Source: a bacterium
GTDB taxonomy: Bacteria > Vulcanimicrobiota > Vulcanimicrobiia > Vulcanimicrobiales > SCRA01
NCBI GenBank assembly: GCA_004298665.1
Contig: SCQY01000092.1
Location: 1 to 55,998 of the forward strand
DNA length: 55,998 bases
Direction of reading: 5' to 3'
Notes under the pieces: generated by a model
What the model was told of the DNA's origin: nothing
The model's database searches: none
What the model saw: the letters and a program-made list of their open reading frames with translations, nothing else
Program-made: the position numbers and the translations under genes
In this document: positions 1 through 55,998 of the stretch, piece after piece
How positions within the stretch are numbered: the first letter of the stretch is position 1
Layout of the letters: each line of letters opens with the position of its first letter

Positions 1-2
1 GC

Positions 3-428
3 TCAGAACGGGATCTCGTCGTCTTCGAAGCCGCCCGAGGTCTGGCCAGCTTCGGAGCCGTTGGAGTCCTGGGACGCGTCGTCGCGGTGCCCCTGGTCCG
101 AGGAGCCGTTCGCCTTCCTGTCGAGCATCTGCATGTTTTCGATGACGACCTCGACGGCCTTACGCTTGACGCCGTCGCGGTCCTCGTACGGGCGGATCTG
201 CAAGCGCCCCTCGACAAGCACGGCCGAGCCCTTCTTGAGGTGCTCTTTGCAGACCTCACCGAGCCGGTCCCACGCGATCACGTCGATGAACATCGGCGCC
301 TGCTCTCTGTTGCGCGGGTTGTTGACGGCGATGCAGAACTTCGCGACCGACTTGTTGCTCTGGGTGTAGCGCAGCTCCGGGTCGCGGGTCAAGTTGCCGA
401 CGAGGATGATGCGGTTGAACGATGGCAT
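3..428 (-). CDS. ssb: Single-stranded DNA-binding protein
   Basis: Binds single-stranded DNA during replication and recombination and recruits partner enzymes through its C-terminal tip. The 141-residue product opens with the typical SSB start (NRIILVGNLTRDPELRYT) and carries an OB-fold over about residues 4-105. A glycine/serine/glutamine-rich linker leads to the acidic tip DDEIPF, which matches the conserved SSB tail. The start is set by an AGGAGA ribosome site 9 nt upstream. It is the last gene of the minus-strand block. With the ERF annealing protein and RusA-like resolvase further upstream it gives the element its own recombination set. Length and ends look complete. Confidence 0.96.
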   Translation of the reverse strand: MPSFNRIILVGNLTRDPELRYTQSNKSVAKFCIAVNNPRNREQAPMFIDVIAWDRLGEVCKEHLKKGSAVLVEGRLQIRPYEDRDGVKRKAVEVVIENMQMLDRKANGSSDQGHRDDASQDSNGSEAGQTSGGFEDDEIPF

Positions 429-664
429 GGTGTCTCTCTCCTATTGCGTTGCGGTGGTGTTGTCGTCGCATCGGACAACGTGGGAAGCCGGTGCTCTCAG
501 CAAGGATGCTGGCTTGTCGAGGTCTATGGGGATCGCGACTGGACCGGCAGAGAGGGGGAACCCGCTTTGGAGCCGTTCCGCGCTGAAGCAGCAGATGCGC
601 TGCGGAGGCGGCGTCAAGAGGTCGAGTCTCACGGGATGTGGGGTGCCGGGCCGGTCGCCGCTGA

Positions 665-1360
665 TTACCGCTGCCGTGGAACGTCCGGCATAGCAGCGAT
701 GGGCTGGCCGACGAGGGTTACGTTGGCCGGCGCGTCACCCTCGGCTTGGGCACGAGCGAGTGCTTCGGGGATCTCGCGAGCGAAGAGCTGCTCGACGTAC
801 TCGTAGAGCCCAGGCTGCACGTCTTTCAATCGCGCGCGGTTGACCGTTGGCCACGGAGACCGGGCATCATTGAACTCACCCCAAGCGCGTAGCGCCTCGG
901 CGAAGAACTCGTCCGGCGCGGTTGCCGCGTAGGGCGTCACAAACCTGGTGGCGGAGAAGAACATCGCGCGGAGAGCCTGGTCGTCGTTGGAGCGGTAGGC
1001 GCCGGCGCCCAACGCGCAGTCGATAGCGTGGCCGACCTCGTGGCCGAGCGCGAGCGCGCTACGCGTCCGGAGGTACACCGTGCGCTCCTCGACGACGAAG
1101 AGCCCTGCCGGGGGCGACGGCCACGTGTCCAGGTGCGGGGCGAGTTCGCGGAGCTTCGGGGAGCGCTCGGTGTAGCGCTGGCCACGGAGCAGGAACACGA
1201 TGCGTGAGCCGCGTTGCTGGAGCAACTGGGCCGCCGGCAATCCATAGCTGGTGAGGATCCGGCTCGCGAGCGCGCGCGTGCTGGCGTTCGGAGCAACGAC
1301 GATAGCGCTCACGATAGCGTCGAGAGTGGCTTGTGGGGCTCGCGGGTCGGAATAGGGCAT
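665..1360 (-). CDS. Lethal-factor-like zinc metallopeptidase (zincin)
   Basis: Predicted zinc-dependent peptidase of unknown substrate. The 231-residue product carries HEVGH at residues 107-111, the HExxH zinc site. About 40 residues later comes DEFFAEALRAW (150-160), which resembles the EFFAE motif supplying the third ligand in anthrax-lethal-factor-like zincins. No signal peptide or membrane segment is visible, so it probably acts in the cytoplasm or is delivered by the secretion machinery. A GGAG site lies 7 nt before the start. A terminator-like hairpin separates it from the gene upstream. Family placement rests on the two motifs only; the fold call is fairly secure, the role is not known. 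Confidence 0.72.
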   Translation of the reverse strand: MPYSDPRAPQATLDAIVSAIVVAPNASTRALASRILTSYGLPAAQLLQQRGSRIVFLLRGQRYTERSPKLRELAPHLDTWPSPPAGLFVVEERTVYLRTRSALALGHEVGHAIDCALGAGAYRSNDDQALRAMFFSATRFVTPYAATAPDEFFAEALRAWGEFNDARSPWPTVNRARLKDVQPGLYEYVEQLFAREIPEALARAQAEGDAPANVTLVGQPIAAMPDVPRQR

Positions 1361-1446
1361 GGGTGATCTCCGTCGGGAGCGCGTGCGATATGAGGCTGAC
1401 GCAGGAAAGAATCACCTGCGGTCACCTGATGCGCGGCGCGAGCATG

Positions 1447-1468
1447 AAAAGAGCCCCGCACGGGACTC
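1447..1468 (-). terminator. Rho-independent terminator (minus strand)
   Basis: On the minus strand a GC-rich stem (GAGTCCC pairing with GGGGCTC, one G-U pair, short loop) is followed directly by TTTT. It lies just after the stop of the small gene at 1489-1725 and before the metallopeptidase, so it probably separates two transcripts. Confidence 0.6.
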
Positions 1469-1488
1469 AATGGGCGGAAAGGTCGCGC

Positions 1489-1725
1489 CTACTTCCGCAG
1501 GAGGCGGGCGGAGCACGAGTCGGTGCCGGCGTACCACTTACCGTCCTTGGGTGCCTTGTGCGAGTTGACCACTTGGCGGGGATGGTCGAAGAGGACGTCG
1601 GCGCCGAGTCTGATGAGCTGTGCGTTGCGGTGGCGCATCGCGCGCGCGGACAGGCGCTTGAAGTCGCCGTCGGAACGTGCGCTGGTGTTGGGAACGATGG
1701 GCGTGTGCCGGTACGAGCGTGCCAT
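1489..1725 (-). CDS. Small basic hypothetical protein
   Basis: A 78-residue product with no recognised family. It is rich in Arg, Lys and His, with no membrane segment, and contains the stretch RLGADVLFDHPRQVVNSHK. A strong TGGAGG ribosome site 7 nt before the ATG supports it as a real gene. A terminator follows 20 nt after its stop. Confidence 0.6.
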   Translation of the reverse strand: MARSYRHTPIVPNTSARSDGDFKRLSARAMRHRNAQLIRLGADVLFDHPRQVVNSHKAPKDGKWYAGTDSCSARLLRK

Positions 1726-1817
1726 CTCGTGACCTCCAGGGAGTGCGATGATTCAAGGTGGTGGTGGTCCTGCTGTCACGAGGGCCCGTGCGCCAAGCTC
1801 GACGCGGGAGGTGATTC

Positions 1818-1997
1818 CTAGCGAGCCAGGGGCGAATGACGCGGCGTCCGCTGCGAGCGCCTCGTGTGGCGTACGCAAGCGCGTTGGCTCTTGCAAGCCG
1901 CGACGCCGGCGATGGCGCAGAAGAACGTCATGCCAGCGGCAAAGGCCTGGCCCTGCCAGTAGGCGATCAGGTGGCTGGTAGCCAGATCTGGGCTCAC
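1818..1997 (-). CDS. Small single-span membrane protein
   Basis: A 59-residue product beginning at GTG, chosen because AAAGGAG lies 5 nt upstream; an earlier ATG at 2048 has no ribosome site. One hydrophobic segment (about residues 13-30, GQAFAAGMTFFCAIAGVAAC) is followed by a strongly basic tail. Topology suggests an inner-membrane peptide with the tail in the cytoplasm. No family recognised. Confidence 0.5.
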   Translation of the reverse strand: MSPDLATSHLIAYWQGQAFAAGMTFFCAIAGVAACKSQRACVRHTRRSQRTPRHSPLAR

Positions 1998-2128
1998 CGG
2001 TTGCTCCTTTTGGGCAGGGGGAAACGCCGAGCATGAACGCATGCTCACCCCAGCGGTGATGATGGTGCGGCTTGTGGCGGTCGGCGCGGACCAGGCGTTC
2101 TCTGGGCGCCCTGCCCGCCGACTGACTA

Positions 2129-2560
2129 CTAGGTGGTCGTCGACAGCGCGCGGAGGACCAGAGCCTTGCAGTGGCCGTTAGGGATCCTTGGCGCTTCGTA
2201 GAGATCGGCGCAGTCCAGCCCGTAGTGCTCGCGGATCGCGGCCGCTACACCTGTTGAGCGCGATAGCCCGGCGTGGCAGTGGACGACGATGGTAGCGACC
2301 GTCCCCCAAGCTCTCGCTACGTAGGTCGCGATTCTCTGGGCGTGCGACTCCTGCATGGCCATCAAGCCGATGTCCAGAGGATGGGGATTGTATTGATCCA
2401 CGTCGTCGAAGCGGACGCCGATACGCCCCATGAAGGCCGGCCGCGGGTGAATGTATGGGAAGCGCGAGCCGACGTCGGCAATGGAAATCACGACGTAGGG
2501 CTCCGTTGACGAGAACTTTGTGGCCTGACTCTTGGATAGCGCGATCACGATCGTGTTCAT
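2129..2560 (-). CDS. Dual-specificity/tyrosine phosphatase-like protein
   Basis: Predicted cysteine-dependent phosphatase. The 143-residue product has the phosphatase loop HCHAGLSRST at residues 94-103 (Cys95 nucleophile, Arg101), matching HCxxGxxRS/T. A DDVDQYNPH segment at 52-60 sits where the general-acid loop usually is. Compact proteins of this type occur on plasmids and phages; the substrate is unknown and could be protein or a small phosphorylated molecule. No Shine-Dalgarno is evident. A TATAGG hexamer ends only 6 nt before the ATG, so a leaderless transcript is possible. The next gene downstream is a small membrane protein. Confidence 0.8.
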   Translation of the reverse strand: MNTIVIALSKSQATKFSSTEPYVVISIADVGSRFPYIHPRPAFMGRIGVRFDDVDQYNPHPLDIGLMAMQESHAQRIATYVARAWGTVATIVVHCHAGLSRSTGVAAAIREHYGLDCADLYEAPRIPNGHCKALVLRALSTTT

Positions 2561-2566
2561 AGCGTC

Positions 2567-2572
2567 CCTATA
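2567..2572 (-). promoter_or_regulatory. Possible -10 box of a leaderless promoter
   Basis: TATAGG on the minus strand lies 6 nt before the phosphatase start codon, which would place the transcription start at or beside the ATG. No convincing -35 hexamer is visible upstream, so this is tentative. Confidence 0.3.
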
Positions 2573-2631
2573 GTCGCGGCGCGCCGCCGCGGCCAGGCGA
2601 GTTGCGTTGGCCGGGAGGCGTTGGGATGTTG

Positions 2632-3330
2632 CTATAGCTCGAGCCCCAGCTCACGCGCTGTAGCCTGGAGCGTGACGTCGTCGCGAGTGATCCTCTTGAT
2701 TAAGATCGTGGCGCTACGCGCGCGGAGCCGGTCTGCGAAGATCGCGTAGGATGTACGCGGCCCGTGCGTGGAGAGCACCTGGATGCCCTCCCAGCGGCGG
2801 CCGAGGACGACTTCGCGCATCAGGATGGCAGTGGCGGTCTGCGGAATCTCGACGCCGGCACCGAGGAGGTCGCCGATGGTGAGATGCGGTCGGGAGGCGG
2901 TCGCGAGCAGGCGCGCGATGCGCGGGTGCGAGCCAAGGGTTTCGAGCACGCGTGTTTGGAGGATCGCGAGCAGAGCCAGAGGTGTCGTCACCGTCGCGTG
3001 GACCAAGACGCATTCGTAGATGTCCGGGCGCACGCGCCGCGGACGCCGGGCGATCTCGAGTTCTCGCGCCTCGAGGTCTGTGAGGTGCTCATCGTCGATC
3101 ACCGGTTCCTTGGAGTATGGCTCGCCGGCCGCCGGGTAGCTCGTGGAGCGGAGTTTCTCGAGCATGCACGTTGCCGGATCCGGCGCACCGTAGACGACGC
3201 CAAACTCGCGGTCGGCGTCATCGAAGCGGCCGCCGCTCGGTCCGCCTTGGAACTGGACGGGGACGTAGAGAGGGTCGGCCTCGCGGCCGACCCTCCAGAA
3301 CTCGCTGATGTGGGACCCAATGGCGTCCAT
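2632..3330 (-). CDS. RES-domain toxin (RES-Xre pair 1)
   Basis: Toxin of a RES-Xre system; characterised RES toxins degrade NAD+ or transfer ADP-ribose. The 232-residue product shows RES features: FWRV near the N-terminus, then GGRFDDADREFGVVYGAP (33-50) with a conserved Arg and Tyr, a following CMLEKL helix with Glu, and a late VLSTHGP element that fits the C-terminal Ser motif. The ATG at 3330 overlaps the antitoxin stop (TGATG), giving tight coupling and deciding the start against a longer upstream reading. A second, diverged RES-Xre pair lies 3 kb away. Longer than many RES domains (about 150 residues), with a helical insert in the middle. Confidence 0.82.
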   Translation of the reverse strand: MDAIGSHISEFWRVGREADPLYVPVQFQGGPSGGRFDDADREFGVVYGAPDPATCMLEKLRSTSYPAAGEPYSKEPVIDDEHLTDLEARELEIARRPRRVRPDIYECVLVHATVTTPLALLAILQTRVLETLGSHPRIARLLATASRPHLTIGDLLGAGVEIPQTATAILMREVVLGRRWEGIQVLSTHGPRTSYAIFADRLRARSATILIKRITRDDVTLQATARELGLEL

Positions 3331-3731
3331 CACTGGATAATGTCCGCTTTCATCGCGGCGATGACGTCGCGCAGCCGGCTGTCGGCGAGGGCATCGAGCG
3401 GCATGCCGTAGTCGAACCGCGCACTCGCTCCCGTGAGCCATTGCTCGGCGGCCGTATCGCTGCCGAAGTAGCGACGCATCGTTTCGTACACGCAGTAGCC
3501 CTCGCGAATCCGCTGGAGCGTCTGCGCGTGCGGTGCCGCCCGGCCGGTGATCCACCGCGATACCGTGCTCGGATCGCTCGTATGCGTGAGGCGCGCGACG
3601 CCTCTGCGTCCCAAGGCGTAGGCCAGCTTCCGAACGATCTCCGCTGGATCAACGATCTGCGTGATCTCCAAGCGGACGTCCTCGAAGACCCGATCAACGC
3701 TGAAGTGGTCCTGGACAGCACTAGCCGGCAT
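3330..3731 (-). CDS. Xre/MbcA/ParS-type antitoxin (RES-Xre pair 1)
   Basis: Antitoxin that binds the downstream RES toxin and represses its own operon, as is usual in the family. The 133-residue product has a helix-turn-helix over about 52-68 (SDPSTVSRWITGR) and a C-terminal toxin-binding domain of the MbcA/ParS type over about 85-128 (FGSDTAAEQWL, then GMPLDAL). The start at 3731 is chosen because GGGAGG lies 5 nt upstream; reading further upstream has no ribosome site and would run through a likely -10 box. Its stop overlaps the toxin start by one base. Confidence 0.82.
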   Translation of the reverse strand: MPASAVQDHFSVDRVFEDVRLEITQIVDPAEIVRKLAYALGRRGVARLTHTSDPSTVSRWITGRAAPHAQTLQRIREGYCVYETMRRYFGSDTAAEQWLTGASARFDYGMPLDALADSRLRDVIAAMKADIIQ

Positions 3732-3762
3732 ATAAGCCTCCCGAAAAGCCTCTATTAACGTC

Positions 3763-3768
3763 ACTATA
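3763..3768 (-). promoter_or_regulatory. -10 box for RES-Xre pair 1
   Basis: TATAGT on the minus strand lies about 30 nt before the antitoxin ATG, leaving room for a short leader with the GGGAGG site. No good -35 is visible. Confidence 0.35.
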
Positions 3769-3787
3769 GCCGCCGCTGCCTCCCCTG

Positions 3788-4093
3788 TCAACCCATGGCG
3801 GTCGATACGCCCTCGTTCGCCGGCTTGGCGGTTCGCGAGCCCTTAGCTTGGGCTCCGGCTTCGGCGAGGGCGCGGTCCGCGGCGATGCTATCCAGGAAGA
3901 GATGAGCGGCTGGGAGCAAGTGGAGGACGTCGTCGATTTCGACGATCGCGCGGGCTCCGGTAGGGTCGGCGCGCCGGAGAATGGCGCCCCCGACTATCGT
4001 AGACCGCGGCTGGACGTTAGCACCAGTAGGCCAGAATATCTGGGCATACAGACTCTCGCCGGGTGCCAGAAACGTGAGCGCAGCCGAGGTCAT
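3788..4093 (-). CDS. Hypothetical protein
   Basis: A 101-residue product, start taken at the ATG preceded by AAGGAGG. It has a beta-rich N-terminal half (MTSAALTFLAPGESLYAQIF) and an Ala/Lys-rich, probably disordered tail. No motif recognised. It precedes the first RES-Xre pair by about 60 nt and may not share its promoter, since that pair has its own -10 box. Confidence 0.55.
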   Translation of the reverse strand: MTSAALTFLAPGESLYAQIFWPTGANVQPRSTIVGGAILRRADPTGARAIVEIDDVLHLLPAAHLFLDSIAADRALAEAGAQAKGSRTAKPANEGVSTAMG

Positions 4094-4287
4094 GGTTGGT
4101 AGGCCCTCCTTCGTTCGTTGGACCGCGGCGCGAGTGCGGTAGCGCAGTTCACAGATCATCGCGGTCCGCTCAAAAGGTGCTGCTTCCTGCGGGCTGACCT
4201 TGGCCCGCCGCCGGCGTCCGCAACGCGAGGGAGTCTGAGGCGAATAGCTCGGACCCTGCAGCGGTCCCCGCCGAGCAGCGTCGCTAG

Positions 4288-4713
4288 CTACGTCGTGGGC
4301 GGGGCAGTGTGAGCTGCGTATGCCCGCCGCACGCCGAGCTGCACGGTGTAGCCGCCGCGCGCCGCCAGCGCGTCACCGCCGGCGAGGAGGCTGGACGACG
4401 GCACGGTTCGATATGAGCCGTCCGGACCGCGCCGGGCGATTTCGATTTGCCCTCCGCGATCGACCGAGTAATCGTAGGCCTGCGATCCCGCGGGACTAGC
4501 GATGTCGGTACGCCGGTAGCCGTCTCCGCGGAGGACGAGCGTCAAGGCACGCCGCCCGCTGACGGCGATGACCGTATACGGGAACCGATGGTCCCCGACG
4601 CACACGGTCGCTGCAGTCCCCGGAACCGGTTCCGCCCCCGTCAACTCCGGGAGCGGGAACCCGTCGAGGTACACATACGGCTCGGCCTGGCCGGCGGCAT
4701 CGGAAGAACTCAC
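4288..4713 (-). CDS. Hypothetical protein
   Basis: A 141-residue product starting at GTG, preceded by AAAGGA. The middle (GDHRFPYTVIAVSGRRALTL) and the repeated beta-strand pattern suggest a small all-beta fold; there is no signal peptide or catalytic motif. Similar DHxFPYTV segments occur in uncharacterised plasmid and phage proteins, but I cannot name a family. It lies in a run of small genes between the two toxin-antitoxin pairs. Confidence 0.55.
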   Translation of the reverse strand: MSSSDAAGQAEPYVYLDGFPLPELTGAEPVPGTAATVCVGDHRFPYTVIAVSGRRALTLVLRGDGYRRTDIASPAGSQAYDYSVDRGGQIEIARRGPDGSYRTVPSSSLLAGGDALAARGGYTVQLGVRRAYAAHTAPPTT

Positions 4714-4766
4714 CGGATGTTCCTTTCGAGAGGGGCAGGCGTCGGGAGAGGGGCTCGTCTGCCGAG

Positions 4767-5096
4767 CTAGGCGCACGTGGCCCGACCGACCTGTGCACGC
4801 GTCCGTGGGACACGATTGGAGCGTACGAAGAGCGCGACCTGCGCACCGTCGTTGGCTGGGAGGATGGTGCGGGATAGCGGACGGACCTCGCGGTAGGCGT
4901 CGACCGCGGCGGTTAGGTCGCGTGCGGTGAGCGTCACTCCACCTGGTGTGATGACGGCGAGGCAGCGGACGTATCGGCGAACGGTCGCCCTAATCTGAGA
5001 CTCCGTGCGCTGCGGCAGGCGCTGGCAGCGGTCGTGGCGCGCGAGTGCGGCCGCGAAGCGCGCAACTGCCTGCTCCAATGAGGGCTGGTCCTTCAT
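4767..5096 (-). CDS. Hypothetical helical protein
   Basis: A 109-residue, mainly helical product (AVARFAAALARHDR; RATVRRYVRCLAVI) with no recognised family. The ATG at 5096 overlaps the stop of the gene upstream (TGATG), so the two are translationally coupled, which decides the start. Basic overall, soluble, function unknown. Confidence 0.55.
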   Translation of the reverse strand: MKDQPSLEQAVARFAAALARHDRCQRLPQRTESQIRATVRRYVRCLAVITPGGVTLTARDLTAAVDAYREVRPLSRTILPANDGAQVALFVRSNRVPRTRAQVGRATCA

Positions 5097-5305
5097 CACA
5101 CCGTCCGCCTTTGCCGCCGACTCTTGAGCCACTGGCGCGCGCTGGTCTCGTCGACGAACGGGGCAGTGCGGAGAAGCTGGACCCGTGTGGATGGAGCGCC
5201 GGCCGCCGCTTGGACGTAGGCATTGCGGTCGTCGAAGGTGATACGCGAGCCACTCGCGATGCTCGCTCCACCGTGGGCCGGGGCGTAAACGTAGAAGCCG
5301 ATCAT
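5096..5305 (-). CDS. Small hypothetical protein
   Basis: A 69-residue product starting at an ATG with GAGG 5 nt upstream. It reads as a compact alpha/beta protein (MIGFYVYAPAHGGAS; PFVDETSARQWLKSRRQRR). No family recognised. Coupled by a one-base overlap to the 109-residue gene downstream. Confidence 0.55.
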   Translation of the reverse strand: MIGFYVYAPAHGGASIASGSRITFDDRNAYVQAAAGAPSTRVQLLRTAPFVDETSARQWLKSRRQRRTV

Positions 5306-5412
5306 GGAAACCTCGTTGTGTTGGAGATGCGCAGTGGCGTCTAGGGTGGAACGCCTGTAGACGTTACCGGGAGGCGGAGCTCCAGCAACGATGCGCGTAG
5401 GTAGCGGCGAGG

Positions 5413-5607
5413 CTACGCGACACTCCGCGCGCTCGGCCGGCGTGTGAGCATCACGAGTGCAGCGTCGCGAGTCGGAAAGGGGCGCGAGATCGGCTCGAAT
5501 TCGCCGCATTTGGGGCACACGTAGCCGGCGTAGTGTCCCGCGTCGTCGCGTGCAGTCGTGCACAGCCGTGGTATGCGGCAGGTGTGGCATACGCTTGGTC
5601 TGCTCAT
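5413..5607 (-). CDS. Small zinc-ribbon protein
   Basis: A 64-residue product with two Cys pairs, CHTC near the N-terminus and CPKC at about residues 31-34, fitting a four-Cys zinc ribbon. AAGGA lies 7 nt before the ATG. Several such mini zinc proteins are scattered through this block; they may be DNA- or protein-binding adaptors, but nothing specific can be said. Confidence 0.6.
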   Translation of the reverse strand: MSRPSVCHTCRIPRLCTTARDDAGHYAGYVCPKCGEFEPISRPFPTRDAALVMLTRRPSARSVA

Positions 5608-5655
5608 GAGACGATCCTTCTTGCTCTTACGGGCACGGTGGTAGGGGGCGCAGCC

Positions 5656-5895
5656 TCACCGCTCTCCGGTGCAGTGGGTCCGCCGCCGGTGCCGTCGTCC
5701 ATGCGCGCAACCCTGGTGCGTTAGCGTACGCATGAGCAGGGAGTAAGTGCGCTGCGCAACCGATGCGAGAACCGCGAGCCGCTGGGTAGCCATCTCGAGG
5801 TCCTCGTCGACGGTGTGCCGTTCGAGCGCAACAGCGCGCGCGTACCGCATCGCGTGTTCGTGATCCACCTTGTGCGGTGTGTAGGAGTACAGCAA
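5656..5895 (-). CDS. Small hypothetical protein
   Basis: A 79-residue product if begun at TTG, which has GGAGG 7 nt upstream; an ATG 18 nt earlier lacks a ribosome site. The centre is helical (DEDLEMATQRLAVLASVAQR) and the C-terminus is very basic with two Cys. Family unknown, start uncertain. Confidence 0.4.
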   Translation of the reverse strand: MLYSYTPHKVDHEHAMRYARAVALERHTVDEDLEMATQRLAVLASVAQRTYSLLMRTLTHQGCAHGRRHRRRTHCTGER

Positions 5896-6081
5896 GGGTG
5901 GCCCTCCACTCATACAGCGCCGATACGCCCGAACGATAAACCGTCGCGTACTCCGATGATTCGAGAGTGGCGATCGTCCGTGCGGGTGATTCAGGCGCAG
6001 AGTCGTGGAGTCGTGGGCTCCTGCAACGCAGAGTCGCGCTTACGATACCGTCTCGATGCGTGCGTGGGGCCCTACCGTGCT

Positions 6082-6615
6082 TTAAGCACGGCGCTTCATT
6101 TCAGTGACGAGCAGCACTGGGTTGGCGCCCGTGGCGTTCTGTGGGAAAATCACCAGGTTCTGCTGATCTGGGTCGACTGCGCTCCAAACGACCAAGCCGT
6201 CGATGCCGATGCTAGAGGCTGTGTCCCCGAGGCGCGCAGCAGGCTGAGGGATTCCAGGGATGCTGATAGCAGTGAGCTGTTTGCGCGTAAAGCCGAGTCG
6301 AGAAATCAGCACTGCATCCGTGAGATCCACGACCCGACCGAGGCTGACCGCAAGGGATCCCATGAGGGCAAGCGATATGGGGTCGGCATCGCTGTAATAC
6401 TGTGTGAACTCCCGCAACGCCGTCTCGCGGCGAAACGAGCTGTAGAGTGCCGGCGTGCCCGGCGAGTTGTAACGACCGCCGCGTTTCTCAGCTCCAGCCG
6501 GTGATGCAAGAGTGCGGCGATAGACGTGGTGCGTGAAGCGGGTGACAATCCCCGAGAACGAAGCGGGCGATGCTGTGGTCAGCACCGCCCGCAACTCGTG
6601 ATCGCTTAATGGCAT
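6082..6615 (-). CDS. RES-domain toxin (RES-Xre pair 2)
   Basis: Second RES toxin, expected to act on NAD+ or by ADP-ribosyl transfer as known members do. The 177-residue product matches the compact RES layout: VYRRT, then GGRYNSPGTPALYSS with Arg/Tyr, TALREF with Glu, LGDTASSIGIDGLVVWSA with the late Ser, and QQNLVIFPQN at the end. It is far more typical in length than the RES protein at 2632-3330 and the two share little beyond the motifs, so they look like independent acquisitions. The ATG overlaps the antitoxin stop (TGATG). Confidence 0.87.
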   Translation of the reverse strand: MPLSDHELRAVLTTASPASFSGIVTRFTHHVYRRTLASPAGAEKRGGRYNSPGTPALYSSFRRETALREFTQYYSDADPISLALMGSLAVSLGRVVDLTDAVLISRLGFTRKQLTAISIPGIPQPAARLGDTASSIGIDGLVVWSAVDPDQQNLVIFPQNATGANPVLLVTEMKRRA

Positions 6616-6974
6616 CAGGGATAGCTTTCTCCGGTCAACTCGTCGACGAGTGCGCTGAAGGACGCGACTCCGTGTTCATGGAGTAGCCAGAGGGGGGTTT
6701 TCCCCTGCAAGCGTTTGATCGGATGGCGCATCCAGTTGCGGATCGCCTGATCGTTAGGGAAAACGACCCGGAGGTTGTCCCAGGCCTGGACGAGTGGCGC
6801 TAGCGCCTCCTGATAGCTCTCGCTTTGCGGCCGGCGCCGCAAACTCGCGGGCTTGGCTTTGATGATCTCGGCGAGTTCCGTTGGCGTGATGTTCAGCAAG
6901 GATGATACTTGCTTCGCGTCAATGCGGTTTGTCGCCGGATCATGGACGAGCTCGAGGGTGGCTGCTTGGCTCAT
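6615..6974 (-). CDS. MbcA/ParS/Xre-type antitoxin (RES-Xre pair 2)
   Basis: Antitoxin to the RES protein immediately downstream. The 119-residue product has an N-terminal helix-turn-helix-like part (about 20-45: DAKQVSSLLNITPTELAEI) and the C-terminal toxin-binding domain (about 68-115), with FPNDQAIRNWM and the GKTPLWLL motif typical of the family. AAGGAG lies 8 nt before the ATG. A good sigma70-type promoter with two direct repeats lies upstream, fitting autoregulation. Confidence 0.87.
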   Translation of the reverse strand: MSQAATLELVHDPATNRIDAKQVSSLLNITPTELAEIIKAKPASLRRRPQSESYQEALAPLVQAWDNLRVVFPNDQAIRNWMRHPIKRLQGKTPLWLLHEHGVASFSALVDELTGESYP

Positions 6975-6995
6975 GGCGTGCTGCTCCTTGGCCCC

Positions 6996-7028
6996 ATTTT
7001 ATCGCAATGTCGCGTAATTGTCACGTAA
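6996..7028 (-). promoter_or_regulatory. Promoter and direct-repeat operator of RES-Xre pair 2
   Basis: On the minus strand GTGACA and TAAAAT are 17 nt apart, a near-consensus sigma70 promoter ending about 20 nt before the antitoxin start. Two direct repeats of TGTCRCGTAA (plus-strand reading, 7008-7017 and 7019-7028) lie 11 nt apart over the -35 box, one helical turn, and are likely antitoxin binding sites. Confidence 0.6.
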
Positions 7029-7287
7029 CGGACCCACTGCGGTCGCGTTTATGTCCACTCTAGGGCTCCTGTCGGGCGTGGGAGGGTGCTCCGGCGGGCG
7101 AGCTAGCTGGTTACCTAGCGTGTGGATGGCGAGAGCTCAAGCGCGGCCCAAGAATGAGCTTAGAGATCCTTCGCCTTCCGAGAGGCAAGTGGCGGCGGCG
7201 TCGCTTCCAGTGAGCGGGGTTCCCCCGATTGCAGTACCACGTAGGATGTTGCGCCGACGCCTCGCGGCCAACGTAACGGGAAGCGGA

Positions 7288-7626
7288 TCAAAATCCAGGG
7301 ATTGCACCCTTCTGTGCTTCGGGGCTTTTTGAGCTCGGCATCGGCACGAGGGTGGGAGCGACGCGCGTGATTTCCTCTGCTGTCGCTAAGCGATAGTGCA
7401 GCTCCCGAGGGACGGAATAGTCCGGGTCGAGGGAAACACCGAAAATGTGCCCCCCCGGGTTGATGCCGTGCTCGCGTGCGATGACGATTGCGCCCCCGAG
7501 CCCGCGTGCGCGGACGATGGTGCCGCCATTGAAGCACCCGCCTGCATCTTGAAAGCTAAGATAATACCAGCCGAGGGGACGGTCCCGCTCGGTGCGGAGA
7601 AGATCGTCGAGAGTAGGTTCGATCAT
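7288..7626 (-). CDS. Hypothetical protein
   Basis: A 112-residue product, start at the second of two adjacent candidate codons (TTG-ATG). It contains LGWYYLSFQDAGGCFNGG and a Gly-rich GGAIVIAREHGINPGGHIFG stretch, suggesting a small alpha/beta fold that binds a ligand or partner. No family recognised. About 260 nt without a convincing gene separate it from the toxin-antitoxin promoter. Confidence 0.5.
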   Translation of the reverse strand: MIEPTLDDLLRTERDRPLGWYYLSFQDAGGCFNGGTIVRARGLGGAIVIAREHGINPGGHIFGVSLDPDYSVPRELHYRLATAEEITRVAPTLVPMPSSKSPEAQKGAIPGF

Positions 7627-7760
7627 CAAAGTGGATTCCTTATATCAGTGGGATACCATGCTGCCATAAGTCGCTATCGTCCGCTGCCGGCTCTCTCGTC
7701 GAGTGCGGGCACCCTAGGTCGGTGAGCACGGTCTTCCAGTTGGTCGAGCAGAGTGTCCCT

Positions 7761-8045
7761 TCAGTCTTGATCGTCGCCTACTCGCGGTCCCGTAAGTCCT
7801 CTCTCGCAGAGCCCCGTGGCATTCTCTGCTTCGAGTTCCCGCGCTAGTGCGAGGTTGAACCCTTCCGGCTCCTCACCGTGCTGAAGATAGGGGTATTTAC
7901 GACGAAGGCGCATGCTTTCAAGGTGGCGAGTCGTGGTCGCTTCGAACTTCCGAGTAAGCTCGAGATTGAAGCTTTTCGGATCGTCACCCTGCTGAAGATA
8001 AGGGCACTTGTGGCGAAGGCGCGCGAGTTCCGAGTCGCGATTCAT
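7761..8045 (-). CDS. Small protein with an internal tandem duplication
   Basis: A 94-residue product with GAGG 5 nt before the ATG. It consists mostly of two copies of a motif of about 30 residues: copy 1 holds LRHKCPYLQQGDDPKSFNLE and copy 2 holds LRRKYPYLQHGEEPEGFNLA, each ending in a short helix with FEA/LEA. The shared core is LRxKxPYLQxGxxPxxFNL. No family recognised; charge pattern and length suggest a small protein-binding module. Confidence 0.6.
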   Translation of the reverse strand: MNRDSELARLRHKCPYLQQGDDPKSFNLELTRKFEATTTRHLESMRLRRKYPYLQHGEEPEGFNLALARELEAENATGLCERGLTGPRVGDDQD

Positions 8046-8275
8046 AGTTACCTCGATGAGATGCGATGACTGCTCAAGGAGTATGCGATCCTGCCGAGGG
8101 GCAGCATTTGACTAATCTGTGAGCGTGCACTGCGATCTGGAAGGTACGCACCGTCGAGCATGGAGCTCGCCGTGTGGACGTGCAGCCTCGCAAGGTGCGC
8201 CAACCCATCTGCGCAAGCGCTAGACCCCGCTCGTTGGTGCCAGAGGCCGTGCGAGGAAAGGTATTCGCGCGGGAC

Positions 8276-8881
8276 CTACCCGCGACCGCGGGGATCGCGG
8301 AGGAGGCGGAGGGCCTCGTCAGTGGAGATCGGCTTCCCGTTAAGCGATGCCAAGCGCTCGCCGCGGCCCGGGCGCCCGTCGCCATGTGCGTGCGCGTTGG
8401 AGCCGGGCTCACTCTTTGCTCGCGGTTTTCGCGCTGGGCCCGCGTCGACGCCGGCGAAGCACCGCTGGATGACGATCAGGATGCGGTCGGGCCCGTCGAG
8501 ATCGACTTGAGTGTCGAGCGTGATTGGGTGGCCCCATCGGTCATCCAACCAGACGCCGCCCCGGGTCAATGCATTTGCTTCGCACGTTCCGAGGTTCAGC
8601 GCGTCGCGGATCCGCGCGTCGGCGCAGTAGCGCGTGATCCACGCCCGGCACGGGGCATCGATGGGAATCCATCCCTGCTCGACCGCTTCGGCCGCCGCCG
8701 CTTCAACGGTCGCGAAGAGATCCTGGTATGCGGCCGTCTTGGTGCCGGCTCTCACGAGACCGGTACCGGTGTGATTGACGCTCGGATAAGACGCATGCTG
8801 AAGGGGAATGGCGAGTTGCAAGAGGTCGCGCGTCCAGCGTAGCTCGTACGGCCCGACGCACGCGCGGGGATAGCGTCCCAT
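8276..8881 (-). CDS. RusA-like Holliday junction resolvase (probable)
   Basis: Predicted to cut branched DNA. The 201-residue product shows the RusA order: PSVNHT near residue 33, a Lys/Tyr-containing KTAAYQDL, then RDALNLGTCEANALTRGGVWLDD (92-114). This matches the RusA pattern of acidic residues followed by xALxxxGVWxDD, with Glu101 where Asp is usual. A basic Pro/Gly/Lys tail is extra. GGAG lies 9 nt before the ATG. It follows the PRTRC ThiF gene, and an ERF annealing protein and SSB lie in the same block, which supports a recombination role. The call rests on motif spacing, so moderate confidence. Confidence 0.55.
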   Translation of the reverse strand: MGRYPRACVGPYELRWTRDLLQLAIPLQHASYPSVNHTGTGLVRAGTKTAAYQDLFATVEAAAAEAVEQGWIPIDAPCRAWITRYCADARIRDALNLGTCEANALTRGGVWLDDRWGHPITLDTQVDLDGPDRILIVIQRCFAGVDAGPARKPRAKSEPGSNAHAHGDGRPGRGERLASLNGKPISTDEALRLLRDPRGRG

Positions 8882-8965
8882 GATGATGTGCTCCGATGGT
8901 TCCTGGCGGGCGGTGCGGACACCGCGCGCAGTGCAGAGATGTCTAGCCGAGGTGGAGGCAGCGGC

Positions 8966-9733
8966 CTATGTTGCCGCGCGCCTGGTGCGTTTGGGCTTCG
9001 TCGGCGCGGGAAGTGCAGCCAACGAGCTCGTCGCGAGGTCGAAGTATCGCGCGTGGCACTCGATCTGCCCGTCACGGAAGAGCCGCCAAAGAAGATCCGT
9101 CGCGAGGGTTGCGACCATCTTGTTGACCATGAGATCCTGGCGCCGCAGTGCCTCGATCGCGCTACACGAGGGCGCATCGTCTTCGGCGATGGTTGTGTCC
9201 ATCAGCTCGGGGTGCAGTTCCGTCGCACACGGGAGGGCGTGCACCAGGGCCTGGTCGGGATGACGCGGTGTGCCGAGCACGACCTGGCCGGTGGTGAGGC
9301 TGTTACCGGTATCGAGCCACAGCTTCCAGCGATAGAATCCGCGACCGAACGCGAAGCTGTGTAGCTGCGCTCGGGCCGCCCGGGAGTCGACACAAGAAAT
9401 GACCAGGTCCCAGTTCTGCTTGGCCGGCGTTGCGGTGAAGCGCTTCGGCACGGCGCTCCACGCGAGAGAGCAGCCGAGGTTTATGCGATGGATGAGGACC
9501 TCTGCCTTGTTCCGGCCGAGATCGCTGCGCGTATAGCGCTGGCGGACGATGTTCGCCGGTGAAACGGTGTCGGGGTCGAAGGCCGTCACGTCCAGACCTC
9601 CAAAGCCGAGTGCCTGAAGGCCGAGATGGAGGTGGATTAGGTTGGAGACAAGCTCGCTACCTGTTCCACCTACGCCGACTACCGCAACCTGGAGCGCGTG
9701 GTGTCCGAGAAAGTCGCGCGCTAACGACCACAT
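8966..9733 (-). CDS. PRTRC system ThiF-family (E1-like) protein
   Basis: E1/ThiF-type nucleotide-binding protein; family members adenylate the C-terminus of a ubiquitin-like or sulfur-carrier protein, but the substrate in PRTRC cassettes is unknown. The 255-residue product has GVGGTG at 20-25, then FDPDTVSPANIVRQRY and GRNKAEVLIHRIN, the ThiF adenylation fold. LPCATELHPEL and DDAPSCSAIEALRRQDLMVN are typical of the PRTRC branch. The ATG at 9733 overlaps the end of the B gene by 13 nt, which fits coupling. A longer upstream reading overlaps B extensively and is rejected. Confidence 0.9.
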   Translation of the reverse strand: MWSLARDFLGHHALQVAVVGVGGTGSELVSNLIHLHLGLQALGFGGLDVTAFDPDTVSPANIVRQRYTRSDLGRNKAEVLIHRINLGCSLAWSAVPKRFTATPAKQNWDLVISCVDSRAARAQLHSFAFGRGFYRWKLWLDTGNSLTTGQVVLGTPRHPDQALVHALPCATELHPELMDTTIAEDDAPSCSAIEALRRQDLMVNKMVATLATDLLWRLFRDGQIECHARYFDLATSSLAALPAPTKPKRTRRAAT

Positions 9734-10416
9734 AGAGCCTTCTCCACGGTGAGGTCGGTAGGCATGAGCCAGGCGGGATCGAAGGTGCCGGCGGCGACGG
9801 CCGCGGTGAGCAGCTCTGCGTACGTCCCGGAACGGCGCCAGCACTTCGTCGCCGACAAGTGAGTGAAGTTCGAGCTGAAGAACGCGGCCGTCCATTTCCC
9901 CGTGTCCGAAGGCTCGATGCTTTTCGGGAGGACCATGGATCCCAGGCAGACATCGTTATTTGCGAAGACGTTCCAGTAAGGCGCCTTGCAGAGCGGGGTT
10001 TCGAGCGTCGGCCGCTCGTCACGTGACAGTGCGTAGACCGAGAGCCCGCCGCTGCGGGCAATGAAGAGCAGTGGCGGCTGCGGGACAGGTTTGGAGTCGA
10101 ATGCCGCGACCGCATGGTCCGTCGAGGGCTTGAAGAACATCGTTCGCGTTGCCGCCGGCTCGTACCACACGATCGCGCTGTGGCTCGTGGCCACGACGTT
10201 CGCGGGCACGTAGGTAAGCGGGCCGCGCTGGAACAGGCTGAGTAAGCCTTCCACGAACCCTTGCGTCACGAACGTTCCAGCGCCTAGGCGTGCGCCGGCG
10301 CGCTCGACGATAACGGGGTGCTGCACGGCGATCGCCGTACGGTCCGCACCGTAGAGGAGGATGGCGGTGTGCAAGGCATGGCGATTCGCCTCGCTCTCCT
10401 GGAGTGAAATATTCAC
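9721..10416 (-). CDS. PRTRC system protein B
   Basis: Conserved protein of the PRTRC plasmid cassette, biochemical role unknown. The 231-residue product matches the family pattern: a VQHPVIV segment, YVPANVV, VWYEPAATRTMFF, PPLLFIARSGGLSVYALS, RPTLETPLCKAPYWNVF and VCLGSMVLP. It starts at GTG just after the stop of the upstream gene. Its 3' end overlaps the ThiF gene, as in other PRTRC cassettes where B and ThiF are adjacent. Confidence 0.88.
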   Translation of the reverse strand: MNISLQESEANRHALHTAILLYGADRTAIAVQHPVIVERAGARLGAGTFVTQGFVEGLLSLFQRGPLTYVPANVVATSHSAIVWYEPAATRTMFFKPSTDHAVAAFDSKPVPQPPLLFIARSGGLSVYALSRDERPTLETPLCKAPYWNVFANNDVCLGSMVLPKSIEPSDTGKWTAAFFSSNFTHLSATKCWRRSGTYAELLTAAVAAGTFDPAWLMPTDLTVEKALCGR

Positions 10417-10420
10417 GCGC

Positions 10421-10708
10421 CTAGTCCCCGCAAGGAGTCGCGATGAGGACGTACTCGCGACCGGCGATTGCGGTGGTACATACAGGGAAGCCGCCGTCGC
10501 CGACGTTCAGGTCGAGTGCTTGATCGTGCTCGGGATCGACGATGCGCTGCTCCTCACCGTTCGTAACGGCAACGGCCTCGAGGTGCATCGGCGTCCCGTT
10601 GATCTCAATATCCGTGAGCAGGCGGCATCGCGTGTCATGCGCGTCGTGGTATGCTCCGGTCGGCTTCCAGGCGCCGCGCGGAATCGTGATCGATGGGTGT
10701 TCGGGCAT
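10421..10708 (-). CDS. Hypothetical protein inside the PRTRC cassette
   Basis: A 95-residue product starting at the ATG preceded by TGGAGG. It is beta-rich (SITIPRGAWKPTGAYHD; GGFPVCTTAIAGREYVLIAT) with no motif I recognise. In described PRTRC cassettes the slot before B is normally held by protein A (about 200 residues); this product is too short and unlike it, so it is a replacement or local insertion. Only 4 nt separate it from the B start. Confidence 0.55.
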   Translation of the reverse strand: MPEHPSITIPRGAWKPTGAYHDAHDTRCRLLTDIEINGTPMHLEAVAVTNGEEQRIVDPEHDQALDLNVGDGGFPVCTTAIAGREYVLIATPCGD

Positions 10709-10768
10709 CGTGTCCTCCAGGGTACGGTTCGGCAGAGCGCGACGAGGCGTGTGTCGCAAGTTGGCCCG

Positions 10769-11830
10769 TTAGTTCGGATCGTCGGAGATCGCTTCGATGA
10801 TGCGGGCGATGGCATCGCTCGCCTGGGCAAAGGCAGTGACGGCGTGGTCGAAACGCGTGCAGTCAGCTTCTGTCAGTAGCATCATGTAGCTCGGCCCAAA
10901 GCCAGAGTCTCCTGCGACCTGTTGCCAGAGCTCTTCGACGGTCTCCATGACGAGTTGGGGTTTGTCGCCGCCACTGGTCTCGACTATCAAGGCGGGGTAC
11001 GGGAGGGCATCGTCACACCCCCTCGCATCGAGATCACGGGTAGTCAATAGAGCTGAGAGCGAATCGCGTGCGTGATAGAGGTCGCGTAGCGCGCGGACCA
11101 TCGTTGTGCTGCTCCGCCGCAGCTGCCGCGGGAGCTTCGAGAGACGCTTTTCACAGGCATTGAGGCTAAGGAGTCCGCCGCGCATGACGCTTCGGTGGTG
11201 GGTGCCGACTCGGCGCGCGAATGCCTCTGGCGTCAGAATGTGGTTGTCGCGCACATACTTGCGAAGCTGCGCCTCCGATACATCCTCAGGTGTACACCCG
11301 AGTTCTCCCGCAACCTCGTCGCGCGTGAACCATCGCCACTCCTCGGGATCGCCGTGAAAGTGAACCCAGTCGGCAGCGTCGATCGCCGTACTCGGCGTAA
11401 AGGCTTCGAAGGTGTAGCGGCTTGACAGCGACAGGTGGTGAAAGAGGCTGGCGGCAAGGCGCTTGTCTATTGCTGTAAGCTGGTCGTGAAAGACGCTTGC
11501 AACGATGGTATTGGGGCCCTCCCCTTCGGCCATGACGGTCACAACGTTGGCGTCCGTGGCGGCCATATATGGGTGGTCCTGAGGGTCTTCTGCTGGACCG
11601 ATCAGGGAGATATCCATCCGGACGTCGGCATGTTGTGCCGCGTAAGCGCTTAGCGAGCGAGTAAGATACGTGAGCGTAGAGTCGCTAGGCTTCGGGGGAA
11701 GTGCGGGGAAAACGCCGGCGTCCAAAAGAGCTGCGTAAATTGCCTCTCGAGCGGGCGAGATCGGTGACCCGATACGCACCTCTGTTGGCACACCGTCGAG
11801 GGCCAACTGCGGGCCCTCGAGTATCGACAT
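10769..11830 (-). CDS. PRTRC system protein F (probable)
   Basis: A 353-residue protein placed between PRTRC C and B, where protein F is expected. The WVHFHGDPEEWRWFTRDE region around residue 180 resembles the F family. It contains a helix-turn-helix-like stretch (EAQLRKYVRDNHILTPEAF) and a C-terminal helical part. No enzymatic motif is evident; the family function is unknown. The start is the ATG at 11830, 3 nt after the stop of the upstream small ORF. Assignment depends on position plus weak similarity. Confidence 0.6.
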   Translation of the reverse strand: MSILEGPQLALDGVPTEVRIGSPISPAREAIYAALLDAGVFPALPPKPSDSTLTYLTRSLSAYAAQHADVRMDISLIGPAEDPQDHPYMAATDANVVTVMAEGEGPNTIVASVFHDQLTAIDKRLAASLFHHLSLSSRYTFEAFTPSTAIDAADWVHFHGDPEEWRWFTRDEVAGELGCTPEDVSEAQLRKYVRDNHILTPEAFARRVGTHHRSVMRGGLLSLNACEKRLSKLPRQLRRSSTTMVRALRDLYHARDSLSALLTTRDLDARGCDDALPYPALIVETSGGDKPQLVMETVEELWQQVAGDSGFGPSYMMLLTEADCTRFDHAVTAFAQASDAIARIIEAISDDPN

Positions 11831-11832
11831 CT

Positions 11833-12045
11833 CTAGGGGAGCAGCGGGACGATCTCCCAGGGCAGGCGCTCGTCGGCGTCTGGGGTGAGAGTCGCGAGCG
11901 CCGTGCCGGTCCGAAGACTGTCCGCCGTCTCTTCGCGACTGGCGATCTGCGAACGCTCCACCTCGAGCTGCTCGTGTAGCCACGTGCTTGGCGGCCTACC
12001 CTTTGGTGCCGAGGCGGGTGCGCACGGTATACGTGGCTTTGCCAT
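11833..12045 (-). CDS. Small ORF overlapping the end of PRTRC C
   Basis: A 70-residue product beginning MAKPRIPCAPASAPKG, with GGAG 7 nt before the ATG and a stop 2 nt before the F start. Its first 50 nt overlap the C gene in another frame. The C-terminal half (WLHEQLEVERSQIASREE) is helical. Good ribosome site and tight packing argue it is real; no family recognised. Confidence 0.45.
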   Translation of the reverse strand: MAKPRIPCAPASAPKGRPPSTWLHEQLEVERSQIASREETADSLRTGTALATLTPDADERLPWEIVPLLP

Positions 12046-12199
12046 GTTCATTCTCCGGGCCCTCGACAACGGCGGTTGCGAGGGCAGGGATGGTGGCCGC
12101 GTGCATGCGCACCACGTCCTCGATGCTCGCCGCCGGGTTGAGATCGGCGAGAACGCGATCGTCGTAGCGGATGATCCGTGTGGGTGTCGTGATCTTCAT
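11996..12199 (-). CDS. PRTRC system protein C
   Basis: A 67-residue protein that fits PRTRC protein C in length and content: TRIIRYDDRVLADLNPAAS, then EDVVRMHAATIPALATAVVE and a YTVRTRLGTKG end. The fold is reminiscent of a small ubiquitin-like or Mo25-like beta-grasp protein. An attractive but unproven idea is that it is the substrate of the ThiF-type enzyme, since it ends in a Gly-containing tail (GTKG). It follows E by 9 nt. Confidence 0.82.
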   Translation of the reverse strand: MKITTPTRIIRYDDRVLADLNPAASIEDVVRMHAATIPALATAVVEGPENEHGKATYTVRTRLGTKG

Positions 12200-12208
12200 C
12201 GCTACCCC

Positions 12209-13021
12209 CTAGGAGATTCCGAGCGTCAGTGCGCTCTGCTTCAGCGTGACGTCGATCGTCGTCGGCGTCGAGCCCACTGTTACGACCTCTGTATGCGTAT
12301 CGTGATATTCCTTGGCGACGGAGATCGTGTATTTGCCCACCGGCAGTATCGACTGTTTGCGAATGTCGACAGGGTAGGTCTTGCCAGCAGCGTCTGTAAC
12401 CACGAGGGTGGCGTCCTTCTGATCCACGTTCACCCGGAGACGGCCCGTCTTCGGCTTGGGCTTGTAGGCCTCGGCGCGTCTAGCAGCGTCGTCTTTGGCC
12501 TTGGCGGCAGCCTGGGCGGTCTGCTGAGCGATCGCCTCGGCCGTGGCGATCGAGAGCGTTCGCGCGGGGACGTACTGTGCGAGTGCACTTACCAAGTTGG
12601 CGTCGATCTCGGCGGGGGAACCGGCAACTTGAAGGGGGATCGCCGCGGCGTGCGATTCCTTCTCGGCGGGGGTAGGCTGGATGGTGACGAGGATCTCCTG
12701 ATCGCTGAGTTTGGCGATGGCCAGGAGGAGCGTTCCTTTGACGGCGAGCGAAGCGGCTAGGCCTTGAATGATCCCAGAAAGCACGATCGGCTGCGGCGTC
12801 TCGACGGACGAGGGCGTGGCATCGGTGTCACCTTCGTCGTGTTCCGCCGGAGACTCGGCAGTATCGCTTTCATCGTCGTCGTCGTCATTGTCCGCCGGCG
12901 TGGAGTCAGCGGTGGTGCTCTCGTCGACGCCGTCTCCGAGGTCGCCGGCGAGAGCCTCGTGCTCGTCGGTTTCTTCGTTGGTCGCGGCTTCCGATGTGGC
13001 GGTGGGCGCGGGACTACTCAA
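12209..13021 (-). CDS. PRTRC system protein E with acidic N-terminal extension
   Basis: Conserved PRTRC protein of unknown role. Starts at TTG, chosen because AAGGAG lies 7 nt upstream. Residues 1-85 are a low-complexity acidic stretch (Asp/Glu/Thr/Ser, including DNDDDDDES). The family core begins around 90: GLAASLAVKGTLLLAIAKLS, then QEILVTIQPTP and IPLQVAGSPAEIDANL, the typical E pattern. After a Lys/Ala-rich helix the C-terminal 80 residues form an extra beta domain (PKTGRLRVNVDQ; VGKYTISVAKEYHD) that looks like a carbohydrate-binding or Ig-like fold. Both end pieces are longer than the core family. Confidence 0.83.
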   Translation of the reverse strand: MSSPAPTATSEAATNEETDEHEALAGDLGDGVDESTTADSTPADNDDDDDESDTAESPAEHDEGDTDATPSSVETPQPIVLSGIIQGLAASLAVKGTLLLAIAKLSDQEILVTIQPTPAEKESHAAAIPLQVAGSPAEIDANLVSALAQYVPARTLSIATAEAIAQQTAQAAAKAKDDAARRAEAYKPKPKTGRLRVNVDQKDATLVVTDAAGKTYPVDIRKQSILPVGKYTISVAKEYHDTHTEVVTVGSTPTTIDVTLKQSALTLGIS

Positions 13022-13226
13022 GGGCGTCTCCTTCGTTGGGTGGTGAGATGCGAAAGTCGACTCGATGGATCTGTGTGCGCAGCGGCACGAGGTGCGCGGC
13101 TGCGCTCTTGCGCACGAGCTCCAGCCCGTCCACCGTACGCCAACGCGGGGGTGAGCCTCTGCGTTCTCGGTGCTGGCAGGGTAGAGCTGGGCATCTTACG
13201 GCCTGTGCGGAACGCTCTCGGGTCAT
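13014..13226 (-). CDS. Possible small ORF upstream of PRTRC E
   Basis: Up to 70 residues, basic, with RTVDGLELVRKSAAAHLVPL and VDFRISPPNEGDALE. Its stop overlaps the E start. No good ribosome site is seen for the ATG, and an internal GTG is also possible. Kept only because of the coupling-type overlap and protein-like second half. Confidence 0.35.
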   Translation of the reverse strand: MTRERSAQAVRCPALPCQHRERRGSPPRWRTVDGLELVRKSAAAHLVPLRTQIHRVDFRISPPNEGDALE

Positions 13227-13471
13227 CCAGGTTACACCGCGCTAGCGGGGCTCAAGCCTGGCCGTGTTCCCGAGAGCGGGGGTGCCTATCCGCGCACCCC
13301 TCCCTCGCCCTCGTGCAGGCCCCGGTCCGGCCGCTGATCGTCGCATCCGGTGAGTACCTGATACCTCGTCGATCTCCGGGGAGGGGAGCGGGTATCTTGA
13401 GCGCAGGGCGCTCGCGGAGGGGTCGTCCCGCTGGGCGACGGCCCTACTGTGAGAGTCCTACGCGGCGAACT

Positions 13472-13657
13472 TCACGCGCCCTCCAGCCCGAGTTCCGAGC
13501 GGTATGCCTCGAGCGCCAAGACGATGGCGTTCGCTCGGATGGCGCGCGCTTCGTACACCGGCTCGTTTCCTGGCGTGCAGCGCCGGAGCGCGTCGCGGGC
13601 CGCCTCAACCTCGCCCTGGTAGAAGTCGATGTCGCGGTCGATGATACGGGTACTCAT
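13472..13657 (-). CDS. Small helical hypothetical protein
   Basis: A 61-residue product with GAGGAGG before the ATG. Strongly helical (RDIDFYQGEVEAARDALRRC; RANAIVLALEAYRSELG), probably a coiled coil. Its ATG overlaps the stop of the 40-residue zinc protein (ATGA). No family recognised. Confidence 0.6.
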   Translation of the reverse strand: MSTRIIDRDIDFYQGEVEAARDALRRCTPGNEPVYEARAIRANAIVLALEAYRSELGLEGA

Positions 13658-13776
13658 GCCAGGACCTCCTCGCCGCGCTCGGCGGCGCAGTCATCGCACA
13701 GTATTTCGCCGGGAACGTGAATGTAGACGGCGATAAGGCGCCCACACCCATCACACGGTACCTCAACGGCGTTCAT
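13654..13776 (-). CDS. 40-residue zinc-ribbon microprotein
   Basis: A very short gene with a strong GGAGGT site 6 nt before the ATG. The product has two Cys pairs, CDGCG at residues 8-12 and CDDC at 27-30, the layout of a four-Cys zinc ribbon of the kind found in DksA/TraR-like or rubredoxin-like miniproteins. It overlaps the next gene by 4 nt (ATGA). Length alone would hide it from most gene finders; ribosome site, coupling and Cys spacing together support it. Confidence 0.6.
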   Translation of the reverse strand: MNAVEVPCDGCGRLIAVYIHVPGEILCDDCAAERGEEVLA

Positions 13777-13826
13777 GCCAGCACCTCCCCGCCCGTCTCG
13801 AGGTCCGCGGTGATGCGCTCGACAGT

Positions 13827-14144
13827 TTAGGCATCCGGCGCCTGTGAGCGAGATGCTGCGCCGAAAACGTCGAGCACGTCGAGGAGCCCGAAGCGCCGGG
13901 GATCACCGACACAGTTTCCGGTAGCAACTCGGTCGGCGGTTTCCGCGCGCGTCCAGGTCGCCATGCGCTGAGCCGTCGTGATGATCCGGCAGTCGCCGGT
14001 CGCGTTGCGCAGCCGCACCAGCAGTGAGGCGTCGGCGTGCGGGCTCCTTGCTAGCCGAACGACGTCCTCGTGACTCAGTCCGAAGGCTGCGGCCTCGCGG
14101 GAGATAGTTCCGTCTGCGACGGCGGCGTCGAGGGTCGTGGTCAT
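13827..14144 (-). CDS. Hypothetical protein
   Basis: A 105-residue product with AAGGAG 8 nt before the ATG. It is helical with ISREAAAFGLSHEDVVRLAR, a helix-turn-helix-like pattern, and ADASLLVRLRNATGDCRI, resembling the short helical repeats that count variant residues in HEAT-like proteins. No family assigned. Confidence 0.55.
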   Translation of the reverse strand: MTTTLDAAVADGTISREAAAFGLSHEDVVRLARSPHADASLLVRLRNATGDCRIITTAQRMATWTRAETADRVATGNCVGDPRRFGLLDVLDVFGAASRSQAPDA

Positions 14145-14218
14145 GGTCCGGTACTCCTTTGTGGTCTGCCCCCGCCCCGACTCGACGGCGCGCTCGGCTC
14201 ATGCCGGGGCGATGCTCA

Positions 14219-14413
14219 TCAGGGCGCGCCCGGTGCTGGCAAGTGCGCGCCATCGTCGGCCAGCACGCACCAGCCACGGCGCAGGCACAGCGGCCGCTCA
14301 TCGATGCCGTCTGGTGAGATAATCTGGGCGCGCTCCTGCGAAGGCGGCCGACCACTCTCGAGCGCCAGGCGTTCTGCTGCCGCGTCGAAGAGGCCGCGGT
14401 CCCACGTAGTCAC
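14219..14413 (-). CDS. Small hypothetical protein
   Basis: A 64-residue product starting at GTG that overlaps the stop of the gene upstream (GTGA). N-terminus TTWDRGLFDAAAERLALE is helical, the rest shows short strands with two Cys. No family recognised. Confidence 0.45.
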   Translation of the reverse strand: MTTWDRGLFDAAAERLALESGRPPSQERAQIISPDGIDERPLCLRRGWCVLADDGAHLPAPGAP

Positions 14414-14640
14414 TGATGGCGCTCGCGCTTGACCGCGTGCCGCTCTTGGGCCCGGAAGGCCTCGGCTCGCGTCCGGTAGACACGCCTGCCCTTGCGACGC
14501 AGCCCCAGATGGCGGCCGTCGGCGGTCTGGCCGTACGTGTGGACGACGTCGCCCTGGTAGCCACTGGGCTCGACGATGCGCAGAGGAGAGTTGACCACGC
14601 CCTGTCCGATGACCCAGGCGGTGCCCGCTATCCAGCCCAT
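14410..14640 (-). CDS. Small basic hypothetical protein
   Basis: A 76-residue product whose ATG follows the upstream stop by 1 nt and whose stop overlaps the next start, so it sits in a translationally coupled row. N-terminal half beta (IVEPSGYQGDVVHTYGQ), C-terminal half a basic helix (RVYRTRAEAFRAQERHAVKR) suited to nucleic-acid contact. No family recognised. Confidence 0.5.
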   Translation of the reverse strand: MGWIAGTAWVIGQGVVNSPLRIVEPSGYQGDVVHTYGQTADGRHLGLRRKGRRVYRTRAEAFRAQERHAVKRERHQ

Positions 14641-14641
14641 A

Positions 14642-15055
14642 CTACTGGCCCGCCGTTCTCTGGCCCGGCATCGCTAGGAGATCGCCGTAGACGCAGCCCG
14701 GCGCGCAGTCCTCGCCGGCGCCCGTCCCGCAGTGCTCACACGGCTCCTTCAACGCGTCTAGATCGAGGCTGTGGCCGCAGTCCAGGCATGTCGAGACACC
14801 GTCGTCGATGCGTGTTCGCTCATGCTCACAGGGATCCGGCATGAGCGTCTCCATTGGTGGGTTGCCGGCATGCTCGTGATCGCGCCTGTGTCGGCCGCAA
14901 ACGGTGACGCCCTCGTCGACGGGAGCGCCCAAGGGAATGCGCCACGCGGCAGGTTCACCACACACGGACTCTCCGACGGGGTTCCAATAGCGAAACCGAT
15001 GCTCGCACGTCGGAGCCGTGTCGGTAGGGGCGGCGATGGTCGCTTCATCGTCCAA
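14642..15055 (-). CDS. Cys-rich zinc-binding protein
   Basis: A 137-residue product with at least three candidate zinc sites: CEHRF near 17 and CGEPAAWRIP to CGRHRRDHEH, then CEHERTRIDDGVSTCLDCG, then CEHCGTGAGEDCAPGC. The second block looks like a classic four-ligand ribbon. Likely a nucleic-acid or protein adaptor. The start is TTG with no good ribosome site and is uncertain. Coupled to the gene after it. Confidence 0.5.
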   Translation of the reverse strand: MDDEATIAAPTDTAPTCEHRFRYWNPVGESVCGEPAAWRIPLGAPVDEGVTVCGRHRRDHEHAGNPPMETLMPDPCEHERTRIDDGVSTCLDCGHSLDLDALKEPCEHCGTGAGEDCAPGCVYGDLLAMPGQRTAGQ

Positions 15056-15064
15056 AGCCTGAAC

Positions 15065-15154
15065 TCACCGTTTGCGGCCGACGCGCCGAAGGAGGGCGTA
15101 CCGGACGAAGGCCAGCGGATCGAGGACGAGCCACAGCAGATCAGCGAGTCTCAT
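15065..15154 (-). CDS. 29-residue hydrophobic microprotein
   Basis: Its ATG overlaps the stop of the gene upstream (TAATG) and GGAAG lies 7 nt before it. The product (MRLADLLWLVLDPLAFVRYA, then LLRRVGRKR) is a single hydrophobic helix with a basic tail, typical of a membrane micropeptide. Too short to be proven by sequence alone. Confidence 0.35.
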   Translation of the reverse strand: MRLADLLWLVLDPLAFVRYALLRRVGRKR

Positions 15155-15633
15155 TACTGATCTTCCGGGCGCAGATATGCACGATTCACCGGGCCGCGGC
15201 CGCGGAAGATGATGAGGGTGACGTAGCCCTTGGCGTCTTCCTCCGACTCGACGATCTCTCTCGGGTCCGTCGGGCTCGCACCTCGCGAGTACTTGATCAG
15301 CTCAGGCATCTTCTTGCCGGTCGTCTGTGCTGCGAGGTGACGCTTCTTCCAGAAGTACCCCCGGCACCACAAACCCTCGTCATCACCGACCGTGGCGTGC
15401 GTTGCCCCGATCAGGGACCAATCGAAGCGATCGTGCTCAGCCAGGGGACGTCTGATGCCGCCTCGCGGGATCTCGCCGCACACGTATCCCCGCTTCCCCA
15501 AGAGGCGCTTAGTTTGGAGGAGCTCTTGGAGTCCCACGGTTGTCACGATCGTTCCACCAAGGGGATCGGTGAACGTGACGGTCACGGGGATCTGGCTGAG
15601 ATCGGCCTTTGGCGTGGAAACAGTTGCGGTCAT
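15154..15633 (-). CDS. Hypothetical protein
   Basis: A 159-residue product beginning at the ATG with AGGAGGG 4 nt upstream. It has a beta-rich N-terminus (IPVTVTFTDPLGGTIVTTVG), a helix LQELLQTKRLLGK, a Cys-containing GYVCGEIPRGGIRRP and a charged C-terminus. No family or catalytic motif recognised. It opens the row of small coupled genes that ends near 13.5 kb. Confidence 0.6.
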   Translation of the reverse strand: MTATVSTPKADLSQIPVTVTFTDPLGGTIVTTVGLQELLQTKRLLGKRGYVCGEIPRGGIRRPLAEHDRFDWSLIGATHATVGDDEGLWCRGYFWKKRHLAAQTTGKKMPELIKYSRGASPTDPREIVESEEDAKGYVTLIIFRGRGPVNRAYLRPEDQ

Positions 15634-15919
15634 AGTCCCTCCTGAGCAGGTGTAGGTGGAGTATGCTCCTGCGCTCGGCCACACGGGTGGCACAGTACGC
15701 CGGCATCGACGTGTATAATGGCTCGACGCGAGCGCGTTGCGCACGCATTCACGCTAGGTGCTGTGAACGATAGGCCTCCGATCGGTCAACCATTCCGCGT
15801 ATCCGCGCCACAGTGATCGCGCGTGGGTGCATCCGCTCTCGGATGGGGAGGAGTTCCTGCGCACTCTGTGCGAGCCGGCGCGAGGAAGATACTCGTTCGA
15901 TGGGCATCGTTATGGACCA
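15634..15919. promoter_or_regulatory. Intergenic region between VWA gene and small-gene row
   Basis: About 286 nt with no convincing gene. It holds TATAAT on the plus strand (15716-15721), which reads TTATAC-like on the minus strand, and a short palindrome GGAGTATGCTCC at 15658-15669. It probably carries the promoter for the small-gene row. Confidence 0.35.
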
Positions 15920-17551
15920 TCACGCGATGCTTCGCGCGCCGTTGCCCACGCATGCGCTGTTCACGAGGGCCTGGATACGTTTACTGAAGCTCTCGACGAA
16001 GTTCTTGTCGAGCCGGACGACGGGGTGGCCGTAGAGTATCTCGTGGCGGAACGATGCCGGAACAACGGGGATCAAAGGAACGCCGGCGGCGATAGAGTCA
16101 CTTGCCATCACGTATCCATCGGTAAGGAACACGACGATACGCGGTGCTGGCAGCTCGTGGAGCCGTGCAAGCGCTGCGCCCAAGCTGGCGTCAGGTTCGC
16201 TGCCGCCGTCCGGGATGAAGCGTGCTAGGGCTTTCCCCGTCGTCTTCGGCGTCCAGGGCGTGACGGTTGGATGGTTAATCGTCGTGATTGCGCACCTGCC
16301 GTCTGTAGCGAAGGCGACCGTACTCAGTGCGAGCGCAAGGAGGCGGATCGCGTCAATCTCGCGCAAATCCGGGTGCGCGAAGTCGATGCCCGGGTTGAAT
16401 GAGGCTTCAGAGGGCGCAGCCATGGAGCCAGAATCGTCGACGAGGAAGCAGAGTGAGAGCCGTGTTCCGCGGGGCTTGTACTGTGAGCGCACGAAACAGT
16501 CATCGCTGCCGTGTGCTACTGCCCGCGTAAGGCGCGTTGGATCAATGCGCCCGCGTCGCTGGTTGCGACGCCGAACCCGGATCGAGCGTGAAACGCCCAG
16601 AATTCTCGAGACGGCCTGCGTAAATGCGGCTATCGTCGGCTGCAGCAGCTGTCGCTCGAGCTCCAGGTTCGCTGCGATGTCGTCGTCGTAGCGCAGTTCC
16701 TCTGAGGGAACCGTCGTCCCGACGATCGGATCGATGGAGCCGGCGCCGCCCTCGGTAGAGTCGTGGTGGAGTTCGGACTCCTTTCCGGGATCCGATTGCT
16801 CGTCGCTCGCTCCGTCTACCGGGGAGGACGCCGTCGGTGTGGTAGCCGGTGTGTCATGCTCCGTTCCATCCGCGTCCTCTGATGGGGCAGACGGGAGGGA
16901 GGGGACCGGAATGATGGCTGGGTTATTTTGGACAGGAGGAAGCCAGTGCGCCAGCAGCGGCAGGATCTCTCGGAGGATGGCCCAGCGGTCGACGCGCGTG
17001 GTCGCCACCTGAAGGGGTGACACGAGTGCGAGGAAGGCAGCGTCAACGTGCGGCCCGATGGGGTTTGCCAGCGTGCCATAGAGGCGGATGGCGAGGTCGC
17101 CGTCAACCGCGTAGGATCGCCACCCTTCGCCGAATGGCGGGTAGTACCCGAGCTTAAGGGCATGGGGGCTACGCGCGCGCAGCGCAGCCTCGGCGACGCC
17201 GTGTTCTGCATGCCAGAAGAGACGCACGATTTCCTCGGGCGTAAAGACGCCGCTGGCGCGAACGGCCTCTCGTGTCAACCTGGGAGGCGCCGTTTCCGCG
17301 AGGAGGCTCCCAAGTCTAGTGAACAACGAGGCCAGCCGGCGTTGGGCGGCGATACCTCGCGAGGGCGGCCCGATGTCGATGAGTGGGTTCTCATCACGTA
17401 GCCAGACCGAGAGCGCGCGCTCGGGGTATGTGACGATCCGCGCAACAGGGTCACCGCTCCATGTACGCGCGGGGACGAAGGTCACGCCCGTGTCGCGTGC
17501 GGCGATCGCGACCGTCGCGCGCAGCGCGGCGAGGCTAAGCAGCTTTGCCAT
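15920..17551 (-). CDS. VWA-domain protein, CobT-like partner of the AAA ATPase
   Basis: Metal-dependent protein-binding partner of a MoxR/CobS-type ATPase; such pairs remodel other proteins or insert metal cofactors. The 543-residue product has a helical N-terminal part, a disordered acidic linker (about 225-285, Ser/Glu/Asp/Pro-rich) and a C-terminal von Willebrand A domain from about 355. That domain shows the MIDAS motif DDSGS (near 370) and a later FLTDGY. The Met at 17551 lies 17 nt inside the AAA gene in another frame, so the two are coupled. The CobT-like layout (linker then VWA) fits, but the element has no cobalamin genes, so another target is likely. Confidence 0.85.
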   Translation of the reverse strand: MAKLLSLAALRATVAIAARDTGVTFVPARTWSGDPVARIVTYPERALSVWLRDENPLIDIGPPSRGIAAQRRLASLFTRLGSLLAETAPPRLTREAVRASGVFTPEEIVRLFWHAEHGVAEAALRARSPHALKLGYYPPFGEGWRSYAVDGDLAIRLYGTLANPIGPHVDAAFLALVSPLQVATTRVDRWAILREILPLLAHWLPPVQNNPAIIPVPSLPSAPSEDADGTEHDTPATTPTASSPVDGASDEQSDPGKESELHHDSTEGGAGSIDPIVGTTVPSEELRYDDDIAANLELERQLLQPTIAAFTQAVSRILGVSRSIRVRRRNQRRGRIDPTRLTRAVAHGSDDCFVRSQYKPRGTRLSLCFLVDDSGSMAAPSEASFNPGIDFAHPDLREIDAIRLLALALSTVAFATDGRCAITTINHPTVTPWTPKTTGKALARFIPDGGSEPDASLGAALARLHELPAPRIVVFLTDGYVMASDSIAAGVPLIPVVPASFRHEILYGHPVVRLDKNFVESFSKRIQALVNSACVGNGARSIA

Positions 17552-18395
17552 GGCGACTGCGATCGTATTGCACAGTGAGCATCTGCTCGGCTTCTGCGTC
17601 GAAGGTTGGAAGAAGATGCCGAGCGGCGACGGCGATGTTCTCGCGAATCGTCAGGCCAAGCGCTCGAGCCGCGGGCTCGTCGATGCCCTGGTCCTGAAGA
17701 TAGGCTGTGAGCGTACACGCACGGTCGATTTCACGTAGCGAGACAACGACGGGGGAGTCGCTCGTGTTGAGCGCGACGCTCAGGCGGCCAGCAAGGGTCA
17801 CGAAGTCGGCGAGGATTTCGGGCGATAGCGACGGATGGCGTGCGCTGAAGTGGGCGAGCTGCTCCTCGTCGGTCATGCCAGGCCACGCGATCGGTTGGAA
17901 GCGCGAGTAGAATGCCGGCGAGAGCCGGTAGTTGCCGCCATAACCGTCGAGGTTCGTGGTGGCGACGAATTGGAAACCGGGTGCGGGGTGGAGCAGCTTG
18001 AAGCCAGCGCTCTTAATCACGATTGGCTCGCAGTTCGCGATCGGGTGCCAGAGGTGAGCTACATCCGCGGGGGATGTCGTGATCTCGTTCACGACCAGGC
18101 GTAGGCCTTCGCGGTAAGCACGCGTGATGGGCCCCTCACGGTGGACGAAGCGGGCGTTCTCGTTGTGAACCACCTCGCCGTAGAGCGGGTTCTCTTCCGT
18201 CTCCGGCGTCATCGAGATCGAGATGACCCCGTTTGGATGCGCATCAGCGTTCTCGCCGGCGAGCTCAGGGAGCGTTCGGTCGCCGACGGTTTTGATGCGC
18301 GTAGCGCTGTAGGTTTTTCCCGCGCCCGAGGGCCCGTAGAGAAGGACGGGGGCCTGGGCGTTCAGCCAGAAAGCGAGTTGCTCGAGTGGAGTCAC
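17535..18395 (-). CDS. MoxR/CobS-type AAA+ ATPase
   Basis: Predicted hexameric ATPase acting with the VWA protein encoded next. The 286-residue product has Walker A GPSGAGKT (21-28), a sensor FVATTNLDGYG and an arginine-finger candidate AFYSRFQP. The Walker B strand reads LVVNEI (101-105 region), so the usual Asp-Glu is Asn-Glu; the catalytic Glu is kept but the Mg-coordinating Asp is not. Starts at GTG overlapping the upstream stop (GTGA). The AAA-VWA order is standard for the family. Residue numbering is approximate. Confidence 0.88.
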   Translation of the reverse strand: MTPLEQLAFWLNAQAPVLLYGPSGAGKTYSATRIKTVGDRTLPELAGENADAHPNGVISISMTPETEENPLYGEVVHNENARFVHREGPITRAYREGLRLVVNEITTSPADVAHLWHPIANCEPIVIKSAGFKLLHPAPGFQFVATTNLDGYGGNYRLSPAFYSRFQPIAWPGMTDEEQLAHFSARHPSLSPEILADFVTLAGRLSVALNTSDSPVVVSLREIDRACTLTAYLQDQGIDEPAARALGLTIRENIAVAARHLLPTFDAEAEQMLTVQYDRSRHGKAA

Positions 18396-18940
18396 GCGGG
18401 GCTTCCTTTCATGGTGTCGATCGCGCGAGCGAGGATGGAGGGAGTTACGGGATAGCCATCGAGGAGGATCATGCGTGTGTCGTGCTCGGCCAGGCGCGCC
18501 TCAATGATGGGAAGCAGCGCGTCAAGCTGGATCAGGTCGGGCGGGAGCCCCACCAGCCCAAGAGCCGTGAGAAAGAGCGGTGGCAGGTTGCCGCCTTCGT
18601 ATCCGATGCGCTCGCCCTCGAGGATGCGCACAGTGCATGTGACGCTCGCTGGGATTCGCTTGAGGCGCTCAGCGATCGCTTGGAGCCGGTCGTCGGAGAC
18701 AGGAATGCCGATGGCAGTAAGTACCGGACCTGCGTCGCCAGGCTCGCGGCGGAAGCGTTCTGCGTCGGCAGATACGGCAATCGGCAATGGAACCGCACGT
18801 AATCCCGCGGCGGTCAGCACTTCGAGCGTACCGCCGGCCCGCAGGCCCTCAAGTCGCTCGGTGGTCCCGCGAATGAGCGCGGCAAGGGTCGCACTGGCGC
18901 GAGCGGCGTTGGTCGTATTACGTGCATCGAAGTCAGGCAT
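18392..18940 (-). CDS. Hypothetical protein upstream of the AAA-VWA pair
   Basis: A 182-residue product with GGAG 12 nt before the ATG and a stop overlapping the AAA start. N-terminal half helical (ARASATLAALIRGTTERLEG), then PVLTAIGIPVSDDRLQAIAE and a C-terminal LLDGYPVTPSILARAI. No recognised motif. Coupling suggests it works with the ATPase, perhaps as its substrate or adaptor; this is inference. Confidence 0.55.
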   Translation of the reverse strand: MPDFDARNTTNAARASATLAALIRGTTERLEGLRAGGTLEVLTAAGLRAVPLPIAVSADAERFRREPGDAGPVLTAIGIPVSDDRLQAIAERLKRIPASVTCTVRILEGERIGYEGGNLPPLFLTALGLVGLPPDLIQLDALLPIIEARLAEHDTRMILLDGYPVTPSILARAIDTMKGSPA

Positions 18941-18987
18941 GAATGGTTCGTGCTCCAGCGGGTGCGCGTGCTGACATGCGCAGTGGC

Positions 18988-19236
18988 TTATCGGTCGTGA
19001 TGCGGCGCTGGCGGCGTCGGGACCGGAGCAGGGGTATCCCGTTGCTGCGGCCCCCCGCTCATGAGCACCTCAGAGATGCCAATGATTTCGCTCGCCGTCA
19101 AGTACCGTGCTTCGAGCACCGTGGTGGCGACACAAGCGATGGATCCGCTGCTCGAGCGAATCGCGATAACCACGCGCGTGCGCGCTGCGCGATCAGGATC
19201 GCGCAGGATGAGTTGGCGAGCCTCGTCGATGGTCAT
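18988..19236 (-). CDS. Small hypothetical protein
   Basis: An 82-residue product, ATG overlapping the helicase stop (ATGA). Begins MTIDEARQLILRDPDRAART followed by a beta hairpin and a Pro-rich tail (APVPTPPAPHHD). No family recognised; placed in the same operon as the helicase. Confidence 0.5.
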   Translation of the reverse strand: MTIDEARQLILRDPDRAARTRVVIAIRSSSGSIACVATTVLEARYLTASEIIGISEVLMSGGPQQRDTPAPVPTPPAPHHDR

Positions 19237-22196
19237 GCGGCATCGCCCGTGTGCGTATCATCATAAGCGGTCACAGCAGCCTGATCATCCATCCCGTCTC
19301 CGAGGGCGATGGCAGCTGCGGCATCCAGATATAATCCGAAGATCGCGGACCCGTGTGCGTCGACGAACACGTGGGTATCGCGAATAAAGCGTCTGTCGTC
19401 CAACAACGGCTCTACACGTCTGGAGCTACTGCGCTCTTCATCGTACGCCCGAAGCGGACCGAATGGAGGCAATGCTACGACGATGTTACGTGTGATCTGA
19501 GGCAGAGCATCGCATTCCATTTGCCACCGCGCTCGCGCTTCGTCGCGTGAGAGTGGCGTGCCATCTGGTAGTAATCCGATGTGTGCCACGTCCACTCGAA
19601 GGAGACGATATTCCTGCGGATTGTTGCCGTAGCGCGGGAGTCGAATCGCACACGTGATACCGCGCGCGGTCTCCAAGAAGTGCACGTCCGCGCCGCGAGT
19701 TTCCCTCTCGACGCAGTTCCAGTCTCGGACGAAGGTATAGGGCTCTTCGATCTGTAGCCTCACGGCAGGGCAACCGCCGATCGTCGTTGGAGTGGCGACC
19801 TGCCGTTTACTCGGATAGGTGCGCTGATCCAGCTCCTTCATTTGGATCGTTTCACAGGCGGTGGTCAATGTATGCCAGAGTCGCTGCTGCAGCGGGTAGC
19901 GATCACAGCTAGGCATGGTCGCGATCCATCGCACCAGGTCGACAACGCGTTTGACGCGGTGAGTGGCGGCGTGGAAGGGAGCGAGTGCCGAATCGGCTTT
20001 CATACGTTCTGCCATGAGGTTGATAACGTCGCTATCGGGCGCATTGAGGACAAGAGTGTCGGCACGGATTGCGATACTATCGCGTTCCCCGTAGGTACAC
20101 GCACCTGCTTCGCGCATCTTCGCGACGACGGTTCCGAGGTTCGCGGAAAGCGCGGGGATGTCGGTCGTGAAGAAGACAACGTTGGGCCAGGAGACTTGCC
20201 CCGTACGGCAGACACGGCCCATGACTTGCGCGAACTCGGCTGGCCGGAGAAACGGATCGAAGACAAGGAGATTGCGTTTTTCGCGGTTGGCGAACGTGGC
20301 GCCGGCGTGCAGGTCGATGCCGCGGCTGCCCGCTTCCGAAACCGCGACGGCATGTACGCGCCCGTCGGCAAAGTCGCGAATCGCTTGCGCGTTGGCTTTT
20401 GCACTCGATCGCGGGATCGTCTGCAACGCCCCGTTCACACGAACGGTGCGGACGCTGCGACCCGTTATCTCGGCGAAGTCGCTCCCGTAGCGGGTAGCGA
20501 GATCGGTGAGCACGTGGTCGTCATCCACGACGGCATTCAGCGCGCGGACAAAACTCGAAGTCGTCGCTGCGGTCCGCTCAGGATTACGATCGACCAGCAC
20601 CGCCTTGTCGCCGACCCGGATGGTGCGGACGTTCACCGGTAGGCTCAACAGTTCGATAAGCCCGCGAATTAGATGCTTTCCTGAGCTCGTAGAGTGATCG
20701 GCGCCTTCCGCAGCGGCGGCTGCCTGGCGTTGAGCTTCTCCCGTACGGGCGAGTTCGATCACTATGGATTCGTGACGCGCCCGTGCTTCGTCGATATAGT
20801 CAAATAGCGCCGGCCGGCACATGTCCGTCACGATGGTCTTGAGCGCCCGGTTCGCGAGCATCGTGATCTGGCTGGCAGTCGGCACGGGAAATCGCGCTTC
20901 GTCGAAGGTGAGTCGCGAGTATCGCTCGAGACGGGCTTTGGCGTAAACGACCGCGCCGTTGACGATTGCCTGGTACTGATCGAGGACGGCGCGCTGCGCA
21001 TCGGTCGTTCTGACCGTGATCGTGCTATAGGTGACGCCCTCGAATGATAGGCCGCCAGAGGCGACGGTGCCGAGACTCACGCCCTCGGCAATGAGCAGCT
21101 CGGCCATGCGCGTCTGCTGCGCGGCGGCGGCCACAAGCTCAGAGGTTGGATACATTGCCTGCGGGCCGGCGAGCCCGAGGCGGTTGGCGAGATACTTGAA
21201 AGCCTTCGCGTTGGGGATTGGCGTGGCGGAGAGGAAGAGCATCCGCGCGTCGGGCATGGCAGCATCGATCGTCCGAAGCATATGCCCTTGGTCGCTGTTG
21301 AGTTCCCGCAGAGCATCGCACTCATCGAAGATCCACAGCGTATCGTCCGGGAGGAGGCACCGAAGGACGTCTGCGAAACGCAGTCGGATCGTTGCGCTCC
21401 GCCGGCTCTTACCGTCGCGCACGGCATCCATGAGCATGGAGGCATACGGCGCGTCGGGATGCGCGCGCAGGTGCGCCTCTGCGGCCTCAACCGTTTGGGT
21501 TAGGGGGCGCCGAAGCGTCGCGTAGGTAGCGAGCAGATACGGCGTCCGGCGCACATCGAGCTGCGCGATCGTGTCCAGGTGTGCGTGCGCGAGCATGCCG
21601 AAGCGGTCGGGTGGGATTCCCAAGTCGTGGCCTTGCGTTTGGAAAACGCCGGCGATCAGGCGGCTGCTCGTGACGGTTACAACCGGCGGTGGGGTGCGCT
21701 CGAGGCTGCGGGTGGCCTCGGCGGCTGCGAGCGCGACCGATGTCTTGCCAGAACCCGTACCAAAGCCCAGGAGGAAGCCGCATCGAACGGAACGGTCGTG
21801 CTCGTCGACGTGGCGTCTGGAATGGGCGGTAAGCGCGCGCGCGACGAGCTCGAGTTGCTCGCGTGAAAGGATCCCTTGCTGGATGAGCCCGCGATCAAGA
21901 CGAACGGGAACGTTCGGTAGCGGTTGTCGGATGGCGCGCTGGACGCTCGGCGCCAGGAGGGGTGTAGGGTGTGGGGGAGCGGCAACGGCGAGGGCCCTGG
22001 GAATGTAAGCGCTCCAATGAGCGCCGTCGCTGAGGGGCGGCACCTCATTACGCGTGAAGGCCACCGGCTCAATGATCCCGGTGGGTCGCAGGTGGCGGTC
22101 GCCGAGATGGAAGAGGGGGAATGCTGTTTGCGCGCCAGAGGTTCGCGAGCGGCGCGGTGCCGACGTCATGGTCATGAAGGGGGCGAGCTCCAGCAT
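19233..22196 (-). CDS. Strawberry-notch-like SF2 helicase
   Basis: Predicted DNA or RNA helicase/translocase. The product is about 987 residues from the ATG at 22196 (an ATG 21 nt later has GGAG upstream and is equally possible). It has Walker A GFGTGSGKT near 144-152, a FDECDAL box near 288 and LFLSATPIPN. The C-terminal half carries SEAGSRGIDLHAG (near 620) and FAQVMGRVCRTGQ (near 655), the hallmark of the strawberry-notch helicase C-terminal domain. Reading upstream to 22709 gives low-complexity sequence and is rejected. Preceded by a methyltransferase-like gene; this pairing is common on large plasmids and phages. Confidence 0.85.
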   Translation of the reverse strand: MLELAPFMTMTSAPRRSRTSGAQTAFPLFHLGDRHLRPTGIIEPVAFTRNEVPPLSDGAHWSAYIPRALAVAAPPHPTPLLAPSVQRAIRQPLPNVPVRLDRGLIQQGILSREQLELVARALTAHSRRHVDEHDRSVRCGFLLGFGTGSGKTSVALAAAEATRSLERTPPPVVTVTSSRLIAGVFQTQGHDLGIPPDRFGMLAHAHLDTIAQLDVRRTPYLLATYATLRRPLTQTVEAAEAHLRAHPDAPYASMLMDAVRDGKSRRSATIRLRFADVLRCLLPDDTLWIFDECDALRELNSDQGHMLRTIDAAMPDARMLFLSATPIPNAKAFKYLANRLGLAGPQAMYPTSELVAAAAQQTRMAELLIAEGVSLGTVASGGLSFEGVTYSTITVRTTDAQRAVLDQYQAIVNGAVVYAKARLERYSRLTFDEARFPVPTASQITMLANRALKTIVTDMCRPALFDYIDEARARHESIVIELARTGEAQRQAAAAAEGADHSTSSGKHLIRGLIELLSLPVNVRTIRVGDKAVLVDRNPERTAATTSSFVRALNAVVDDDHVLTDLATRYGSDFAEITGRSVRTVRVNGALQTIPRSSAKANAQAIRDFADGRVHAVAVSEAGSRGIDLHAGATFANREKRNLLVFDPFLRPAEFAQVMGRVCRTGQVSWPNVVFFTTDIPALSANLGTVVAKMREAGACTYGERDSIAIRADTLVLNAPDSDVINLMAERMKADSALAPFHAATHRVKRVVDLVRWIATMPSCDRYPLQQRLWHTLTTACETIQMKELDQRTYPSKRQVATPTTIGGCPAVRLQIEEPYTFVRDWNCVERETRGADVHFLETARGITCAIRLPRYGNNPQEYRLLRVDVAHIGLLPDGTPLSRDEARARWQMECDALPQITRNIVVALPPFGPLRAYDEERSSSRRVEPLLDDRRFIRDTHVFVDAHGSAIFGLYLDAAAAIALGDGMDDQAAVTAYDDTHTGDAA

Positions 22197-22317
22197 ATGT
22201 GCTAAGCAAGACGGAAGGGTCACTCGCCGCTCGCACGTTCGCTGGGTACAGGTAGCATCACGCGCGCTATGAGGTTGGCGTGTAGCGACCGGCAAAGTGG
22301 ATGGAGTGTGCGCGCGA

Positions 22318-22515
22318 TCAGCTATCCGTGGCGCGGCACGCCTCATGGGTGTGGCAGGTGTGGGGTGCCGAGCCGCAATCCATGGCAACGACTGCGGCGG
22401 AGTTGCCGGCCGCAGCGCTACACGCTGGAAACGCTGCCGCAGCGAGGCAGGTGGCGCACGCGTCGTCCTTGACGACCGGACGCCGGTGGCAGTAGTCGCA
22501 GAGAAGGAAGGCCAT
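22318..22515 (-). CDS. Cys-rich zinc-binding miniprotein
   Basis: A 65-residue product with AGAGGT 8 nt before the ATG. Cys pairs at CDYC (6-9) and CATC (20-23) form a likely zinc ribbon; further Cys and His follow (CGSAPHTCHTHEAC). It sits between the methyltransferase and helicase genes, 34 nt after the former. Function unknown. Confidence 0.55.
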   Translation of the reverse strand: MAFLLCDYCHRRPVVKDDACATCLAAAAFPACSAAAGNSAAVVAMDCGSAPHTCHTHEACRATDS

Positions 22516-22549
22516 CGTCTTTTACCTCTTACGCCAACACAGAGAGGGC

Positions 22550-23689
22550 TTAGTTGAGGACATCGCGCGTCGGTTCGTACGCGCACGGAACGATAATGCC
22601 GGTTTGCGCAAAATCGTTCGTGTGGCCTGACGGCATGTGGAGCCGTAGGCCGTGTCCCGCGCGTGGATCCCAGGCAAACTCGAACCCGATGCTTAGCGGA
22701 GCCAACCACGCCTCCAGCACCGTGCGGTGTTGAAGTATCCTCGCCTCTGCTTGATCTTCATCCGTGGTGCCGTTACACCGGTCCTCGGCGAGTCGATGTA
22801 GGGCGAGCGAGATGGCTTCCAGTTCGTCGACAAGCGCGGCAGTTGCGCCAGGGACAGCCGTAAGCTCCGCGAGGAGGGCCTGATGGTACGTGTAGCCGTT
22901 GCGGAGGCGGAAACTAAGAGACCCAACGGTCGTGGTCGCGAAGGCCCGGTCTGGGGTACGCCACAGCAGCGCATCGGCCTGGTGTAGCCAGCGCCCGATG
23001 TGCGCGTTTGTCGGGCCGTGCGGCGCGATACCGACGAGTGCGCCGCCGGCGCGCAAGAGCAGTCGGACATGCCGGATATGCTCCAAGGCCTCAGAGAACG
23101 GTGGATTCATCAAGGCGCCGTCATACGCTGTCCCCGTGTGCGAGAAGATCGACTCCTCGACGACGCGCACGCGCTCGTCGCCGGCGAACCGCCGCAGGAG
23201 GCTCTTTGCACGACGTGGATCAACCTCGACGGCGGTGACTTGCGCGTGTGGTATCAGCTCGAGGATCGCACCGACCATGGCGCCATCGCCGGCTGATGGC
23301 TCAAGGATGCGTGGAGCGGCCATCCATCCGATCTCATTGGCCAGGTCTTGCGCCAGCTCGTGCGCGTAGGATGCGCCGGTAGGGAAGAACTCGAGCGTCG
23401 CGATCGTATCGGCATAGAAGCCGGTCGTGACCGCCTCGACGATCGCAGCTTTGGCATCCGCGGGCGCGACATGCCGCCTGCGTTTGCGGTTCCACGTGAC
23501 GCCGATGGCGTCAAAGAAGTCGTCGATCTCGCGGTAAAGCGTCGGCGACACGCGCGGTAACAGCGCTTCGTCGCTGGCGTACGAGATTGAGCCCAAGGCC
23601 GCGCGTGCCTCGGGAGAGAGCGAGACACGCGTTGGGGAGCCATCCGACGACACACTATCGTCAAGCGAAAATAACGGGAGAACGCTCAT
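22550..23689 (-). CDS. Adenine-specific DNA methyltransferase-like protein
   Basis: Predicted class I SAM-dependent methyltransferase. The 379-residue product has motif I EPSAGDGAMVGAI (130-142), an acidic VEVDPRRA after strand 2, and the catalytic NPPF at 195-198, the motif of N6-adenine or N4-cytosine enzymes. N-terminal 100 residues are a helical extension (TNRKRRRHVAP-like basic patch). No target-recognition domain is obvious. GGAGG lies 4 nt before the ATG. Together with the strawberry-notch helicase it resembles plasmid or phage anti-restriction or DNA-maintenance pairs. Confidence 0.8.
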   Translation of the reverse strand: MSVLPLFSLDDSVSSDGSPTRVSLSPEARAALGSISYASDEALLPRVSPTLYREIDDFFDAIGVTWNRKRRRHVAPADAKAAIVEAVTTGFYADTIATLEFFPTGASYAHELAQDLANEIGWMAAPRILEPSAGDGAMVGAILELIPHAQVTAVEVDPRRAKSLLRRFAGDERVRVVEESIFSHTGTAYDGALMNPPFSEALEHIRHVRLLLRAGGALVGIAPHGPTNAHIGRWLHQADALLWRTPDRAFATTTVGSLSFRLRNGYTYHQALLAELTAVPGATAALVDELEAISLALHRLAEDRCNGTTDEDQAEARILQHRTVLEAWLAPLSIGFEFAWDPRAGHGLRLHMPSGHTNDFAQTGIIVPCAYEPTRDVLN

Positions 23690-23908
23690 CGAACCTCCGG
23701 AATGGGCGAAGACGATGCGCGTGGGCTCCAGCAGGACATGCTAAGCGCGGCATTTACCGCATCTTTGCCGCCTGGAAGGGCGTTAGGTTGGCGTAATGCC
23801 GCGTGCGTCAGGGGAGCGCAAAAGGAGCTGCTGGCGCGTGCCTTGTGCGTCGATCGTTACGATCGCTGCCGTCGACGGAATGTGCCGGGCGTGCTCAGGG
23901 TATTCAGT
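23690..23908. promoter_or_regulatory. Promoter region of the methyltransferase-helicase operon
   Basis: A gap of 219 nt between the HD gene and the methyltransferase gene. It contains a perfect 15-nt palindrome CGATCG-TTA-CGATCG (23851-23865) and a 9-nt inverted repeat CGCGGCATT/AATGCCGCG (23746-23754 and 23795-23803). Both are plausible operators; no protein-like ORF is seen. Confidence 0.4.
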
Positions 23909-24532
23909 TCATCCTGCGTCCGTAAGTTCAGCGAAGCGATGAAGGAACATAGCCTTAGCTTGTGGTGGGTCCCAGCATCTAATCTCCGCGCCGGCGATGG
24001 GTCCGTTCCACCATGCACCGCGGTTTGTCATCAGCTCGCGAATTTCAAGACCGGCTAGTGCGCGGTCAGCCTCTTTTACCGTGACAGGAGTCTTTGGCGG
24101 CAATCCGAACGCCGCGTAGATCGTGCGCTGCACGACGGCTTCAGCATCGCGGTAGGGCTGCATCTTCGCGTCGTACTTGATAGGGCGTGGGAGGTCCAAC
24201 AAGTACGCCTCGGCGGCATCGTGCAGAAGCCCAGCGAGGGCGTCCTGCGGAGCGCACAAGCGGCTCACGTGCCAGCAGTGCTCGGCGACAGAGTAGAACG
24301 CCTTAGTATGCCCGGCGAAGCGGCACTGCATCGCTAAGCTGTGGGCGATATCCTCAATGCGTACGTCCTCAGGATGAGGATCGAATGGCCAGAATGGAAA
24401 GCCGGTAACGCACTCGATACAATCGCCCTGTCGCTGGGTCTCTCTTCGCCTCTCGCACTCGACTCGCACCCCGTTCGAAGCCGGCGGCGTCGAGGACTGT
24501 GCGCTATCGCTCTTGTCGTTATCGCTGGCCAT
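23909..24532 (-). CDS. HD-domain phosphohydrolase (YfbR-like)
   Basis: Predicted metal-dependent nucleotidase or phosphohydrolase. The 207-residue product carries GHTKAFYSVAEHCWHVSRL (74-92), GLLHDAAEAYLLDLPRPIK (101-119) and a later Asp, the standard HD set (His85, His104, Asp105). Plasmid- and phage-encoded relatives act on deoxynucleotides, but the substrate here is unknown. Residues 1-40 are polar and disordered. The ATG at 24532 overlaps the end of the upstream gene. Confidence 0.85.
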   Translation of the reverse strand: MASDNDKSDSAQSSTPPASNGVRVECERRRETQRQGDCIECVTGFPFWPFDPHPEDVRIEDIAHSLAMQCRFAGHTKAFYSVAEHCWHVSRLCAPQDALAGLLHDAAEAYLLDLPRPIKYDAKMQPYRDAEAVVQRTIYAAFGLPPKTPVTVKEADRALAGLEIRELMTNRGAWWNGPIAGAEIRCWDPPQAKAMFLHRFAELTDAG

Positions 24533-24534
24533 CG

Positions 24535-24912
24535 TTACCAAACCCCCAGCGGTAGAGCATCGACGAGGGCTTCGCGCTCCCGGTACTCCCGGAGTTCCTC
24601 CTGCGCGTCAGGGGTGGTGTCGTTCTCGAGGGCTGCGATATTGTCGTAGTCGACAAGCGTGACGCCCACTGGAGCATCGGCTCGTACGGCTTGCAATGAA
24701 CCACCCCGTATATAGATCCCGACCGTCCGCGCCACTGTGACTACCGTATCGGCGCTGACGCGCTCGCAAAGGTCGTCGATCTCGTCACTAGTTAGTGCCG
24801 GACCGGCGTCGGTGGCAATCTCGTATACGGAGGTCGGGATGCTATCCTGTTCCTGGAGTAGCCTGAGCCCGGCGAGAACGGCTGAGCGTTCGCGGTCGTC
24901 GAGGATCGTCAT
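24535..24912 (-). CDS. Hypothetical protein of plasmid-accessory type
   Basis: A 125-residue product, start at the ATG preceded by AAGGAG. N-terminal DDRERSAVLAGLRLLQEQD and LTSDEIDDLCERVSAD resemble uncharacterised plasmid proteins; the C-terminus is acidic and helical (AQEELREYREREALVDAL). Overlaps the zincin stop by 4 nt (ATGA) and the HD start, so it sits in one operon. Confidence 0.6.
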   Translation of the reverse strand: MTILDDRERSAVLAGLRLLQEQDSIPTSVYEIATDAGPALTSDEIDDLCERVSADTVVTVARTVGIYIRGGSLQAVRADAPVGVTLVDYDNIAALENDTTPDAQEELREYREREALVDALPLGVW

Positions 24913-25499
24913 TGTGAAGGCTCCTTCTGAAGGCACGCATCGTTGATAGCCGTCTCAACGGCCATGATAGCCTCGGTCGACCCTGGCCAGAGCAGTTCGG
25001 CGCACGGGTGCAACAGGGGATGTGCAGGATCGTAATCGGGTTCTGTGAGCGTCATAGCGGCTAGCTGCGCCAGAAACTCATCGCGATTTGTAAGGCTGTA
25101 CGACCAGGCGATATTGGCGAATGCCGGGTCGATCGTGCGGTGGGTCCGACGCGCGAGCGAGAATATCTCGTCGAGGGGCTGACACTGGTCCACCTTGAAG
25201 CCGGTAACGAAGACGATGGCGTGCATCGCTTCATGGAGAATGACTTCCGGCTCGCATGTGCGCAGATACACCCGCACGCATCCGTCCATCGCAGACGTTA
25301 CGCCGAGCACGCCGTGGCCGGAGGACACCCGTCGGTCCAGGCATCGGATCGGTGTCTGCTCGGCGTTGAGCCAGTGCACGTCGCGGATTACCGTGTGCCA
25401 TGCCGGGGGGAGGAGCGCGAGCGTGGGGGTAAGCTGCCGCGCGAGGGGCGGCTCGGTGGACTTGACGCGCGGCGGCGACTCTGGTATGGTGGAGTGCAT
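24909..25499 (-). CDS. Second lethal-factor-like zincin metallopeptidase
   Basis: Predicted zinc peptidase. The 196-residue product has HEAMH in VILHEAMHAIVF (HExxH), and some 45 residues later SYSLTNRDEFLAQLAAMTL, matching the (N/T)xxEFxAE third-ligand region of lethal-factor-like zincins. It is related in layout to the zincin at 665-1360 but shares little sequence. Start set at the ATG with AGAGG 5 nt upstream rather than an ATG 21 nt earlier. No export signal. Target unknown. Confidence 0.65.
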   Translation of the reverse strand: MHSTIPESPPRVKSTEPPLARQLTPTLALLPPAWHTVIRDVHWLNAEQTPIRCLDRRVSSGHGVLGVTSAMDGCVRVYLRTCEPEVILHEAMHAIVFVTGFKVDQCQPLDEIFSLARRTHRTIDPAFANIAWSYSLTNRDEFLAQLAAMTLTEPDYDPAHPLLHPCAELLWPGSTEAIMAVETAINDACLQKEPSQ

Positions 25500-25554
25500 C
25501 GGACCTCTGAGTGTTTGCATGAGGCGCTTGTATAGATTCCGAGAGTCAGAGGGA

Positions 25555-25579
25555 GAGGCTCGCCCCGTGGGCGGGCCTC
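25555..25579. terminator. Strong hairpin after the ERF gene
   Basis: An 11-bp GC-rich stem (GAGGCTCGCCC / GGGCGGGCCTC, one G-U pair) with a 3-nt loop lies 5 nt after the ERF stop. On the minus strand it is followed by TCCCTC rather than a T run, so it may attenuate rather than stop transcription into the zincin gene. Confidence 0.45.
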
Positions 25580-25584
25580 TTGCG

Positions 25585-26295
25585 TTATGAGACAGCCTCC
25601 CCCTCTAATCTCCCCTCCCCAGCCGGTTTCGATGCCCGCGCCAGCAGCAGTTGGAGCAGGGGGAGGTCGGTAGCTAGCGCATGCCGGCGGTGGACCTTCT
25701 CGTAGAATGCACCCCACAGCTCGCTTTTTGCTTGATCGGGTAGCTCGTTGATCCGTGCGAGGATACCGCGCATAGCCTCGCCGCCGGCGGCTGCCTGCGC
25801 CGACGAGGTGGCGCCGGCCGGGGAGAGTGTGGAGCCCTGTGAAGCACGCTTACCATCGTCGTCGTCGCGTTGAGCGGCGGTCCCAGTGAGGGCGAGCAGG
25901 GCGTAGCGGCGGCCATACGTTTCAAGCGAACCGACTGACTGGGCGGCAATCGACTGCGATACGAGCGTCAGGGTCGACCCGATATACTCGGCACTCTCGT
26001 GGATCAGCAGCGTCTCCACCTCGACCGTGAATAGCCCGTCCTCGAGACGCGAGCTCGTGGGTTGCGCGATGAAGATGCCTTCCTCGTTGAGTGCTCCGCG
26101 CACAACGGCGAGGACGCTGGCGAGATCGGCGTACTGTGAGTCAAAGTCGGGGTTGACGCTGTTGGTACCGATGGGTCCCATGCGCCGCTGCGCACGCACG
26201 AGTGCCGGAACTAATGCCGCCACGCTGGGTGAGCTGTAGAGATTGCGTGTTAGGATTGCGCCAGGCGCATCGCTAGCGTTAGGTGTAGCTGACAT
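25585..26295 (-). CDS. ERF-family single-strand annealing recombinase
   Basis: Anneals complementary single strands during recombination or repair. The 236-residue product follows the ERF pattern: NPDFDSQYADLASVLAVVRG, LNEEGIFIAQP, LLIHESAEYIGSTL and SLETYGRRYALLALTGTAA followed by RDDDDG. The C-terminal 90 residues are a linker and helical tail. GGAGA lies 7 nt before the ATG. With SSB and the RusA-like protein it forms a recombination set. The length and full motif order suggest a functional protein. Confidence 0.92.
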   Translation of the reverse strand: MSATPNASDAPGAILTRNLYSSPSVAALVPALVRAQRRMGPIGTNSVNPDFDSQYADLASVLAVVRGALNEEGIFIAQPTSSRLEDGLFTVEVETLLIHESAEYIGSTLTLVSQSIAAQSVGSLETYGRRYALLALTGTAAQRDDDDGKRASQGSTLSPAGATSSAQAAAGGEAMRGILARINELPDQAKSELWGAFYEKVHRRHALATDLPLLQLLLARASKPAGEGRLEGEAVS

Positions 26296-26325
26296 GACTG
26301 GTTCTCCATGGGCCTGAGAAGCAAC

Positions 26326-27318
26326 TTACGAGACCCGGGCTCCTGCCCTAGCGTCGATCCAAGCGACGAGTCGTTCGTGGCGGCTCGCGTCGCGGTGCAG
26401 CTCCCGCTCCACGGTGTGCCACGGCTTTCCGAAGCGTTGCTCGGCGTGCAAGAGCGCGTATTGGTAGGCATCGTACCGATACGCCGGCAGCGTTCCGGTG
26501 CGATCGAACCATGTGCGGGCGCCACTTGGACCATGAGGGCGACTCAGCGCGGCGGCATGGGCGTCGACATACGTGCCGATCGGCTCTGCGCCATCGGATA
26601 GGCGGCGCGCAGCGCGCGCGATAGCTCGAGCGCTCTCGAAATACAGCGGTGGCAGCGGCGCACGTGGGTTACGCAGCAGATCGTCGAGCATCGCCTGTGC
26701 GAAGACCCGCGCCGGCGCTTCAGCTTGCATTGCGTCCCGGACTCGTTGGGAATCGTCCGGCCGATGGAAAAGGAGCAGGCTGAGGTTGTGGAGAGTAGCG
26801 GCGAGCGCATCGGGTCGCAGCGGGTCGGCGTTGCGAACCGGATCGGCCGCCTCCCACCAAGGCTCGATCTCGAGCGGCGCACGCGGTAGGTGGTGGCGCC
26901 GCGCGAGGTTACGGACGGCGGCTGTGGACGGGTAGACGATTCCATCGCGCGTGCACTGGCGCTGCACCTCGATTTCGAATCGCTCTTGCGGCGCGGACCA
27001 TGTCGGGGTCTCCGCCGGCGGAATCAGACCTTCCCTCGTGAGCCACTCGAGCGCACTACGCCGATCAAAGCCGATCTCAGGTGCGAGCCGAATGACCGCA
27101 TGCAGGATCCCCCCATGCCCGCAACGGGCATGGCAGGTCCAACCGTTGTGCACGTTATCGATTTGGAGCGAGTCATGCTTACTCCCGGGGCGTGTATGCC
27201 ACGGGCAACGAGTGTGGTAGCTTTCGCGTTGCGAGCCTTCGAACGGGAGCCCTTGCGCCTGCGCGATACGCGCCATCACCGAGGTGATCGTACCGAAGGG
27301 GAGGTCGTGTAAGCTCAT
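26326..27318 (-). CDS. CHC2 zinc-finger primase-like protein without TOPRIM
   Basis: Resembles the DNA-binding zinc domain of DnaG-type primases. The 330-residue product has Cys38, His41, Cys62 and Cys66 (CPWH and CHARCGHGG), the CHC2 ribbon, and ends that part with GGILHAVIRLA as in primases. The remaining 220 residues are helical and show no TOPRIM or other catalytic motif, so it may bind DNA only or work with a separate catalytic protein. First gene of the minus-strand block; start at ATG 27318 with a weak GGAAG site. A shared intergenic region separates it from the divergent secretion genes. Confidence 0.75.
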   Translation of the reverse strand: MSLHDLPFGTITSVMARIAQAQGLPFEGSQRESYHTRCPWHTRPGSKHDSLQIDNVHNGWTCHARCGHGGILHAVIRLAPEIGFDRRSALEWLTREGLIPPAETPTWSAPQERFEIEVQRQCTRDGIVYPSTAAVRNLARRHHLPRAPLEIEPWWEAADPVRNADPLRPDALAATLHNLSLLLFHRPDDSQRVRDAMQAEAPARVFAQAMLDDLLRNPRAPLPPLYFESARAIARAARRLSDGAEPIGTYVDAHAAALSRPHGPSGARTWFDRTGTLPAYRYDAYQYALLHAEQRFGKPWHTVERELHRDASRHERLVAWIDARAGARVS

Positions 27319-27426
27319 GCGTAGCTGTGTCTTCCTGCCCGATGAGTGTAGTATAACTACCCCAGTGGAGAGAAGGGGAGAAGACGGTGAGGGCGAAGGG
27401 TGCCGGGGTCTAGGAGGAGGAGTCGC
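27319..27426. promoter_or_regulatory. Divergent promoter region
   Basis: Separates the minus-strand maintenance block from the plus-strand secretion block. It contains the palindrome GTAGT-ATA-ACTAC (27348-27360), which supplies TATACT on the minus strand and TATAAC on the plus strand as -10 candidates. No clear -35 boxes. One dyad could thus control both directions. Confidence 0.45.
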
Positions 27427-27696
27427 ATGATCTTGATTGGGATCGCTGTGATCGGCCTTGTGGTGGGGGCTACTTGGGCCCAACTCGGCGCCACGAGCTA
27501 CGATGGACAACTTCCGGGGATGCGTGGGGTGCTCTACGTGGCAGGAGGCCTGGCGATTGCTGCGACCGCGGCGCTCTTCCTCTTCCAGGCCGCGTGGTCC
27601 GTGCCGGTGCTCACCTACGCGCTACCCCTGGCATTGCTCGCCGGGGGCTTGCGCTTTGGGGGATTCCTCTCACGGAAGCTTTTCGTCTCGTTCTGA
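27427..27696 (+). CDS. Small three-span membrane protein
   Basis: An 89-residue product with AGGAGGAG before the ATG. Three hydrophobic segments (about 2-20, 35-54, 57-80) with a short polar loop YDGQLPGMRG between the first two. In a T4SS context it could be a VirB2- or VirB3-like subunit, but it lacks a signal peptide and a clear family motif. Overlaps the start of the next gene. Confidence 0.55.
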   Translation: MILIGIAVIGLVVGATWAQLGATSYDGQLPGMRGVLYVAGGLAIAATAALFLFQAAWSVPVLTYALPLALLAGGLRFGGFLSRKLFVSF

Positions 27697-28445
27697 GCCT
27701 CGCAGCGCTCGTCGCACTGGTTCCGGCCGGTGCGGCGCCTGCGATTGGCGGTGCGCCGACGCCCCAACCCACCGCCTCGTGCGCGCCGAGCGTTGACAAC
27801 CTCGTCCCACCGCCACCGCCCGTCATCCCCCCGGAGACCGGGTTACCGACACCGGGCGTGGTTATACCGCCCGCGCAGGGCGATGTCGGTTCGTTGCCGC
27901 CAGACATCGCGCCGCCCCCAGCCTCGACGGGGATGGCGGCGCAATCCGTGACGATGCCTTCTCCGGACCCCAGCCCGGTGGGTGATCCGTGTGCGTCGAC
28001 CACGACGCTCGAGCAGAAGCTCTACACAGCGGCCGGTGCATTTCGAGGGCAGAGCACGGCGTGGGCGGGTACTAATTGTCCCAAGAGTGGTCAGCTCGGG
28101 GAATGCGCGTGCGCGGCGGCGGTGCAGCGCGTGGTGGCCATGGCGACAGGTGTAACGACGGGAAGTTATAGCGTCGATAGCTGGCTGGCATACGCGCGAA
28201 ACGGTTCCCCGTACGGTGGAGCGATTCTACCCGATGGGCTCGCGGGACCCGGGGACATTATCATTTGGTTCAGTGATCCTGCGCTCACCGAGGATGAACA
28301 CATCGGCTTTTGCGCCGCCGTGGGGTGCGCTGTCACCTGGAGCAACTGGAGCAGTAGCGCGCGGTTCGCGCCGCAAGGTTTGAGCATCTCGAACGACGGG
28401 GAGTATCCATATCATCTGGTTTGGGCGCCAGCGCATATTCCGTAG
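27594..28445 (+). CDS. Secreted cysteine amidase-like protein (NlpC/P60 or CHAP type)
   Basis: Probable cell-wall hydrolase. A hydrophobic signal segment (LVLSLAALVALVPAGAAPA) is followed by a Pro-rich linker and a domain of about 150 residues. That domain has GECACAAAVQRVVAMATG (candidate nucleophile Cys at a helix start), AGPGDIIIWF and EHIGFC (candidate His), the order seen in papain-like peptidoglycan hydrolases. Extra Cys may form disulfides. The start is uncertain; the GTG at 27594 is taken, which overlaps the previous gene by 103 nt. Such an enzyme would open the wall for the machine encoded downstream. Confidence 0.55.
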   Translation: MVRAGAHLRATPGIARRGLALWGIPLTEAFRLVLSLAALVALVPAGAAPAIGGAPTPQPTASCAPSVDNLVPPPPPVIPPETGLPTPGVVIPPAQGDVGSLPPDIAPPPASTGMAAQSVTMPSPDPSPVGDPCASTTTLEQKLYTAAGAFRGQSTAWAGTNCPKSGQLGECACAAAVQRVVAMATGVTTGSYSVDSWLAYARNGSPYGGAILPDGLAGPGDIIIWFSDPALTEDEHIGFCAAVGCAVTWSNWSSSARFAPQGLSISNDGEYPYHLVWAPAHIP

Positions 28446-28446
28446 G

Positions 28447-28533
28447 ATGGCGGAGCACGTGCGCCTGAGCGTACCATCATTCATGACTATTCTGGCAGTG
28501 AGCGCTGTCGTCGCACGCGTCGAGGCCCCGTGA
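28447..28533 (+). CDS. 28-residue micro-ORF
   Basis: Starts at an ATG 2 nt after the hydrolase stop and its TGA overlaps the next GTG start (GTGA). The product has a short hydrophobic centre (SFMTILAVSAVVA). Tight packing on both sides suggests it is translated, if only to couple its neighbours. Confidence 0.35.
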   Translation: MAEHVRLSVPSFMTILAVSAVVARVEAP

Positions 28534-28874
28534 CGATGCCAGACTCCGAGTCCAATCAGCTCCCGTGTTGCGTCCATCCGCACGACGCTGCGTGGGTTCT
28601 CGGTATCCTCGACGGCTTTCCCGACGCCTGGCGACGACGCGCGCTCGATCGTTATGTGGCCGCACATAGGGATGCACAGCGAGGTGCCACCGGCACGGAT
28701 CTTCAGCGCGCGGCGGCGGCGCGGCGCGCGGCAAATCTTACTCTCCTCGACATTCAAGAGGCTGCGCAAGCCGCGCTCAGCCGTCGAGCCCAAGAAGCAC
28801 TCACCATGGAGCATCATCCCCAAGAAGAGCAGCCTTGCGAAACTATCAAGCTGAATGAGAGTACGGTTGCATGA
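28530..28874 (+). CDS. Hypothetical helical protein
   Basis: A 114-residue product starting at GTG. Almost entirely helical (DAWRRRALDRYVAAHRDAQR; LQRAAAARRAANLTLLDIQE), soluble, with CC near the N-terminus. No family recognised. Overlaps both neighbours by 4 nt, so it belongs to the same leader operon. Confidence 0.5.
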   Translation: MTMPDSESNQLPCCVHPHDAAWVLGILDGFPDAWRRRALDRYVAAHRDAQRGATGTDLQRAAAARRAANLTLLDIQEAAQAALSRRAQEALTMEHHPQEEQPCETIKLNESTVA

Positions 28875-29155
28875 CGACGGCGGTAAGCGAGATCTGGGCA
28901 CCTGTTGAACTTCTGATTGCCGCCGGCACGACGGTTACCATTGACGTCTACGGGCGCGTCTGGAGAGTAGAGAAGGATCGGGTGTGCGGCACGGGCATCA
29001 CGGTTTCCGAGGCGATGCGGAAAGCGATGGCGGACGCTCTATTACCAAGCGCAGCGTGTGGCGAGGTTGAGACAACGTTGGGCGGTCACGCCGTGAGGGT
29101 GATCGTGACGAGGCCGCCGTTTACGCGGCATACCAGCTTAACGCTGATTCCGTAG
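28871..29155 (+). CDS. Hypothetical protein
   Basis: A 94-residue product, ATG overlapping the upstream stop. Predominantly beta at both ends (TTVTIDVYGRVWRVEKD; GGHAVRVIVTRPPF) around a helix EAMRKAMADAL. No family recognised; last gene before a gap of about 390 nt. Confidence 0.5.
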   Translation: MTTAVSEIWAPVELLIAAGTTVTIDVYGRVWRVEKDRVCGTGITVSEAMRKAMADALLPSAACGEVETTLGGHAVRVIVTRPPFTRHTSLTLIP

Positions 29156-29543
29156 ACGGCCGCACCATCAGGCGGTGGGGAGCCGCGTCCTGTGAGTATG
29201 CTCCCGCGATAACGCGACCGGAGCGACGTCGCGCGATGAGCCTGTCTACACCCCGTGAAGTATCTGAGGCAGAGAACCCTGTCGGGAGCAGGCGATTGCT
29301 CGGATCCGGTGGGGAGAGGGCATCGTGCGCGGGGTAGGTGGAATGTCACGCCGGGTGATTCCAGAGCCCGCGGTATAGAGATCTCCGAGAGATTCGGGTG
29401 CCTCCGCCAATGACGGTGTACTCGGTGTCGCGATACACGCCCGAGCACAATCGAGTGCTGGCGGCAGGAGCGTGGCGGGAGAGAGCAGGAGAGTACCCGG
29501 AAACCCGATCCCCCGGGCATAGAGATGAGACGAAAGGATAGCA
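29156..29543 (+). other. Gap with a possible 43-codon ORF and a short direct repeat
   Basis: About 390 nt without a secure gene. A 43-codon ORF at 29410-29541 (product begins MTVYSVSRYTPEHNR) ends 2 nt before the next start but lacks a ribosome site. The element GGYATAGAGAT occurs twice, at 29372-29382 and 29516-29526; the repeats may be promoter or operator elements. Confidence 0.3.
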
Positions 29544-29975
29544 ATGGTAAGCGAGACGAGGAGCCCGGAGCGTACGAAAGCCGGCGCGGAGATGACCGTG
29601 CGGCAGCTCTACGACCACCTAATGCTCGAGCGCGCGAAGATCGACCGTCAGCTGGAATCCCTTCGCCCATTCCTCCCCGAGCTTGGCGCTACGGCGCCCG
29701 CCGGCGCCCTTCCTCCCCTACCCGCATTACCGGCGCAAGGTCGGAAGGCGGGTAGTACACGCGGAGGCCGGCGCAATATTCCCGTCGCGGAGTTCATCCT
29801 TGGCCGGCTCAAGCGCGATGAGACGACCGCACTCTCCGCGCTAGCCGATGCACTCGCTGCGGAGTATCACCTTTCGAAATTTAAGGGCCGCGAGAAAGTG
29901 AAGTCCTCCCTGAAAGACCTAGTTCGCCGGGGGAGAGTGGTACGCGGCAGCCCTGGGGCGTATCGACTCCCATAG
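29544..29975 (+). CDS. Small protein with winged-helix-like C-terminus
   Basis: A 143-residue product with AAAGGA before the ATG. Residues 17-47 form a helix (TVRQLYDHLMLERAKIDRQL), then a Pro/Ala linker. The last 70 residues (VAEFILGRLKRDETTALSAL, then SSLKDLVRRGRVVRGSPGAY) have the order of a winged helix ending in a hairpin. Likely DNA-binding; position just before the virB8 operon makes it a candidate regulator of it. No family named. Confidence 0.55.
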   Translation: MVSETRSPERTKAGAEMTVRQLYDHLMLERAKIDRQLESLRPFLPELGATAPAGALPPLPALPAQGRKAGSTRGGRRNIPVAEFILGRLKRDETTALSALADALAAEYHLSKFKGREKVKSSLKDLVRRGRVVRGSPGAYRLP

Positions 29976-30004
29976 AGGACGCTTCCAGGGGAGATTCGGA
30001 GGGA

Positions 30005-30038
30005 CATGGCCGGTGTAGCATAAAATACACCGGCCATG
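30005..30038. promoter_or_regulatory. Perfect 13-bp inverted repeat upstream of virB8
   Basis: CATGGCCGGTGTA and its exact complement flank an 8-nt centre GCATAAAA. There is no T run, so a terminator is unlikely; an operator is more plausible. TGCTATAT overlaps its right edge (30037-30044) and could be an extended -10 for the virB8 operon. The core is shared with the palindrome at 55608-55637. Confidence 0.6.
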
Positions 30039-30112
30039 CTATATCTGGCTCACCTACACCAGGCGCCTAGTCCCCAGGTGGTGTGTACCGTCGCTTGGCG
30101 GTGGTGCAGATC

Positions 30113-30907
30113 ATGAACGGTGAGAATGGCTCAGGGGGAGACCGCACGATAGTCCGGCCCAACGCCGTTACGGCGCCGGGCTTCACGCCTGAAGCCTTCG
30201 ACGCGTCTCGCAGCGACCTTGAGCTGGCTCCACTTCCCGAGGATAGCTTTGGCGATGCGCTTGATCGCATCGACGCGCTAGTGGAAACAGTCAAGCTCCT
30301 CTTCCGGTGGCTGATACGGCCACTCGCTGTGATTGGGTGCCTATTGGCGCTGGCCGCCGTCGTCGCAGTTCGGCAGTTATCCGTCAAACCAAATGTCGTT
30401 CCATACGTTCAGGTCGTACGCGAGCGTTGTCTCGATATGAAGTGCCGGTCAATCGAGCGCGATGTCAGCGCACTGCAGCCAGTGGCGACTGATGAGCGAT
30501 CGAAGGACATCGTTGCGCGAGCCCTTCTCCCAGTCATCGTCCATCAGATGTTCGCCGTGTCTACCCCGCAACAGGACCAGTACGACTGGAGTCACGACGT
30601 CCTTCCCTTCATTGCCACGAACTCGCCCGCCGCGACCTTCGCGGCAACGTATCTTCAGAAGAACCAGATCGGCGCGTTCGCCGGCCACGGCACGGTGAAC
30701 GTGAGCGTCGATCCGGTCGATCCCCCGAGCGAGCCGAACGTCTACCTCGTCTCGTGGACCATGCAGACCGTGGCTCTTGATGGTACGGCTGCCCAGGCCC
30801 AGCGCAGCTTCGCACGGATCACCTTGAAGTGGGGGACGCCTACGGGAGATAACCGCAACGGGCTCCTTCTGGAGTCGATCGAGCTTGTGACGAAGGGGAG
30901 TAATTAA
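30113..30907 (+). CDS. virB8: VirB8/TrbF-type T4SS inner-membrane protein
   Basis: Bitopic assembly factor of type IV secretion systems. The 264-residue product has a polar N-terminus, one transmembrane segment (about 72-92, PLAVIGCLLALAAVVAV) and a periplasmic NTF2-like domain. It includes SKDIVARALLPVIVHQMFAV, VNVSVDPVDPPSEPNVYLVS, a TAQAQRSFARITLKW strand and a final GLLLESIELV, as in VirB8/TrbF. Starts at ATG 30113. First gene of the long secretion operon; 23 nt separate it from virB9. Confidence 0.85.
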   Translation: MNGENGSGGDRTIVRPNAVTAPGFTPEAFDASRSDLELAPLPEDSFGDALDRIDALVETVKLLFRWLIRPLAVIGCLLALAAVVAVRQLSVKPNVVPYVQVVRERCLDMKCRSIERDVSALQPVATDERSKDIVARALLPVIVHQMFAVSTPQQDQYDWSHDVLPFIATNSPAATFAATYLQKNQIGAFAGHGTVNVSVDPVDPPSEPNVYLVSWTMQTVALDGTAAQAQRSFARITLKWGTPTGDNRNGLLLESIELVTKGSN

Positions 30908-30930
30908 TCCACCATGAAGGGGAGTCTCCC

Positions 30931-31824
30931 GTGGTGATCATACCAACCCCTCAGCCGATCTCTCTCCACTCCCCGGCGCCAATCGCAACCCCAAGACCGG
31001 CGATCGCGACGCCCGCGCCGAGCCATCCGCAAAGTGGCGACGTGTACGTCGATGGGCAGGGCGTGGTTCGTACGATCTACTACGCCGGTGGTTCCATCGT
31101 GGTGAGCTGTGCGCCCAGCTCTACCTGTCGCGTTGAACTTCCGGCGGGCTCGGCCGTGAGCGGGGTTCTCAATCCTACGCCGGCGTGGCACGTGACGCCG
31201 GATAACGACGGGGCCACCCCCATGGTACTCGTCGTCCCCGATCCTGGGGCGCCCGATGCGGGGATCGTCGTGCAATCCAAGGCGCGGAGCTTCGCGATGA
31301 GGCTCCACCTTGATCCCGCTGCCGTGAACGCGACTTACGGGTATCTCTTTCCCGACCATGGTCGGGTGGTGCTCCCCAGCGCGAAGCCCGTGGAAGTAAC
31401 ATCCGAGGATGACCAGGCGAGTGCGGAGCCTTTCCAGGCGCCGATCGCGCCGGCGCCATGTCCCAGCGGCTACGCGATGACCTCGCAAGGCGATCCACCA
31501 TTTTGGCCTCGGCGCGTCTGGATCGCGAATGATGGCGTATCGATCGCGTTCTCGGCCAACGGCGTCATCCCCGTCGCCGCCGTTCCCCTCAGTGGCGCGC
31601 CGCTTCGCTCGCCGGTTGACTTGAGCCGCCTAGCGATGATCTCGCAGGCCGGGGAAATTGACGGCCAAGATCGCGTCGTACACGTGCTCGACTGCTATCC
31701 CACGATTGTGCTGTACCTCGGCTTTGGCAGGGATCGTCGCGCGGTGGTCCTACAGGCTCGTGCGGGAGGTACCCCTCAAGCCACGTCGTCTTCGCCAGCC
31801 AACCGCGACCAGGCCCAGCAATGA
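30931..31824 (+). CDS. virB9: VirB9/TrbG-type T4SS outer-membrane core protein
   Basis: Component of the T4SS outer-membrane core complex with VirB10. The 297-residue product carries CAPSSTCRVELPAGSAVSGV (about 60-79), AGIVVQSKARSFAMRLHL and NATYGYLFPD, typical of VirB9/TrbG, and a C-terminal beta domain with VWIANDGVSIAFSANG. The GTG start has GGGGAG upstream. Oddly no Sec signal peptide is visible: the N-terminus is Pro-rich (PTPQPISLHSPAPIATPRPA) and the frame closes just upstream. A start in another frame, an unusual export route or a sequencing error are possible. Confidence 0.85.
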   Translation: MVIIPTPQPISLHSPAPIATPRPAIATPAPSHPQSGDVYVDGQGVVRTIYYAGGSIVVSCAPSSTCRVELPAGSAVSGVLNPTPAWHVTPDNDGATPMVLVVPDPGAPDAGIVVQSKARSFAMRLHLDPAAVNATYGYLFPDHGRVVLPSAKPVEVTSEDDQASAEPFQAPIAPAPCPSGYAMTSQGDPPFWPRRVWIANDGVSIAFSANGVIPVAAVPLSGAPLRSPVDLSRLAMISQAGEIDGQDRVVHVLDCYPTIVLYLGFGRDRRAVVLQARAGGTPQATSSSPANRDQAQQ

Positions 31825-33161
31825 GCGTTTCGACGCAACCAGGAGGGCCTCTTCAGCCGAAACTTTCCTGGCGCGGCCGGCTGGCGCGCACAGCGGTGAC
31901 GGGCGTCGTCGCGCTGGTAGTGCTCGCGCTCTTCTTTCACGTGGATCTCCTCGGCTGGTCCGGGATACACCTGTGGCACGCGGTACACCCAACGCCGACT
32001 GTCAGCCCGATTGCATCACCCTCTGCCAACAGTGATGGTCTCCTGGGTGCGGCGATAGCAGAGATCACCGGGCAACCCGTCCATCCGACTCGGACACCTA
32101 CTCCGCAGGTTGCAGCGCCTGCGGCCGCCGCCCCCGGTGTATCCGGGGCTGCGGGGCGAGCCGGTCTATTGACTCCTGAGCAGCAACGCGAACTGGCCGA
32201 GTCCAATCGAGTCATTAGCCAGGTGAACGGCTCCCCGGTGGACGCGAACCCATTTAGCAACCTCGGGAAAGACATCGCATACCGGGAAACCGCTCCGACT
32301 GCGCAGCCAGCGCCACCGCCGGCCCCTGCGCCGACATCACCTCCGGTGCCCGCGCTCGTGACGCCTTCCCCCCTCACGTCGATGGGCCCGCTCCTTTCGA
32401 ATCCGTCGGCCCCGTCCATGGTCGGGACCGTGCCAGGACAGCAGAGCGGAGCACTTCCCGTGTCGATAGCTCAACTCGATCGGGCTGATGAGGCGTCGTT
32501 TGTCCAAACAACACAAACGGTATCGCCGTATACCAGCGCGGAAGTATCGCCAGCGCGCTCGCCAAACGAGATCTGGCCGAGCGACGGGATCGATTGCACC
32601 CTCAAGAATGCGATCTATTCAGATCTCCCAGGGATAGCGATTGGTCTTATCGCGAAGGACGTGAAGAGCCATCTTCCGCCCCACAACATTCTGATTCCGG
32701 CGACCAGTGAGGTCTGGGGTCCGTATAACGCGCTGGTTGGGCAAGGTCAGGACGCGATGCAGATTCGCTGGGATGTGCTAGCCTACCCCAATGGCGCGAC
32801 TTTGCCGCTTCAGAGTGTGCAAGCTACGGACGCGCGTGGGCGTGCTGGCATTCCCGCGGATGTGAACAACCACGTCGGTCGCGTGTACACCAGCACACTG
32901 ATCGGCACGATCCTTTCGGTGGCTGGCGGCATTGCGGCCGCACGCGCTGAAACGGTCGGTACGCCGTCTGTCGGGCAGCTCTTTGGCGTGAGCGCAAACA
33001 ACGCAGTGCAGCAGCAAGCCTCGCAACGGATGAGCGCCGCACAAAGCATTCCGCCAACGCTTATGGTGCACGGCGGTACACCGTGCCACCTACAGTTTGC
33101 CGCAATTCAGATGCTACCGACCTACAGCGAGGTTGTACGCAGCTACGGGGCTAGCCGATGA
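31821..33161 (+). CDS. virB10: VirB10/TrbI-type T4SS core protein
   Basis: Spans both membranes and links the T4SS core complex to the inner membrane. The 446-residue product has a transmembrane segment at about 24-43, a long Pro/Ala/Thr-rich periplasmic linker and the C-terminal TrbI beta-barrel domain. That domain shows DCTLKNAIYSDLPG, GLIAKDVKSHLPPHNILIPA, QIRWDVLAYPNG and GIPADVNNHVG. An alpha-helical antenna region follows (GTILSVAGGIAAARAE). Overlaps virB9 and virB1 by 4 nt each (ATGA). Confidence 0.93.
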   Translation: MSVSTQPGGPLQPKLSWRGRLARTAVTGVVALVVLALFFHVDLLGWSGIHLWHAVHPTPTVSPIASPSANSDGLLGAAIAEITGQPVHPTRTPTPQVAAPAAAAPGVSGAAGRAGLLTPEQQRELAESNRVISQVNGSPVDANPFSNLGKDIAYRETAPTAQPAPPPAPAPTSPPVPALVTPSPLTSMGPLLSNPSAPSMVGTVPGQQSGALPVSIAQLDRADEASFVQTTQTVSPYTSAEVSPARSPNEIWPSDGIDCTLKNAIYSDLPGIAIGLIAKDVKSHLPPHNILIPATSEVWGPYNALVGQGQDAMQIRWDVLAYPNGATLPLQSVQATDARGRAGIPADVNNHVGRVYTSTLIGTILSVAGGIAAARAETVGTPSVGQLFGVSANNAVQQQASQRMSAAQSIPPTLMVHGGTPCHLQFAAIQMLPTYSEVVRSYGASR

Positions 33162-33841
33162 TTTCACAGGCGGTGCTCGCCGGCGCGCTGTGGATCTTTG
33201 GGGTGTGCGCGCCCTCTGCGCCGCCGGCGCTGCTCGCCGGCATCGCGATGCAAGAGAGTGGCTTCGATCCGGACGCGATCAACGACGATACCATGCACAA
33301 ATCATACTACCCAGGGTCACCGAATGCCGCTGTGGACTTATCTGTGGCGTTGCAAGCGCACGGAGACCAGATCGACGTCGGCCTGCTCGGGATCGACTAT
33401 ACCGACTGGCAACGGCACGGCGTGCCATTGGTAGCCGCGTTCGATGAATGCACGAACGCACACGTGTCCGCAGAGATATTGATGGGCGACTACGCAAGTG
33501 CGACAGCCACAGGGTATCGCGGCGAGACGGCGTGGGTGGCAGCGCTCTCGCTCTACAACGCCGGTCGCATCACCCCACGCGGTCTCGCCTATGCGCGCTC
33601 GGTGCTTGCAAACACGCAGATGTTGTGGCCGCGGATCCAACTTGCTATGCGCCGGCCCACTGCGTCAGCCGCCTCCGCGCTGATAGCCCAGCAAGCCCCC
33701 GCTCCGACGAGCACTCCAGCCCCCTCCCTCACAGAGGCGGTACGTATTGCTCGCGAGCGCCAAACCCAAGCGTCACGCGCCTATGCAGCGATCGAGCGCG
33801 CCGTCCAAGCGCGTACGAAGGCGCAAAGAGGAGCCCCATGA
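33158..33841 (+). CDS. virB1: VirB1-like lytic transglycosylase
   Basis: Cuts peptidoglycan glycan strands so the machine can pass. The 227-residue product has a signal segment (AVLAGALWIFGVCAPSAPPA), catalytic Glu33 in IAMQESGFDP, then VGLLGIDYTDW, CTNAHVSAEILMGDY and LSLYNAGR, the lysozyme-like SLT order of VirB1. C-terminal 60 residues are a helical tail. The distance from signal segment to catalytic Glu is very short, so the signal may not be cleaved. Coupled to virB10 and pilB by ATGA overlaps. Confidence 0.85.
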   Translation: MISQAVLAGALWIFGVCAPSAPPALLAGIAMQESGFDPDAINDDTMHKSYYPGSPNAAVDLSVALQAHGDQIDVGLLGIDYTDWQRHGVPLVAAFDECTNAHVSAEILMGDYASATATGYRGETAWVAALSLYNAGRITPRGLAYARSVLANTQMLWPRIQLAMRRPTASAASALIAQQAPAPTSTPAPSLTEAVRIARERQTQASRAYAAIERAVQARTKAQRGAP

Positions 33842-35328
33842 CCGTACCCGAGCAAGCACTTCCGGCTGCCTCGGCAGACGTCTCGCTAGCGCCCGAAGCC
33901 ATGCGTCGGGCGCTCGGCCGCATCGGGCTTGGCGCGGCATTACGCGAACGGATCATTCCGATCTCGCTCGCGCGCGGGCGTCTCACGATTGGCGTTGATG
34001 GCGATACCAAAAAAGCCATCGCGTGGGCACGCGTACATGCTGGATTACGCGACATTGTCGCAGTTCCACTGGCTACTGCGCAAGTAAGCGCAACGTTACG
34101 CGAGCTGCGCGCTGCGAACGCTTCGCCGCCGCTTAGCCGTGCCGAGGAGCAGATCGCGCGCGCGGTCACAACCGTAGCGATCGGCGGCGGCAGTGATCTC
34201 TTTGCGCTGCCTGACCAGACCGGTGTTCGACTCATTGCGAAGATCAACGGCGCAGCGCGTGAGATCAGCCGAATGGACAGCGCGACGTATGAGCAGTCCC
34301 TGATCGCAGGGTCCGTATCGGGTCACCTCGGTGGTACGGCGCACCTACGCGAGTCACAGAGTTGCGGCTATCAGATCGACTACGACGCTGTACGCGTTTC
34401 TTGCCGCCTTCGCACGTACCCGCGAACGATCCGGATCGGTACGGAAACGAAAATCGTCCCGGCACTGGACTTCCGTATCCACCCGGACCAGGACGATCTC
34501 CCGCGTCCAGACGAGCTCGGTATCCGTGCCGAGGCGATAGCGGCATTACGCCGGGTACTGGCCGAGGAACGGCTTCCAGTCTTAGTAAGCGGGGAGCCCG
34601 GTGTCGGCAAAACGACAACTCTTTTTTCCATTCTGCGGGAGATTGCTAAGGTCTGGCCGTTCATCTACACGTTCGAGGCACCCATTGAGATGGTCGTCGA
34701 CGAGCTCATCCAGCGCGAAGTTCCGACAATCTCAGATGCCATCCCCGACCGTGAAGCCCTGTTACAGATGAACCCGGATATCGTGTTCATCGGTGAAGCG
34801 CTCGGCCGCGGCTCCTTTGCACCGTTGCTTGATTTTATCGAGACCAATGTGCCAAGCGTGACGACGCTTCACGAGCGCACCGCTCTAGGCGCGCTCTACC
34901 GGGCAGTCCAGCTCGGTGGCGATCGCTACCTCACGAAGGCCAGGCTCATATGGTGCCAAGCGCTCATCGCGCCGGTCTGCCACAACTGCGGTACGCAAGG
35001 CTCACCGAGCGCGGCAGTGGAGTATCGGTTTAAGCTCCACGAGACGCCGCCCCCAACCACGACGTGGCGGCGAACAGTGGGGGCCGACTGCGCCTATTGT
35101 CAGGGGCTCGGGGTGACTGGTCCTCGTCGTCCACTGGTGGAGTTCTTCCACGTCAATGCCGGGGTCCGCGAGGTAGTCCGCGGTGGAGCATGGAACCCGG
35201 GAGCGCTGCGCAAGCTCGTCTACCCCTCCCCAGAGGGGATGACCATTGCCGGATCCGGGGCAGAAGCGCTCCGCGCAGGGGAGATCGACGAAACCGAGTT
35301 CCTTAGGCTCGGAGACGACCTGGTGTAG
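33838..35328 (+). CDS. pilB: PilB/GspE-type secretion ATPase
   Basis: Extension ATPase of type IV pilus or type II secretion machines. The 496-residue product has Walker A GEPGVGKTTT near 252-260, Walker B-like PDIVFIGEALGRG near 312 and a His box SVTTLHERT. A zinc knuckle follows (CHNCG and CAYCQGLGVTGPRRP). The N-terminal domain resembles GspE N1/N2. The usual GExRD after Walker B reads GEALG, a variant. The ATG has GAGGAG upstream and overlaps the virB1 stop. Its presence directly after virB1 joins T4SS and pilus genes in one transcript. Confidence 0.92.
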   Translation: MTVPEQALPAASADVSLAPEAMRRALGRIGLGAALRERIIPISLARGRLTIGVDGDTKKAIAWARVHAGLRDIVAVPLATAQVSATLRELRAANASPPLSRAEEQIARAVTTVAIGGGSDLFALPDQTGVRLIAKINGAAREISRMDSATYEQSLIAGSVSGHLGGTAHLRESQSCGYQIDYDAVRVSCRLRTYPRTIRIGTETKIVPALDFRIHPDQDDLPRPDELGIRAEAIAALRRVLAEERLPVLVSGEPGVGKTTTLFSILREIAKVWPFIYTFEAPIEMVVDELIQREVPTISDAIPDREALLQMNPDIVFIGEALGRGSFAPLLDFIETNVPSVTTLHERTALGALYRAVQLGGDRYLTKARLIWCQALIAPVCHNCGTQGSPSAAVEYRFKLHETPPPTTTWRRTVGADCAYCQGLGVTGPRRPLVEFFHVNAGVREVVRGGAWNPGALRKLVYPSPEGMTIAGSGAEALRAGEIDETEFLRLGDDLV

Positions 35329-35357
35329 TGCACTCGAAGGAGAAGGAGAGTAGACAA

Positions 35358-36473
35358 GTGCAGCCGATCGATGGGAAGCTTGCCCCCTTTGACGGGCGCG
35401 GCGAGCGTTTTGCCGGCAAGGCGGGTTTTGGCGCGTACTGTGAACAGCTGCGCGAGGCCGGCGTGTCGGACCTCATGATTCGGCAAACGCCACTGCGGAT
35501 CGCGGTCTGTACCCGCGCCCGGTTCAGGCGCTTTCCTGACGAGCTGGCACCGTACGCGCTCGAGTGGCTGCGTCATTTCGAGGAGCTTTATCTGAAGCCG
35601 GGTGTGCTGCAGGATCGTTGGAATCGTGAAAAGACGCTCGATGTAGCTCACCGCCTCCCAGGCGGAGGATTTGCGCGCCTGCACTTCTGGCGCCAGGGTG
35701 GGTTGAACCTGAGCGCGCGGATTCACCCGGCGCATCCGCCTTTGCTTGACGATGTGCTCCCTATCGAGAGTGAACGCGAGGAACAGATTCGCAGGGATCT
35801 GATTGCTATGCTTACACGCCGCCAAGGGCTCATTGTCATAGGCGGCCAGGTACGATCCGGCAAGACGTGGCTCGAGCACGCGCTGTACGATTACCTGAAT
35901 CGTCACACGGAGGGTGGTCACGCATGGCTGATCGGAGATCCACTCGAGTTTGAGCACGAGGACGAGGGCTGGATTTTCACACCGAACGATGTGAGCGAAC
36001 GCGGGACCACTCAGGATTATGAGATCCGCCGGTCGTTGCGCGTCCCGCGCACGCTTATCGGCGTCGGCGAGATGCGCGGGGACACCGCATCAACCGAAGC
36101 TACGCTTACCGCGGCACTTGCGGGAACGCTGGTCGTCGCTACCGGACACTTCTCCGATGTGCAGGACATCGTTTCGCGCTTCTCGCTTGGGTCGGCGGCA
36201 ATGAGTGAGCAGAGCAAGCGCAGCGTCTTCCTCGAGGCCTTGCAAGGCGTAATCCACTTGGCGCTTGCGCCGGGGATCGACGGCCGCGAGGTACTAGTAG
36301 TCTCCTACACCGATTTTGGCCAGCACGCGAATCTCAAGACGGACCTGGCCGAAGGCAAACGCGTGGGGCCGACAACAATCGACGTCGGCTATCGCCCGCT
36401 TGCGGCGGATGCGGCGCTGCTCGTTTCGAAGATCGGCCGCGACGCGGCTACTGCACTTGGGGCGCGAGTGTAA
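35358..36473 (+). CDS. pilT: PilT/PilU-type retraction ATPase
   Basis: Motor ATPase of the PilT branch. The 371-residue product (GTG start preceded by GGAGAG) has an N-terminal PAS-like domain with GVSDLMIRQTPLRIAV, Walker A GGQVRSGKTWLE near 161-172, LIGDPLEFEHED as Asp box, LIGVGEMRGDT as Walker B and TLVVATGHFSDVQDIV as His box. These match PilT, with GQVRSGKT replacing GPTGSGKS. A C-terminal FSLGSAAMSEQS-type segment corresponds to the PilT end region. No zinc knuckle, unlike the PilB next door. Confidence 0.88.
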   Translation: MQPIDGKLAPFDGRGERFAGKAGFGAYCEQLREAGVSDLMIRQTPLRIAVCTRARFRRFPDELAPYALEWLRHFEELYLKPGVLQDRWNREKTLDVAHRLPGGGFARLHFWRQGGLNLSARIHPAHPPLLDDVLPIESEREEQIRRDLIAMLTRRQGLIVIGGQVRSGKTWLEHALYDYLNRHTEGGHAWLIGDPLEFEHEDEGWIFTPNDVSERGTTQDYEIRRSLRVPRTLIGVGEMRGDTASTEATLTAALAGTLVVATGHFSDVQDIVSRFSLGSAAMSEQSKRSVFLEALQGVIHLALAPGIDGREVLVVSYTDFGQHANLKTDLAEGKRVGPTTIDVGYRPLAADAALLVSKIGRDAATALGARV

Positions 36474-37685
36474 ATGCCGATCTATCGCGTTACGTCGGTA
36501 ACCGAGCAGGGCATTCCGCAAACGGGTGAGCGATACGCCAGGGACTTGCGCGAGCTCGCCGATCGTGAGCGCGCCGCGCGCCGCCAGCTTGTCGATTGGG
36601 GCACGGTGCGCACGCGCCGAGTGCACGACGGAGCATACGCGCACGAGAAACAGCTCTTCTTTCACCGCTTTGCGCAGGCGATGCGCCACCGAGGGTACGA
36701 TCGGGCAACAACCGCGCAGTACCTTATGGAGGTATTTCCCGAGCGGGACAAGCGCTCACATCAGCTGATGCGAAGCGTGCTTTCGACACTCGCTGAGACA
36801 GAGCTACCACTAGCAATGTCCCAGCATCCACAGCTCTTCACGATCGAGGAGGTCGAGGCGGTCGCTGCGTCACGGAATGTGCGCGAAACGCTCTCGATGT
36901 TGGCACGCACGGCGTACGACCGCCGCTCGCTCACGCGCGAGCTCGCCGCGATTATCACGGTGCCGGCGATCGTCGGGACGAGTCTCGTGTTCATCGGCGC
37001 CTTCGTGCTCTTCTACCTGGTACCGATGCTGGAAAGCAACGTATTCCCCTACACGCAGAACGTGCCAGCATTCTTTCAGTGGCTGAGCGCGGCGCGTGCT
37101 TGGCTGTTCCGCCCCCTCGATCTAGGCCTTGTGGTGCTCGTGCTTGCCGTCTTGTTTGCGGGGGGCATCACCCTGTACCAGGTACCGGCGGTGCAGGTAT
37201 GGCTCGTGGGACAGCTCTACCGGAACTCGCGTGGATACGGTCGGGTCCTGCATGGGTTCGAGCGCCGCCGGATTTACACGGCGTGGATCCAGACGCTCGA
37301 GTCGGAGGGGATCGACGCACTGATCGGGCGGGGAATGCAACTAGCCAACGAGGCTGGCCGCAGGGCGTTCAAGCGCGCCGCCGCGCGAGCTCCCCAGGGG
37401 ATCAATCCACTCACCCGCCTACGGGCCGCCACCCCGTACCTCCCCGCCCAGGAGGTGGGGTTACTGGTGGAGGGGTTCAGTGAGGGTGGAGTGAAGGCTA
37501 CCCGGGAGGTCCTGGAGGAGTTGGTAGCCGAGCTGAACGAGAGCATCCCCTTCGACATCGCTCAAGCAAAGGATGAGATACGGGTCGCCCTCACCGTTGC
37601 GCTGACCTCCATCATCATCACGGGGTTGGTTCTCTTCTCAGGTGCGGTATTCTACACACTGTTTCATTTACGGGCGAAGGGATAG
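36474..37685 (+). CDS. pilC: PilC/GspF inner-membrane platform protein
   Basis: Polytopic platform that couples the ATPases to pilus assembly. The 403-residue product has two cytoplasmic helical domains separated by transmembrane segments at about 160-185 and 215-240 and a final one at about 370-395. FHRFAQAMRHRGYDRATTAQ is the first GspF domain and YTAWIQTLESEGIDALIGRG the second. Length and topology are standard for PilC/GspF. It follows pilT without spacing and precedes the pilin-like gene by 3 nt. Confidence 0.9.
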   Translation: MPIYRVTSVTEQGIPQTGERYARDLRELADRERAARRQLVDWGTVRTRRVHDGAYAHEKQLFFHRFAQAMRHRGYDRATTAQYLMEVFPERDKRSHQLMRSVLSTLAETELPLAMSQHPQLFTIEEVEAVAASRNVRETLSMLARTAYDRRSLTRELAAIITVPAIVGTSLVFIGAFVLFYLVPMLESNVFPYTQNVPAFFQWLSAARAWLFRPLDLGLVVLVLAVLFAGGITLYQVPAVQVWLVGQLYRNSRGYGRVLHGFERRRIYTAWIQTLESEGIDALIGRGMQLANEAGRRAFKRAAARAPQGINPLTRLRAATPYLPAQEVGLLVEGFSEGGVKATREVLEELVAELNESIPFDIAQAKDEIRVALTVALTSIIITGLVLFSGAVFYTLFHLRAKG

Positions 37686-37688
37686 GAC

Positions 37689-38219
37689 ATGCTAACGCTT
37701 GACCTAGCGATCTACCTGATGGCCATCATACTGCTCTTTAGCTCCACCGGGGGAGCAATCCCCGACGCAATTTCTGAGGTGCAACTGACGCGTGAAGTTA
37801 CCGAGCTGACGAACCTCGGGAATGGCTACGCCAGTCTGTGTAACCATACGAACTTTGTCTGCACAGATGTCTCGAGTGGCCAGCCACTAGCTTCCGGCGC
37901 CGCTCCAATCGAGGCCGGCTTCGTCTCGACCGTACCGACTCCGCCGGTCGGCGCCGGGGCGAAGTACGACATCGTGGTGACTGCGCTTTCGAGCAACTCC
38001 GCGGACAACGCTGTGGTGCCTTACAGCTCGGCGCAAATCGATGGCAGCCACATCCAGAACCTCGAGGCCTATACGGTGACCGCAAACGGCACGGCACCGC
38101 CGACAGTGGCGGATGACGGGACACCCAAGAGTGGGACGCTCTACACCCTAGCGTACGACTCATGCCTGAATGGCGTCATCGCCACCACCGCTACGACTCC
38201 GACGTCGTCATGCTCGTAG
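37689..38219 (+). CDS. Type IV pilin-like protein with no leader peptide
   Basis: Candidate pilus subunit. The 176-residue product begins directly with MLTLDLAIYLMAIILLFS, a pilin-like hydrophobic helix, followed by an amphipathic helix and a beta-rich globular part. Cys pairs are found near residues 51 and 58 and at 159-175. If Met1 takes the place of mature residue 1, Asp5 takes the place of the conserved Glu5. An in-frame stop lies 3 nt upstream of the ATG, so no prepilin leader can be encoded. AGGGATAGGAC before the ATG supports this start. The neighbour is a prepilin peptidase-like gene. Minor alternative: a non-pilin anchored protein. Confidence 0.6.
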   Translation: MLTLDLAIYLMAIILLFSSTGGAIPDAISEVQLTREVTELTNLGNGYASLCNHTNFVCTDVSSGQPLASGAAPIEAGFVSTVPTPPVGAGAKYDIVVTALSSNSADNAVVPYSSAQIDGSHIQNLEAYTVTANGTAPPTVADDGTPKSGTLYTLAYDSCLNGVIATTATTPTSSCS

Positions 38220-38614
38220 CCTCCCCGTTCGCGCTTGCGGCGCTCGCGCCGCTCGCGGTCGCCGCCGCGGTGAGCGATCTACGCACCCATCGCGTGCCTC
38301 TATCGTGTACGCTTGGCGGGCTGATCTGCAGCGCGGTTATCGGTTGGCAGAGGCATGAACTCGAGCTCTTCGCTGGGCTCGTAGCCGGCCTACTGGCCGC
38401 GTTCTTGAGCATGTTTCTCTTGGGCGGCCGCATCGGCGGCGCTGATATCCTCTGGTCGGGGATTATTGGCGCGGTCGCTCCCGTCGCCGTACTCGTGACC
38501 TGGGTGATGCTCGTGGCTCTCGTTGTGGTGGTCACTCGCCGCGGTCGCCCCGTGGGGCTGCCACTTGTACCTCTACTGGTGCTCGCTGGAACCGTGGGCC
38601 GCCCATGGTGGTAA
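38210..38614 (+). CDS. Short prepilin peptidase-like protein (A24 type)
   Basis: Membrane aspartic peptidase that normally cuts prepilin leaders. The 134-residue product has about four transmembrane segments. It keeps both Asp sites: VSDLRTHRVP after the first segment and IGGADILW in the middle, where the usual GxGD reads GGAD. The N-terminal methyltransferase domain of PilD is absent, as in small archaeal- or TadV/CpaA-like enzymes. The start at 38210 overlaps the pilin gene by 10 nt; an ATG at 38162 would add 16 polar residues. It may act on this pilin in an unusual way, on another protein, or be a remnant. Confidence 0.7.
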   Translation: MLVASPFALAALAPLAVAAAVSDLRTHRVPLSCTLGGLICSAVIGWQRHELELFAGLVAGLLAAFLSMFLLGGRIGGADILWSGIIGAVAPVAVLVTWVMLVALVVVVTRRGRPVGLPLVPLLVLAGTVGRPWW

Positions 38615-39414
38615 CCGGCATCGATCTGCGCGGAGATCAGGTGGCCTGTGCGGTGATTGACTGTTCCCATGGCCACGCTCGACTGCGTGCGGGGGAGGTG
38701 CTACCAAGTGCGGCGCTTCCTGAACTCGCGATTTCGGGCACCACCATGCTTCTGGCAGAGGCAGAGCCATGCTATCGCGTGCGTCTCCAGTTGCCGCCCG
38801 CAACCAGGCTACCGAGTTACCAGCGCTACGCGGCGATCGCCGCTGCAAGTGCGGACCGGCCCGGTGGCAAGCGTAAGGCTGCAGTCGTCGAGCAGCGTGA
38901 TCGAGAGGTCGTCGTCGGACTCGCCAACCTAGAGGCCATGGGGCCGACGCGTGAACGAGTGGAATCGGCCATCGGAGTCTCGGTTGGTATCGCCGATCCG
39001 GCTGCCGCCTGGATGGCTCTGTGCGCGCTGCGCGGTGGCGGACCCGAGGTAATCGTCGACGATTGGGGTGACCCAGCCCAGGTGATCATCTGCGACCCCA
39101 AGGGGAGCTGGATCTTCTCCGAAGTGGAGTCGATCCCCCGAGGCTCGCTTGGGCAGCGTGCCGCTGCAGTCGCGACCATCCTCCAACAGGGAGTATTGAC
39201 GCGCCGGCCGGTACGCACGATCGGGGTCGCCGGTCGCCTCGTCGACGCCATAGATCTACTGGTCGCAAACCTCGGCGGCGACGTCGAGCAGATCGTACCA
39301 ATACCGCAGGCGCAGCCATGGTGGCCGAGCCTCGGAGCAGCGCTCGTTGCCGTTTCACCCCGACTCGAACACAGCTATGAGGAGCTCCGCAGTGATTCGA
39401 CGACCACGCCGTGA
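38605..39414 (+). CDS. pilM: PilM-like actin-fold protein
   Basis: Cytoplasmic actin-like part of the T4P alignment subcomplex. The 269-residue product starts VVTGIDLRGDQVACAVID (PilM phosphate-1 motif) and ends with WWPSLGAALVAVSPRL, matching the PilM AxGLAL element. It is shorter than a usual PilM (about 350). Order pilM-N-O-P-Q is conserved downstream, which strengthens the call. Overlaps the peptidase gene by 10 nt. Confidence 0.75.
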   Translation: MVVTGIDLRGDQVACAVIDCSHGHARLRAGEVLPSAALPELAISGTTMLLAEAEPCYRVRLQLPPATRLPSYQRYAAIAAASADRPGGKRKAAVVEQRDREVVVGLANLEAMGPTRERVESAIGVSVGIADPAAAWMALCALRGGGPEVIVDDWGDPAQVIICDPKGSWIFSEVESIPRGSLGQRAAAVATILQQGVLTRRPVRTIGVAGRLVDAIDLLVANLGGDVEQIVPIPQAQPWWPSLGAALVAVSPRLEHSYEELRSDSTTTP

Positions 39415-39994
39415 CGGCGCGCGCCGTCTGCGCGCCATGCTCGTCTCCGCAATGCCGGGCATCGTCGGCGGCCTCTTCCTCCTCATCGGCAGTGCTCTCG
39501 CGCGCGCGCATGCAGGCGATCAGCTTTCGATAGCGCGGATTCACGCCGCGCAGGCGCCGGCGCCGTCAACCATCGATATCAGGAAGGCGATCACCGCTGT
39601 AAACACGGCAACGTCGTTGCTTGAGGACGCGATCACTACTCGGGATGCAGCAGTTGCGAGCGTTGCTCGCCTCGACCATCTCGCGGCGAAGCTGCCGATC
39701 GGAGCTCGCCTAGTAAGCTACAATGCCAACGGGTCGGTAACCGTCGAGGCGCTCGATCAGGGACTACTCGGCGAGACCGCCACTCGGTGGGCCGCTCTTG
39801 GTTACACCCTTAGCGTTTCGACGACACAACTCGGCGAGCCAGGGTCCGGCGTAAGCGCACCGATCGAGCCGAATATGCAAGTCACCGTCGCGGATCGTGG
39901 CGTGCCCTCTTCGACACCACACCCATACGCTCCATCGGCGATGCCCACACCCTTGGTGCATCCCGCTCTTCCATTTTCTGGAGTGCAAAGGTGA
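39392..39994 (+). CDS. PilN-like inner-membrane protein
   Basis: Alignment-complex subunit binding PilM. The 200-residue product (GTG start with GAGGAG upstream; an ATG 15 nt earlier is possible) has a basic N-terminus IRRPRRDGARR, a transmembrane segment at about 12-33, a coiled coil (IRKAITAVNTATSLLEDAIT) and a C-terminal small alpha/beta domain (LVSYNANGSVTVEAL). The layout is PilN; sequence similarity is weak. The Pro-rich tail is extra. Confidence 0.65.
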   Translation: MIRRPRRDGARRLRAMLVSAMPGIVGGLFLLIGSALARAHAGDQLSIARIHAAQAPAPSTIDIRKAITAVNTATSLLEDAITTRDAAVASVARLDHLAAKLPIGARLVSYNANGSVTVEALDQGLLGETATRWAALGYTLSVSTTQLGEPGSGVSAPIEPNMQVTVADRGVPSSTPHPYAPSAMPTPLVHPALPFSGVQR

Positions 39995-40602
39995 CCGCGC
40001 AGCAGCAGGCGAGATCAATCGCCGGCAATCCGGTATTCGTCGGGTGGTGTATCGGCGTCGCTTTCGCGCTCCTCTGCACGGTCGGAGCTGCTTCAAATTC
40101 TCGTGGGGCCCGTAGTGATCGCGAGGCGGCTGCGGACCTCCTCAATCACCGTCTCGAGGCGGCACAGGAAGTGGGCGTCCTCAATGATGCACGTGAACGC
40201 GCACGCTTGCTGATGCCTCAGCTTGTGCCGCTCTGCGCGTCGGCGCCGCCGGCGATACAAGCGTTGCTGGTCGTGACGGATGGCGCCCCAGGCCTCCAGT
40301 TACGCGTCACCAGCTCCGACACACCGCCAAAGGCGGAAGGAGGAGAGGAGACGGGAGCATTGCTCGTGAGCGCCACCGGAACTGAAGCTGACCTCGCGCG
40401 GTGGCTCATGCGCGTCGACAACAACCCCGATCTGCGCGACAGCATCGCACTGAGGAGCGTCGATCGTCCCGCGCAGAGTCAGGATACGCACGCGCCCGCG
40501 AGCGCGAGCCGGATAAGCGCGAACGTTCAGGTCGCGTCTTATGCAGTGGATTCGGCAATCTGTCGGGAGGTTCGGTCAGTTGCGGAACACGCGGAACACT
40601 AG
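39991..40602 (+). CDS. PilO-like inner-membrane protein
   Basis: Partner of PilN in the alignment complex. The 203-residue product starts at GTG, overlapping the previous stop, with one transmembrane segment (about 15-34), a coiled coil (SDREAAADLLNHRLEAAQEV) and a ferredoxin-like C-terminal domain (LLVSATGTEADLARWLMRVD). Assigned mainly from topology and gene order. Confidence 0.62.
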   Translation: MTAQQQARSIAGNPVFVGWCIGVAFALLCTVGAASNSRGARSDREAAADLLNHRLEAAQEVGVLNDARERARLLMPQLVPLCASAPPAIQALLVVTDGAPGLQLRVTSSDTPPKAEGGEETGALLVSATGTEADLARWLMRVDNNPDLRDSIALRSVDRPAQSQDTHAPASASRISANVQVASYAVDSAICREVRSVAEHAEH

Positions 40603-41221
40603 GACGGCGCGCCTCACGGTCGGCCTCGTTGCTGCGGGCGCTGCTTTTTTCGGCGGCCTCGCGATGGTCGTGGCGCAAGGGAACCCACAGTCAGAGGGCC
40701 TACCCGCCCTTTCCGCGACGCCTCCCCACGCTGCACGCCTGAAAGCCGATGCGCTAGGCGGCGCGGTCTTTGAGCCGCTGGTGACCTTCCACGCCCCGGC
40801 AATACCAGCACAGAAGGGACCATCGAGTTCGAGCCCCGCCGCGGTGAGCGCCGTGAGCCTGTGCATGACTCTCTCTGGACATCCGCCGATCGCCGTGTTC
40901 TCGCTCGGCACAGCATACGAAAGCAAGTTCGAGCAAGAGTCACTCGTCGGCCGGAAGATCCAAACGATTGGCGGCGGCTGGGTTCGCTTCGATGACGGCA
41001 CGATGCTCGTGGAGAGCAACTGTGTGGGCAGCGCCTCGGCCGCAGGGGCGCCAACTCCGCCTACGACGTCGCTCTCCGGCGGGCTGTCACCATCCAGTGA
41101 TGTGAATCCGCCCTTCGGGCCCGGTGGTATCCCGACCCCAGCGCCGGGCCTGCCAGCTGGGGGGTGGCGGATGCAGACTCCCCCACTCTCTCCACCCCCC
41201 GCCCCGGAGGCTACCCCATGA
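40541..41221 (+). CDS. PilP/GspC-like periplasmic protein
   Basis: Links the inner-membrane complex to the secretin. The 226-residue product has a basic N-terminus, a transmembrane or signal segment (about 26-46, TVGLVAAGAAFFGGLAMVVA) and a small beta domain with SLGTAYESKFEQESLVGRKI and GGGWVRFDDGTMLVES, the pattern of HR/PilP domains. A Pro/Gly-rich C-terminus may reach the secretin. Overlaps the PilO-like gene by 62 nt and the secretin gene by 4 nt. Confidence 0.6.
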   Translation: MQWIRQSVGRFGQLRNTRNTRTARLTVGLVAAGAAFFGGLAMVVAQGNPQSEGLPALSATPPHAARLKADALGGAVFEPLVTFHAPAIPAQKGPSSSSPAAVSAVSLCMTLSGHPPIAVFSLGTAYESKFEQESLVGRKIQTIGGGWVRFDDGTMLVESNCVGSASAAGAPTPPTTSLSGGLSPSSDVNPPFGPGGIPTPAPGLPAGGWRMQTPPLSPPPAPEATP

Positions 41222-42747
41222 GATCCACCGGTTCGACTCGAGGAGTCCCACCAACCCACAAAGGACGTATAGTGCGCCACCAACCCCTCCTGATTACTCT
41301 CGCTCTGGCATCGGGTCTCCTCGCCATGGACGTCCTCCCTGGCTCCGCGCAATCCGTGCTCTCTACGAATGGGATCCCACTCTCAGCCGCCCTTTCGGCG
41401 ACGGCGCGCGCGGCAAACGAGCGGTTGTGGATTCTGCCCGGCACACCCAACCCGCCCCAGGTCGGCTCGGTTGTCGGCACGACCCCGCGTGAGGCGCTCG
41501 CTCGTCTGCTCGATCTCAATGGCCTTGTGGCCCGGGAGCACAACGGCGTGCTCGTGGTCGGAACGCCCCTAGCGATGGATGCCCGATTCGGATCCGGAAC
41601 GGCCCACGCGCGGCTCGTTCCGGTCGTGGGGTTGGACCCGCAGGTGGTCGTGCAGACGCTGGCGCCGCAGCTTCCGGCGGGGACCGTCATCCTACCGGAC
41701 ACGGCGCGCCACGCGCTCTACGTGTCGGGAACCACGATGGCGCTGCGCCAGGTGGAGTCTTTTGTGGCGCCGCTCAACCAAAGGCAACCCGACGTCGTTC
41801 GCTATCCGCTCCACAGCAGTGCCGACCCGGCGCAGGTGACAGCGCTCCTCGAGAAGGTCGCGCCGCCGGCAGCCCCTGAATCGGTGGTAGTTGATCCCGC
41901 GGGCGGGGCGGTGCTGGTAGCTGGGCCGCCGGGATATCAGGGCGAAGTCAGCGCAGCCCTGGCGCAGATCGATCGCGATCCAGCGCAGGTGAAGTACCAT
42001 ATCTCGGTCATCGAGGTTGACCCCGTACAGCTCGCCCATAACGTTGGCATCTCCGTCGGGCAGAGCCAGACCCAATATCAGGCGGTCGGGCAGTCTGCGA
42101 TCGGGCAGTTGTCGTCCCCGGCACAGGGCCAAGCGATCTTTGCGTTCCCGTTGAATCACGGGCTCTCGCTCAACGGCGAACTCGACCTTCTTGAGTCGCA
42201 CGGACAAGCGCGGTTCATCCGCGATCAAGACATCACCGTGGTGAACGGTACGCAAGGGGTGGCCGACTTCACGGAACAGCTTCCGTATCAGGTGACCACG
42301 CAGAACGGCTTTTCGGTCACGACTGGTACACAGTACCAGTCCTTCGGATTCACGATTAAGTTGACGCCGCAGATCGGCGATAGCACGATCGGCACCACGG
42401 CCAACGTGGTGTACTCAACGCTTGCTGGCTTTGGCGTCGGCGGTGCACCGATCACCACGACGCGCGGTATGACCACGCGCGTAACGACGACCGACGGTCA
42501 GACCTTTCTCGTCGGCGGACTGAAAGCGGAAGACTTTACGACGACGGCATCAGGGATCCCAATACTCGACAGGCTGCCACTGCTCGGGGCGTTGTTCCGG
42601 CATGCGCACGACCAAGACAATCAGCAGGAGCTCGTGATGGTAATCAGCGCGCAGCGCATTGGGGCGGTTGACGCGATAGATACCTCGCGCTATCCGCACG
42701 TAGCACCCTACGTGTTGGCGTCTCCGCTTCCAGGAGGCAAGAAATGA
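41218..42747 (+). CDS. pilQ: Secretin (PilQ/GspD family)
   Basis: Outer-membrane channel. The 509-residue product has a signal peptide (LLITLALASGLLAMDV, then GSAQS), an STN-like domain (LSTNGIPLSAALSATARA), two N-domains with ATP-independent ring folds (RYPLHSSADPAQVTALLEKV) and the C-terminal secretin domain. In that domain VVNGTQGVADFTEQLPYQV and TTDGQTFLVGGLKAED are followed by IPILDRLPLLGALFRHAHD, diagnostic for secretins. The ATG at 41218 has GGAGG 7 nt upstream; a GTG at 41272 also has a ribosome site. Proves a diderm host. Confidence 0.93.
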   Translation: MRSTGSTRGVPPTHKGRIVRHQPLLITLALASGLLAMDVLPGSAQSVLSTNGIPLSAALSATARAANERLWILPGTPNPPQVGSVVGTTPREALARLLDLNGLVAREHNGVLVVGTPLAMDARFGSGTAHARLVPVVGLDPQVVVQTLAPQLPAGTVILPDTARHALYVSGTTMALRQVESFVAPLNQRQPDVVRYPLHSSADPAQVTALLEKVAPPAAPESVVVDPAGGAVLVAGPPGYQGEVSAALAQIDRDPAQVKYHISVIEVDPVQLAHNVGISVGQSQTQYQAVGQSAIGQLSSPAQGQAIFAFPLNHGLSLNGELDLLESHGQARFIRDQDITVVNGTQGVADFTEQLPYQVTTQNGFSVTTGTQYQSFGFTIKLTPQIGDSTIGTTANVVYSTLAGFGVGGAPITTTRGMTTRVTTTDGQTFLVGGLKAEDFTTTASGIPILDRLPLLGALFRHAHDQDNQQELVMVISAQRIGAVDAIDTSRYPHVAPYVLASPLPGGKK

Positions 42748-45700
42748 TCATCTACGAGCTCGGTCGCAAGGTGGCGCCGCTGCTCGGCCCGCAGCTCGAG
42801 CGCCGAGGGCCTTTCGCGCCCGGCGACCGCGTGGCCGTGACTGTACCACTTGTAAACGAGCGCCAAGTTCCGCTCGAGCGCGTGCAAGTGCGATTCTGCG
42901 CCGACCATCCTGAGGTGCGGTTTGATCCGGAATCGGTGGACATTCCACTCGTGGGAGGCGGGGAGCAGCTACGCGTAGAGACATCGCTGCTGGTGCCACA
43001 GCTTTCGAGCGCAATCGAGAGCGTACGTGTGTGGGCTGTTCTTCACAACCAGGTAGTCGGATCGCTCGAGACAGCGCATGCTGAGGTACGGATTGAGTCA
43101 CGCGCGGCGCTGCGTGCCGATTGCGACGAGACGGATCTGATCATCACAAACGTCGGTACGGCGGCTGCGCGCGTCCACATCGACGGTGATCGCACGCTGC
43201 CACCGGACTGGACCACTGAACGGATGAATATCCAGCCAGGGGGGGAGCTACGCTTATCGCTGCCCATCGAACCACTCGGGGTGCTGCGTTGCATCGAGGA
43301 GACTAGCGGGGAGCGGACGGTGGTGATCGACCGGCGTTCCGGTGCGCAGCCGCCTCGCCTATCAACACGCGGTGAGGCTCGCGGACCTCAGAGCGGCGTC
43401 CGTGTCGGGGATCTCCTCCCAATCGCGATCGAGGTACTCAATAGCGGAGGACCGGCGTACGACGCCGAGATTACGCTTAACCTTCCGGGCGGAGTGACCC
43501 TACTCTCCGGCTACACCACACGCGACGACGTGCCGCTGCTGGACGAAGACATCGTGCGCCGGGGTCGACAGGTCGATATCCGTCTTGGCTGCATCCAAGC
43601 GCAGGAGCACACTGTCGTGCGCGGCGCGGCGCGGGTCGAGCAGCTAACGACCGAAGCCGATTCGCTCGCGTTTGCTGGTGAGGTACGAGCAGCCGAAACC
43701 AGCGATCAACTCCGCTTCGGTACGCGCGTTTTGCGTGCCCCGGCGCTTTCTGGGCACGGCACCTACTTTGCCCCTCTTCGAGAGGATGAGCAGGGTCTGA
43801 TCCATACGACCCTGACGATCACGAACGCCCACGGCGAGCCTGTCGATGGCGCACTGGCGCTAACCGCTCACGGCGCGCAGATCGAAACCGTCACGCGCGA
43901 GGGACGTTCGCTCGAGCTCGGCGCTGATGCAGTCGATTACGGAACCCTCGTGGAGATCGGATCGATCGCAGCACGCTCGCGCGTAAGTATGACGATCATC
44001 GCCTCGCGGATCCCACTCGCGAGCGACGTTGGCTTCGAGGCGCGCATGGTCGTTGGTGGACGGACGCTCCCCTTAGCTGAAGTGCACCAAGAGCTCGTCG
44101 CAGAGCCGCGCGTGTCACTGACGCTGCGGCCGCAGCGCGAGGCGCGCGTACGCGTCGGGCAACCTTGCCTCCTCGAAGTATCACTGGCCAATCACGGGTC
44201 AGATCCACTTCGGGGCGCGCGCTTGCGTCCCGTCGTCCCAGAAGGCGTACGCATGCGCCTGCCGGTGAAAGAAGAGGGGGGCTGGTATCCCCTCGCGGGA
44301 GCACTCGCGCCGCTCGGCGGCCGCACGGGGTTTCCACTGCTCGTCGAGTTGAGTGAGCCGCCCTATGGCAACGCAATCGAGGTTGCGATCGAAGTCGACA
44401 GCGACAACGCGCCTTTGGTTCGCAGCGAGGCCGTCGTAATCGCAACGCCGTCGTCACCGACCCTGATTCTCTCCGAGCCCGAGCTACGGGAGGTTGGCAA
44501 GCGTGGCCTAGTGGAGGTCCGGGTACGCGTGGCGAACCGTTCCGACGGCGTAGCTCGCGATGTCTGGCTCGCCGTCAGAGCAGAGGATCGCCCGGTGCCA
44601 TTCACCGCGACGCTCGATGCGCACTCCGTTGACGAGCGCGGCCGAGGCGGCTCAATGCTGTCGGAAGGGATGCCGCTGGGGGATCTGCCCCCGGGAACGC
44701 AACGTGACGTCGCGTGGTATGCGGCGCCAAGCGGGCCTTCGTACTATACTAAAATCACCGTTCGTGGTGAGCCCGGGATTCAGCGCGTCGTAGACGGCGG
44801 CATCGAGCTGGCCGATCAGGCGTGGTTCACAAGCGAGCCGCTTCCCGCGCGGCCGATCGACGAGAACGTACCCATCGCTGGGGTAACGGCTGCCGCACCT
44901 GATCCATTCCAAAAGGCGCTGGATCAAAGCCCGGACCGGGCTCTGGAAACGGCAGACGAACGACGAGCGCTCGGTTCTGGCGAAGAAGCGGGCACTCGAG
45001 CAGAAGCCGATGCCCTTGCGCCTACGCGAGGTATCGAGCCGTCCGCCCCCGCGCTGACAATGGGCTCGCCGAGCTTGTCGACGGAGGAGCCTGCGCAACC
45101 TCTTGCGCGGCCGATCGACGAGGCTCTCACTGTGGCACAGCACTCGTCCAGTCCAGTTGATACCCTCGTGGCATTCTTCGATAAGGTCGGGATGCCGAGT
45201 GGGGAGCCCTCACAGACCGACGAAGCCGCGGGCGAAGTATCTTCAGTCGCGTCTGAGGAGACGACGCATGACACAGATGTAGCAGCAGCTCCGGCAACGC
45301 AAATCGCGGAGTCGGGAGCCGAGGCAACGGCGCATCGCGAGGTGGAAGAATCGGCGCCGCTAGAGGACTCCGACCTGGAGGACGGAGAGAGTCCAGCGAC
45401 TCCACCACCACCAGAGCTCGCGCCGATCGATCCTGTCGTGGAGCGGCCGGACGCCTTCGGCCTGTCCTTCGGATTTTCGATTGTTGAGATGGTGCGTGGC
45501 ACGGTTCCGTCCGATATCTGGAGGACCGCGCTTGCGCAGGCGGTGGTGCTGCGTCTACTCGGACCTCGTGAGCCCGCGGTACTCGCGCGTCGCGACACCG
45601 TAGTTCAGTATGCGCCGCAGCTTCTCAGTGAGGGCATCACCGATGGAGAAGTGCGAGCCTGGTTCGCGCGGATATTGGCTGGGTGGTGTGGGGGAGAGCT

Positions 45701-45911
45701 AGGGCCACGAGCAGACGAAGCCGCCCTAGCGGCCCTACAAGGTTACACCGTCCCGAGTCCCTATGTCGGGGCATTCGACGACTACCTAGCGGAGCTTGAG
45801 GACACCTACCCGCTGCGCACACCAGGAGCCTATCTTGATGCGCTCGAGAGCGCGAGCGTACCCGGAGTCGTCGATGCACTCGCACAGCTCGTAAAGGCGG
45901 TCAGGCCATGA
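42744..45911 (+). CDS. Giant CARDB/DUF11-like repeat protein without signal peptide
   Basis: Unrecognised 1055-residue protein in the pilus operon. Residues 1-700 are a string of Ig-like beta domains of the DUF11/CARDB kind, with repeated themes such as RVGDLLPIAIEVLNSGGPAY, RVGQPCLLEVSLANHGSDPL and LVEVRVRVANRSDGVAR. Residues about 700-890 are acidic, Pro/Glu/Ala-rich and probably disordered. The last 150 residues are a helical domain (SDIWRTALAQAVVLRLLG; PGVVDALAQLVKAV). No signal peptide, lipobox or membrane helix is visible, although such domains are normally extracellular. Coupled to secretin and next gene by ATGA overlaps. Possibly a passenger of the machine. Confidence 0.7.
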   Translation: MIIYELGRKVAPLLGPQLERRGPFAPGDRVAVTVPLVNERQVPLERVQVRFCADHPEVRFDPESVDIPLVGGGEQLRVETSLLVPQLSSAIESVRVWAVLHNQVVGSLETAHAEVRIESRAALRADCDETDLIITNVGTAAARVHIDGDRTLPPDWTTERMNIQPGGELRLSLPIEPLGVLRCIEETSGERTVVIDRRSGAQPPRLSTRGEARGPQSGVRVGDLLPIAIEVLNSGGPAYDAEITLNLPGGVTLLSGYTTRDDVPLLDEDIVRRGRQVDIRLGCIQAQEHTVVRGAARVEQLTTEADSLAFAGEVRAAETSDQLRFGTRVLRAPALSGHGTYFAPLREDEQGLIHTTLTITNAHGEPVDGALALTAHGAQIETVTREGRSLELGADAVDYGTLVEIGSIAARSRVSMTIIASRIPLASDVGFEARMVVGGRTLPLAEVHQELVAEPRVSLTLRPQREARVRVGQPCLLEVSLANHGSDPLRGARLRPVVPEGVRMRLPVKEEGGWYPLAGALAPLGGRTGFPLLVELSEPPYGNAIEVAIEVDSDNAPLVRSEAVVIATPSSPTLILSEPELREVGKRGLVEVRVRVANRSDGVARDVWLAVRAEDRPVPFTATLDAHSVDERGRGGSMLSEGMPLGDLPPGTQRDVAWYAAPSGPSYYTKITVRGEPGIQRVVDGGIELADQAWFTSEPLPARPIDENVPIAGVTAAAPDPFQKALDQSPDRALETADERRALGSGEEAGTRAEADALAPTRGIEPSAPALTMGSPSLSTEEPAQPLARPIDEALTVAQHSSSPVDTLVAFFDKVGMPSGEPSQTDEAAGEVSSVASEETTHDTDVAAAPATQIAESGAEATAHREVEESAPLEDSDLEDGESPATPPPPELAPIDPVVERPDAFGLSFGFSIVEMVRGTVPSDIWRTALAQAVVLRLLGPREPAVLARRDTVVQYAPQLLSEGITDGEVRAWFARILAGWCGGELGPRADEAALAALQGYTVPSPYVGAFDDYLAELEDTYPLRTPGAYLDALESASVPGVVDALAQLVKAVRP

Positions 45912-46582
45912 TCGCGCTGGCCATCATGGCTGTGAGTGCAGCGGCTTTTACTGCGGTCCTTAGCCGCCTGCTGCTCGCCGAGCCGCGCGTGACGGAGCTT
46001 GAGATCCCGGACGTGATCTCGCCGCTCGCACGTCGTGTCGCGCTGTCCCCATCGTCGCAGCCGCGGCAGCACGGGGTGCGCCGCAGCGTCGCACTGCGCC
46101 TCCCGCACCTGCATGTTCCTACCCTCCGACTCCCCCGGTTGCCACGGTGGCATGTACCGAAGCAAGCGTTTCGTCTGCATATCACCTGGCGCTGGCCGCA
46201 GGTACGCGTCCCGAAGCTTGCATTCCGCCTACCGGCGCGCGGTCGGGTGATCTCGCCTCCGCAGCCGGCGGCAGTTGTGCCCGCTCCTGAACCCGCTCCG
46301 GCGGCCGCTGCGCCACAGATCCCGGCGTGGCTTGCGGATCTCGACGTACAGGAGGTTCCGCCCGTTGATCGGCGGGTGTGGCTCTGCTGGCTGCACGTAA
46401 GCGCGTATGTCGGCGAACGCCGCGAGGCCTTTCTGACGCTCGTCGAGGAGAGCGACCCCGAACTCATCAGTGTTGCGCGTCTTGCGCGCCAAACGGACAG
46501 ACCGCTCGTCATTTACACCTTGGAGGAGGCGCAACGGTGGAGTCAGCAGATCGGGACGCAGAGCAGCTCCTCTGCCGCATAG
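45908..46582 (+). CDS. Membrane-anchored basic repeat protein
   Basis: A 224-residue product with an N-terminal transmembrane segment (about 2-24) and then a basic stretch with repeated strands built on VPxLxxRLP, for example LPHLHVPTLRLPRLPRWHVP and PQVRVPKLAFRLP. A Pro/Ala linker leads to a helical C-terminal domain (RRVWLCWLHVSAYVGERREA). No family recognised. Overlaps the HD-GYP gene by 46 nt. Confidence 0.6.
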   Translation: MIALAIMAVSAAAFTAVLSRLLLAEPRVTELEIPDVISPLARRVALSPSSQPRQHGVRRSVALRLPHLHVPTLRLPRLPRWHVPKQAFRLHITWRWPQVRVPKLAFRLPARGRVISPPQPAAVVPAPEPAPAAAAPQIPAWLADLDVQEVPPVDRRVWLCWLHVSAYVGERREAFLTLVEESDPELISVARLARQTDRPLVIYTLEEAQRWSQQIGTQSSSSAA

Positions 46583-47097
46583 TGCGGCACCGTGAAACGC
46601 TGCGTCACTCACTGGCGACTCGGGACCTCGCTTATGCGCTCGCGATCGCATGTGGCTGCGACTCAACGCGCGCCCGCGCAATCGCGTGTGCCGCGCTCCT
46701 CCATGATGTCGGCAAAGGGACGCTCCCCGAGTCCTTGCTGGACGCGCCGCGTCGACTGACGCATGACGAGACGCTGCTGCTGCGCACGCATGCCCAGGCG
46801 GGGGCGCGCATTGCGGCGCACGCCGGCATCGACTCGGAGATCTGCCAATGGATCGGGTTGCACCACGAACGCCCGGATGGCTCAGGCTATGAGGGCATCC
46901 GCGGTGACGCCATTCCCACGGAAGCACGAATCGTCATCGTGGCGGATGTCTGGGAAGCCACTGGGGCCCAGCGCCCCTACAGCCCCTATCACACACGGAG
47001 CGAGCGCTGGCGCATTCTCATAGAAACCGGCTGTGCGCGAGAGGTAGCGGCGTTACACACACTGCTTGAGGAGGATGTCCTTGCTCGGGTTGGATGA
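46537..47097 (+). CDS. HD-GYP-type c-di-GMP phosphodiesterase
   Basis: Predicted to degrade cyclic di-GMP. The 186-residue product is a bare catalytic domain with HDVGKG at 56-61, LTHDETLLLRTHAQAGARIA, then HHERPDGSGYEG from 109 and EARIVIVADVWEA. The signature GYP triad reads GYE; the HHExxDGxGY part is intact. GTG start with GGAGG 10 nt upstream. No receiver or sensor domain, so control would come from partners. With the GGDEF gene four genes downstream it can set local c-di-GMP for the pilus motor. Confidence 0.87.
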   Translation: MESADRDAEQLLCRIVRHRETLRHSLATRDLAYALAIACGCDSTRARAIACAALLHDVGKGTLPESLLDAPRRLTHDETLLLRTHAQAGARIAAHAGIDSEICQWIGLHHERPDGSGYEGIRGDAIPTEARIVIVADVWEATGAQRPYSPYHTRSERWRILIETGCAREVAALHTLLEEDVLARVG

Positions 47098-47479
47098 GGC
47101 CCTGGTGGACGGCGAGCGTCTGTCGGTCTACCAGCTTGGCGAGGGCCTCGGGGTCTTGGCATCACCCCCGCTTACGGCGCGCGGCTACCGCTACGGCGAT
47201 TTAGTGCAGACGGCTTACGAGGATGGGCAGCTGGCTGTACGCCGGATCGTGCGGGCAGGCACTGCTCGCAGTTGGCGCTTCTCGCATCGTTTGGATATTC
47301 CAGCGCTCCAAGCTTTGGTGGAGCAATGCAGTTGGATGGGCGCGGTAATGCGCGCGACAGCGCACGAGCTCGTCGTGGCTGTACCGGCGAACGTCTCCGC
47401 TTTCCCCGTCCTCGAGAGGATACGCAATGCCGGGGTGGCTGCGGCTGGGTCGGCGCTCGATATGGAGGTGGTCGCATGA
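47075..47479 (+). CDS. DUF4265-like small protein, copy 1
   Basis: A 134-residue product; ATG 47075 or TTG 47081 are both possible starts near GAGGAGG. It contains YRYGDLVQTAYEDGQLAVRR, a beta core, and a helical PALQALVEQCSWMGAVMRAT followed by LVVAVPANVS. Aligns with the next gene product over its whole length (xYGDxxxxxxxDGxLxxxxI, then LVxxxxxxGxxxRxxxxxLxVxVP), so the pair arose by tandem duplication. DUF4265 assignment is tentative. Function unknown. Confidence 0.6.
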   Translation: MSLLGLDEALVDGERLSVYQLGEGLGVLASPPLTARGYRYGDLVQTAYEDGQLAVRRIVRAGTARSWRFSHRLDIPALQALVEQCSWMGAVMRATAHELVVAVPANVSAFPVLERIRNAGVAAAGSALDMEVVA

Positions 47480-47895
47480 GCTTTCCCTCAGCACTCCGGA
47501 CGCGCCCCGGGCTCATCGTCTACCGCGGCGGGCTGAGCGAACCGATCGCGCTCTTACCCGTCGCAACCGGGTGGCGCGTTGCCGAGGTGCCACTCGGCAG
47601 CGAAGCTGTCGCCTTCGGCGACTACGCGACAGTCCGCGAGCTATCCGATGGGCGCTTACAGATCATCGGCATCCGGCAAGGTGGGTGGCGCACGCTGCGG
47701 TCACGGACGGTGATCCCACCACGGGAAGAACTCGTCACCGAGCTTGCCGCCCGCGGGTGGCTTGGCCGCTGGAACGAGGACGGTTATCTGGCCGTTGGCG
47801 TACCCATGGAGGTCTGGCCCGAGGCGCGCCGTGTCCTCGACCATTGGGAAGCGAGTGCTCTCGTGGAGCGCTTCGAGCGGGGCATCGCGTCGTGA
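47476..47895 (+). CDS. DUF4265-like small protein, copy 2
   Basis: A 139-residue product, ATG overlapping the previous stop. Carries AVAFGDYATVRELSDGRLQI and ELVTELAARGWLGRWNEDGY followed by LAVGVP, aligned with copy 1. The two have diverged strongly, so distinct roles or a heterodimer are likely. Overlaps the pseudo-ATPase gene by 4 nt. Confidence 0.6.
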   Translation: MSFPSALRTRPGLIVYRGGLSEPIALLPVATGWRVAEVPLGSEAVAFGDYATVRELSDGRLQIIGIRQGGWRTLRSRTVIPPREELVTELAARGWLGRWNEDGYLAVGVPMEVWPEARRVLDHWEASALVERFERGIAS

Positions 47896-48884
47896 GTCGT
47901 ACCGCATGGCTGCGTCCCATCCTGGATACCCACCCGACGCTGGAGCGGGTGATTGTCAGTGCCGATCCGCTCGTACCGACGCTGTGGATCGCCGATCAGC
48001 ATGGCTGGCAAGTGGTCGCCGAACGCCAGGTCATCGACGCGGTCACGCAGGCGCTAAGCCAGAACCTCTCCGATGACGATCAAGTGGCCTTCACGAGCGC
48101 TGGCGTGGTTACGCACGTCGAGGCGATTGACGGCGTCGGACAGGTCACAATGCGCCATATCCGCGGCCCTGTATCGTCGACGATCGTGACGATCGCGCCG
48201 ATCGCGCTCGAAGGGGATCTCGGCAGGTGGGGTGTCGATCCTGCGCTCGTGCAAGGCCTCTACGCCCGCCAGCGCGGATTGGTTCTCGTCGGCGGCATGA
48301 GCGGGATGGCGTCGCAGCTTTCGCGCGCACTTTTTACCGAGGTCACAGCGCATGCGATCGATGCTCCTGCTGGAGTCATCGGTGCACGCCCCGTTGCGCG
48401 CGCGATCGCCAGAACGCCTTGGCTCTGGATCGCGTGTGACCCGCGCGCCGGCGTGACGCGCATCGAGGACGCGGCCGAGAGCCTAGCTGAACTAGCGCAG
48501 ATCGTCTTACTGGACGTCGGCGGAGGCCCTGGCACCGTGGAGGGAGCGATTCGCCTCGTCGACGGCGGGGCACTCGTGATAGCTCAGGTTCCCGGAGATG
48601 GGGTGCAGGCGATACTCGAGCGCTGGGAAGCCGCAGTCCCCAGCGCCGAGCGCGCAACGTGGACCGCGACAGTCGGCGCGCTCCGTGCGATCATCGCGAC
48701 CGAACAGATCACCGGCCGATTCGGCCCAGAGACAATCGCCGAGTGGCTCCCCATCGACGCGACCGCCCGAACGACCTTAGCCCGAGAGGGCCCGAGCGGC
48801 AGCGCAGCGCTGCTATCCCTTCCCGGTGCGCGTTCACGTGAAGCCGCGATCACGGCGCTTCGCGTCAAAGGGCGCGTGGCGTGA
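47892..48884 (+). CDS. Degenerate PilT/PilB-family ATPase (pseudo-ATPase)
   Basis: Looks like a motor-ATPase fold that can no longer bind nucleotide normally. The 330-residue product has a PilT-like order: a PAS-like N-terminus, RHIRGPVSSTIVTIAPIAL, then RGLVLVGGMSGMASQLSRAL near 126-145. There the P-loop should be GxTGxGKS; Gly-Lys-Ser/Thr is replaced by GMAS, with no Lys. The later AQIVLLDVGGGPGTVE takes the Walker B place without the Glu, and GALVIAQVPGDGVQAILERW aligns with the His-box strand. The frame is intact and coupled, so it is likely a structural or regulatory partner. GTG start at 47892. Confidence 0.6.
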   Translation: MSRTAWLRPILDTHPTLERVIVSADPLVPTLWIADQHGWQVVAERQVIDAVTQALSQNLSDDDQVAFTSAGVVTHVEAIDGVGQVTMRHIRGPVSSTIVTIAPIALEGDLGRWGVDPALVQGLYARQRGLVLVGGMSGMASQLSRALFTEVTAHAIDAPAGVIGARPVARAIARTPWLWIACDPRAGVTRIEDAAESLAELAQIVLLDVGGGPGTVEGAIRLVDGGALVIAQVPGDGVQAILERWEAAVPSAERATWTATVGALRAIIATEQITGRFGPETIAEWLPIDATARTTLAREGPSGSAALLSLPGARSREAAITALRVKGRVA

Positions 48885-49711
48885 TCGATTGGGAACGGGC
48901 CTACCAGAGGCTGGCCGAGGTCCCATTCCAGCCACGAGCCGTCGCGCACGCGTTCGCACTGGCGACCGGCGCCCGGCGCGTCGTCTACTTCCCACCCGCC
49001 GCGGCGGGCCTCGCTCCAGAGGGCATCGACGCAGTCGGAGCACGGATCCGCCGCTACATTCCATCAGCCTTCGAATTCAGTGAGCGCTGCATCGGGAATG
49101 GTCGTGACGGCCTCTGCCCTGTCGCCGATCGCGACCCGGGGCTCTGGTTCACTGTTCGGCTCGCCAAGCGCGCCGGCGGCGTCGCGGTCCTCCAGGCACC
49201 GCATCCACCCGATGAGGCATTCTCTACGTTCTGCCTCGTGGCGCTCGCTCGGATCATCGCGGACGCCGAGGTGACGGCGGCGCGAGAGCACGCGGCGCGC
49301 GATCCCCTTACCGGGCTACTACGGCGCGAGGCACTCGAAGCGCAGGTGGCACGAATGGAGCGCTACATTGTCATCGCCATCGACTGCAATGGCCTCAAGG
49401 CGATCAACGATACCCAGGGGCATGCCGCCGGCGACCGGTACCTTCAGGCGGCCGCGGCCGCGCTTCAACACGCCGTCCGCACCGGCGACCCCGTCGCAAG
49501 GTTCGGGGGAGATGAGTTTGTCGTCGTGGGTCCATCGCTCGACGTGGTAGGGCGCGTCCGTTCTTGCCTCGCCGCGGCGTCGGTTTCCGCCTCGCTCGGC
49601 GCGGCGGTGGCTCCCGACGACGGCATGGATTTTGCGAGCGTGCTCGCGCGCGCCGACGCGCGGATGTACGAGGAAAAACGCGCCTACCATGAGATGCGTG
49701 GCGCGCGATGA
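48881..49711 (+). CDS. GGDEF diguanylate cyclase with N-terminal sensor-like domain
   Basis: Makes cyclic di-GMP from GTP. The 276-residue product has an N-terminal GAF-like domain (about 1-135) and a GGDEF domain: DPLTGLLRREALE, IDCNGLKAINDTQGHAAGD, and the intact GGDEF near 209-213. RTGD lies exactly five residues upstream, the RxxD product-inhibition site. No transmembrane segment. Last gene of the operon, starting at an ATGA-type overlap (GTGATCG region). Pairs with the HD-GYP gene. Confidence 0.92.
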   Translation: MIDWERAYQRLAEVPFQPRAVAHAFALATGARRVVYFPPAAAGLAPEGIDAVGARIRRYIPSAFEFSERCIGNGRDGLCPVADRDPGLWFTVRLAKRAGGVAVLQAPHPPDEAFSTFCLVALARIIADAEVTAAREHAARDPLTGLLRREALEAQVARMERYIVIAIDCNGLKAINDTQGHAAGDRYLQAAAAALQHAVRTGDPVARFGGDEFVVVGPSLDVVGRVRSCLAAASVSASLGAAVAPDDGMDFASVLARADARMYEEKRAYHEMRGAR

Positions 49712-49725
49712 CGTTGGCGAAACTG

Positions 49726-49781
49726 GTGGAGTATTGGCTCCACTACTTACGGTGGAGTTTTGATATATCTCCACTACTTAC
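49726..49781. repeat. Two tandem hairpin repeats after the operon
   Basis: GTGGAG...CTCCAC occurs twice (49726-49743 and 49752-49774), each followed by TACTTAC. The 13-nt direct repeat CTCCACTACTTAC is at 49738-49750 and 49769-49781. It could be an operator for the downstream genes or a processing signal; T runs are short, so not a typical terminator. Confidence 0.55.
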
Positions 49782-49832
49782 CGCAGGGGAGGTGCTCCCG
49801 GGAAAGGAAGCACCAACGCACAGGAGGAGTGC

Positions 49833-50681
49833 ATGAACGCCGTGATGCTCGAGCCGCTCTTCGGACAGAAGCTGACAGTCGACGGTCACGACTACGCCTT
49901 CGATTGGGATGGGGTGAGCGTCGACGGCGCGCCGGCGCGCAGTTACCTCACAATGGATACCCGGGAAGCGGTCTCGCTTATGGAGCGGGCAATGCGTGAG
50001 GCGCTGCCTGCTGAGGCGGAGCGGGCGGTAGCGCTCGCGGCGTCTGGGCTTGGATTGTCTCCATTCGACCACGTGCCCACCCGAGAGCTCGCGCCGGTAA
50101 TAGGCGAGACCGGGCCAATCGACCGTGCGCGTGCGCAGAGCGTTCGCGAAGCCCGCGAGATCTTCGAAGCGGCCGTCGACGCCCTCAGCCACGAGCTCGA
50201 GGCAGCCGAGGCACATGGCACGACGCTCTTGGTGCGCTCGGAACTCCCGCCCGATGCCCTCTCGCGCATTGCCGGCACTCGTGTCGCCGCGGCGATTGGC
50301 GCTCGTGGGGAGCGCTGGACGGTGGTGACGCCGCAGCCGCACGAGGGCGATGCCGTAACGCTTGCCAGGCACGTTGAAGACCAGGCGCGGGCCGGCCACC
50401 TTCAGTCCCTGGTCATCGCGCCGGCGCCCTCGCTCCCGCTTGTCGACGTTGGTACCGTTTCGCTCGGCGCCGCGCTTGCCTATGCCACGTTCCTCGCGCC
50501 GGAGATGATGCTCGAGCGCGTTTCCCGCGAGCCAGAACTCCTGGAAGCGTTGCACGGCACGATTACTGTGCCAAGCGCGCTTGCTATCGAGGGCGCCGAG
50601 CGTACGATCGGATCGCACGAGCAGCGCCAGCGTACGGAGGACCGATCGCGCGGCATGGAACCCCCAACGCGTGATCGCTGA
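49833..50681 (+). CDS. Hypothetical protein
   Basis: A 282-residue product with CAGGAGGAG before the ATG. It is acidic and helical, with IGETGPIDRARAQSVREARE and a long helix EAAVDALSHELEAAEAHG in the first half. A second alpha/beta part contains RWTVVTPQPHEGDAVTLARH and LVDVGTVSLGAALAYATFLA. No motif recognised. The region after the repeats probably carries its own promoter. Confidence 0.6.
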   Translation: MNAVMLEPLFGQKLTVDGHDYAFDWDGVSVDGAPARSYLTMDTREAVSLMERAMREALPAEAERAVALAASGLGLSPFDHVPTRELAPVIGETGPIDRARAQSVREAREIFEAAVDALSHELEAAEAHGTTLLVRSELPPDALSRIAGTRVAAAIGARGERWTVVTPQPHEGDAVTLARHVEDQARAGHLQSLVIAPAPSLPLVDVGTVSLGAALAYATFLAPEMMLERVSREPELLEALHGTITVPSALAIEGAERTIGSHEQRQRTEDRSRGMEPPTRDR

Positions 50682-50871
50682 GCTGGTTGCGAATCCGCTG
50701 CTATGGCTCGTGGCCATCGGTTACGGCCTCGTGCGGATCGAGGAGTGGCGTTTCCATCGGGCGCAGACGCTCCTTCGCCAACTGGAGGCGCGACGCCGCA
50801 TGACGTGGGAGAGTTGGGGGCTGATCGCGATTACGGCGCTCTTGGTCGCGTCATTGCACGCAGTTGGCTGA
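50671..50871 (+). CDS. Small two-span membrane protein
   Basis: A 66-residue product starting at GTG and overlapping the previous stop by 11 nt. Hydrophobic segments at about 7-21 (NPLLWLVAIGYGLV) and 48-64 (WGLIAITALLVASLHAV) flank a basic helix. No family recognised. Confidence 0.5.
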   Translation: MIAELVANPLLWLVAIGYGLVRIEEWRFHRAQTLLRQLEARRRMTWESWGLIAITALLVASLHAVG

Positions 50872-50981
50872 GCGGCGGTGGTGCGCTTGCGTAGACGACA
50901 GCGACGTAACGGTGCCGATTCCCGAGGCCGAATACCCTAATATAAGCGCACAGTGAAGGCGGAGCCGAGGACGAACGGCAT

Positions 50982-52010
50982 ATGAGCGCATCTCAATCGA
51001 AGACATTCTTTCTTCTTGCAAAACTCGTCATGGTGACGTTCGCGCTGTGCGCACTCCCAGCGATCGTGTGGCGCTGGACCACGATAATGCATGTAACTCA
51101 GCCTCTGCGAACGATCGCGGCAGCGGTCTTTATCGTCGCCACCGTATATGATGTGCATCTCCTGTTCGATATTCTCCGCTTGCGGCCCGAGGACTTACGT
51201 CTTGAGCGCATCGGACTGCGACAGGTGCCAAGCCTCGCCTTCGCGTTCGTAATTGCGCTCATGGTCGATGCGCCGGCGATCGCGCACGCCGCCCGCAACG
51301 TGGCGATCACACGAATTGCAACACAGGAGGCGTATAGACTCACGCCTGGCCAGCGGCAGTTCGAATACGAGCGGCACTCGGAACAACTTCACTTTCTAAG
51401 TGATCCTGTGGTAAGCCTAATCAGCAATCCATACGAGGACGTAGATCCTACGCGCGAGGCCTTTCTCAACCGCTATGCCAACGGGACGCCGGTAACGTTG
51501 CACCTGACGCGTGACAGATGCACTGCATTTGAGCGAAGCGCCGCCAGCGTGTCGCTCTCCTCGTATCCGCTGATCGACGAGTCGACCCGGCGTATCGCCG
51601 GATTTTGTGCAGCGCTCAATGGGCGGGTAGCTCAAGCCGCGAAAGACTACGAATCATTCGAAGCATCTGTCTACCTCCAAACGCCCGAGGATCCACCCCT
51701 TGCCTTCGGCGCTGTATTTGCGGCCGAGGAGGATACGAAGAGCACCGCGCTACTGAGCTACCTCCAACAGTCTTTGATAAATGATACGGCTGCGCGGGCG
51801 AATATACGTCGCCGCTGCTTGAAAGAGTACCACGCGCCAATTACCATGTTCGCGTGGGGCGGGCGATGGACGCCGCGATCAATCACCGAGGCACACGCTT
51901 GGCGCCGCCACTGGGCCGCAATGTTCGGTCCAGTATGCCTGGCGTTGCATGCGGTGGACCGTTATACGGTTACGATCCCAGCCTTACCAGCGACACACAC
52001 GGCGCTCTAG
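50982..52010 (+). CDS. Membrane protein with a soluble C-terminal domain
   Basis: A 342-residue product with three transmembrane segments (about 9-28, 42-63, 84-105), then about 230 residues of soluble domain with four or more Cys. GAGGA lies 10 nt before the ATG. No catalytic motif found; perhaps an envelope protein of the element. Its last 4 nt overlap the end of the convergent recombinase-like gene. Confidence 0.6.
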   Translation: MSASQSKTFFLLAKLVMVTFALCALPAIVWRWTTIMHVTQPLRTIAAAVFIVATVYDVHLLFDILRLRPEDLRLERIGLRQVPSLAFAFVIALMVDAPAIAHAARNVAITRIATQEAYRLTPGQRQFEYERHSEQLHFLSDPVVSLISNPYEDVDPTREAFLNRYANGTPVTLHLTRDRCTAFERSAASVSLSSYPLIDESTRRIAGFCAALNGRVAQAAKDYESFEASVYLQTPEDPPLAFGAVFAAEEDTKSTALLSYLQQSLINDTAARANIRRRCLKEYHAPITMFAWGGRWTPRSITEAHAWRRHWAAMFGPVCLALHAVDRYTVTIPALPATHTAL

Positions 52011-53050
52011 AGCTGCAAGTAGCGCCCCGGGTGGTTCGCCCAAGCGCGTCCCTCCTCGAAGATCCGCACGACATGCTTCGGCTCCTTGTGGCCAGTTTGG
52101 GAAAGCGCCTGCGCAAGGGTTCCGCCGGCGCGTCCGATCTGGAAGATGAGACCAGAGCGGAAAGCATGCGGAGTGAACTTGCGAGGGTCGAATCCAGCTG
52201 CACGCACGCAATCGCTGACGATCCGCGCGAACTGCGCGACCGAGATTGGCTCGGTGCCGACGTACCCCGAATTGGTGACTGCGGGAAAGACGTAGGCATC
52301 CTCGATGCCGGCGGCGGCGAGGTACTTGGCAAGTGCCGCGATCGGGTCGGTAAGCTCGCGCTCGCCGCGCAGGATCACGACGTTGCGCGCGCGCTTGATG
52401 AACTCGCTGCGGTTGACGGTGGCGCGGAGGCCCTCAGGCACGAGTTCGATGCTGCGCACATGGAGGCGCCGCGCCTCCTCGCGGCTCATCGCCCCCGAGT
52501 AGAGGAGAAGCACCAGCGCCCGGTCGCGTAGCGCCCGGAGCTGCGCGCCTGGGGTGGTCGCGGATCTGCGGTCGATTGCCTCAACGATCATCCGCACGAT
52601 ATCGGTGTCGACCGGGATCTTCGGCTGCGGCGCTCGAGCTGCGGTTACACCCTCAGCCTCGTCCTGTGCGTGCTCCACCGCGCGAGCGATAGCCGCCATG
52701 GTCTTTGCGACCGCGGGATGGCGACGCGGGTCCGGCTGCTCGGCGCGGGCGAAGGCATCGGCAATCCCTGCCAGCCGCCGGCGGATCGTGGAGTAGGCGT
52801 GGGTTGCCGGCAGCACGGCGATCAAGCGGGGCTTGCCGTCGGGAGGCTGGGGCGGGGTAGTGGCGAGATGCGTAAGGTAGCGCGCAACGCTCTGGGGCGC
52901 GAGCGGCTCGCACGCCTGTAGGGCGCACCATGCCCGGTAGCGCCGCTCATCGGCCCGGTAGGCCTCTTCGGTATGGCCGCTGCGCGGGCTGGGGAGCGGC
53001 CGCGCGGGCCGGCGCGGCGGGGTGAAGTCGAAGGTAAGCTCAGTGGACAT
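52007..53050 (-). CDS. Tyrosine-recombinase-like protein lacking catalytic residues
   Basis: A 347-residue protein with phage-integrase architecture: a SAM-like core-binding domain (HTEEAYRADERRYRAWCALQ), RDRALVLLLYSGAMSREEAR, TPHAFRSG and TGHKEPKHVVRIFEEG. HxxR and the second His are kept. In GAMSREE the first catalytic Arg position (three before Glu) is Ser, and nine residues after the His, where Tyr should be, there is Ile-Phe. The frame is intact, so it is not a simple pseudogene. A TAATGG stretch precedes the chosen ATG; the ribosome site is weak. It may bind DNA without cutting or be a dead remnant. Confidence 0.75.
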   Translation of the reverse strand: MSTELTFDFTPPRRPARPLPSPRSGHTEEAYRADERRYRAWCALQACEPLAPQSVARYLTHLATTPPQPPDGKPRLIAVLPATHAYSTIRRRLAGIADAFARAEQPDPRRHPAVAKTMAAIARAVEHAQDEAEGVTAARAPQPKIPVDTDIVRMIVEAIDRRSATTPGAQLRALRDRALVLLLYSGAMSREEARRLHVRSIELVPEGLRATVNRSEFIKRARNVVILRGERELTDPIAALAKYLAAAGIEDAYVFPAVTNSGYVGTEPISVAQFARIVSDCVRAAGFDPRKFTPHAFRSGLIFQIGRAGGTLAQALSQTGHKEPKHVVRIFEEGRAWANHPGRYLQL

Positions 53051-53353
53051 CCTGCCATTAGGGTAGCACGAACAGGCGTTCGCGTCACCACTAGGGAGAA
53101 GGGAGTCATAACGCACCCGCGTTCACCCCCCCACCCCCCCGATCCGGCGTTCCTACGCTCGTCGCACCTACCCTATCCGCGCTGACTTGCCCCGGCGAGC
53201 TCCTGCGCGCGCGCACCCGCATAGGCATAAGCGTAGTGCAGCTGCGGAAGCAAGAACGGTGGACAAGGGTTGGGGGGAAACGCTCCCGCGTTATGTCTCT
53301 GTTGACGCGCGAGGCGCACGGGACTGGCCCGTGGCCGTCGAATTCCTCTGCCC
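53051..53353. other. Intergenic region with a C-run pair
   Basis: About 300 nt between divergent genes without a convincing ORF. It contains C7-A-C7 (53126-53140), which on the minus strand is a G-rich tract able to form a G-quadruplex. No clear promoter or LexA-type box was seen. Confidence 0.4.
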
Positions 53354-54034
53354 ATGTGCGGACGGTTCGGCCTCTACGATATCGACCCCGACACATGGTG
53401 GCGGCAGTTCCATGCCCGTTTCAAGGGTGAGTGGCAGCCGCGGTACAACATCGCGCCAACGCAGCAGATACTTGCGATCCGCAACGACGACCGCGACACC
53501 ATCTCTCCCATCCATTGGGGCTTCGTGCCGGCGTGGTCCAACGATCCAACCAAGGTTGGCTTCTCGAACATCAATGCCAAGGTGGAGCGCGTCGCGACGA
53601 GCCCGGTCTATCGCGGTGCGTTCAAGCGCCGGCGCTGCCTCATCTTGGCTAACTGCTTCTACGAGTGGCGCAAGGGCGGCGGCGGCGCGAAGACGCCCTA
53701 TCTCGTTCGTATGCGGTCCGGCGAGCCGTTCGCGTTCGCCGGCCTGTGGGAGCGCCGAGACCGGGACGGAGAAGCGCCGCTGCACACCTGCGTGATCCTC
53801 ACCTGCGGACCGAATGACCTGATGGCACCGATCCACAACCGGATGCCGGTCATCCTATCGTCGGCCGCCTACGACGCGTGGCTCGAGCCCGGCGAAGTGC
53901 AACCTGCGGATCTCATGCCGACGCTCCAACCGTATCCGAGCGAGGAAATGGATGCGTTTGCGATTTCGACGAGGGTAAACAGCGTCAGGAACGATGACCG
54001 GAGTATCGTCGAGCCGCTTGGCGCATCGGCGTGA
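53354..54034 (+). CDS. SRAP/HMCES-type abasic-site protein (YedK family)
   Basis: Forms a covalent thiazolidine link to abasic sites in single-stranded DNA, protecting them. The 226-residue product starts MCGRFGLY, with catalytic Cys2 after Met removal. It continues PRYNIAPTQQ, HWGFVPAW, FSNINAKVERV, RCLILANCFYEWRKG and the PIHNRMPVIL His motif, all standard for the family. Length is normal. It fits the single-strand DNA theme of the element (SSB, ERF). Confidence 0.96.
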   Translation: MCGRFGLYDIDPDTWWRQFHARFKGEWQPRYNIAPTQQILAIRNDDRDTISPIHWGFVPAWSNDPTKVGFSNINAKVERVATSPVYRGAFKRRRCLILANCFYEWRKGGGGAKTPYLVRMRSGEPFAFAGLWERRDRDGEAPLHTCVILTCGPNDLMAPIHNRMPVILSSAAYDAWLEPGEVQPADLMPTLQPYPSEEMDAFAISTRVNSVRNDDRSIVEPLGASA

Positions 54035-54070
54035 TCATGGGTGAGAGATGGGTGGGTCTGCGCGAAGGGC

Positions 54071-55060
54071 CTACATCCCTCGATCTGGCAGGAGCTCCAC
54101 GATCTCTGAGAACTCCTTCCGCGCTCCTCTGAGCAGCCCGTTGACTCTCCGCGCATCCGGTTCTCGACCTGCACTCAGCAGCCGCCGCGCTTCGTCATCA
54201 GGCAGCAGGAAGGCCCAGATTGGTGCCCGCCAGATATGCCGTTGCCTTGGTAGGTAGATCGCCAGTTCGCGGATACCGAGGGTGTCGCTGTAGTCCAGCA
54301 GCGCGTAGCCAAGCAGCTGGTAGAGCGTGTTACGCAGGTCCATCGGCCGCGCGCTGGCGAGCGTCTTGAGTTCCCACAACGTGCTTCCGAGCATGAAGTC
54401 GGCGTCGGCGCCACCGATCGCATAGCTGCCATCGAAGGTTGGGTTGAGGGTGGCGGCGAGATCGAAATAGTGGCGAACGTCCTCCTCGAACGCCCAGGAT
54501 AGCTGGCGCACATCCGCGATGCACTCTTCTGGCACGAGTGCGGTGAGGTCATCCACCGATGCCTTCGTTCCAAGCGTATAGAGAGGGGAACCGATGAAAG
54601 GGCCAGCGCGGAAGATCTGCTCGTAGTACGTGAGTACGATGCAGTGACGCGCGAGCCGGTCTTCGTCCGCCTGGGCGAGACGTCTCCGCACGGGTGCGAT
54701 TCGCTTGAGCAGACGATCGTGCAGCGCGAAAAATGAGCCTGCTAAGCGAGCGGCGCTCGTGCCGAGAGGCTCTTGCGCAAGCAGCTGCGCGCCCTCGGCC
54801 GCGATCGTGGAGGCGGCGGCGTACATGCCGAGATAGTAGCGCACCCGGTAGTCGAGTGCCGTCCCGACGACACCCCGAATCGGCGAGGCCACCAGCGGCT
54901 TGATACAAGCCTCCTTGGGAACGACCCCTAGGCCCAGGGCCTCCTGACGCTCCGCCGCAAAGGGGATGCCTCGCTTCGTGCCCTCGATGATCGGGCACCG
55001 TGACAGCAGATACCTACGGACGGGGCTCTCCCGATCATCGAGCTCGTGCGTTAGCGCCAT
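54071..55060 (-). CDS. PD-(D/E)XK-like nuclease
   Basis: Predicted DNA-cleaving enzyme of unknown target. The 329-residue product has a long helical N-terminal half, then GGADADFMLGSTLWELKTLA (about 225-245). There the Asp of ADF and Glu-x-Lys of ELK form the PD-(D/E)XK site, followed by LRNTLYQLLGYALLDYSD, the typical helix after it. The usual PD motif is degenerate. Coupled to the zinc protein upstream (12 nt apart). Near a SIR2-like gene, so a defence role is plausible. Confidence 0.68.
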   Translation of the reverse strand: MALTHELDDRESPVRRYLLSRCPIIEGTKRGIPFAAERQEALGLGVVPKEACIKPLVASPIRGVVGTALDYRVRYYLGMYAAASTIAAEGAQLLAQEPLGTSAARLAGSFFALHDRLLKRIAPVRRRLAQADEDRLARHCIVLTYYEQIFRAGPFIGSPLYTLGTKASVDDLTALVPEECIADVRQLSWAFEEDVRHYFDLAATLNPTFDGSYAIGGADADFMLGSTLWELKTLASARPMDLRNTLYQLLGYALLDYSDTLGIRELAIYLPRQRHIWRAPIWAFLLPDDEARRLLSAGREPDARRVNGLLRGARKEFSEIVELLPDRGM

Positions 55061-55072
55061 GCGACTTCACTC

Positions 55073-55606
55073 TCAAACATCGCTGTTGGCTCGCTCGGCG
55101 ATCCGCGACCATGCCGCGTAAGCATCGATGCCGGCCACAAGCTGCTGGGTGTAGAGCGGAGCCGTAGCCTGGAGTCGAATCCCATGCGGCCCCTGCGCCG
55201 CCGCGGCGCGAATCGTCGCTTGGACCGCCGGCGGGAAGGTTGCCAAGCGCTCCAGGGCGGCCTCGCGGCGGACCTTCCACGGCACGTCATCGCCGGCCCG
55301 CGTGAGCCGCGCGAGGAGTGCCCGGCGCAACGCGGAGTCCGCCTCCGCGAGGGCCAGGACCTGCTGGACGCGGGTACGGGTGAGCGGATCGCGCTGACTC
55401 GAGAGGCGCTCCTGGCGGCGGCGCGCTTGGCGCAAGCAGCGATCGCAGGTCACGTGCCGCGGCGCGGGGCGCGATTGCGGATCGCAGCACTCGACACAGA
55501 GGCCCTGCTCCCGGGCGCGCGCACGTTGCGCGCGCTTGCGCTCCGCCGGCGTCGCAGCGCGCCGCGGGGCCTCGTTCAGATCATCACTTGGGGCAGCGTC
55601 GACCAT
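55073..55606 (-). CDS. Zinc-binding basic protein
   Basis: A 177-residue product with CVECC and CDRCLRQARRR forming a four-Cys zinc site at about 35-60 in a very basic context (RKRAQRARAREQGL). The rest is helical. Start taken at ATG 55606; a TATACT box ends 7 nt upstream, so the transcript may be leaderless. An earlier start would cross a palindrome. It precedes the nuclease gene and may regulate or assist it. Confidence 0.6.
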   Translation of the reverse strand: MVDAAPSDDLNEAPRRAATPAERKRAQRARAREQGLCVECCDPQSRPAPRHVTCDRCLRQARRRQERLSSQRDPLTRTRVQQVLALAEADSALRRALLARLTRAGDDVPWKVRREAALERLATFPPAVQATIRAAAAQGPHGIRLQATAPLYTQQLVAGIDAYAAWSRIAERANSDV

Positions 55607-55607
55607 C

Positions 55608-55637
55608 CGTGACAGTATAGCATGAAATACGGTCACG
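55608..55637. promoter_or_regulatory. Near-perfect palindrome with -10 box
   Basis: CGTGACAGTAT and ATACGGTCACG (10 of 11 matched) flank AGCATGAA. TATACT (minus strand, 55614-55619) lies inside it, just before the zinc-protein ATG, so binding here would block that promoter. The central 16 nt GTATAGCATGAAATAC match the core of the hairpin at 30005-30038 at 14 of 16 positions. Confidence 0.6.
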
Positions 55638-55749
55638 ACGGGGCCCCTTCTGCCGCCCCGGATTACCCCTGAGAAGGGAACATTCTCGGGAGGAAACGTA
55701 CGTTCGCTCTGGAAGAAGAGCCACCGCTCACCCGCCGGAGGAGGACGCC

Positions 55750-55998
55750 GTGCCCGAGCTCGATCCACTGACCACCCTGGCGTCGACCCTCCATGCCGCC
55801 CCCGGCGCCTACGCCCTGCTGCTGGGCTCCGGGCTCTCGCGCGGCGCCCAGATCCCCACCGGCTACGAGGTAACCCAAGAGCTGATCGGCCGCATCGCTG
55901 CCGGCGAGGGCGCGACCATCGCAGGCGACCCCGAGGCGTGGTACCGCGATCGCTATGGGGAGCCCAGCTACGACGGCCTCGTCGCTCGCCTGGCGCCA
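55750..55998 (+). CDS. SIR2-like protein, start only (truncated by window end)
   Basis: First 83 residues of a SIR2-like protein, a group that includes NAD+-degrading defence effectors. The GTG start has GGAGGA upstream. The visible part has a short helix then AYALLLGSGLSRGAQIPTGY, the GSGxSR loop and (I/V)PTG turn typical of SIR2-like defence proteins. EVTQELIGRIAAGEG follows, then WYRDRYGEPSYDGLVARLA. The C-terminal domain, which would tell Thoeris, DSR or SIR2-HerA types apart, lies outside. Confidence 0.8.
   Translation, partial: MPELDPLTTLASTLHAAPGAYALLLGSGLSRGAQIPTGYEVTQELIGRIAAGEGATIAGDPEAWYRDRYGEPSYDGLVARLAP

Follow-up and report, generated by a model that had tools for sequence, protein, structure and literature searches.

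The 55,998-nt stretch analysed here (the window, on contig C52) carries an operon in which VirB-type T4SS core genes run straight into type IV pilus (T4P) genes. We consider this operon, with good probability, to encode one half of the transfer machinery of a conjugative plasmid. This plasmid, which would measure about 113 kb and was broken up by the assembly, would combine a complete VirB/VirD4 (MPF_T) system with a retractable type IV pilus. The window belongs to a MAG of an uncultured Eremiobacterota bacterium (362 contigs, 90% complete), as do all other contigs named below (C266, C350, C31, C280, C227 and C137). Coordinates follow the numbering of the window unless another contig is given, and all genes listed from it lie on the forward strand.

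The order of the operon was VirB8-VirB9-VirB10-VirB1, followed by PilB-PilT-PilC-pilin-peptidase-PilM/N/O/P-PilQ and then by a 1055-aa protein, an HD-GYP protein, a degenerate PilT-like protein and a GGDEF protein. Neighbouring genes overlapped at 15 of the 20 junctions. The overlap was of the 4-nt type at nine of them, so that a preliminary description of this DNA, which had found the junctions to be mostly 4-nt overlaps, was slightly overstated on that point. Such 4-nt frame overlaps run across VirB10-VirB1-PilB. The same description held that the T4SS core and the pilus are made together, and this is supported both by the compact single operon and by C280, a diverged copy in which the order recurs.

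Among the T4SS core genes, VirB10 (TrbI family, 31821..33161) was identified by PF03743 (E 1.9e-31) and by alignment, which was too divergent for a pattern search. Used alone as a query against the scanned genome contigs, it returned no confirmed relatives. VirB1, a lytic transglycosylase (33158..33841; SLT, E 4e-7), is homologous to the VirB1 proteins of C280 and of other Eremiobacterota. The VirB9-like gene (30931..31824) matched CagX (E 1.9e-7) and, in hhalign, the VirB9 proteins of the phylum (96.6%, E 6e-10). It lacked a Sec signal peptide at its sole available start, and no in-frame upstream extension was present. The gene before it (30101..30907) is tentatively VirB8-like, as its position and an hhalign match to eight VirB8 proteins of the phylum (64%, E 7e-5) weakly suggest; its AF2 single-sequence model was of low confidence (pLDDT 52), with VirB8/TraE as the best Foldseek matches (E 0.06). 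A search of the window from 28 to 50 kb found no convincing lipobox ORF for VirB7. The missing VirB9 signal peptide and VirB7 count against the plasmid model, as does the lack of a canonical leader in the pilin candidates.

The T4P genes included an assembly ATPase, a retraction ATPase, a secretin, a prepilin peptidase and, with a weak match, a platform protein. PilB (33838..35328) matched T2SSE (E 2e-22), and a profile built with the PilB of C280 had the T4P protein PilF as its best PDB match (E 2e-46). PilT (35328..36473, starting at 35328 or 35358) also matched T2SSE (E 4e-10), and a PDB phmmer search found PilT 5fl3 (E 1.5e-14). Since the ATPases are PilB/PilF-like and PilT-like in PDB sequence searches, the cluster encodes a T4P, and a type II secretion system was ruled out. 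PilC (36474..37685) was recognised by position and a T2SSF match under the curated cut-off (E 3e-4). The prepilin peptidase (38162..38614, possibly starting at 38210) matched Peptidase_A24 (E 3e-8), and the PilQ secretin (41272..42747) matched Secretin (E 2e-27), the PilQ of C280 (E 4e-22) and GspD/PilQ structures in PDB.

Family searches gave no matches for the pilin or for PilM, N, O and P, which were called from position, size and the order shared with C280. The PilM-like gene (38605..39414) has a 257-aa counterpart there (E 0.04); its AF single-sequence model had a pLDDT of 44 and the fold search was weak. The PilN-like (39392..39994), PilO-like (39991..40602) and PilP-like (40541..41221) genes match C280 in position and size. 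The pilin-like candidate (37689..38219) was chosen by position and an N-terminal hydrophobic helix, without a canonical leader or Glu5. At the available starts, the class III leader (G-1, E5) was absent from the pilin candidates of the window, C31 and C280; a pilin on C137 has this signature. As the candidates were chosen by position, the true pilin may have escaped.

Downstream of PilQ lies a gene for a putative 1055-aa protein (42744..45911) with a weak NPCBM_assoc match (E 0.0016); a 785-aa ORF occupies the same place in C280. It is followed by a 224-aa protein with an N-terminal hydrophobic segment (45908..46582), for which the family search gave no match. An HD-GYP-type c-di-GMP phosphodiesterase domain (46537..47097; HD_5, E 3e-23) has a homologue on C227 (75.5 bits). 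Next come a 124-aa DUF4265-like protein (47105..47479; E 1e-4, under the curated cut-off) and a 139-aa ORF (47476..47895). The degenerate PilT-like protein (47892..48884) has lost its Walker A motif, scored 14.7 bits against the PilT of the window and had no match in the PDB search. The last gene encodes a GGDEF diguanylate cyclase with an intact GGDEF motif (48881..49711; E 7e-25) and a homologue on C227 (73.7 bits), where an intact PilT stands directly upstream of the GGDEF gene.

The preliminary description had noted that VirB4, VirB6, VirB11 and VirD4 are missing. This is true of the window, but no longer once the whole genome is considered. C350 encodes VirB2, a VirB3-VirB4 fusion, VirB11 and candidates for VirB5 and VirB6, and C31 encodes VirD4 (222 bits) and a topoisomerase. 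The VirB4 of C350 (20998-24228 on that contig) matched TIGR00929 with 94.7 bits, far under the curated cut-off of 643, and VirB11 matched T2SSE (E 7e-7). VirB2, VirB5 and the VirB6-like gene, for which no significant family match was found, were assigned by gene order and sequence inspection. The earlier reasoning, that a lack of T4SS motors leaves the pilus as the motor or makes a single device with both conduits, is not supported, given the VirB4, VirB11 and VirD4 homologues of these two contigs. With the other half of a T4SS on contigs of the same genome, the system appears as an unusual relative of pilus-assisted conjugative plasmids and not as a motorless machine.

Contig ends gave two joins. 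Positions 1..120 of the window overlap exactly, over 120 bp, with the end of C266, which carries a MOBP-like relaxase with LPD7 (24.7 bits, cut-off 24.6) and a NikA-like protein. An end of C350 and C31 share an exact 106-bp overlap. Contig-end matching found no overlap joining these two pairs, and C350 at its left end, like C52, C31 and C266 at their right ends, matched nothing. The assignment of C266+C52 and C350+C31 to one plasmid of about 113 kb, and of VirB4 and VirD4 to the system of the window, is therefore inferred from complementarity and composition. The C52/C350/C31 set contains no duplicates, and C350 and C31 lack VirB8, VirB9 and VirB10 of their own. The tetranucleotide correlation of the operon was 0.92 with C350 and 0.91 with C31, against 0.82-0.85 for contigs taken as chromosomal; composition alone is weak evidence, since C52a correlates equally well with C227 (0.95).

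The MAG holds two sets each of VirB10, VirB4, VirD4, ParA and relaxase contigs. C280 keeps the order VirB9-VirB10-VirB1-PilB-PilT-PilC-pilin-PilMNOP-PilQ, collinear with the window at an identity of only 23-27% (VirB10, E 3.5e-16; VirB1, 5e-15; PilB, 1.3e-15; PilT, 2.5e-5; PilQ, 4e-22; VirB9, 6e-4). According to Pfam it also encodes VirD4, VirB11, VirB3, VirB4, VirB6, VirB8 and VirB9, the full T4SS set being directly contiguous. C227 shares backbone genes with the plasmid of the window (ParA, 362 bits; SRAP, 213; SSB, 131; PLD, 128), besides the two c-di-GMP enzymes. C227 and C280 are best read as another plasmid of this family, built of the same parts. A chimera of assembly or binning might be suspected in so fragmented a MAG. 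However, frames overlapping by 4 nt join VirB10, VirB1 and PilB, and the junction recurs in a sequence of such low identity; an assembly error was thus ruled out, and we regard a chimera of either kind as extremely improbable.

On the plasmid model, the motor in the inner membrane, the pilus of the T4SS and the coupling protein would be formed by VirB2, VirB3-VirB4, VirB11, VirB5-like and VirB6-like proteins from C350 and by VirD4 from C31. The window would supply the arches, the core in the outer membrane and the enzyme that cuts the wall, as VirB8, VirB9, VirB10 and VirB1. A second fibre, built by PilB-PilT-PilC-PilMNOPQ and the pilins, would pass through a secretin of its own. We suggest that this type IV pilus may find, hold and pull in recipients, after which the T4SS would carry relaxase-bound DNA across. 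The timing of pilus production is probably set by the HD-GYP and GGDEF enzymes. The plasmid would then transfer itself, judging from its genes.

The two machines might instead be physically merged, with the VirB9-VirB10 core and the PilP-PilQ secretin in one channel, or with VirB4/VirD4 feeding DNA to the T4P channel. The translational coupling of VirB10, VirB1 and PilB and the matching order in C280 are in keeping with this. A model of the latter sort exists in a review for PAPI-1, whose type IVb pilus system is required for transfer together with VirB4 and VirD4 (PMC12857230). However, a shared operon is in itself no proof of physical contact, and since each plasmid encodes both machines in full, neither machine requires the channel of the other. 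In addition, plasmid R721 carries both side by side, and the T4P of IncI plasmids is an accessory that augments liquid mating (PMC12857230). We judge a merged channel unlikely, and the sharing of one conduit is unsupported. Slightly less likely again is a single composite envelope structure of the VirB8-9-10 core and PilMNOPQ, in which the VirB channel and the pilus dynamics driven by PilB/PilT would have components in common, under c-di-GMP control.

A reduced machine standing on its own, in which the pilus has recruited VirB8-9-10-1 for DNA uptake or the export of proteins while the remaining T4SS genes of the MAG are parts of other elements, is likewise improbable. VirB8-10 do sit in the pilus operon, apart from the other VirB genes and with no physical link to C350 found, and the VirB9 without a signal peptide suggests divergence. 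However, the C350/C31 set would be incomplete unless joined with the window, its composition agrees with that of the operon, and C280 has the full set in one piece.

The plasmid model has its closest parallel in the IncI2 plasmid R721, typed as MPF_T and MOBP, which like TP114 has an MPF_T T4SS and a type IV pilus (type IVb there) on one plasmid. Its VirB1-B2-B3-B4-(B8)-B9-B10-B11-VirD4 genes run, on one strand, into an adjacent cluster of secretin, PilO, PilP, ATPase, PilR, pilin, lytic transglycosylase, A24 peptidase and PilV. The operon described here is consequently not the first case in which T4P genes follow directly on a VirB T4SS. R721 also carries a type IA topoisomerase and, beside mobC, an LPD7-domain protein; here, LPD7 is found in the C266 relaxase and a topoisomerase on C31. 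Unlike the window, R721 has a type IVb pilus with a shufflon PilV, and its annotation shows no retraction ATPase; VirD4 instead of VirB1 adjoins its pil genes, and neither HD-GYP nor GGDEF is annotated in the cluster. No PilV-like gene was seen in the operon of the window, and phmmer matched neither its PilQ to the R721 secretin nor the relaxases to each other.

Other known systems share fewer features. The conjugative IncI1 plasmid R64 has both a thin pilus and a T4SS, but the T4SS is Dot/Icm-like (MPF_I) and the two clusters lie apart. In PAPI-1, the clear T4SS homologues are VirB4 and VirD4 only, whereas the window has a VirB8/9/10 core. On plasmid 2 of Variovorax sp. WDL1, T4SS genes adjoin a T4P set with a retraction ATPase (PilT/PilU), but these are F-type tra genes (TraF/H/G, MPF_F) instead of VirB8/9/10. 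Apart from these F-type genes, the best PLSDB matches of PilB that we examined lay in T2SS or T4P clusters that had no VirB genes, and viral contigs scanned with PilB and VirB4 yielded no relatives. Ordinary VirB systems of other Eremiobacterota have related proteins in the order B8-B9-B10(-B1); VirB10 had matches in 16 other genomes, and in those of their loci that were examined no adjacent pilus genes were seen. A search of the literature found no paper on such plasmids in Eremiobacterota. The system stands apart by its phylum, by a IVa-like machine that includes PilT, by the junction VirB10-VirB1-PilB and by its c-di-GMP enzymes.

The coupling of a VirB-type core to a type IV pilus thus reaches beyond enterobacterial IncI plasmids and Pseudomonas islands, and two diverged plasmids of one uncultured Eremiobacterota genome have kept the VirB10-VirB1-PilB junction. 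With a retraction ATPase and c-di-GMP enzymes of its own, unlike R721 as annotated, this plasmid family would offer a new setting in which to test the idea that retraction draws mating cells together.

Family searches (Pfam, NCBIfam) bore out the gene order originally claimed for the window operon, recovering a VirB9-like protein, VirB10, SLT, two T2SSE proteins, T2SSF, an A24 peptidase, a secretin, HD and GGDEF. The VirB8 assignment was weak, and the pilin and PilM, PilN, PilO and PilP matched no family in either database and were named from gene order. Genes overlapped at 15 of the 20 junctions. In nine cases, among them VirB9/VirB10, VirB10/VirB1 and VirB1/PilB, the overlap is exactly 4 nt. 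Because one ATPase is PilB/PilF-like and the other PilT-like, the pilus genes were assigned to a retractable type IV pilus (T4P), and a type II secretion system (T2SS) was ruled out. The VirB9-like protein (30931-31824) lacks a Sec signal peptide, and its gene leaves no space for an upstream start.

A VirB10 search across the MAG (3.16 Mb, 362 contigs, about 90% complete) found one further copy, on contig C280. There, on one strand, VirD4, VirB11, a possible VirB2, VirB3, VirB4, a possible VirB5, VirB6, VirB8 and VirB9 are followed by VirB10, VirB1, PilB, PilT, PilC, a possible pilin, possible PilM, PilN, PilO and PilP, PilQ, and proteins of 785 and 388 aa. This cluster (loci L003/L004) is thus a diverged second type IV secretion system (T4SS) and T4P set, in which every VirB gene and VirD4 run uninterrupted into the pilus genes. 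Collinear matches to the window were VirB9 (6e-4), VirB10 (3.5e-16), VirB1 (5e-15), PilB (1.3e-15), PilT (2.5e-5) and PilQ (4e-22), at 23-27% identity. Since the same junction is present in two long-separated sequences, an assembly artefact was ruled out. The genes, their order, their recurrence and both part lists are direct observations within the MAG. The C280 VirB9 does not share the lack of a Sec signal peptide seen in the window protein. In both systems the secretin gene directly precedes a large protein (1055 aa, window 42744-45911; 785 aa, L003 2202-4559); the two are dissimilar in sequence and have no obvious signal peptide.

VirB4, VirB6, VirB11 and VirD4 had been described as missing, which is true of the window but not of the MAG, where homologues or candidates were found on C350, C31 and C280. 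VirD4 profiles matched C31 and C280, and the VirB4 model TIGR00929 matched C350 and C280. C350 encodes ParA, a possible replication protein, VirB2-, VirB5- and VirB6-like proteins, a VirB11-like ATPase and a 1076-aa protein (L082 9999-13229), apparently a VirB3-VirB4 fusion, with a VirB4-like C-terminus and a VirB3-like N-terminus; VirB8, VirB9 and VirB10 were not found on this contig. A PLD-family nuclease with a signal peptide (L076 7223-8095), with a homologue on contig C227, adjoins the VirB6-like gene of C350. C31 carries VirD4, a topoisomerase and three pilin-like ORFs, and C266 a relaxase-like protein that includes an LPD7 domain, along with a NikA-like protein. The prepilin G-1/E5 signature was absent from the pilin-like ORFs at window 37689-38219, L078 (C31) 6252-7925 and L003 8751-9203, although the window operon includes the A24 peptidase.

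Exact end overlaps joined C350 to C31 (106 bp) and contig C52, which the window spans in full, to C266 (120 bp). As their contents are complementary (VirB8, VirB9, VirB10, VirB1 and T4P on C52; VirB2, VirB3/VirB4, VirB5, VirB6 and VirB11 on C350; VirD4 on C31; relaxase on C266), we infer that together they make up a single set without duplicates, about 113 kb in size. The composition of the operon correlated with C350 (0.92) and C31 (0.91) more closely than with contigs taken as chromosomal (0.82-0.85). Contig-end comparison found no sequence link between the two pairs, so their union in a single plasmid is probable rather than observed.

C227 and C280, whose compositions correlate at 0.95, appear from their sequences to form a further plasmid of this family. 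C227 encodes a relaxase (98 bits) and homologues of the C350 ParA (362 bits) and of the window SRAP (213), SSB (131), HD-GYP (75) and GGDEF (74 bits) proteins. An intact PilT lies immediately upstream of its GGDEF gene, and the ORF preceding GGDEF in the window (47892-48884) is a degenerate PilT relative that has lost Walker A; an additional PilT-like protein, like the c-di-GMP enzymes, therefore recurs as part of the system. Elsewhere in the window are plasmid genes for SSB, ERF recombinase and SRAP (3-428, 25585-26295 and 53354-54034), a PRTRC cluster (8966-13021; ThiF 250 bits, protein B 151 bits, and a PRTRC-E-like protein with a PEGA domain) and, on the minus strand (15920-22196), consecutive genes for a VWA-domain protein, an AAA_5 ATPase and a helicase of the strawberry-notch type.

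VirB10 was matched in 17 of the 149 genomes of the phylum, Candidatus Eremiobacterota; in the flanks inspected, which covered most of the other genomes with a match, only VirB11-like ATPases and no pil genes lay nearby. None of the 80 GTDB-representative loci with the closest VirB4 had pil genes downstream, some loci being too short to extend to that point; VirB10 was within reach in 64. The PLSDB records inspected after a PilB search contained clusters of T2SS or T4P type that lacked VirB genes, except Variovorax WDL1 plasmid 2, in which F-type tra genes stand before a T4P set.

The premise of the preliminary description, that a T4SS core and a T4P do not normally go together, is already contradicted by known elements. 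In R721 (IncI2; typed MPF_T, MOBP) the VirB1-VirB11/VirD4 genes form one run with the T4bP cluster that follows them on the same strand. In IncI plasmids transfer always needs the T4SS, with the T4P enhancing mating in liquid, and in PAPI-1, for which a chimeric channel has been proposed, the T4P is essential and the only clear T4SS homologues are VirB4 and VirD4 (2025 review, PMC12857230). According to PMC9045228, adhesins displayed by the TP114 pilus give conjugation its specificity. A composite channel is improbable here, none of the evidence pointing to it. The lack of a signal peptide on the window VirB9, the absence of a convincing VirB7 candidate between 28 and 50 kb of the window and the lack of a canonical leader on the pilin candidates count against two separate machines. 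We nevertheless favour separate T4P and T4SS machines on a transferable plasmid. The pilus would find and bind recipients and then pull them in by retraction, the T4SS would transfer the DNA, and the c-di-GMP enzymes would probably time pilus production.
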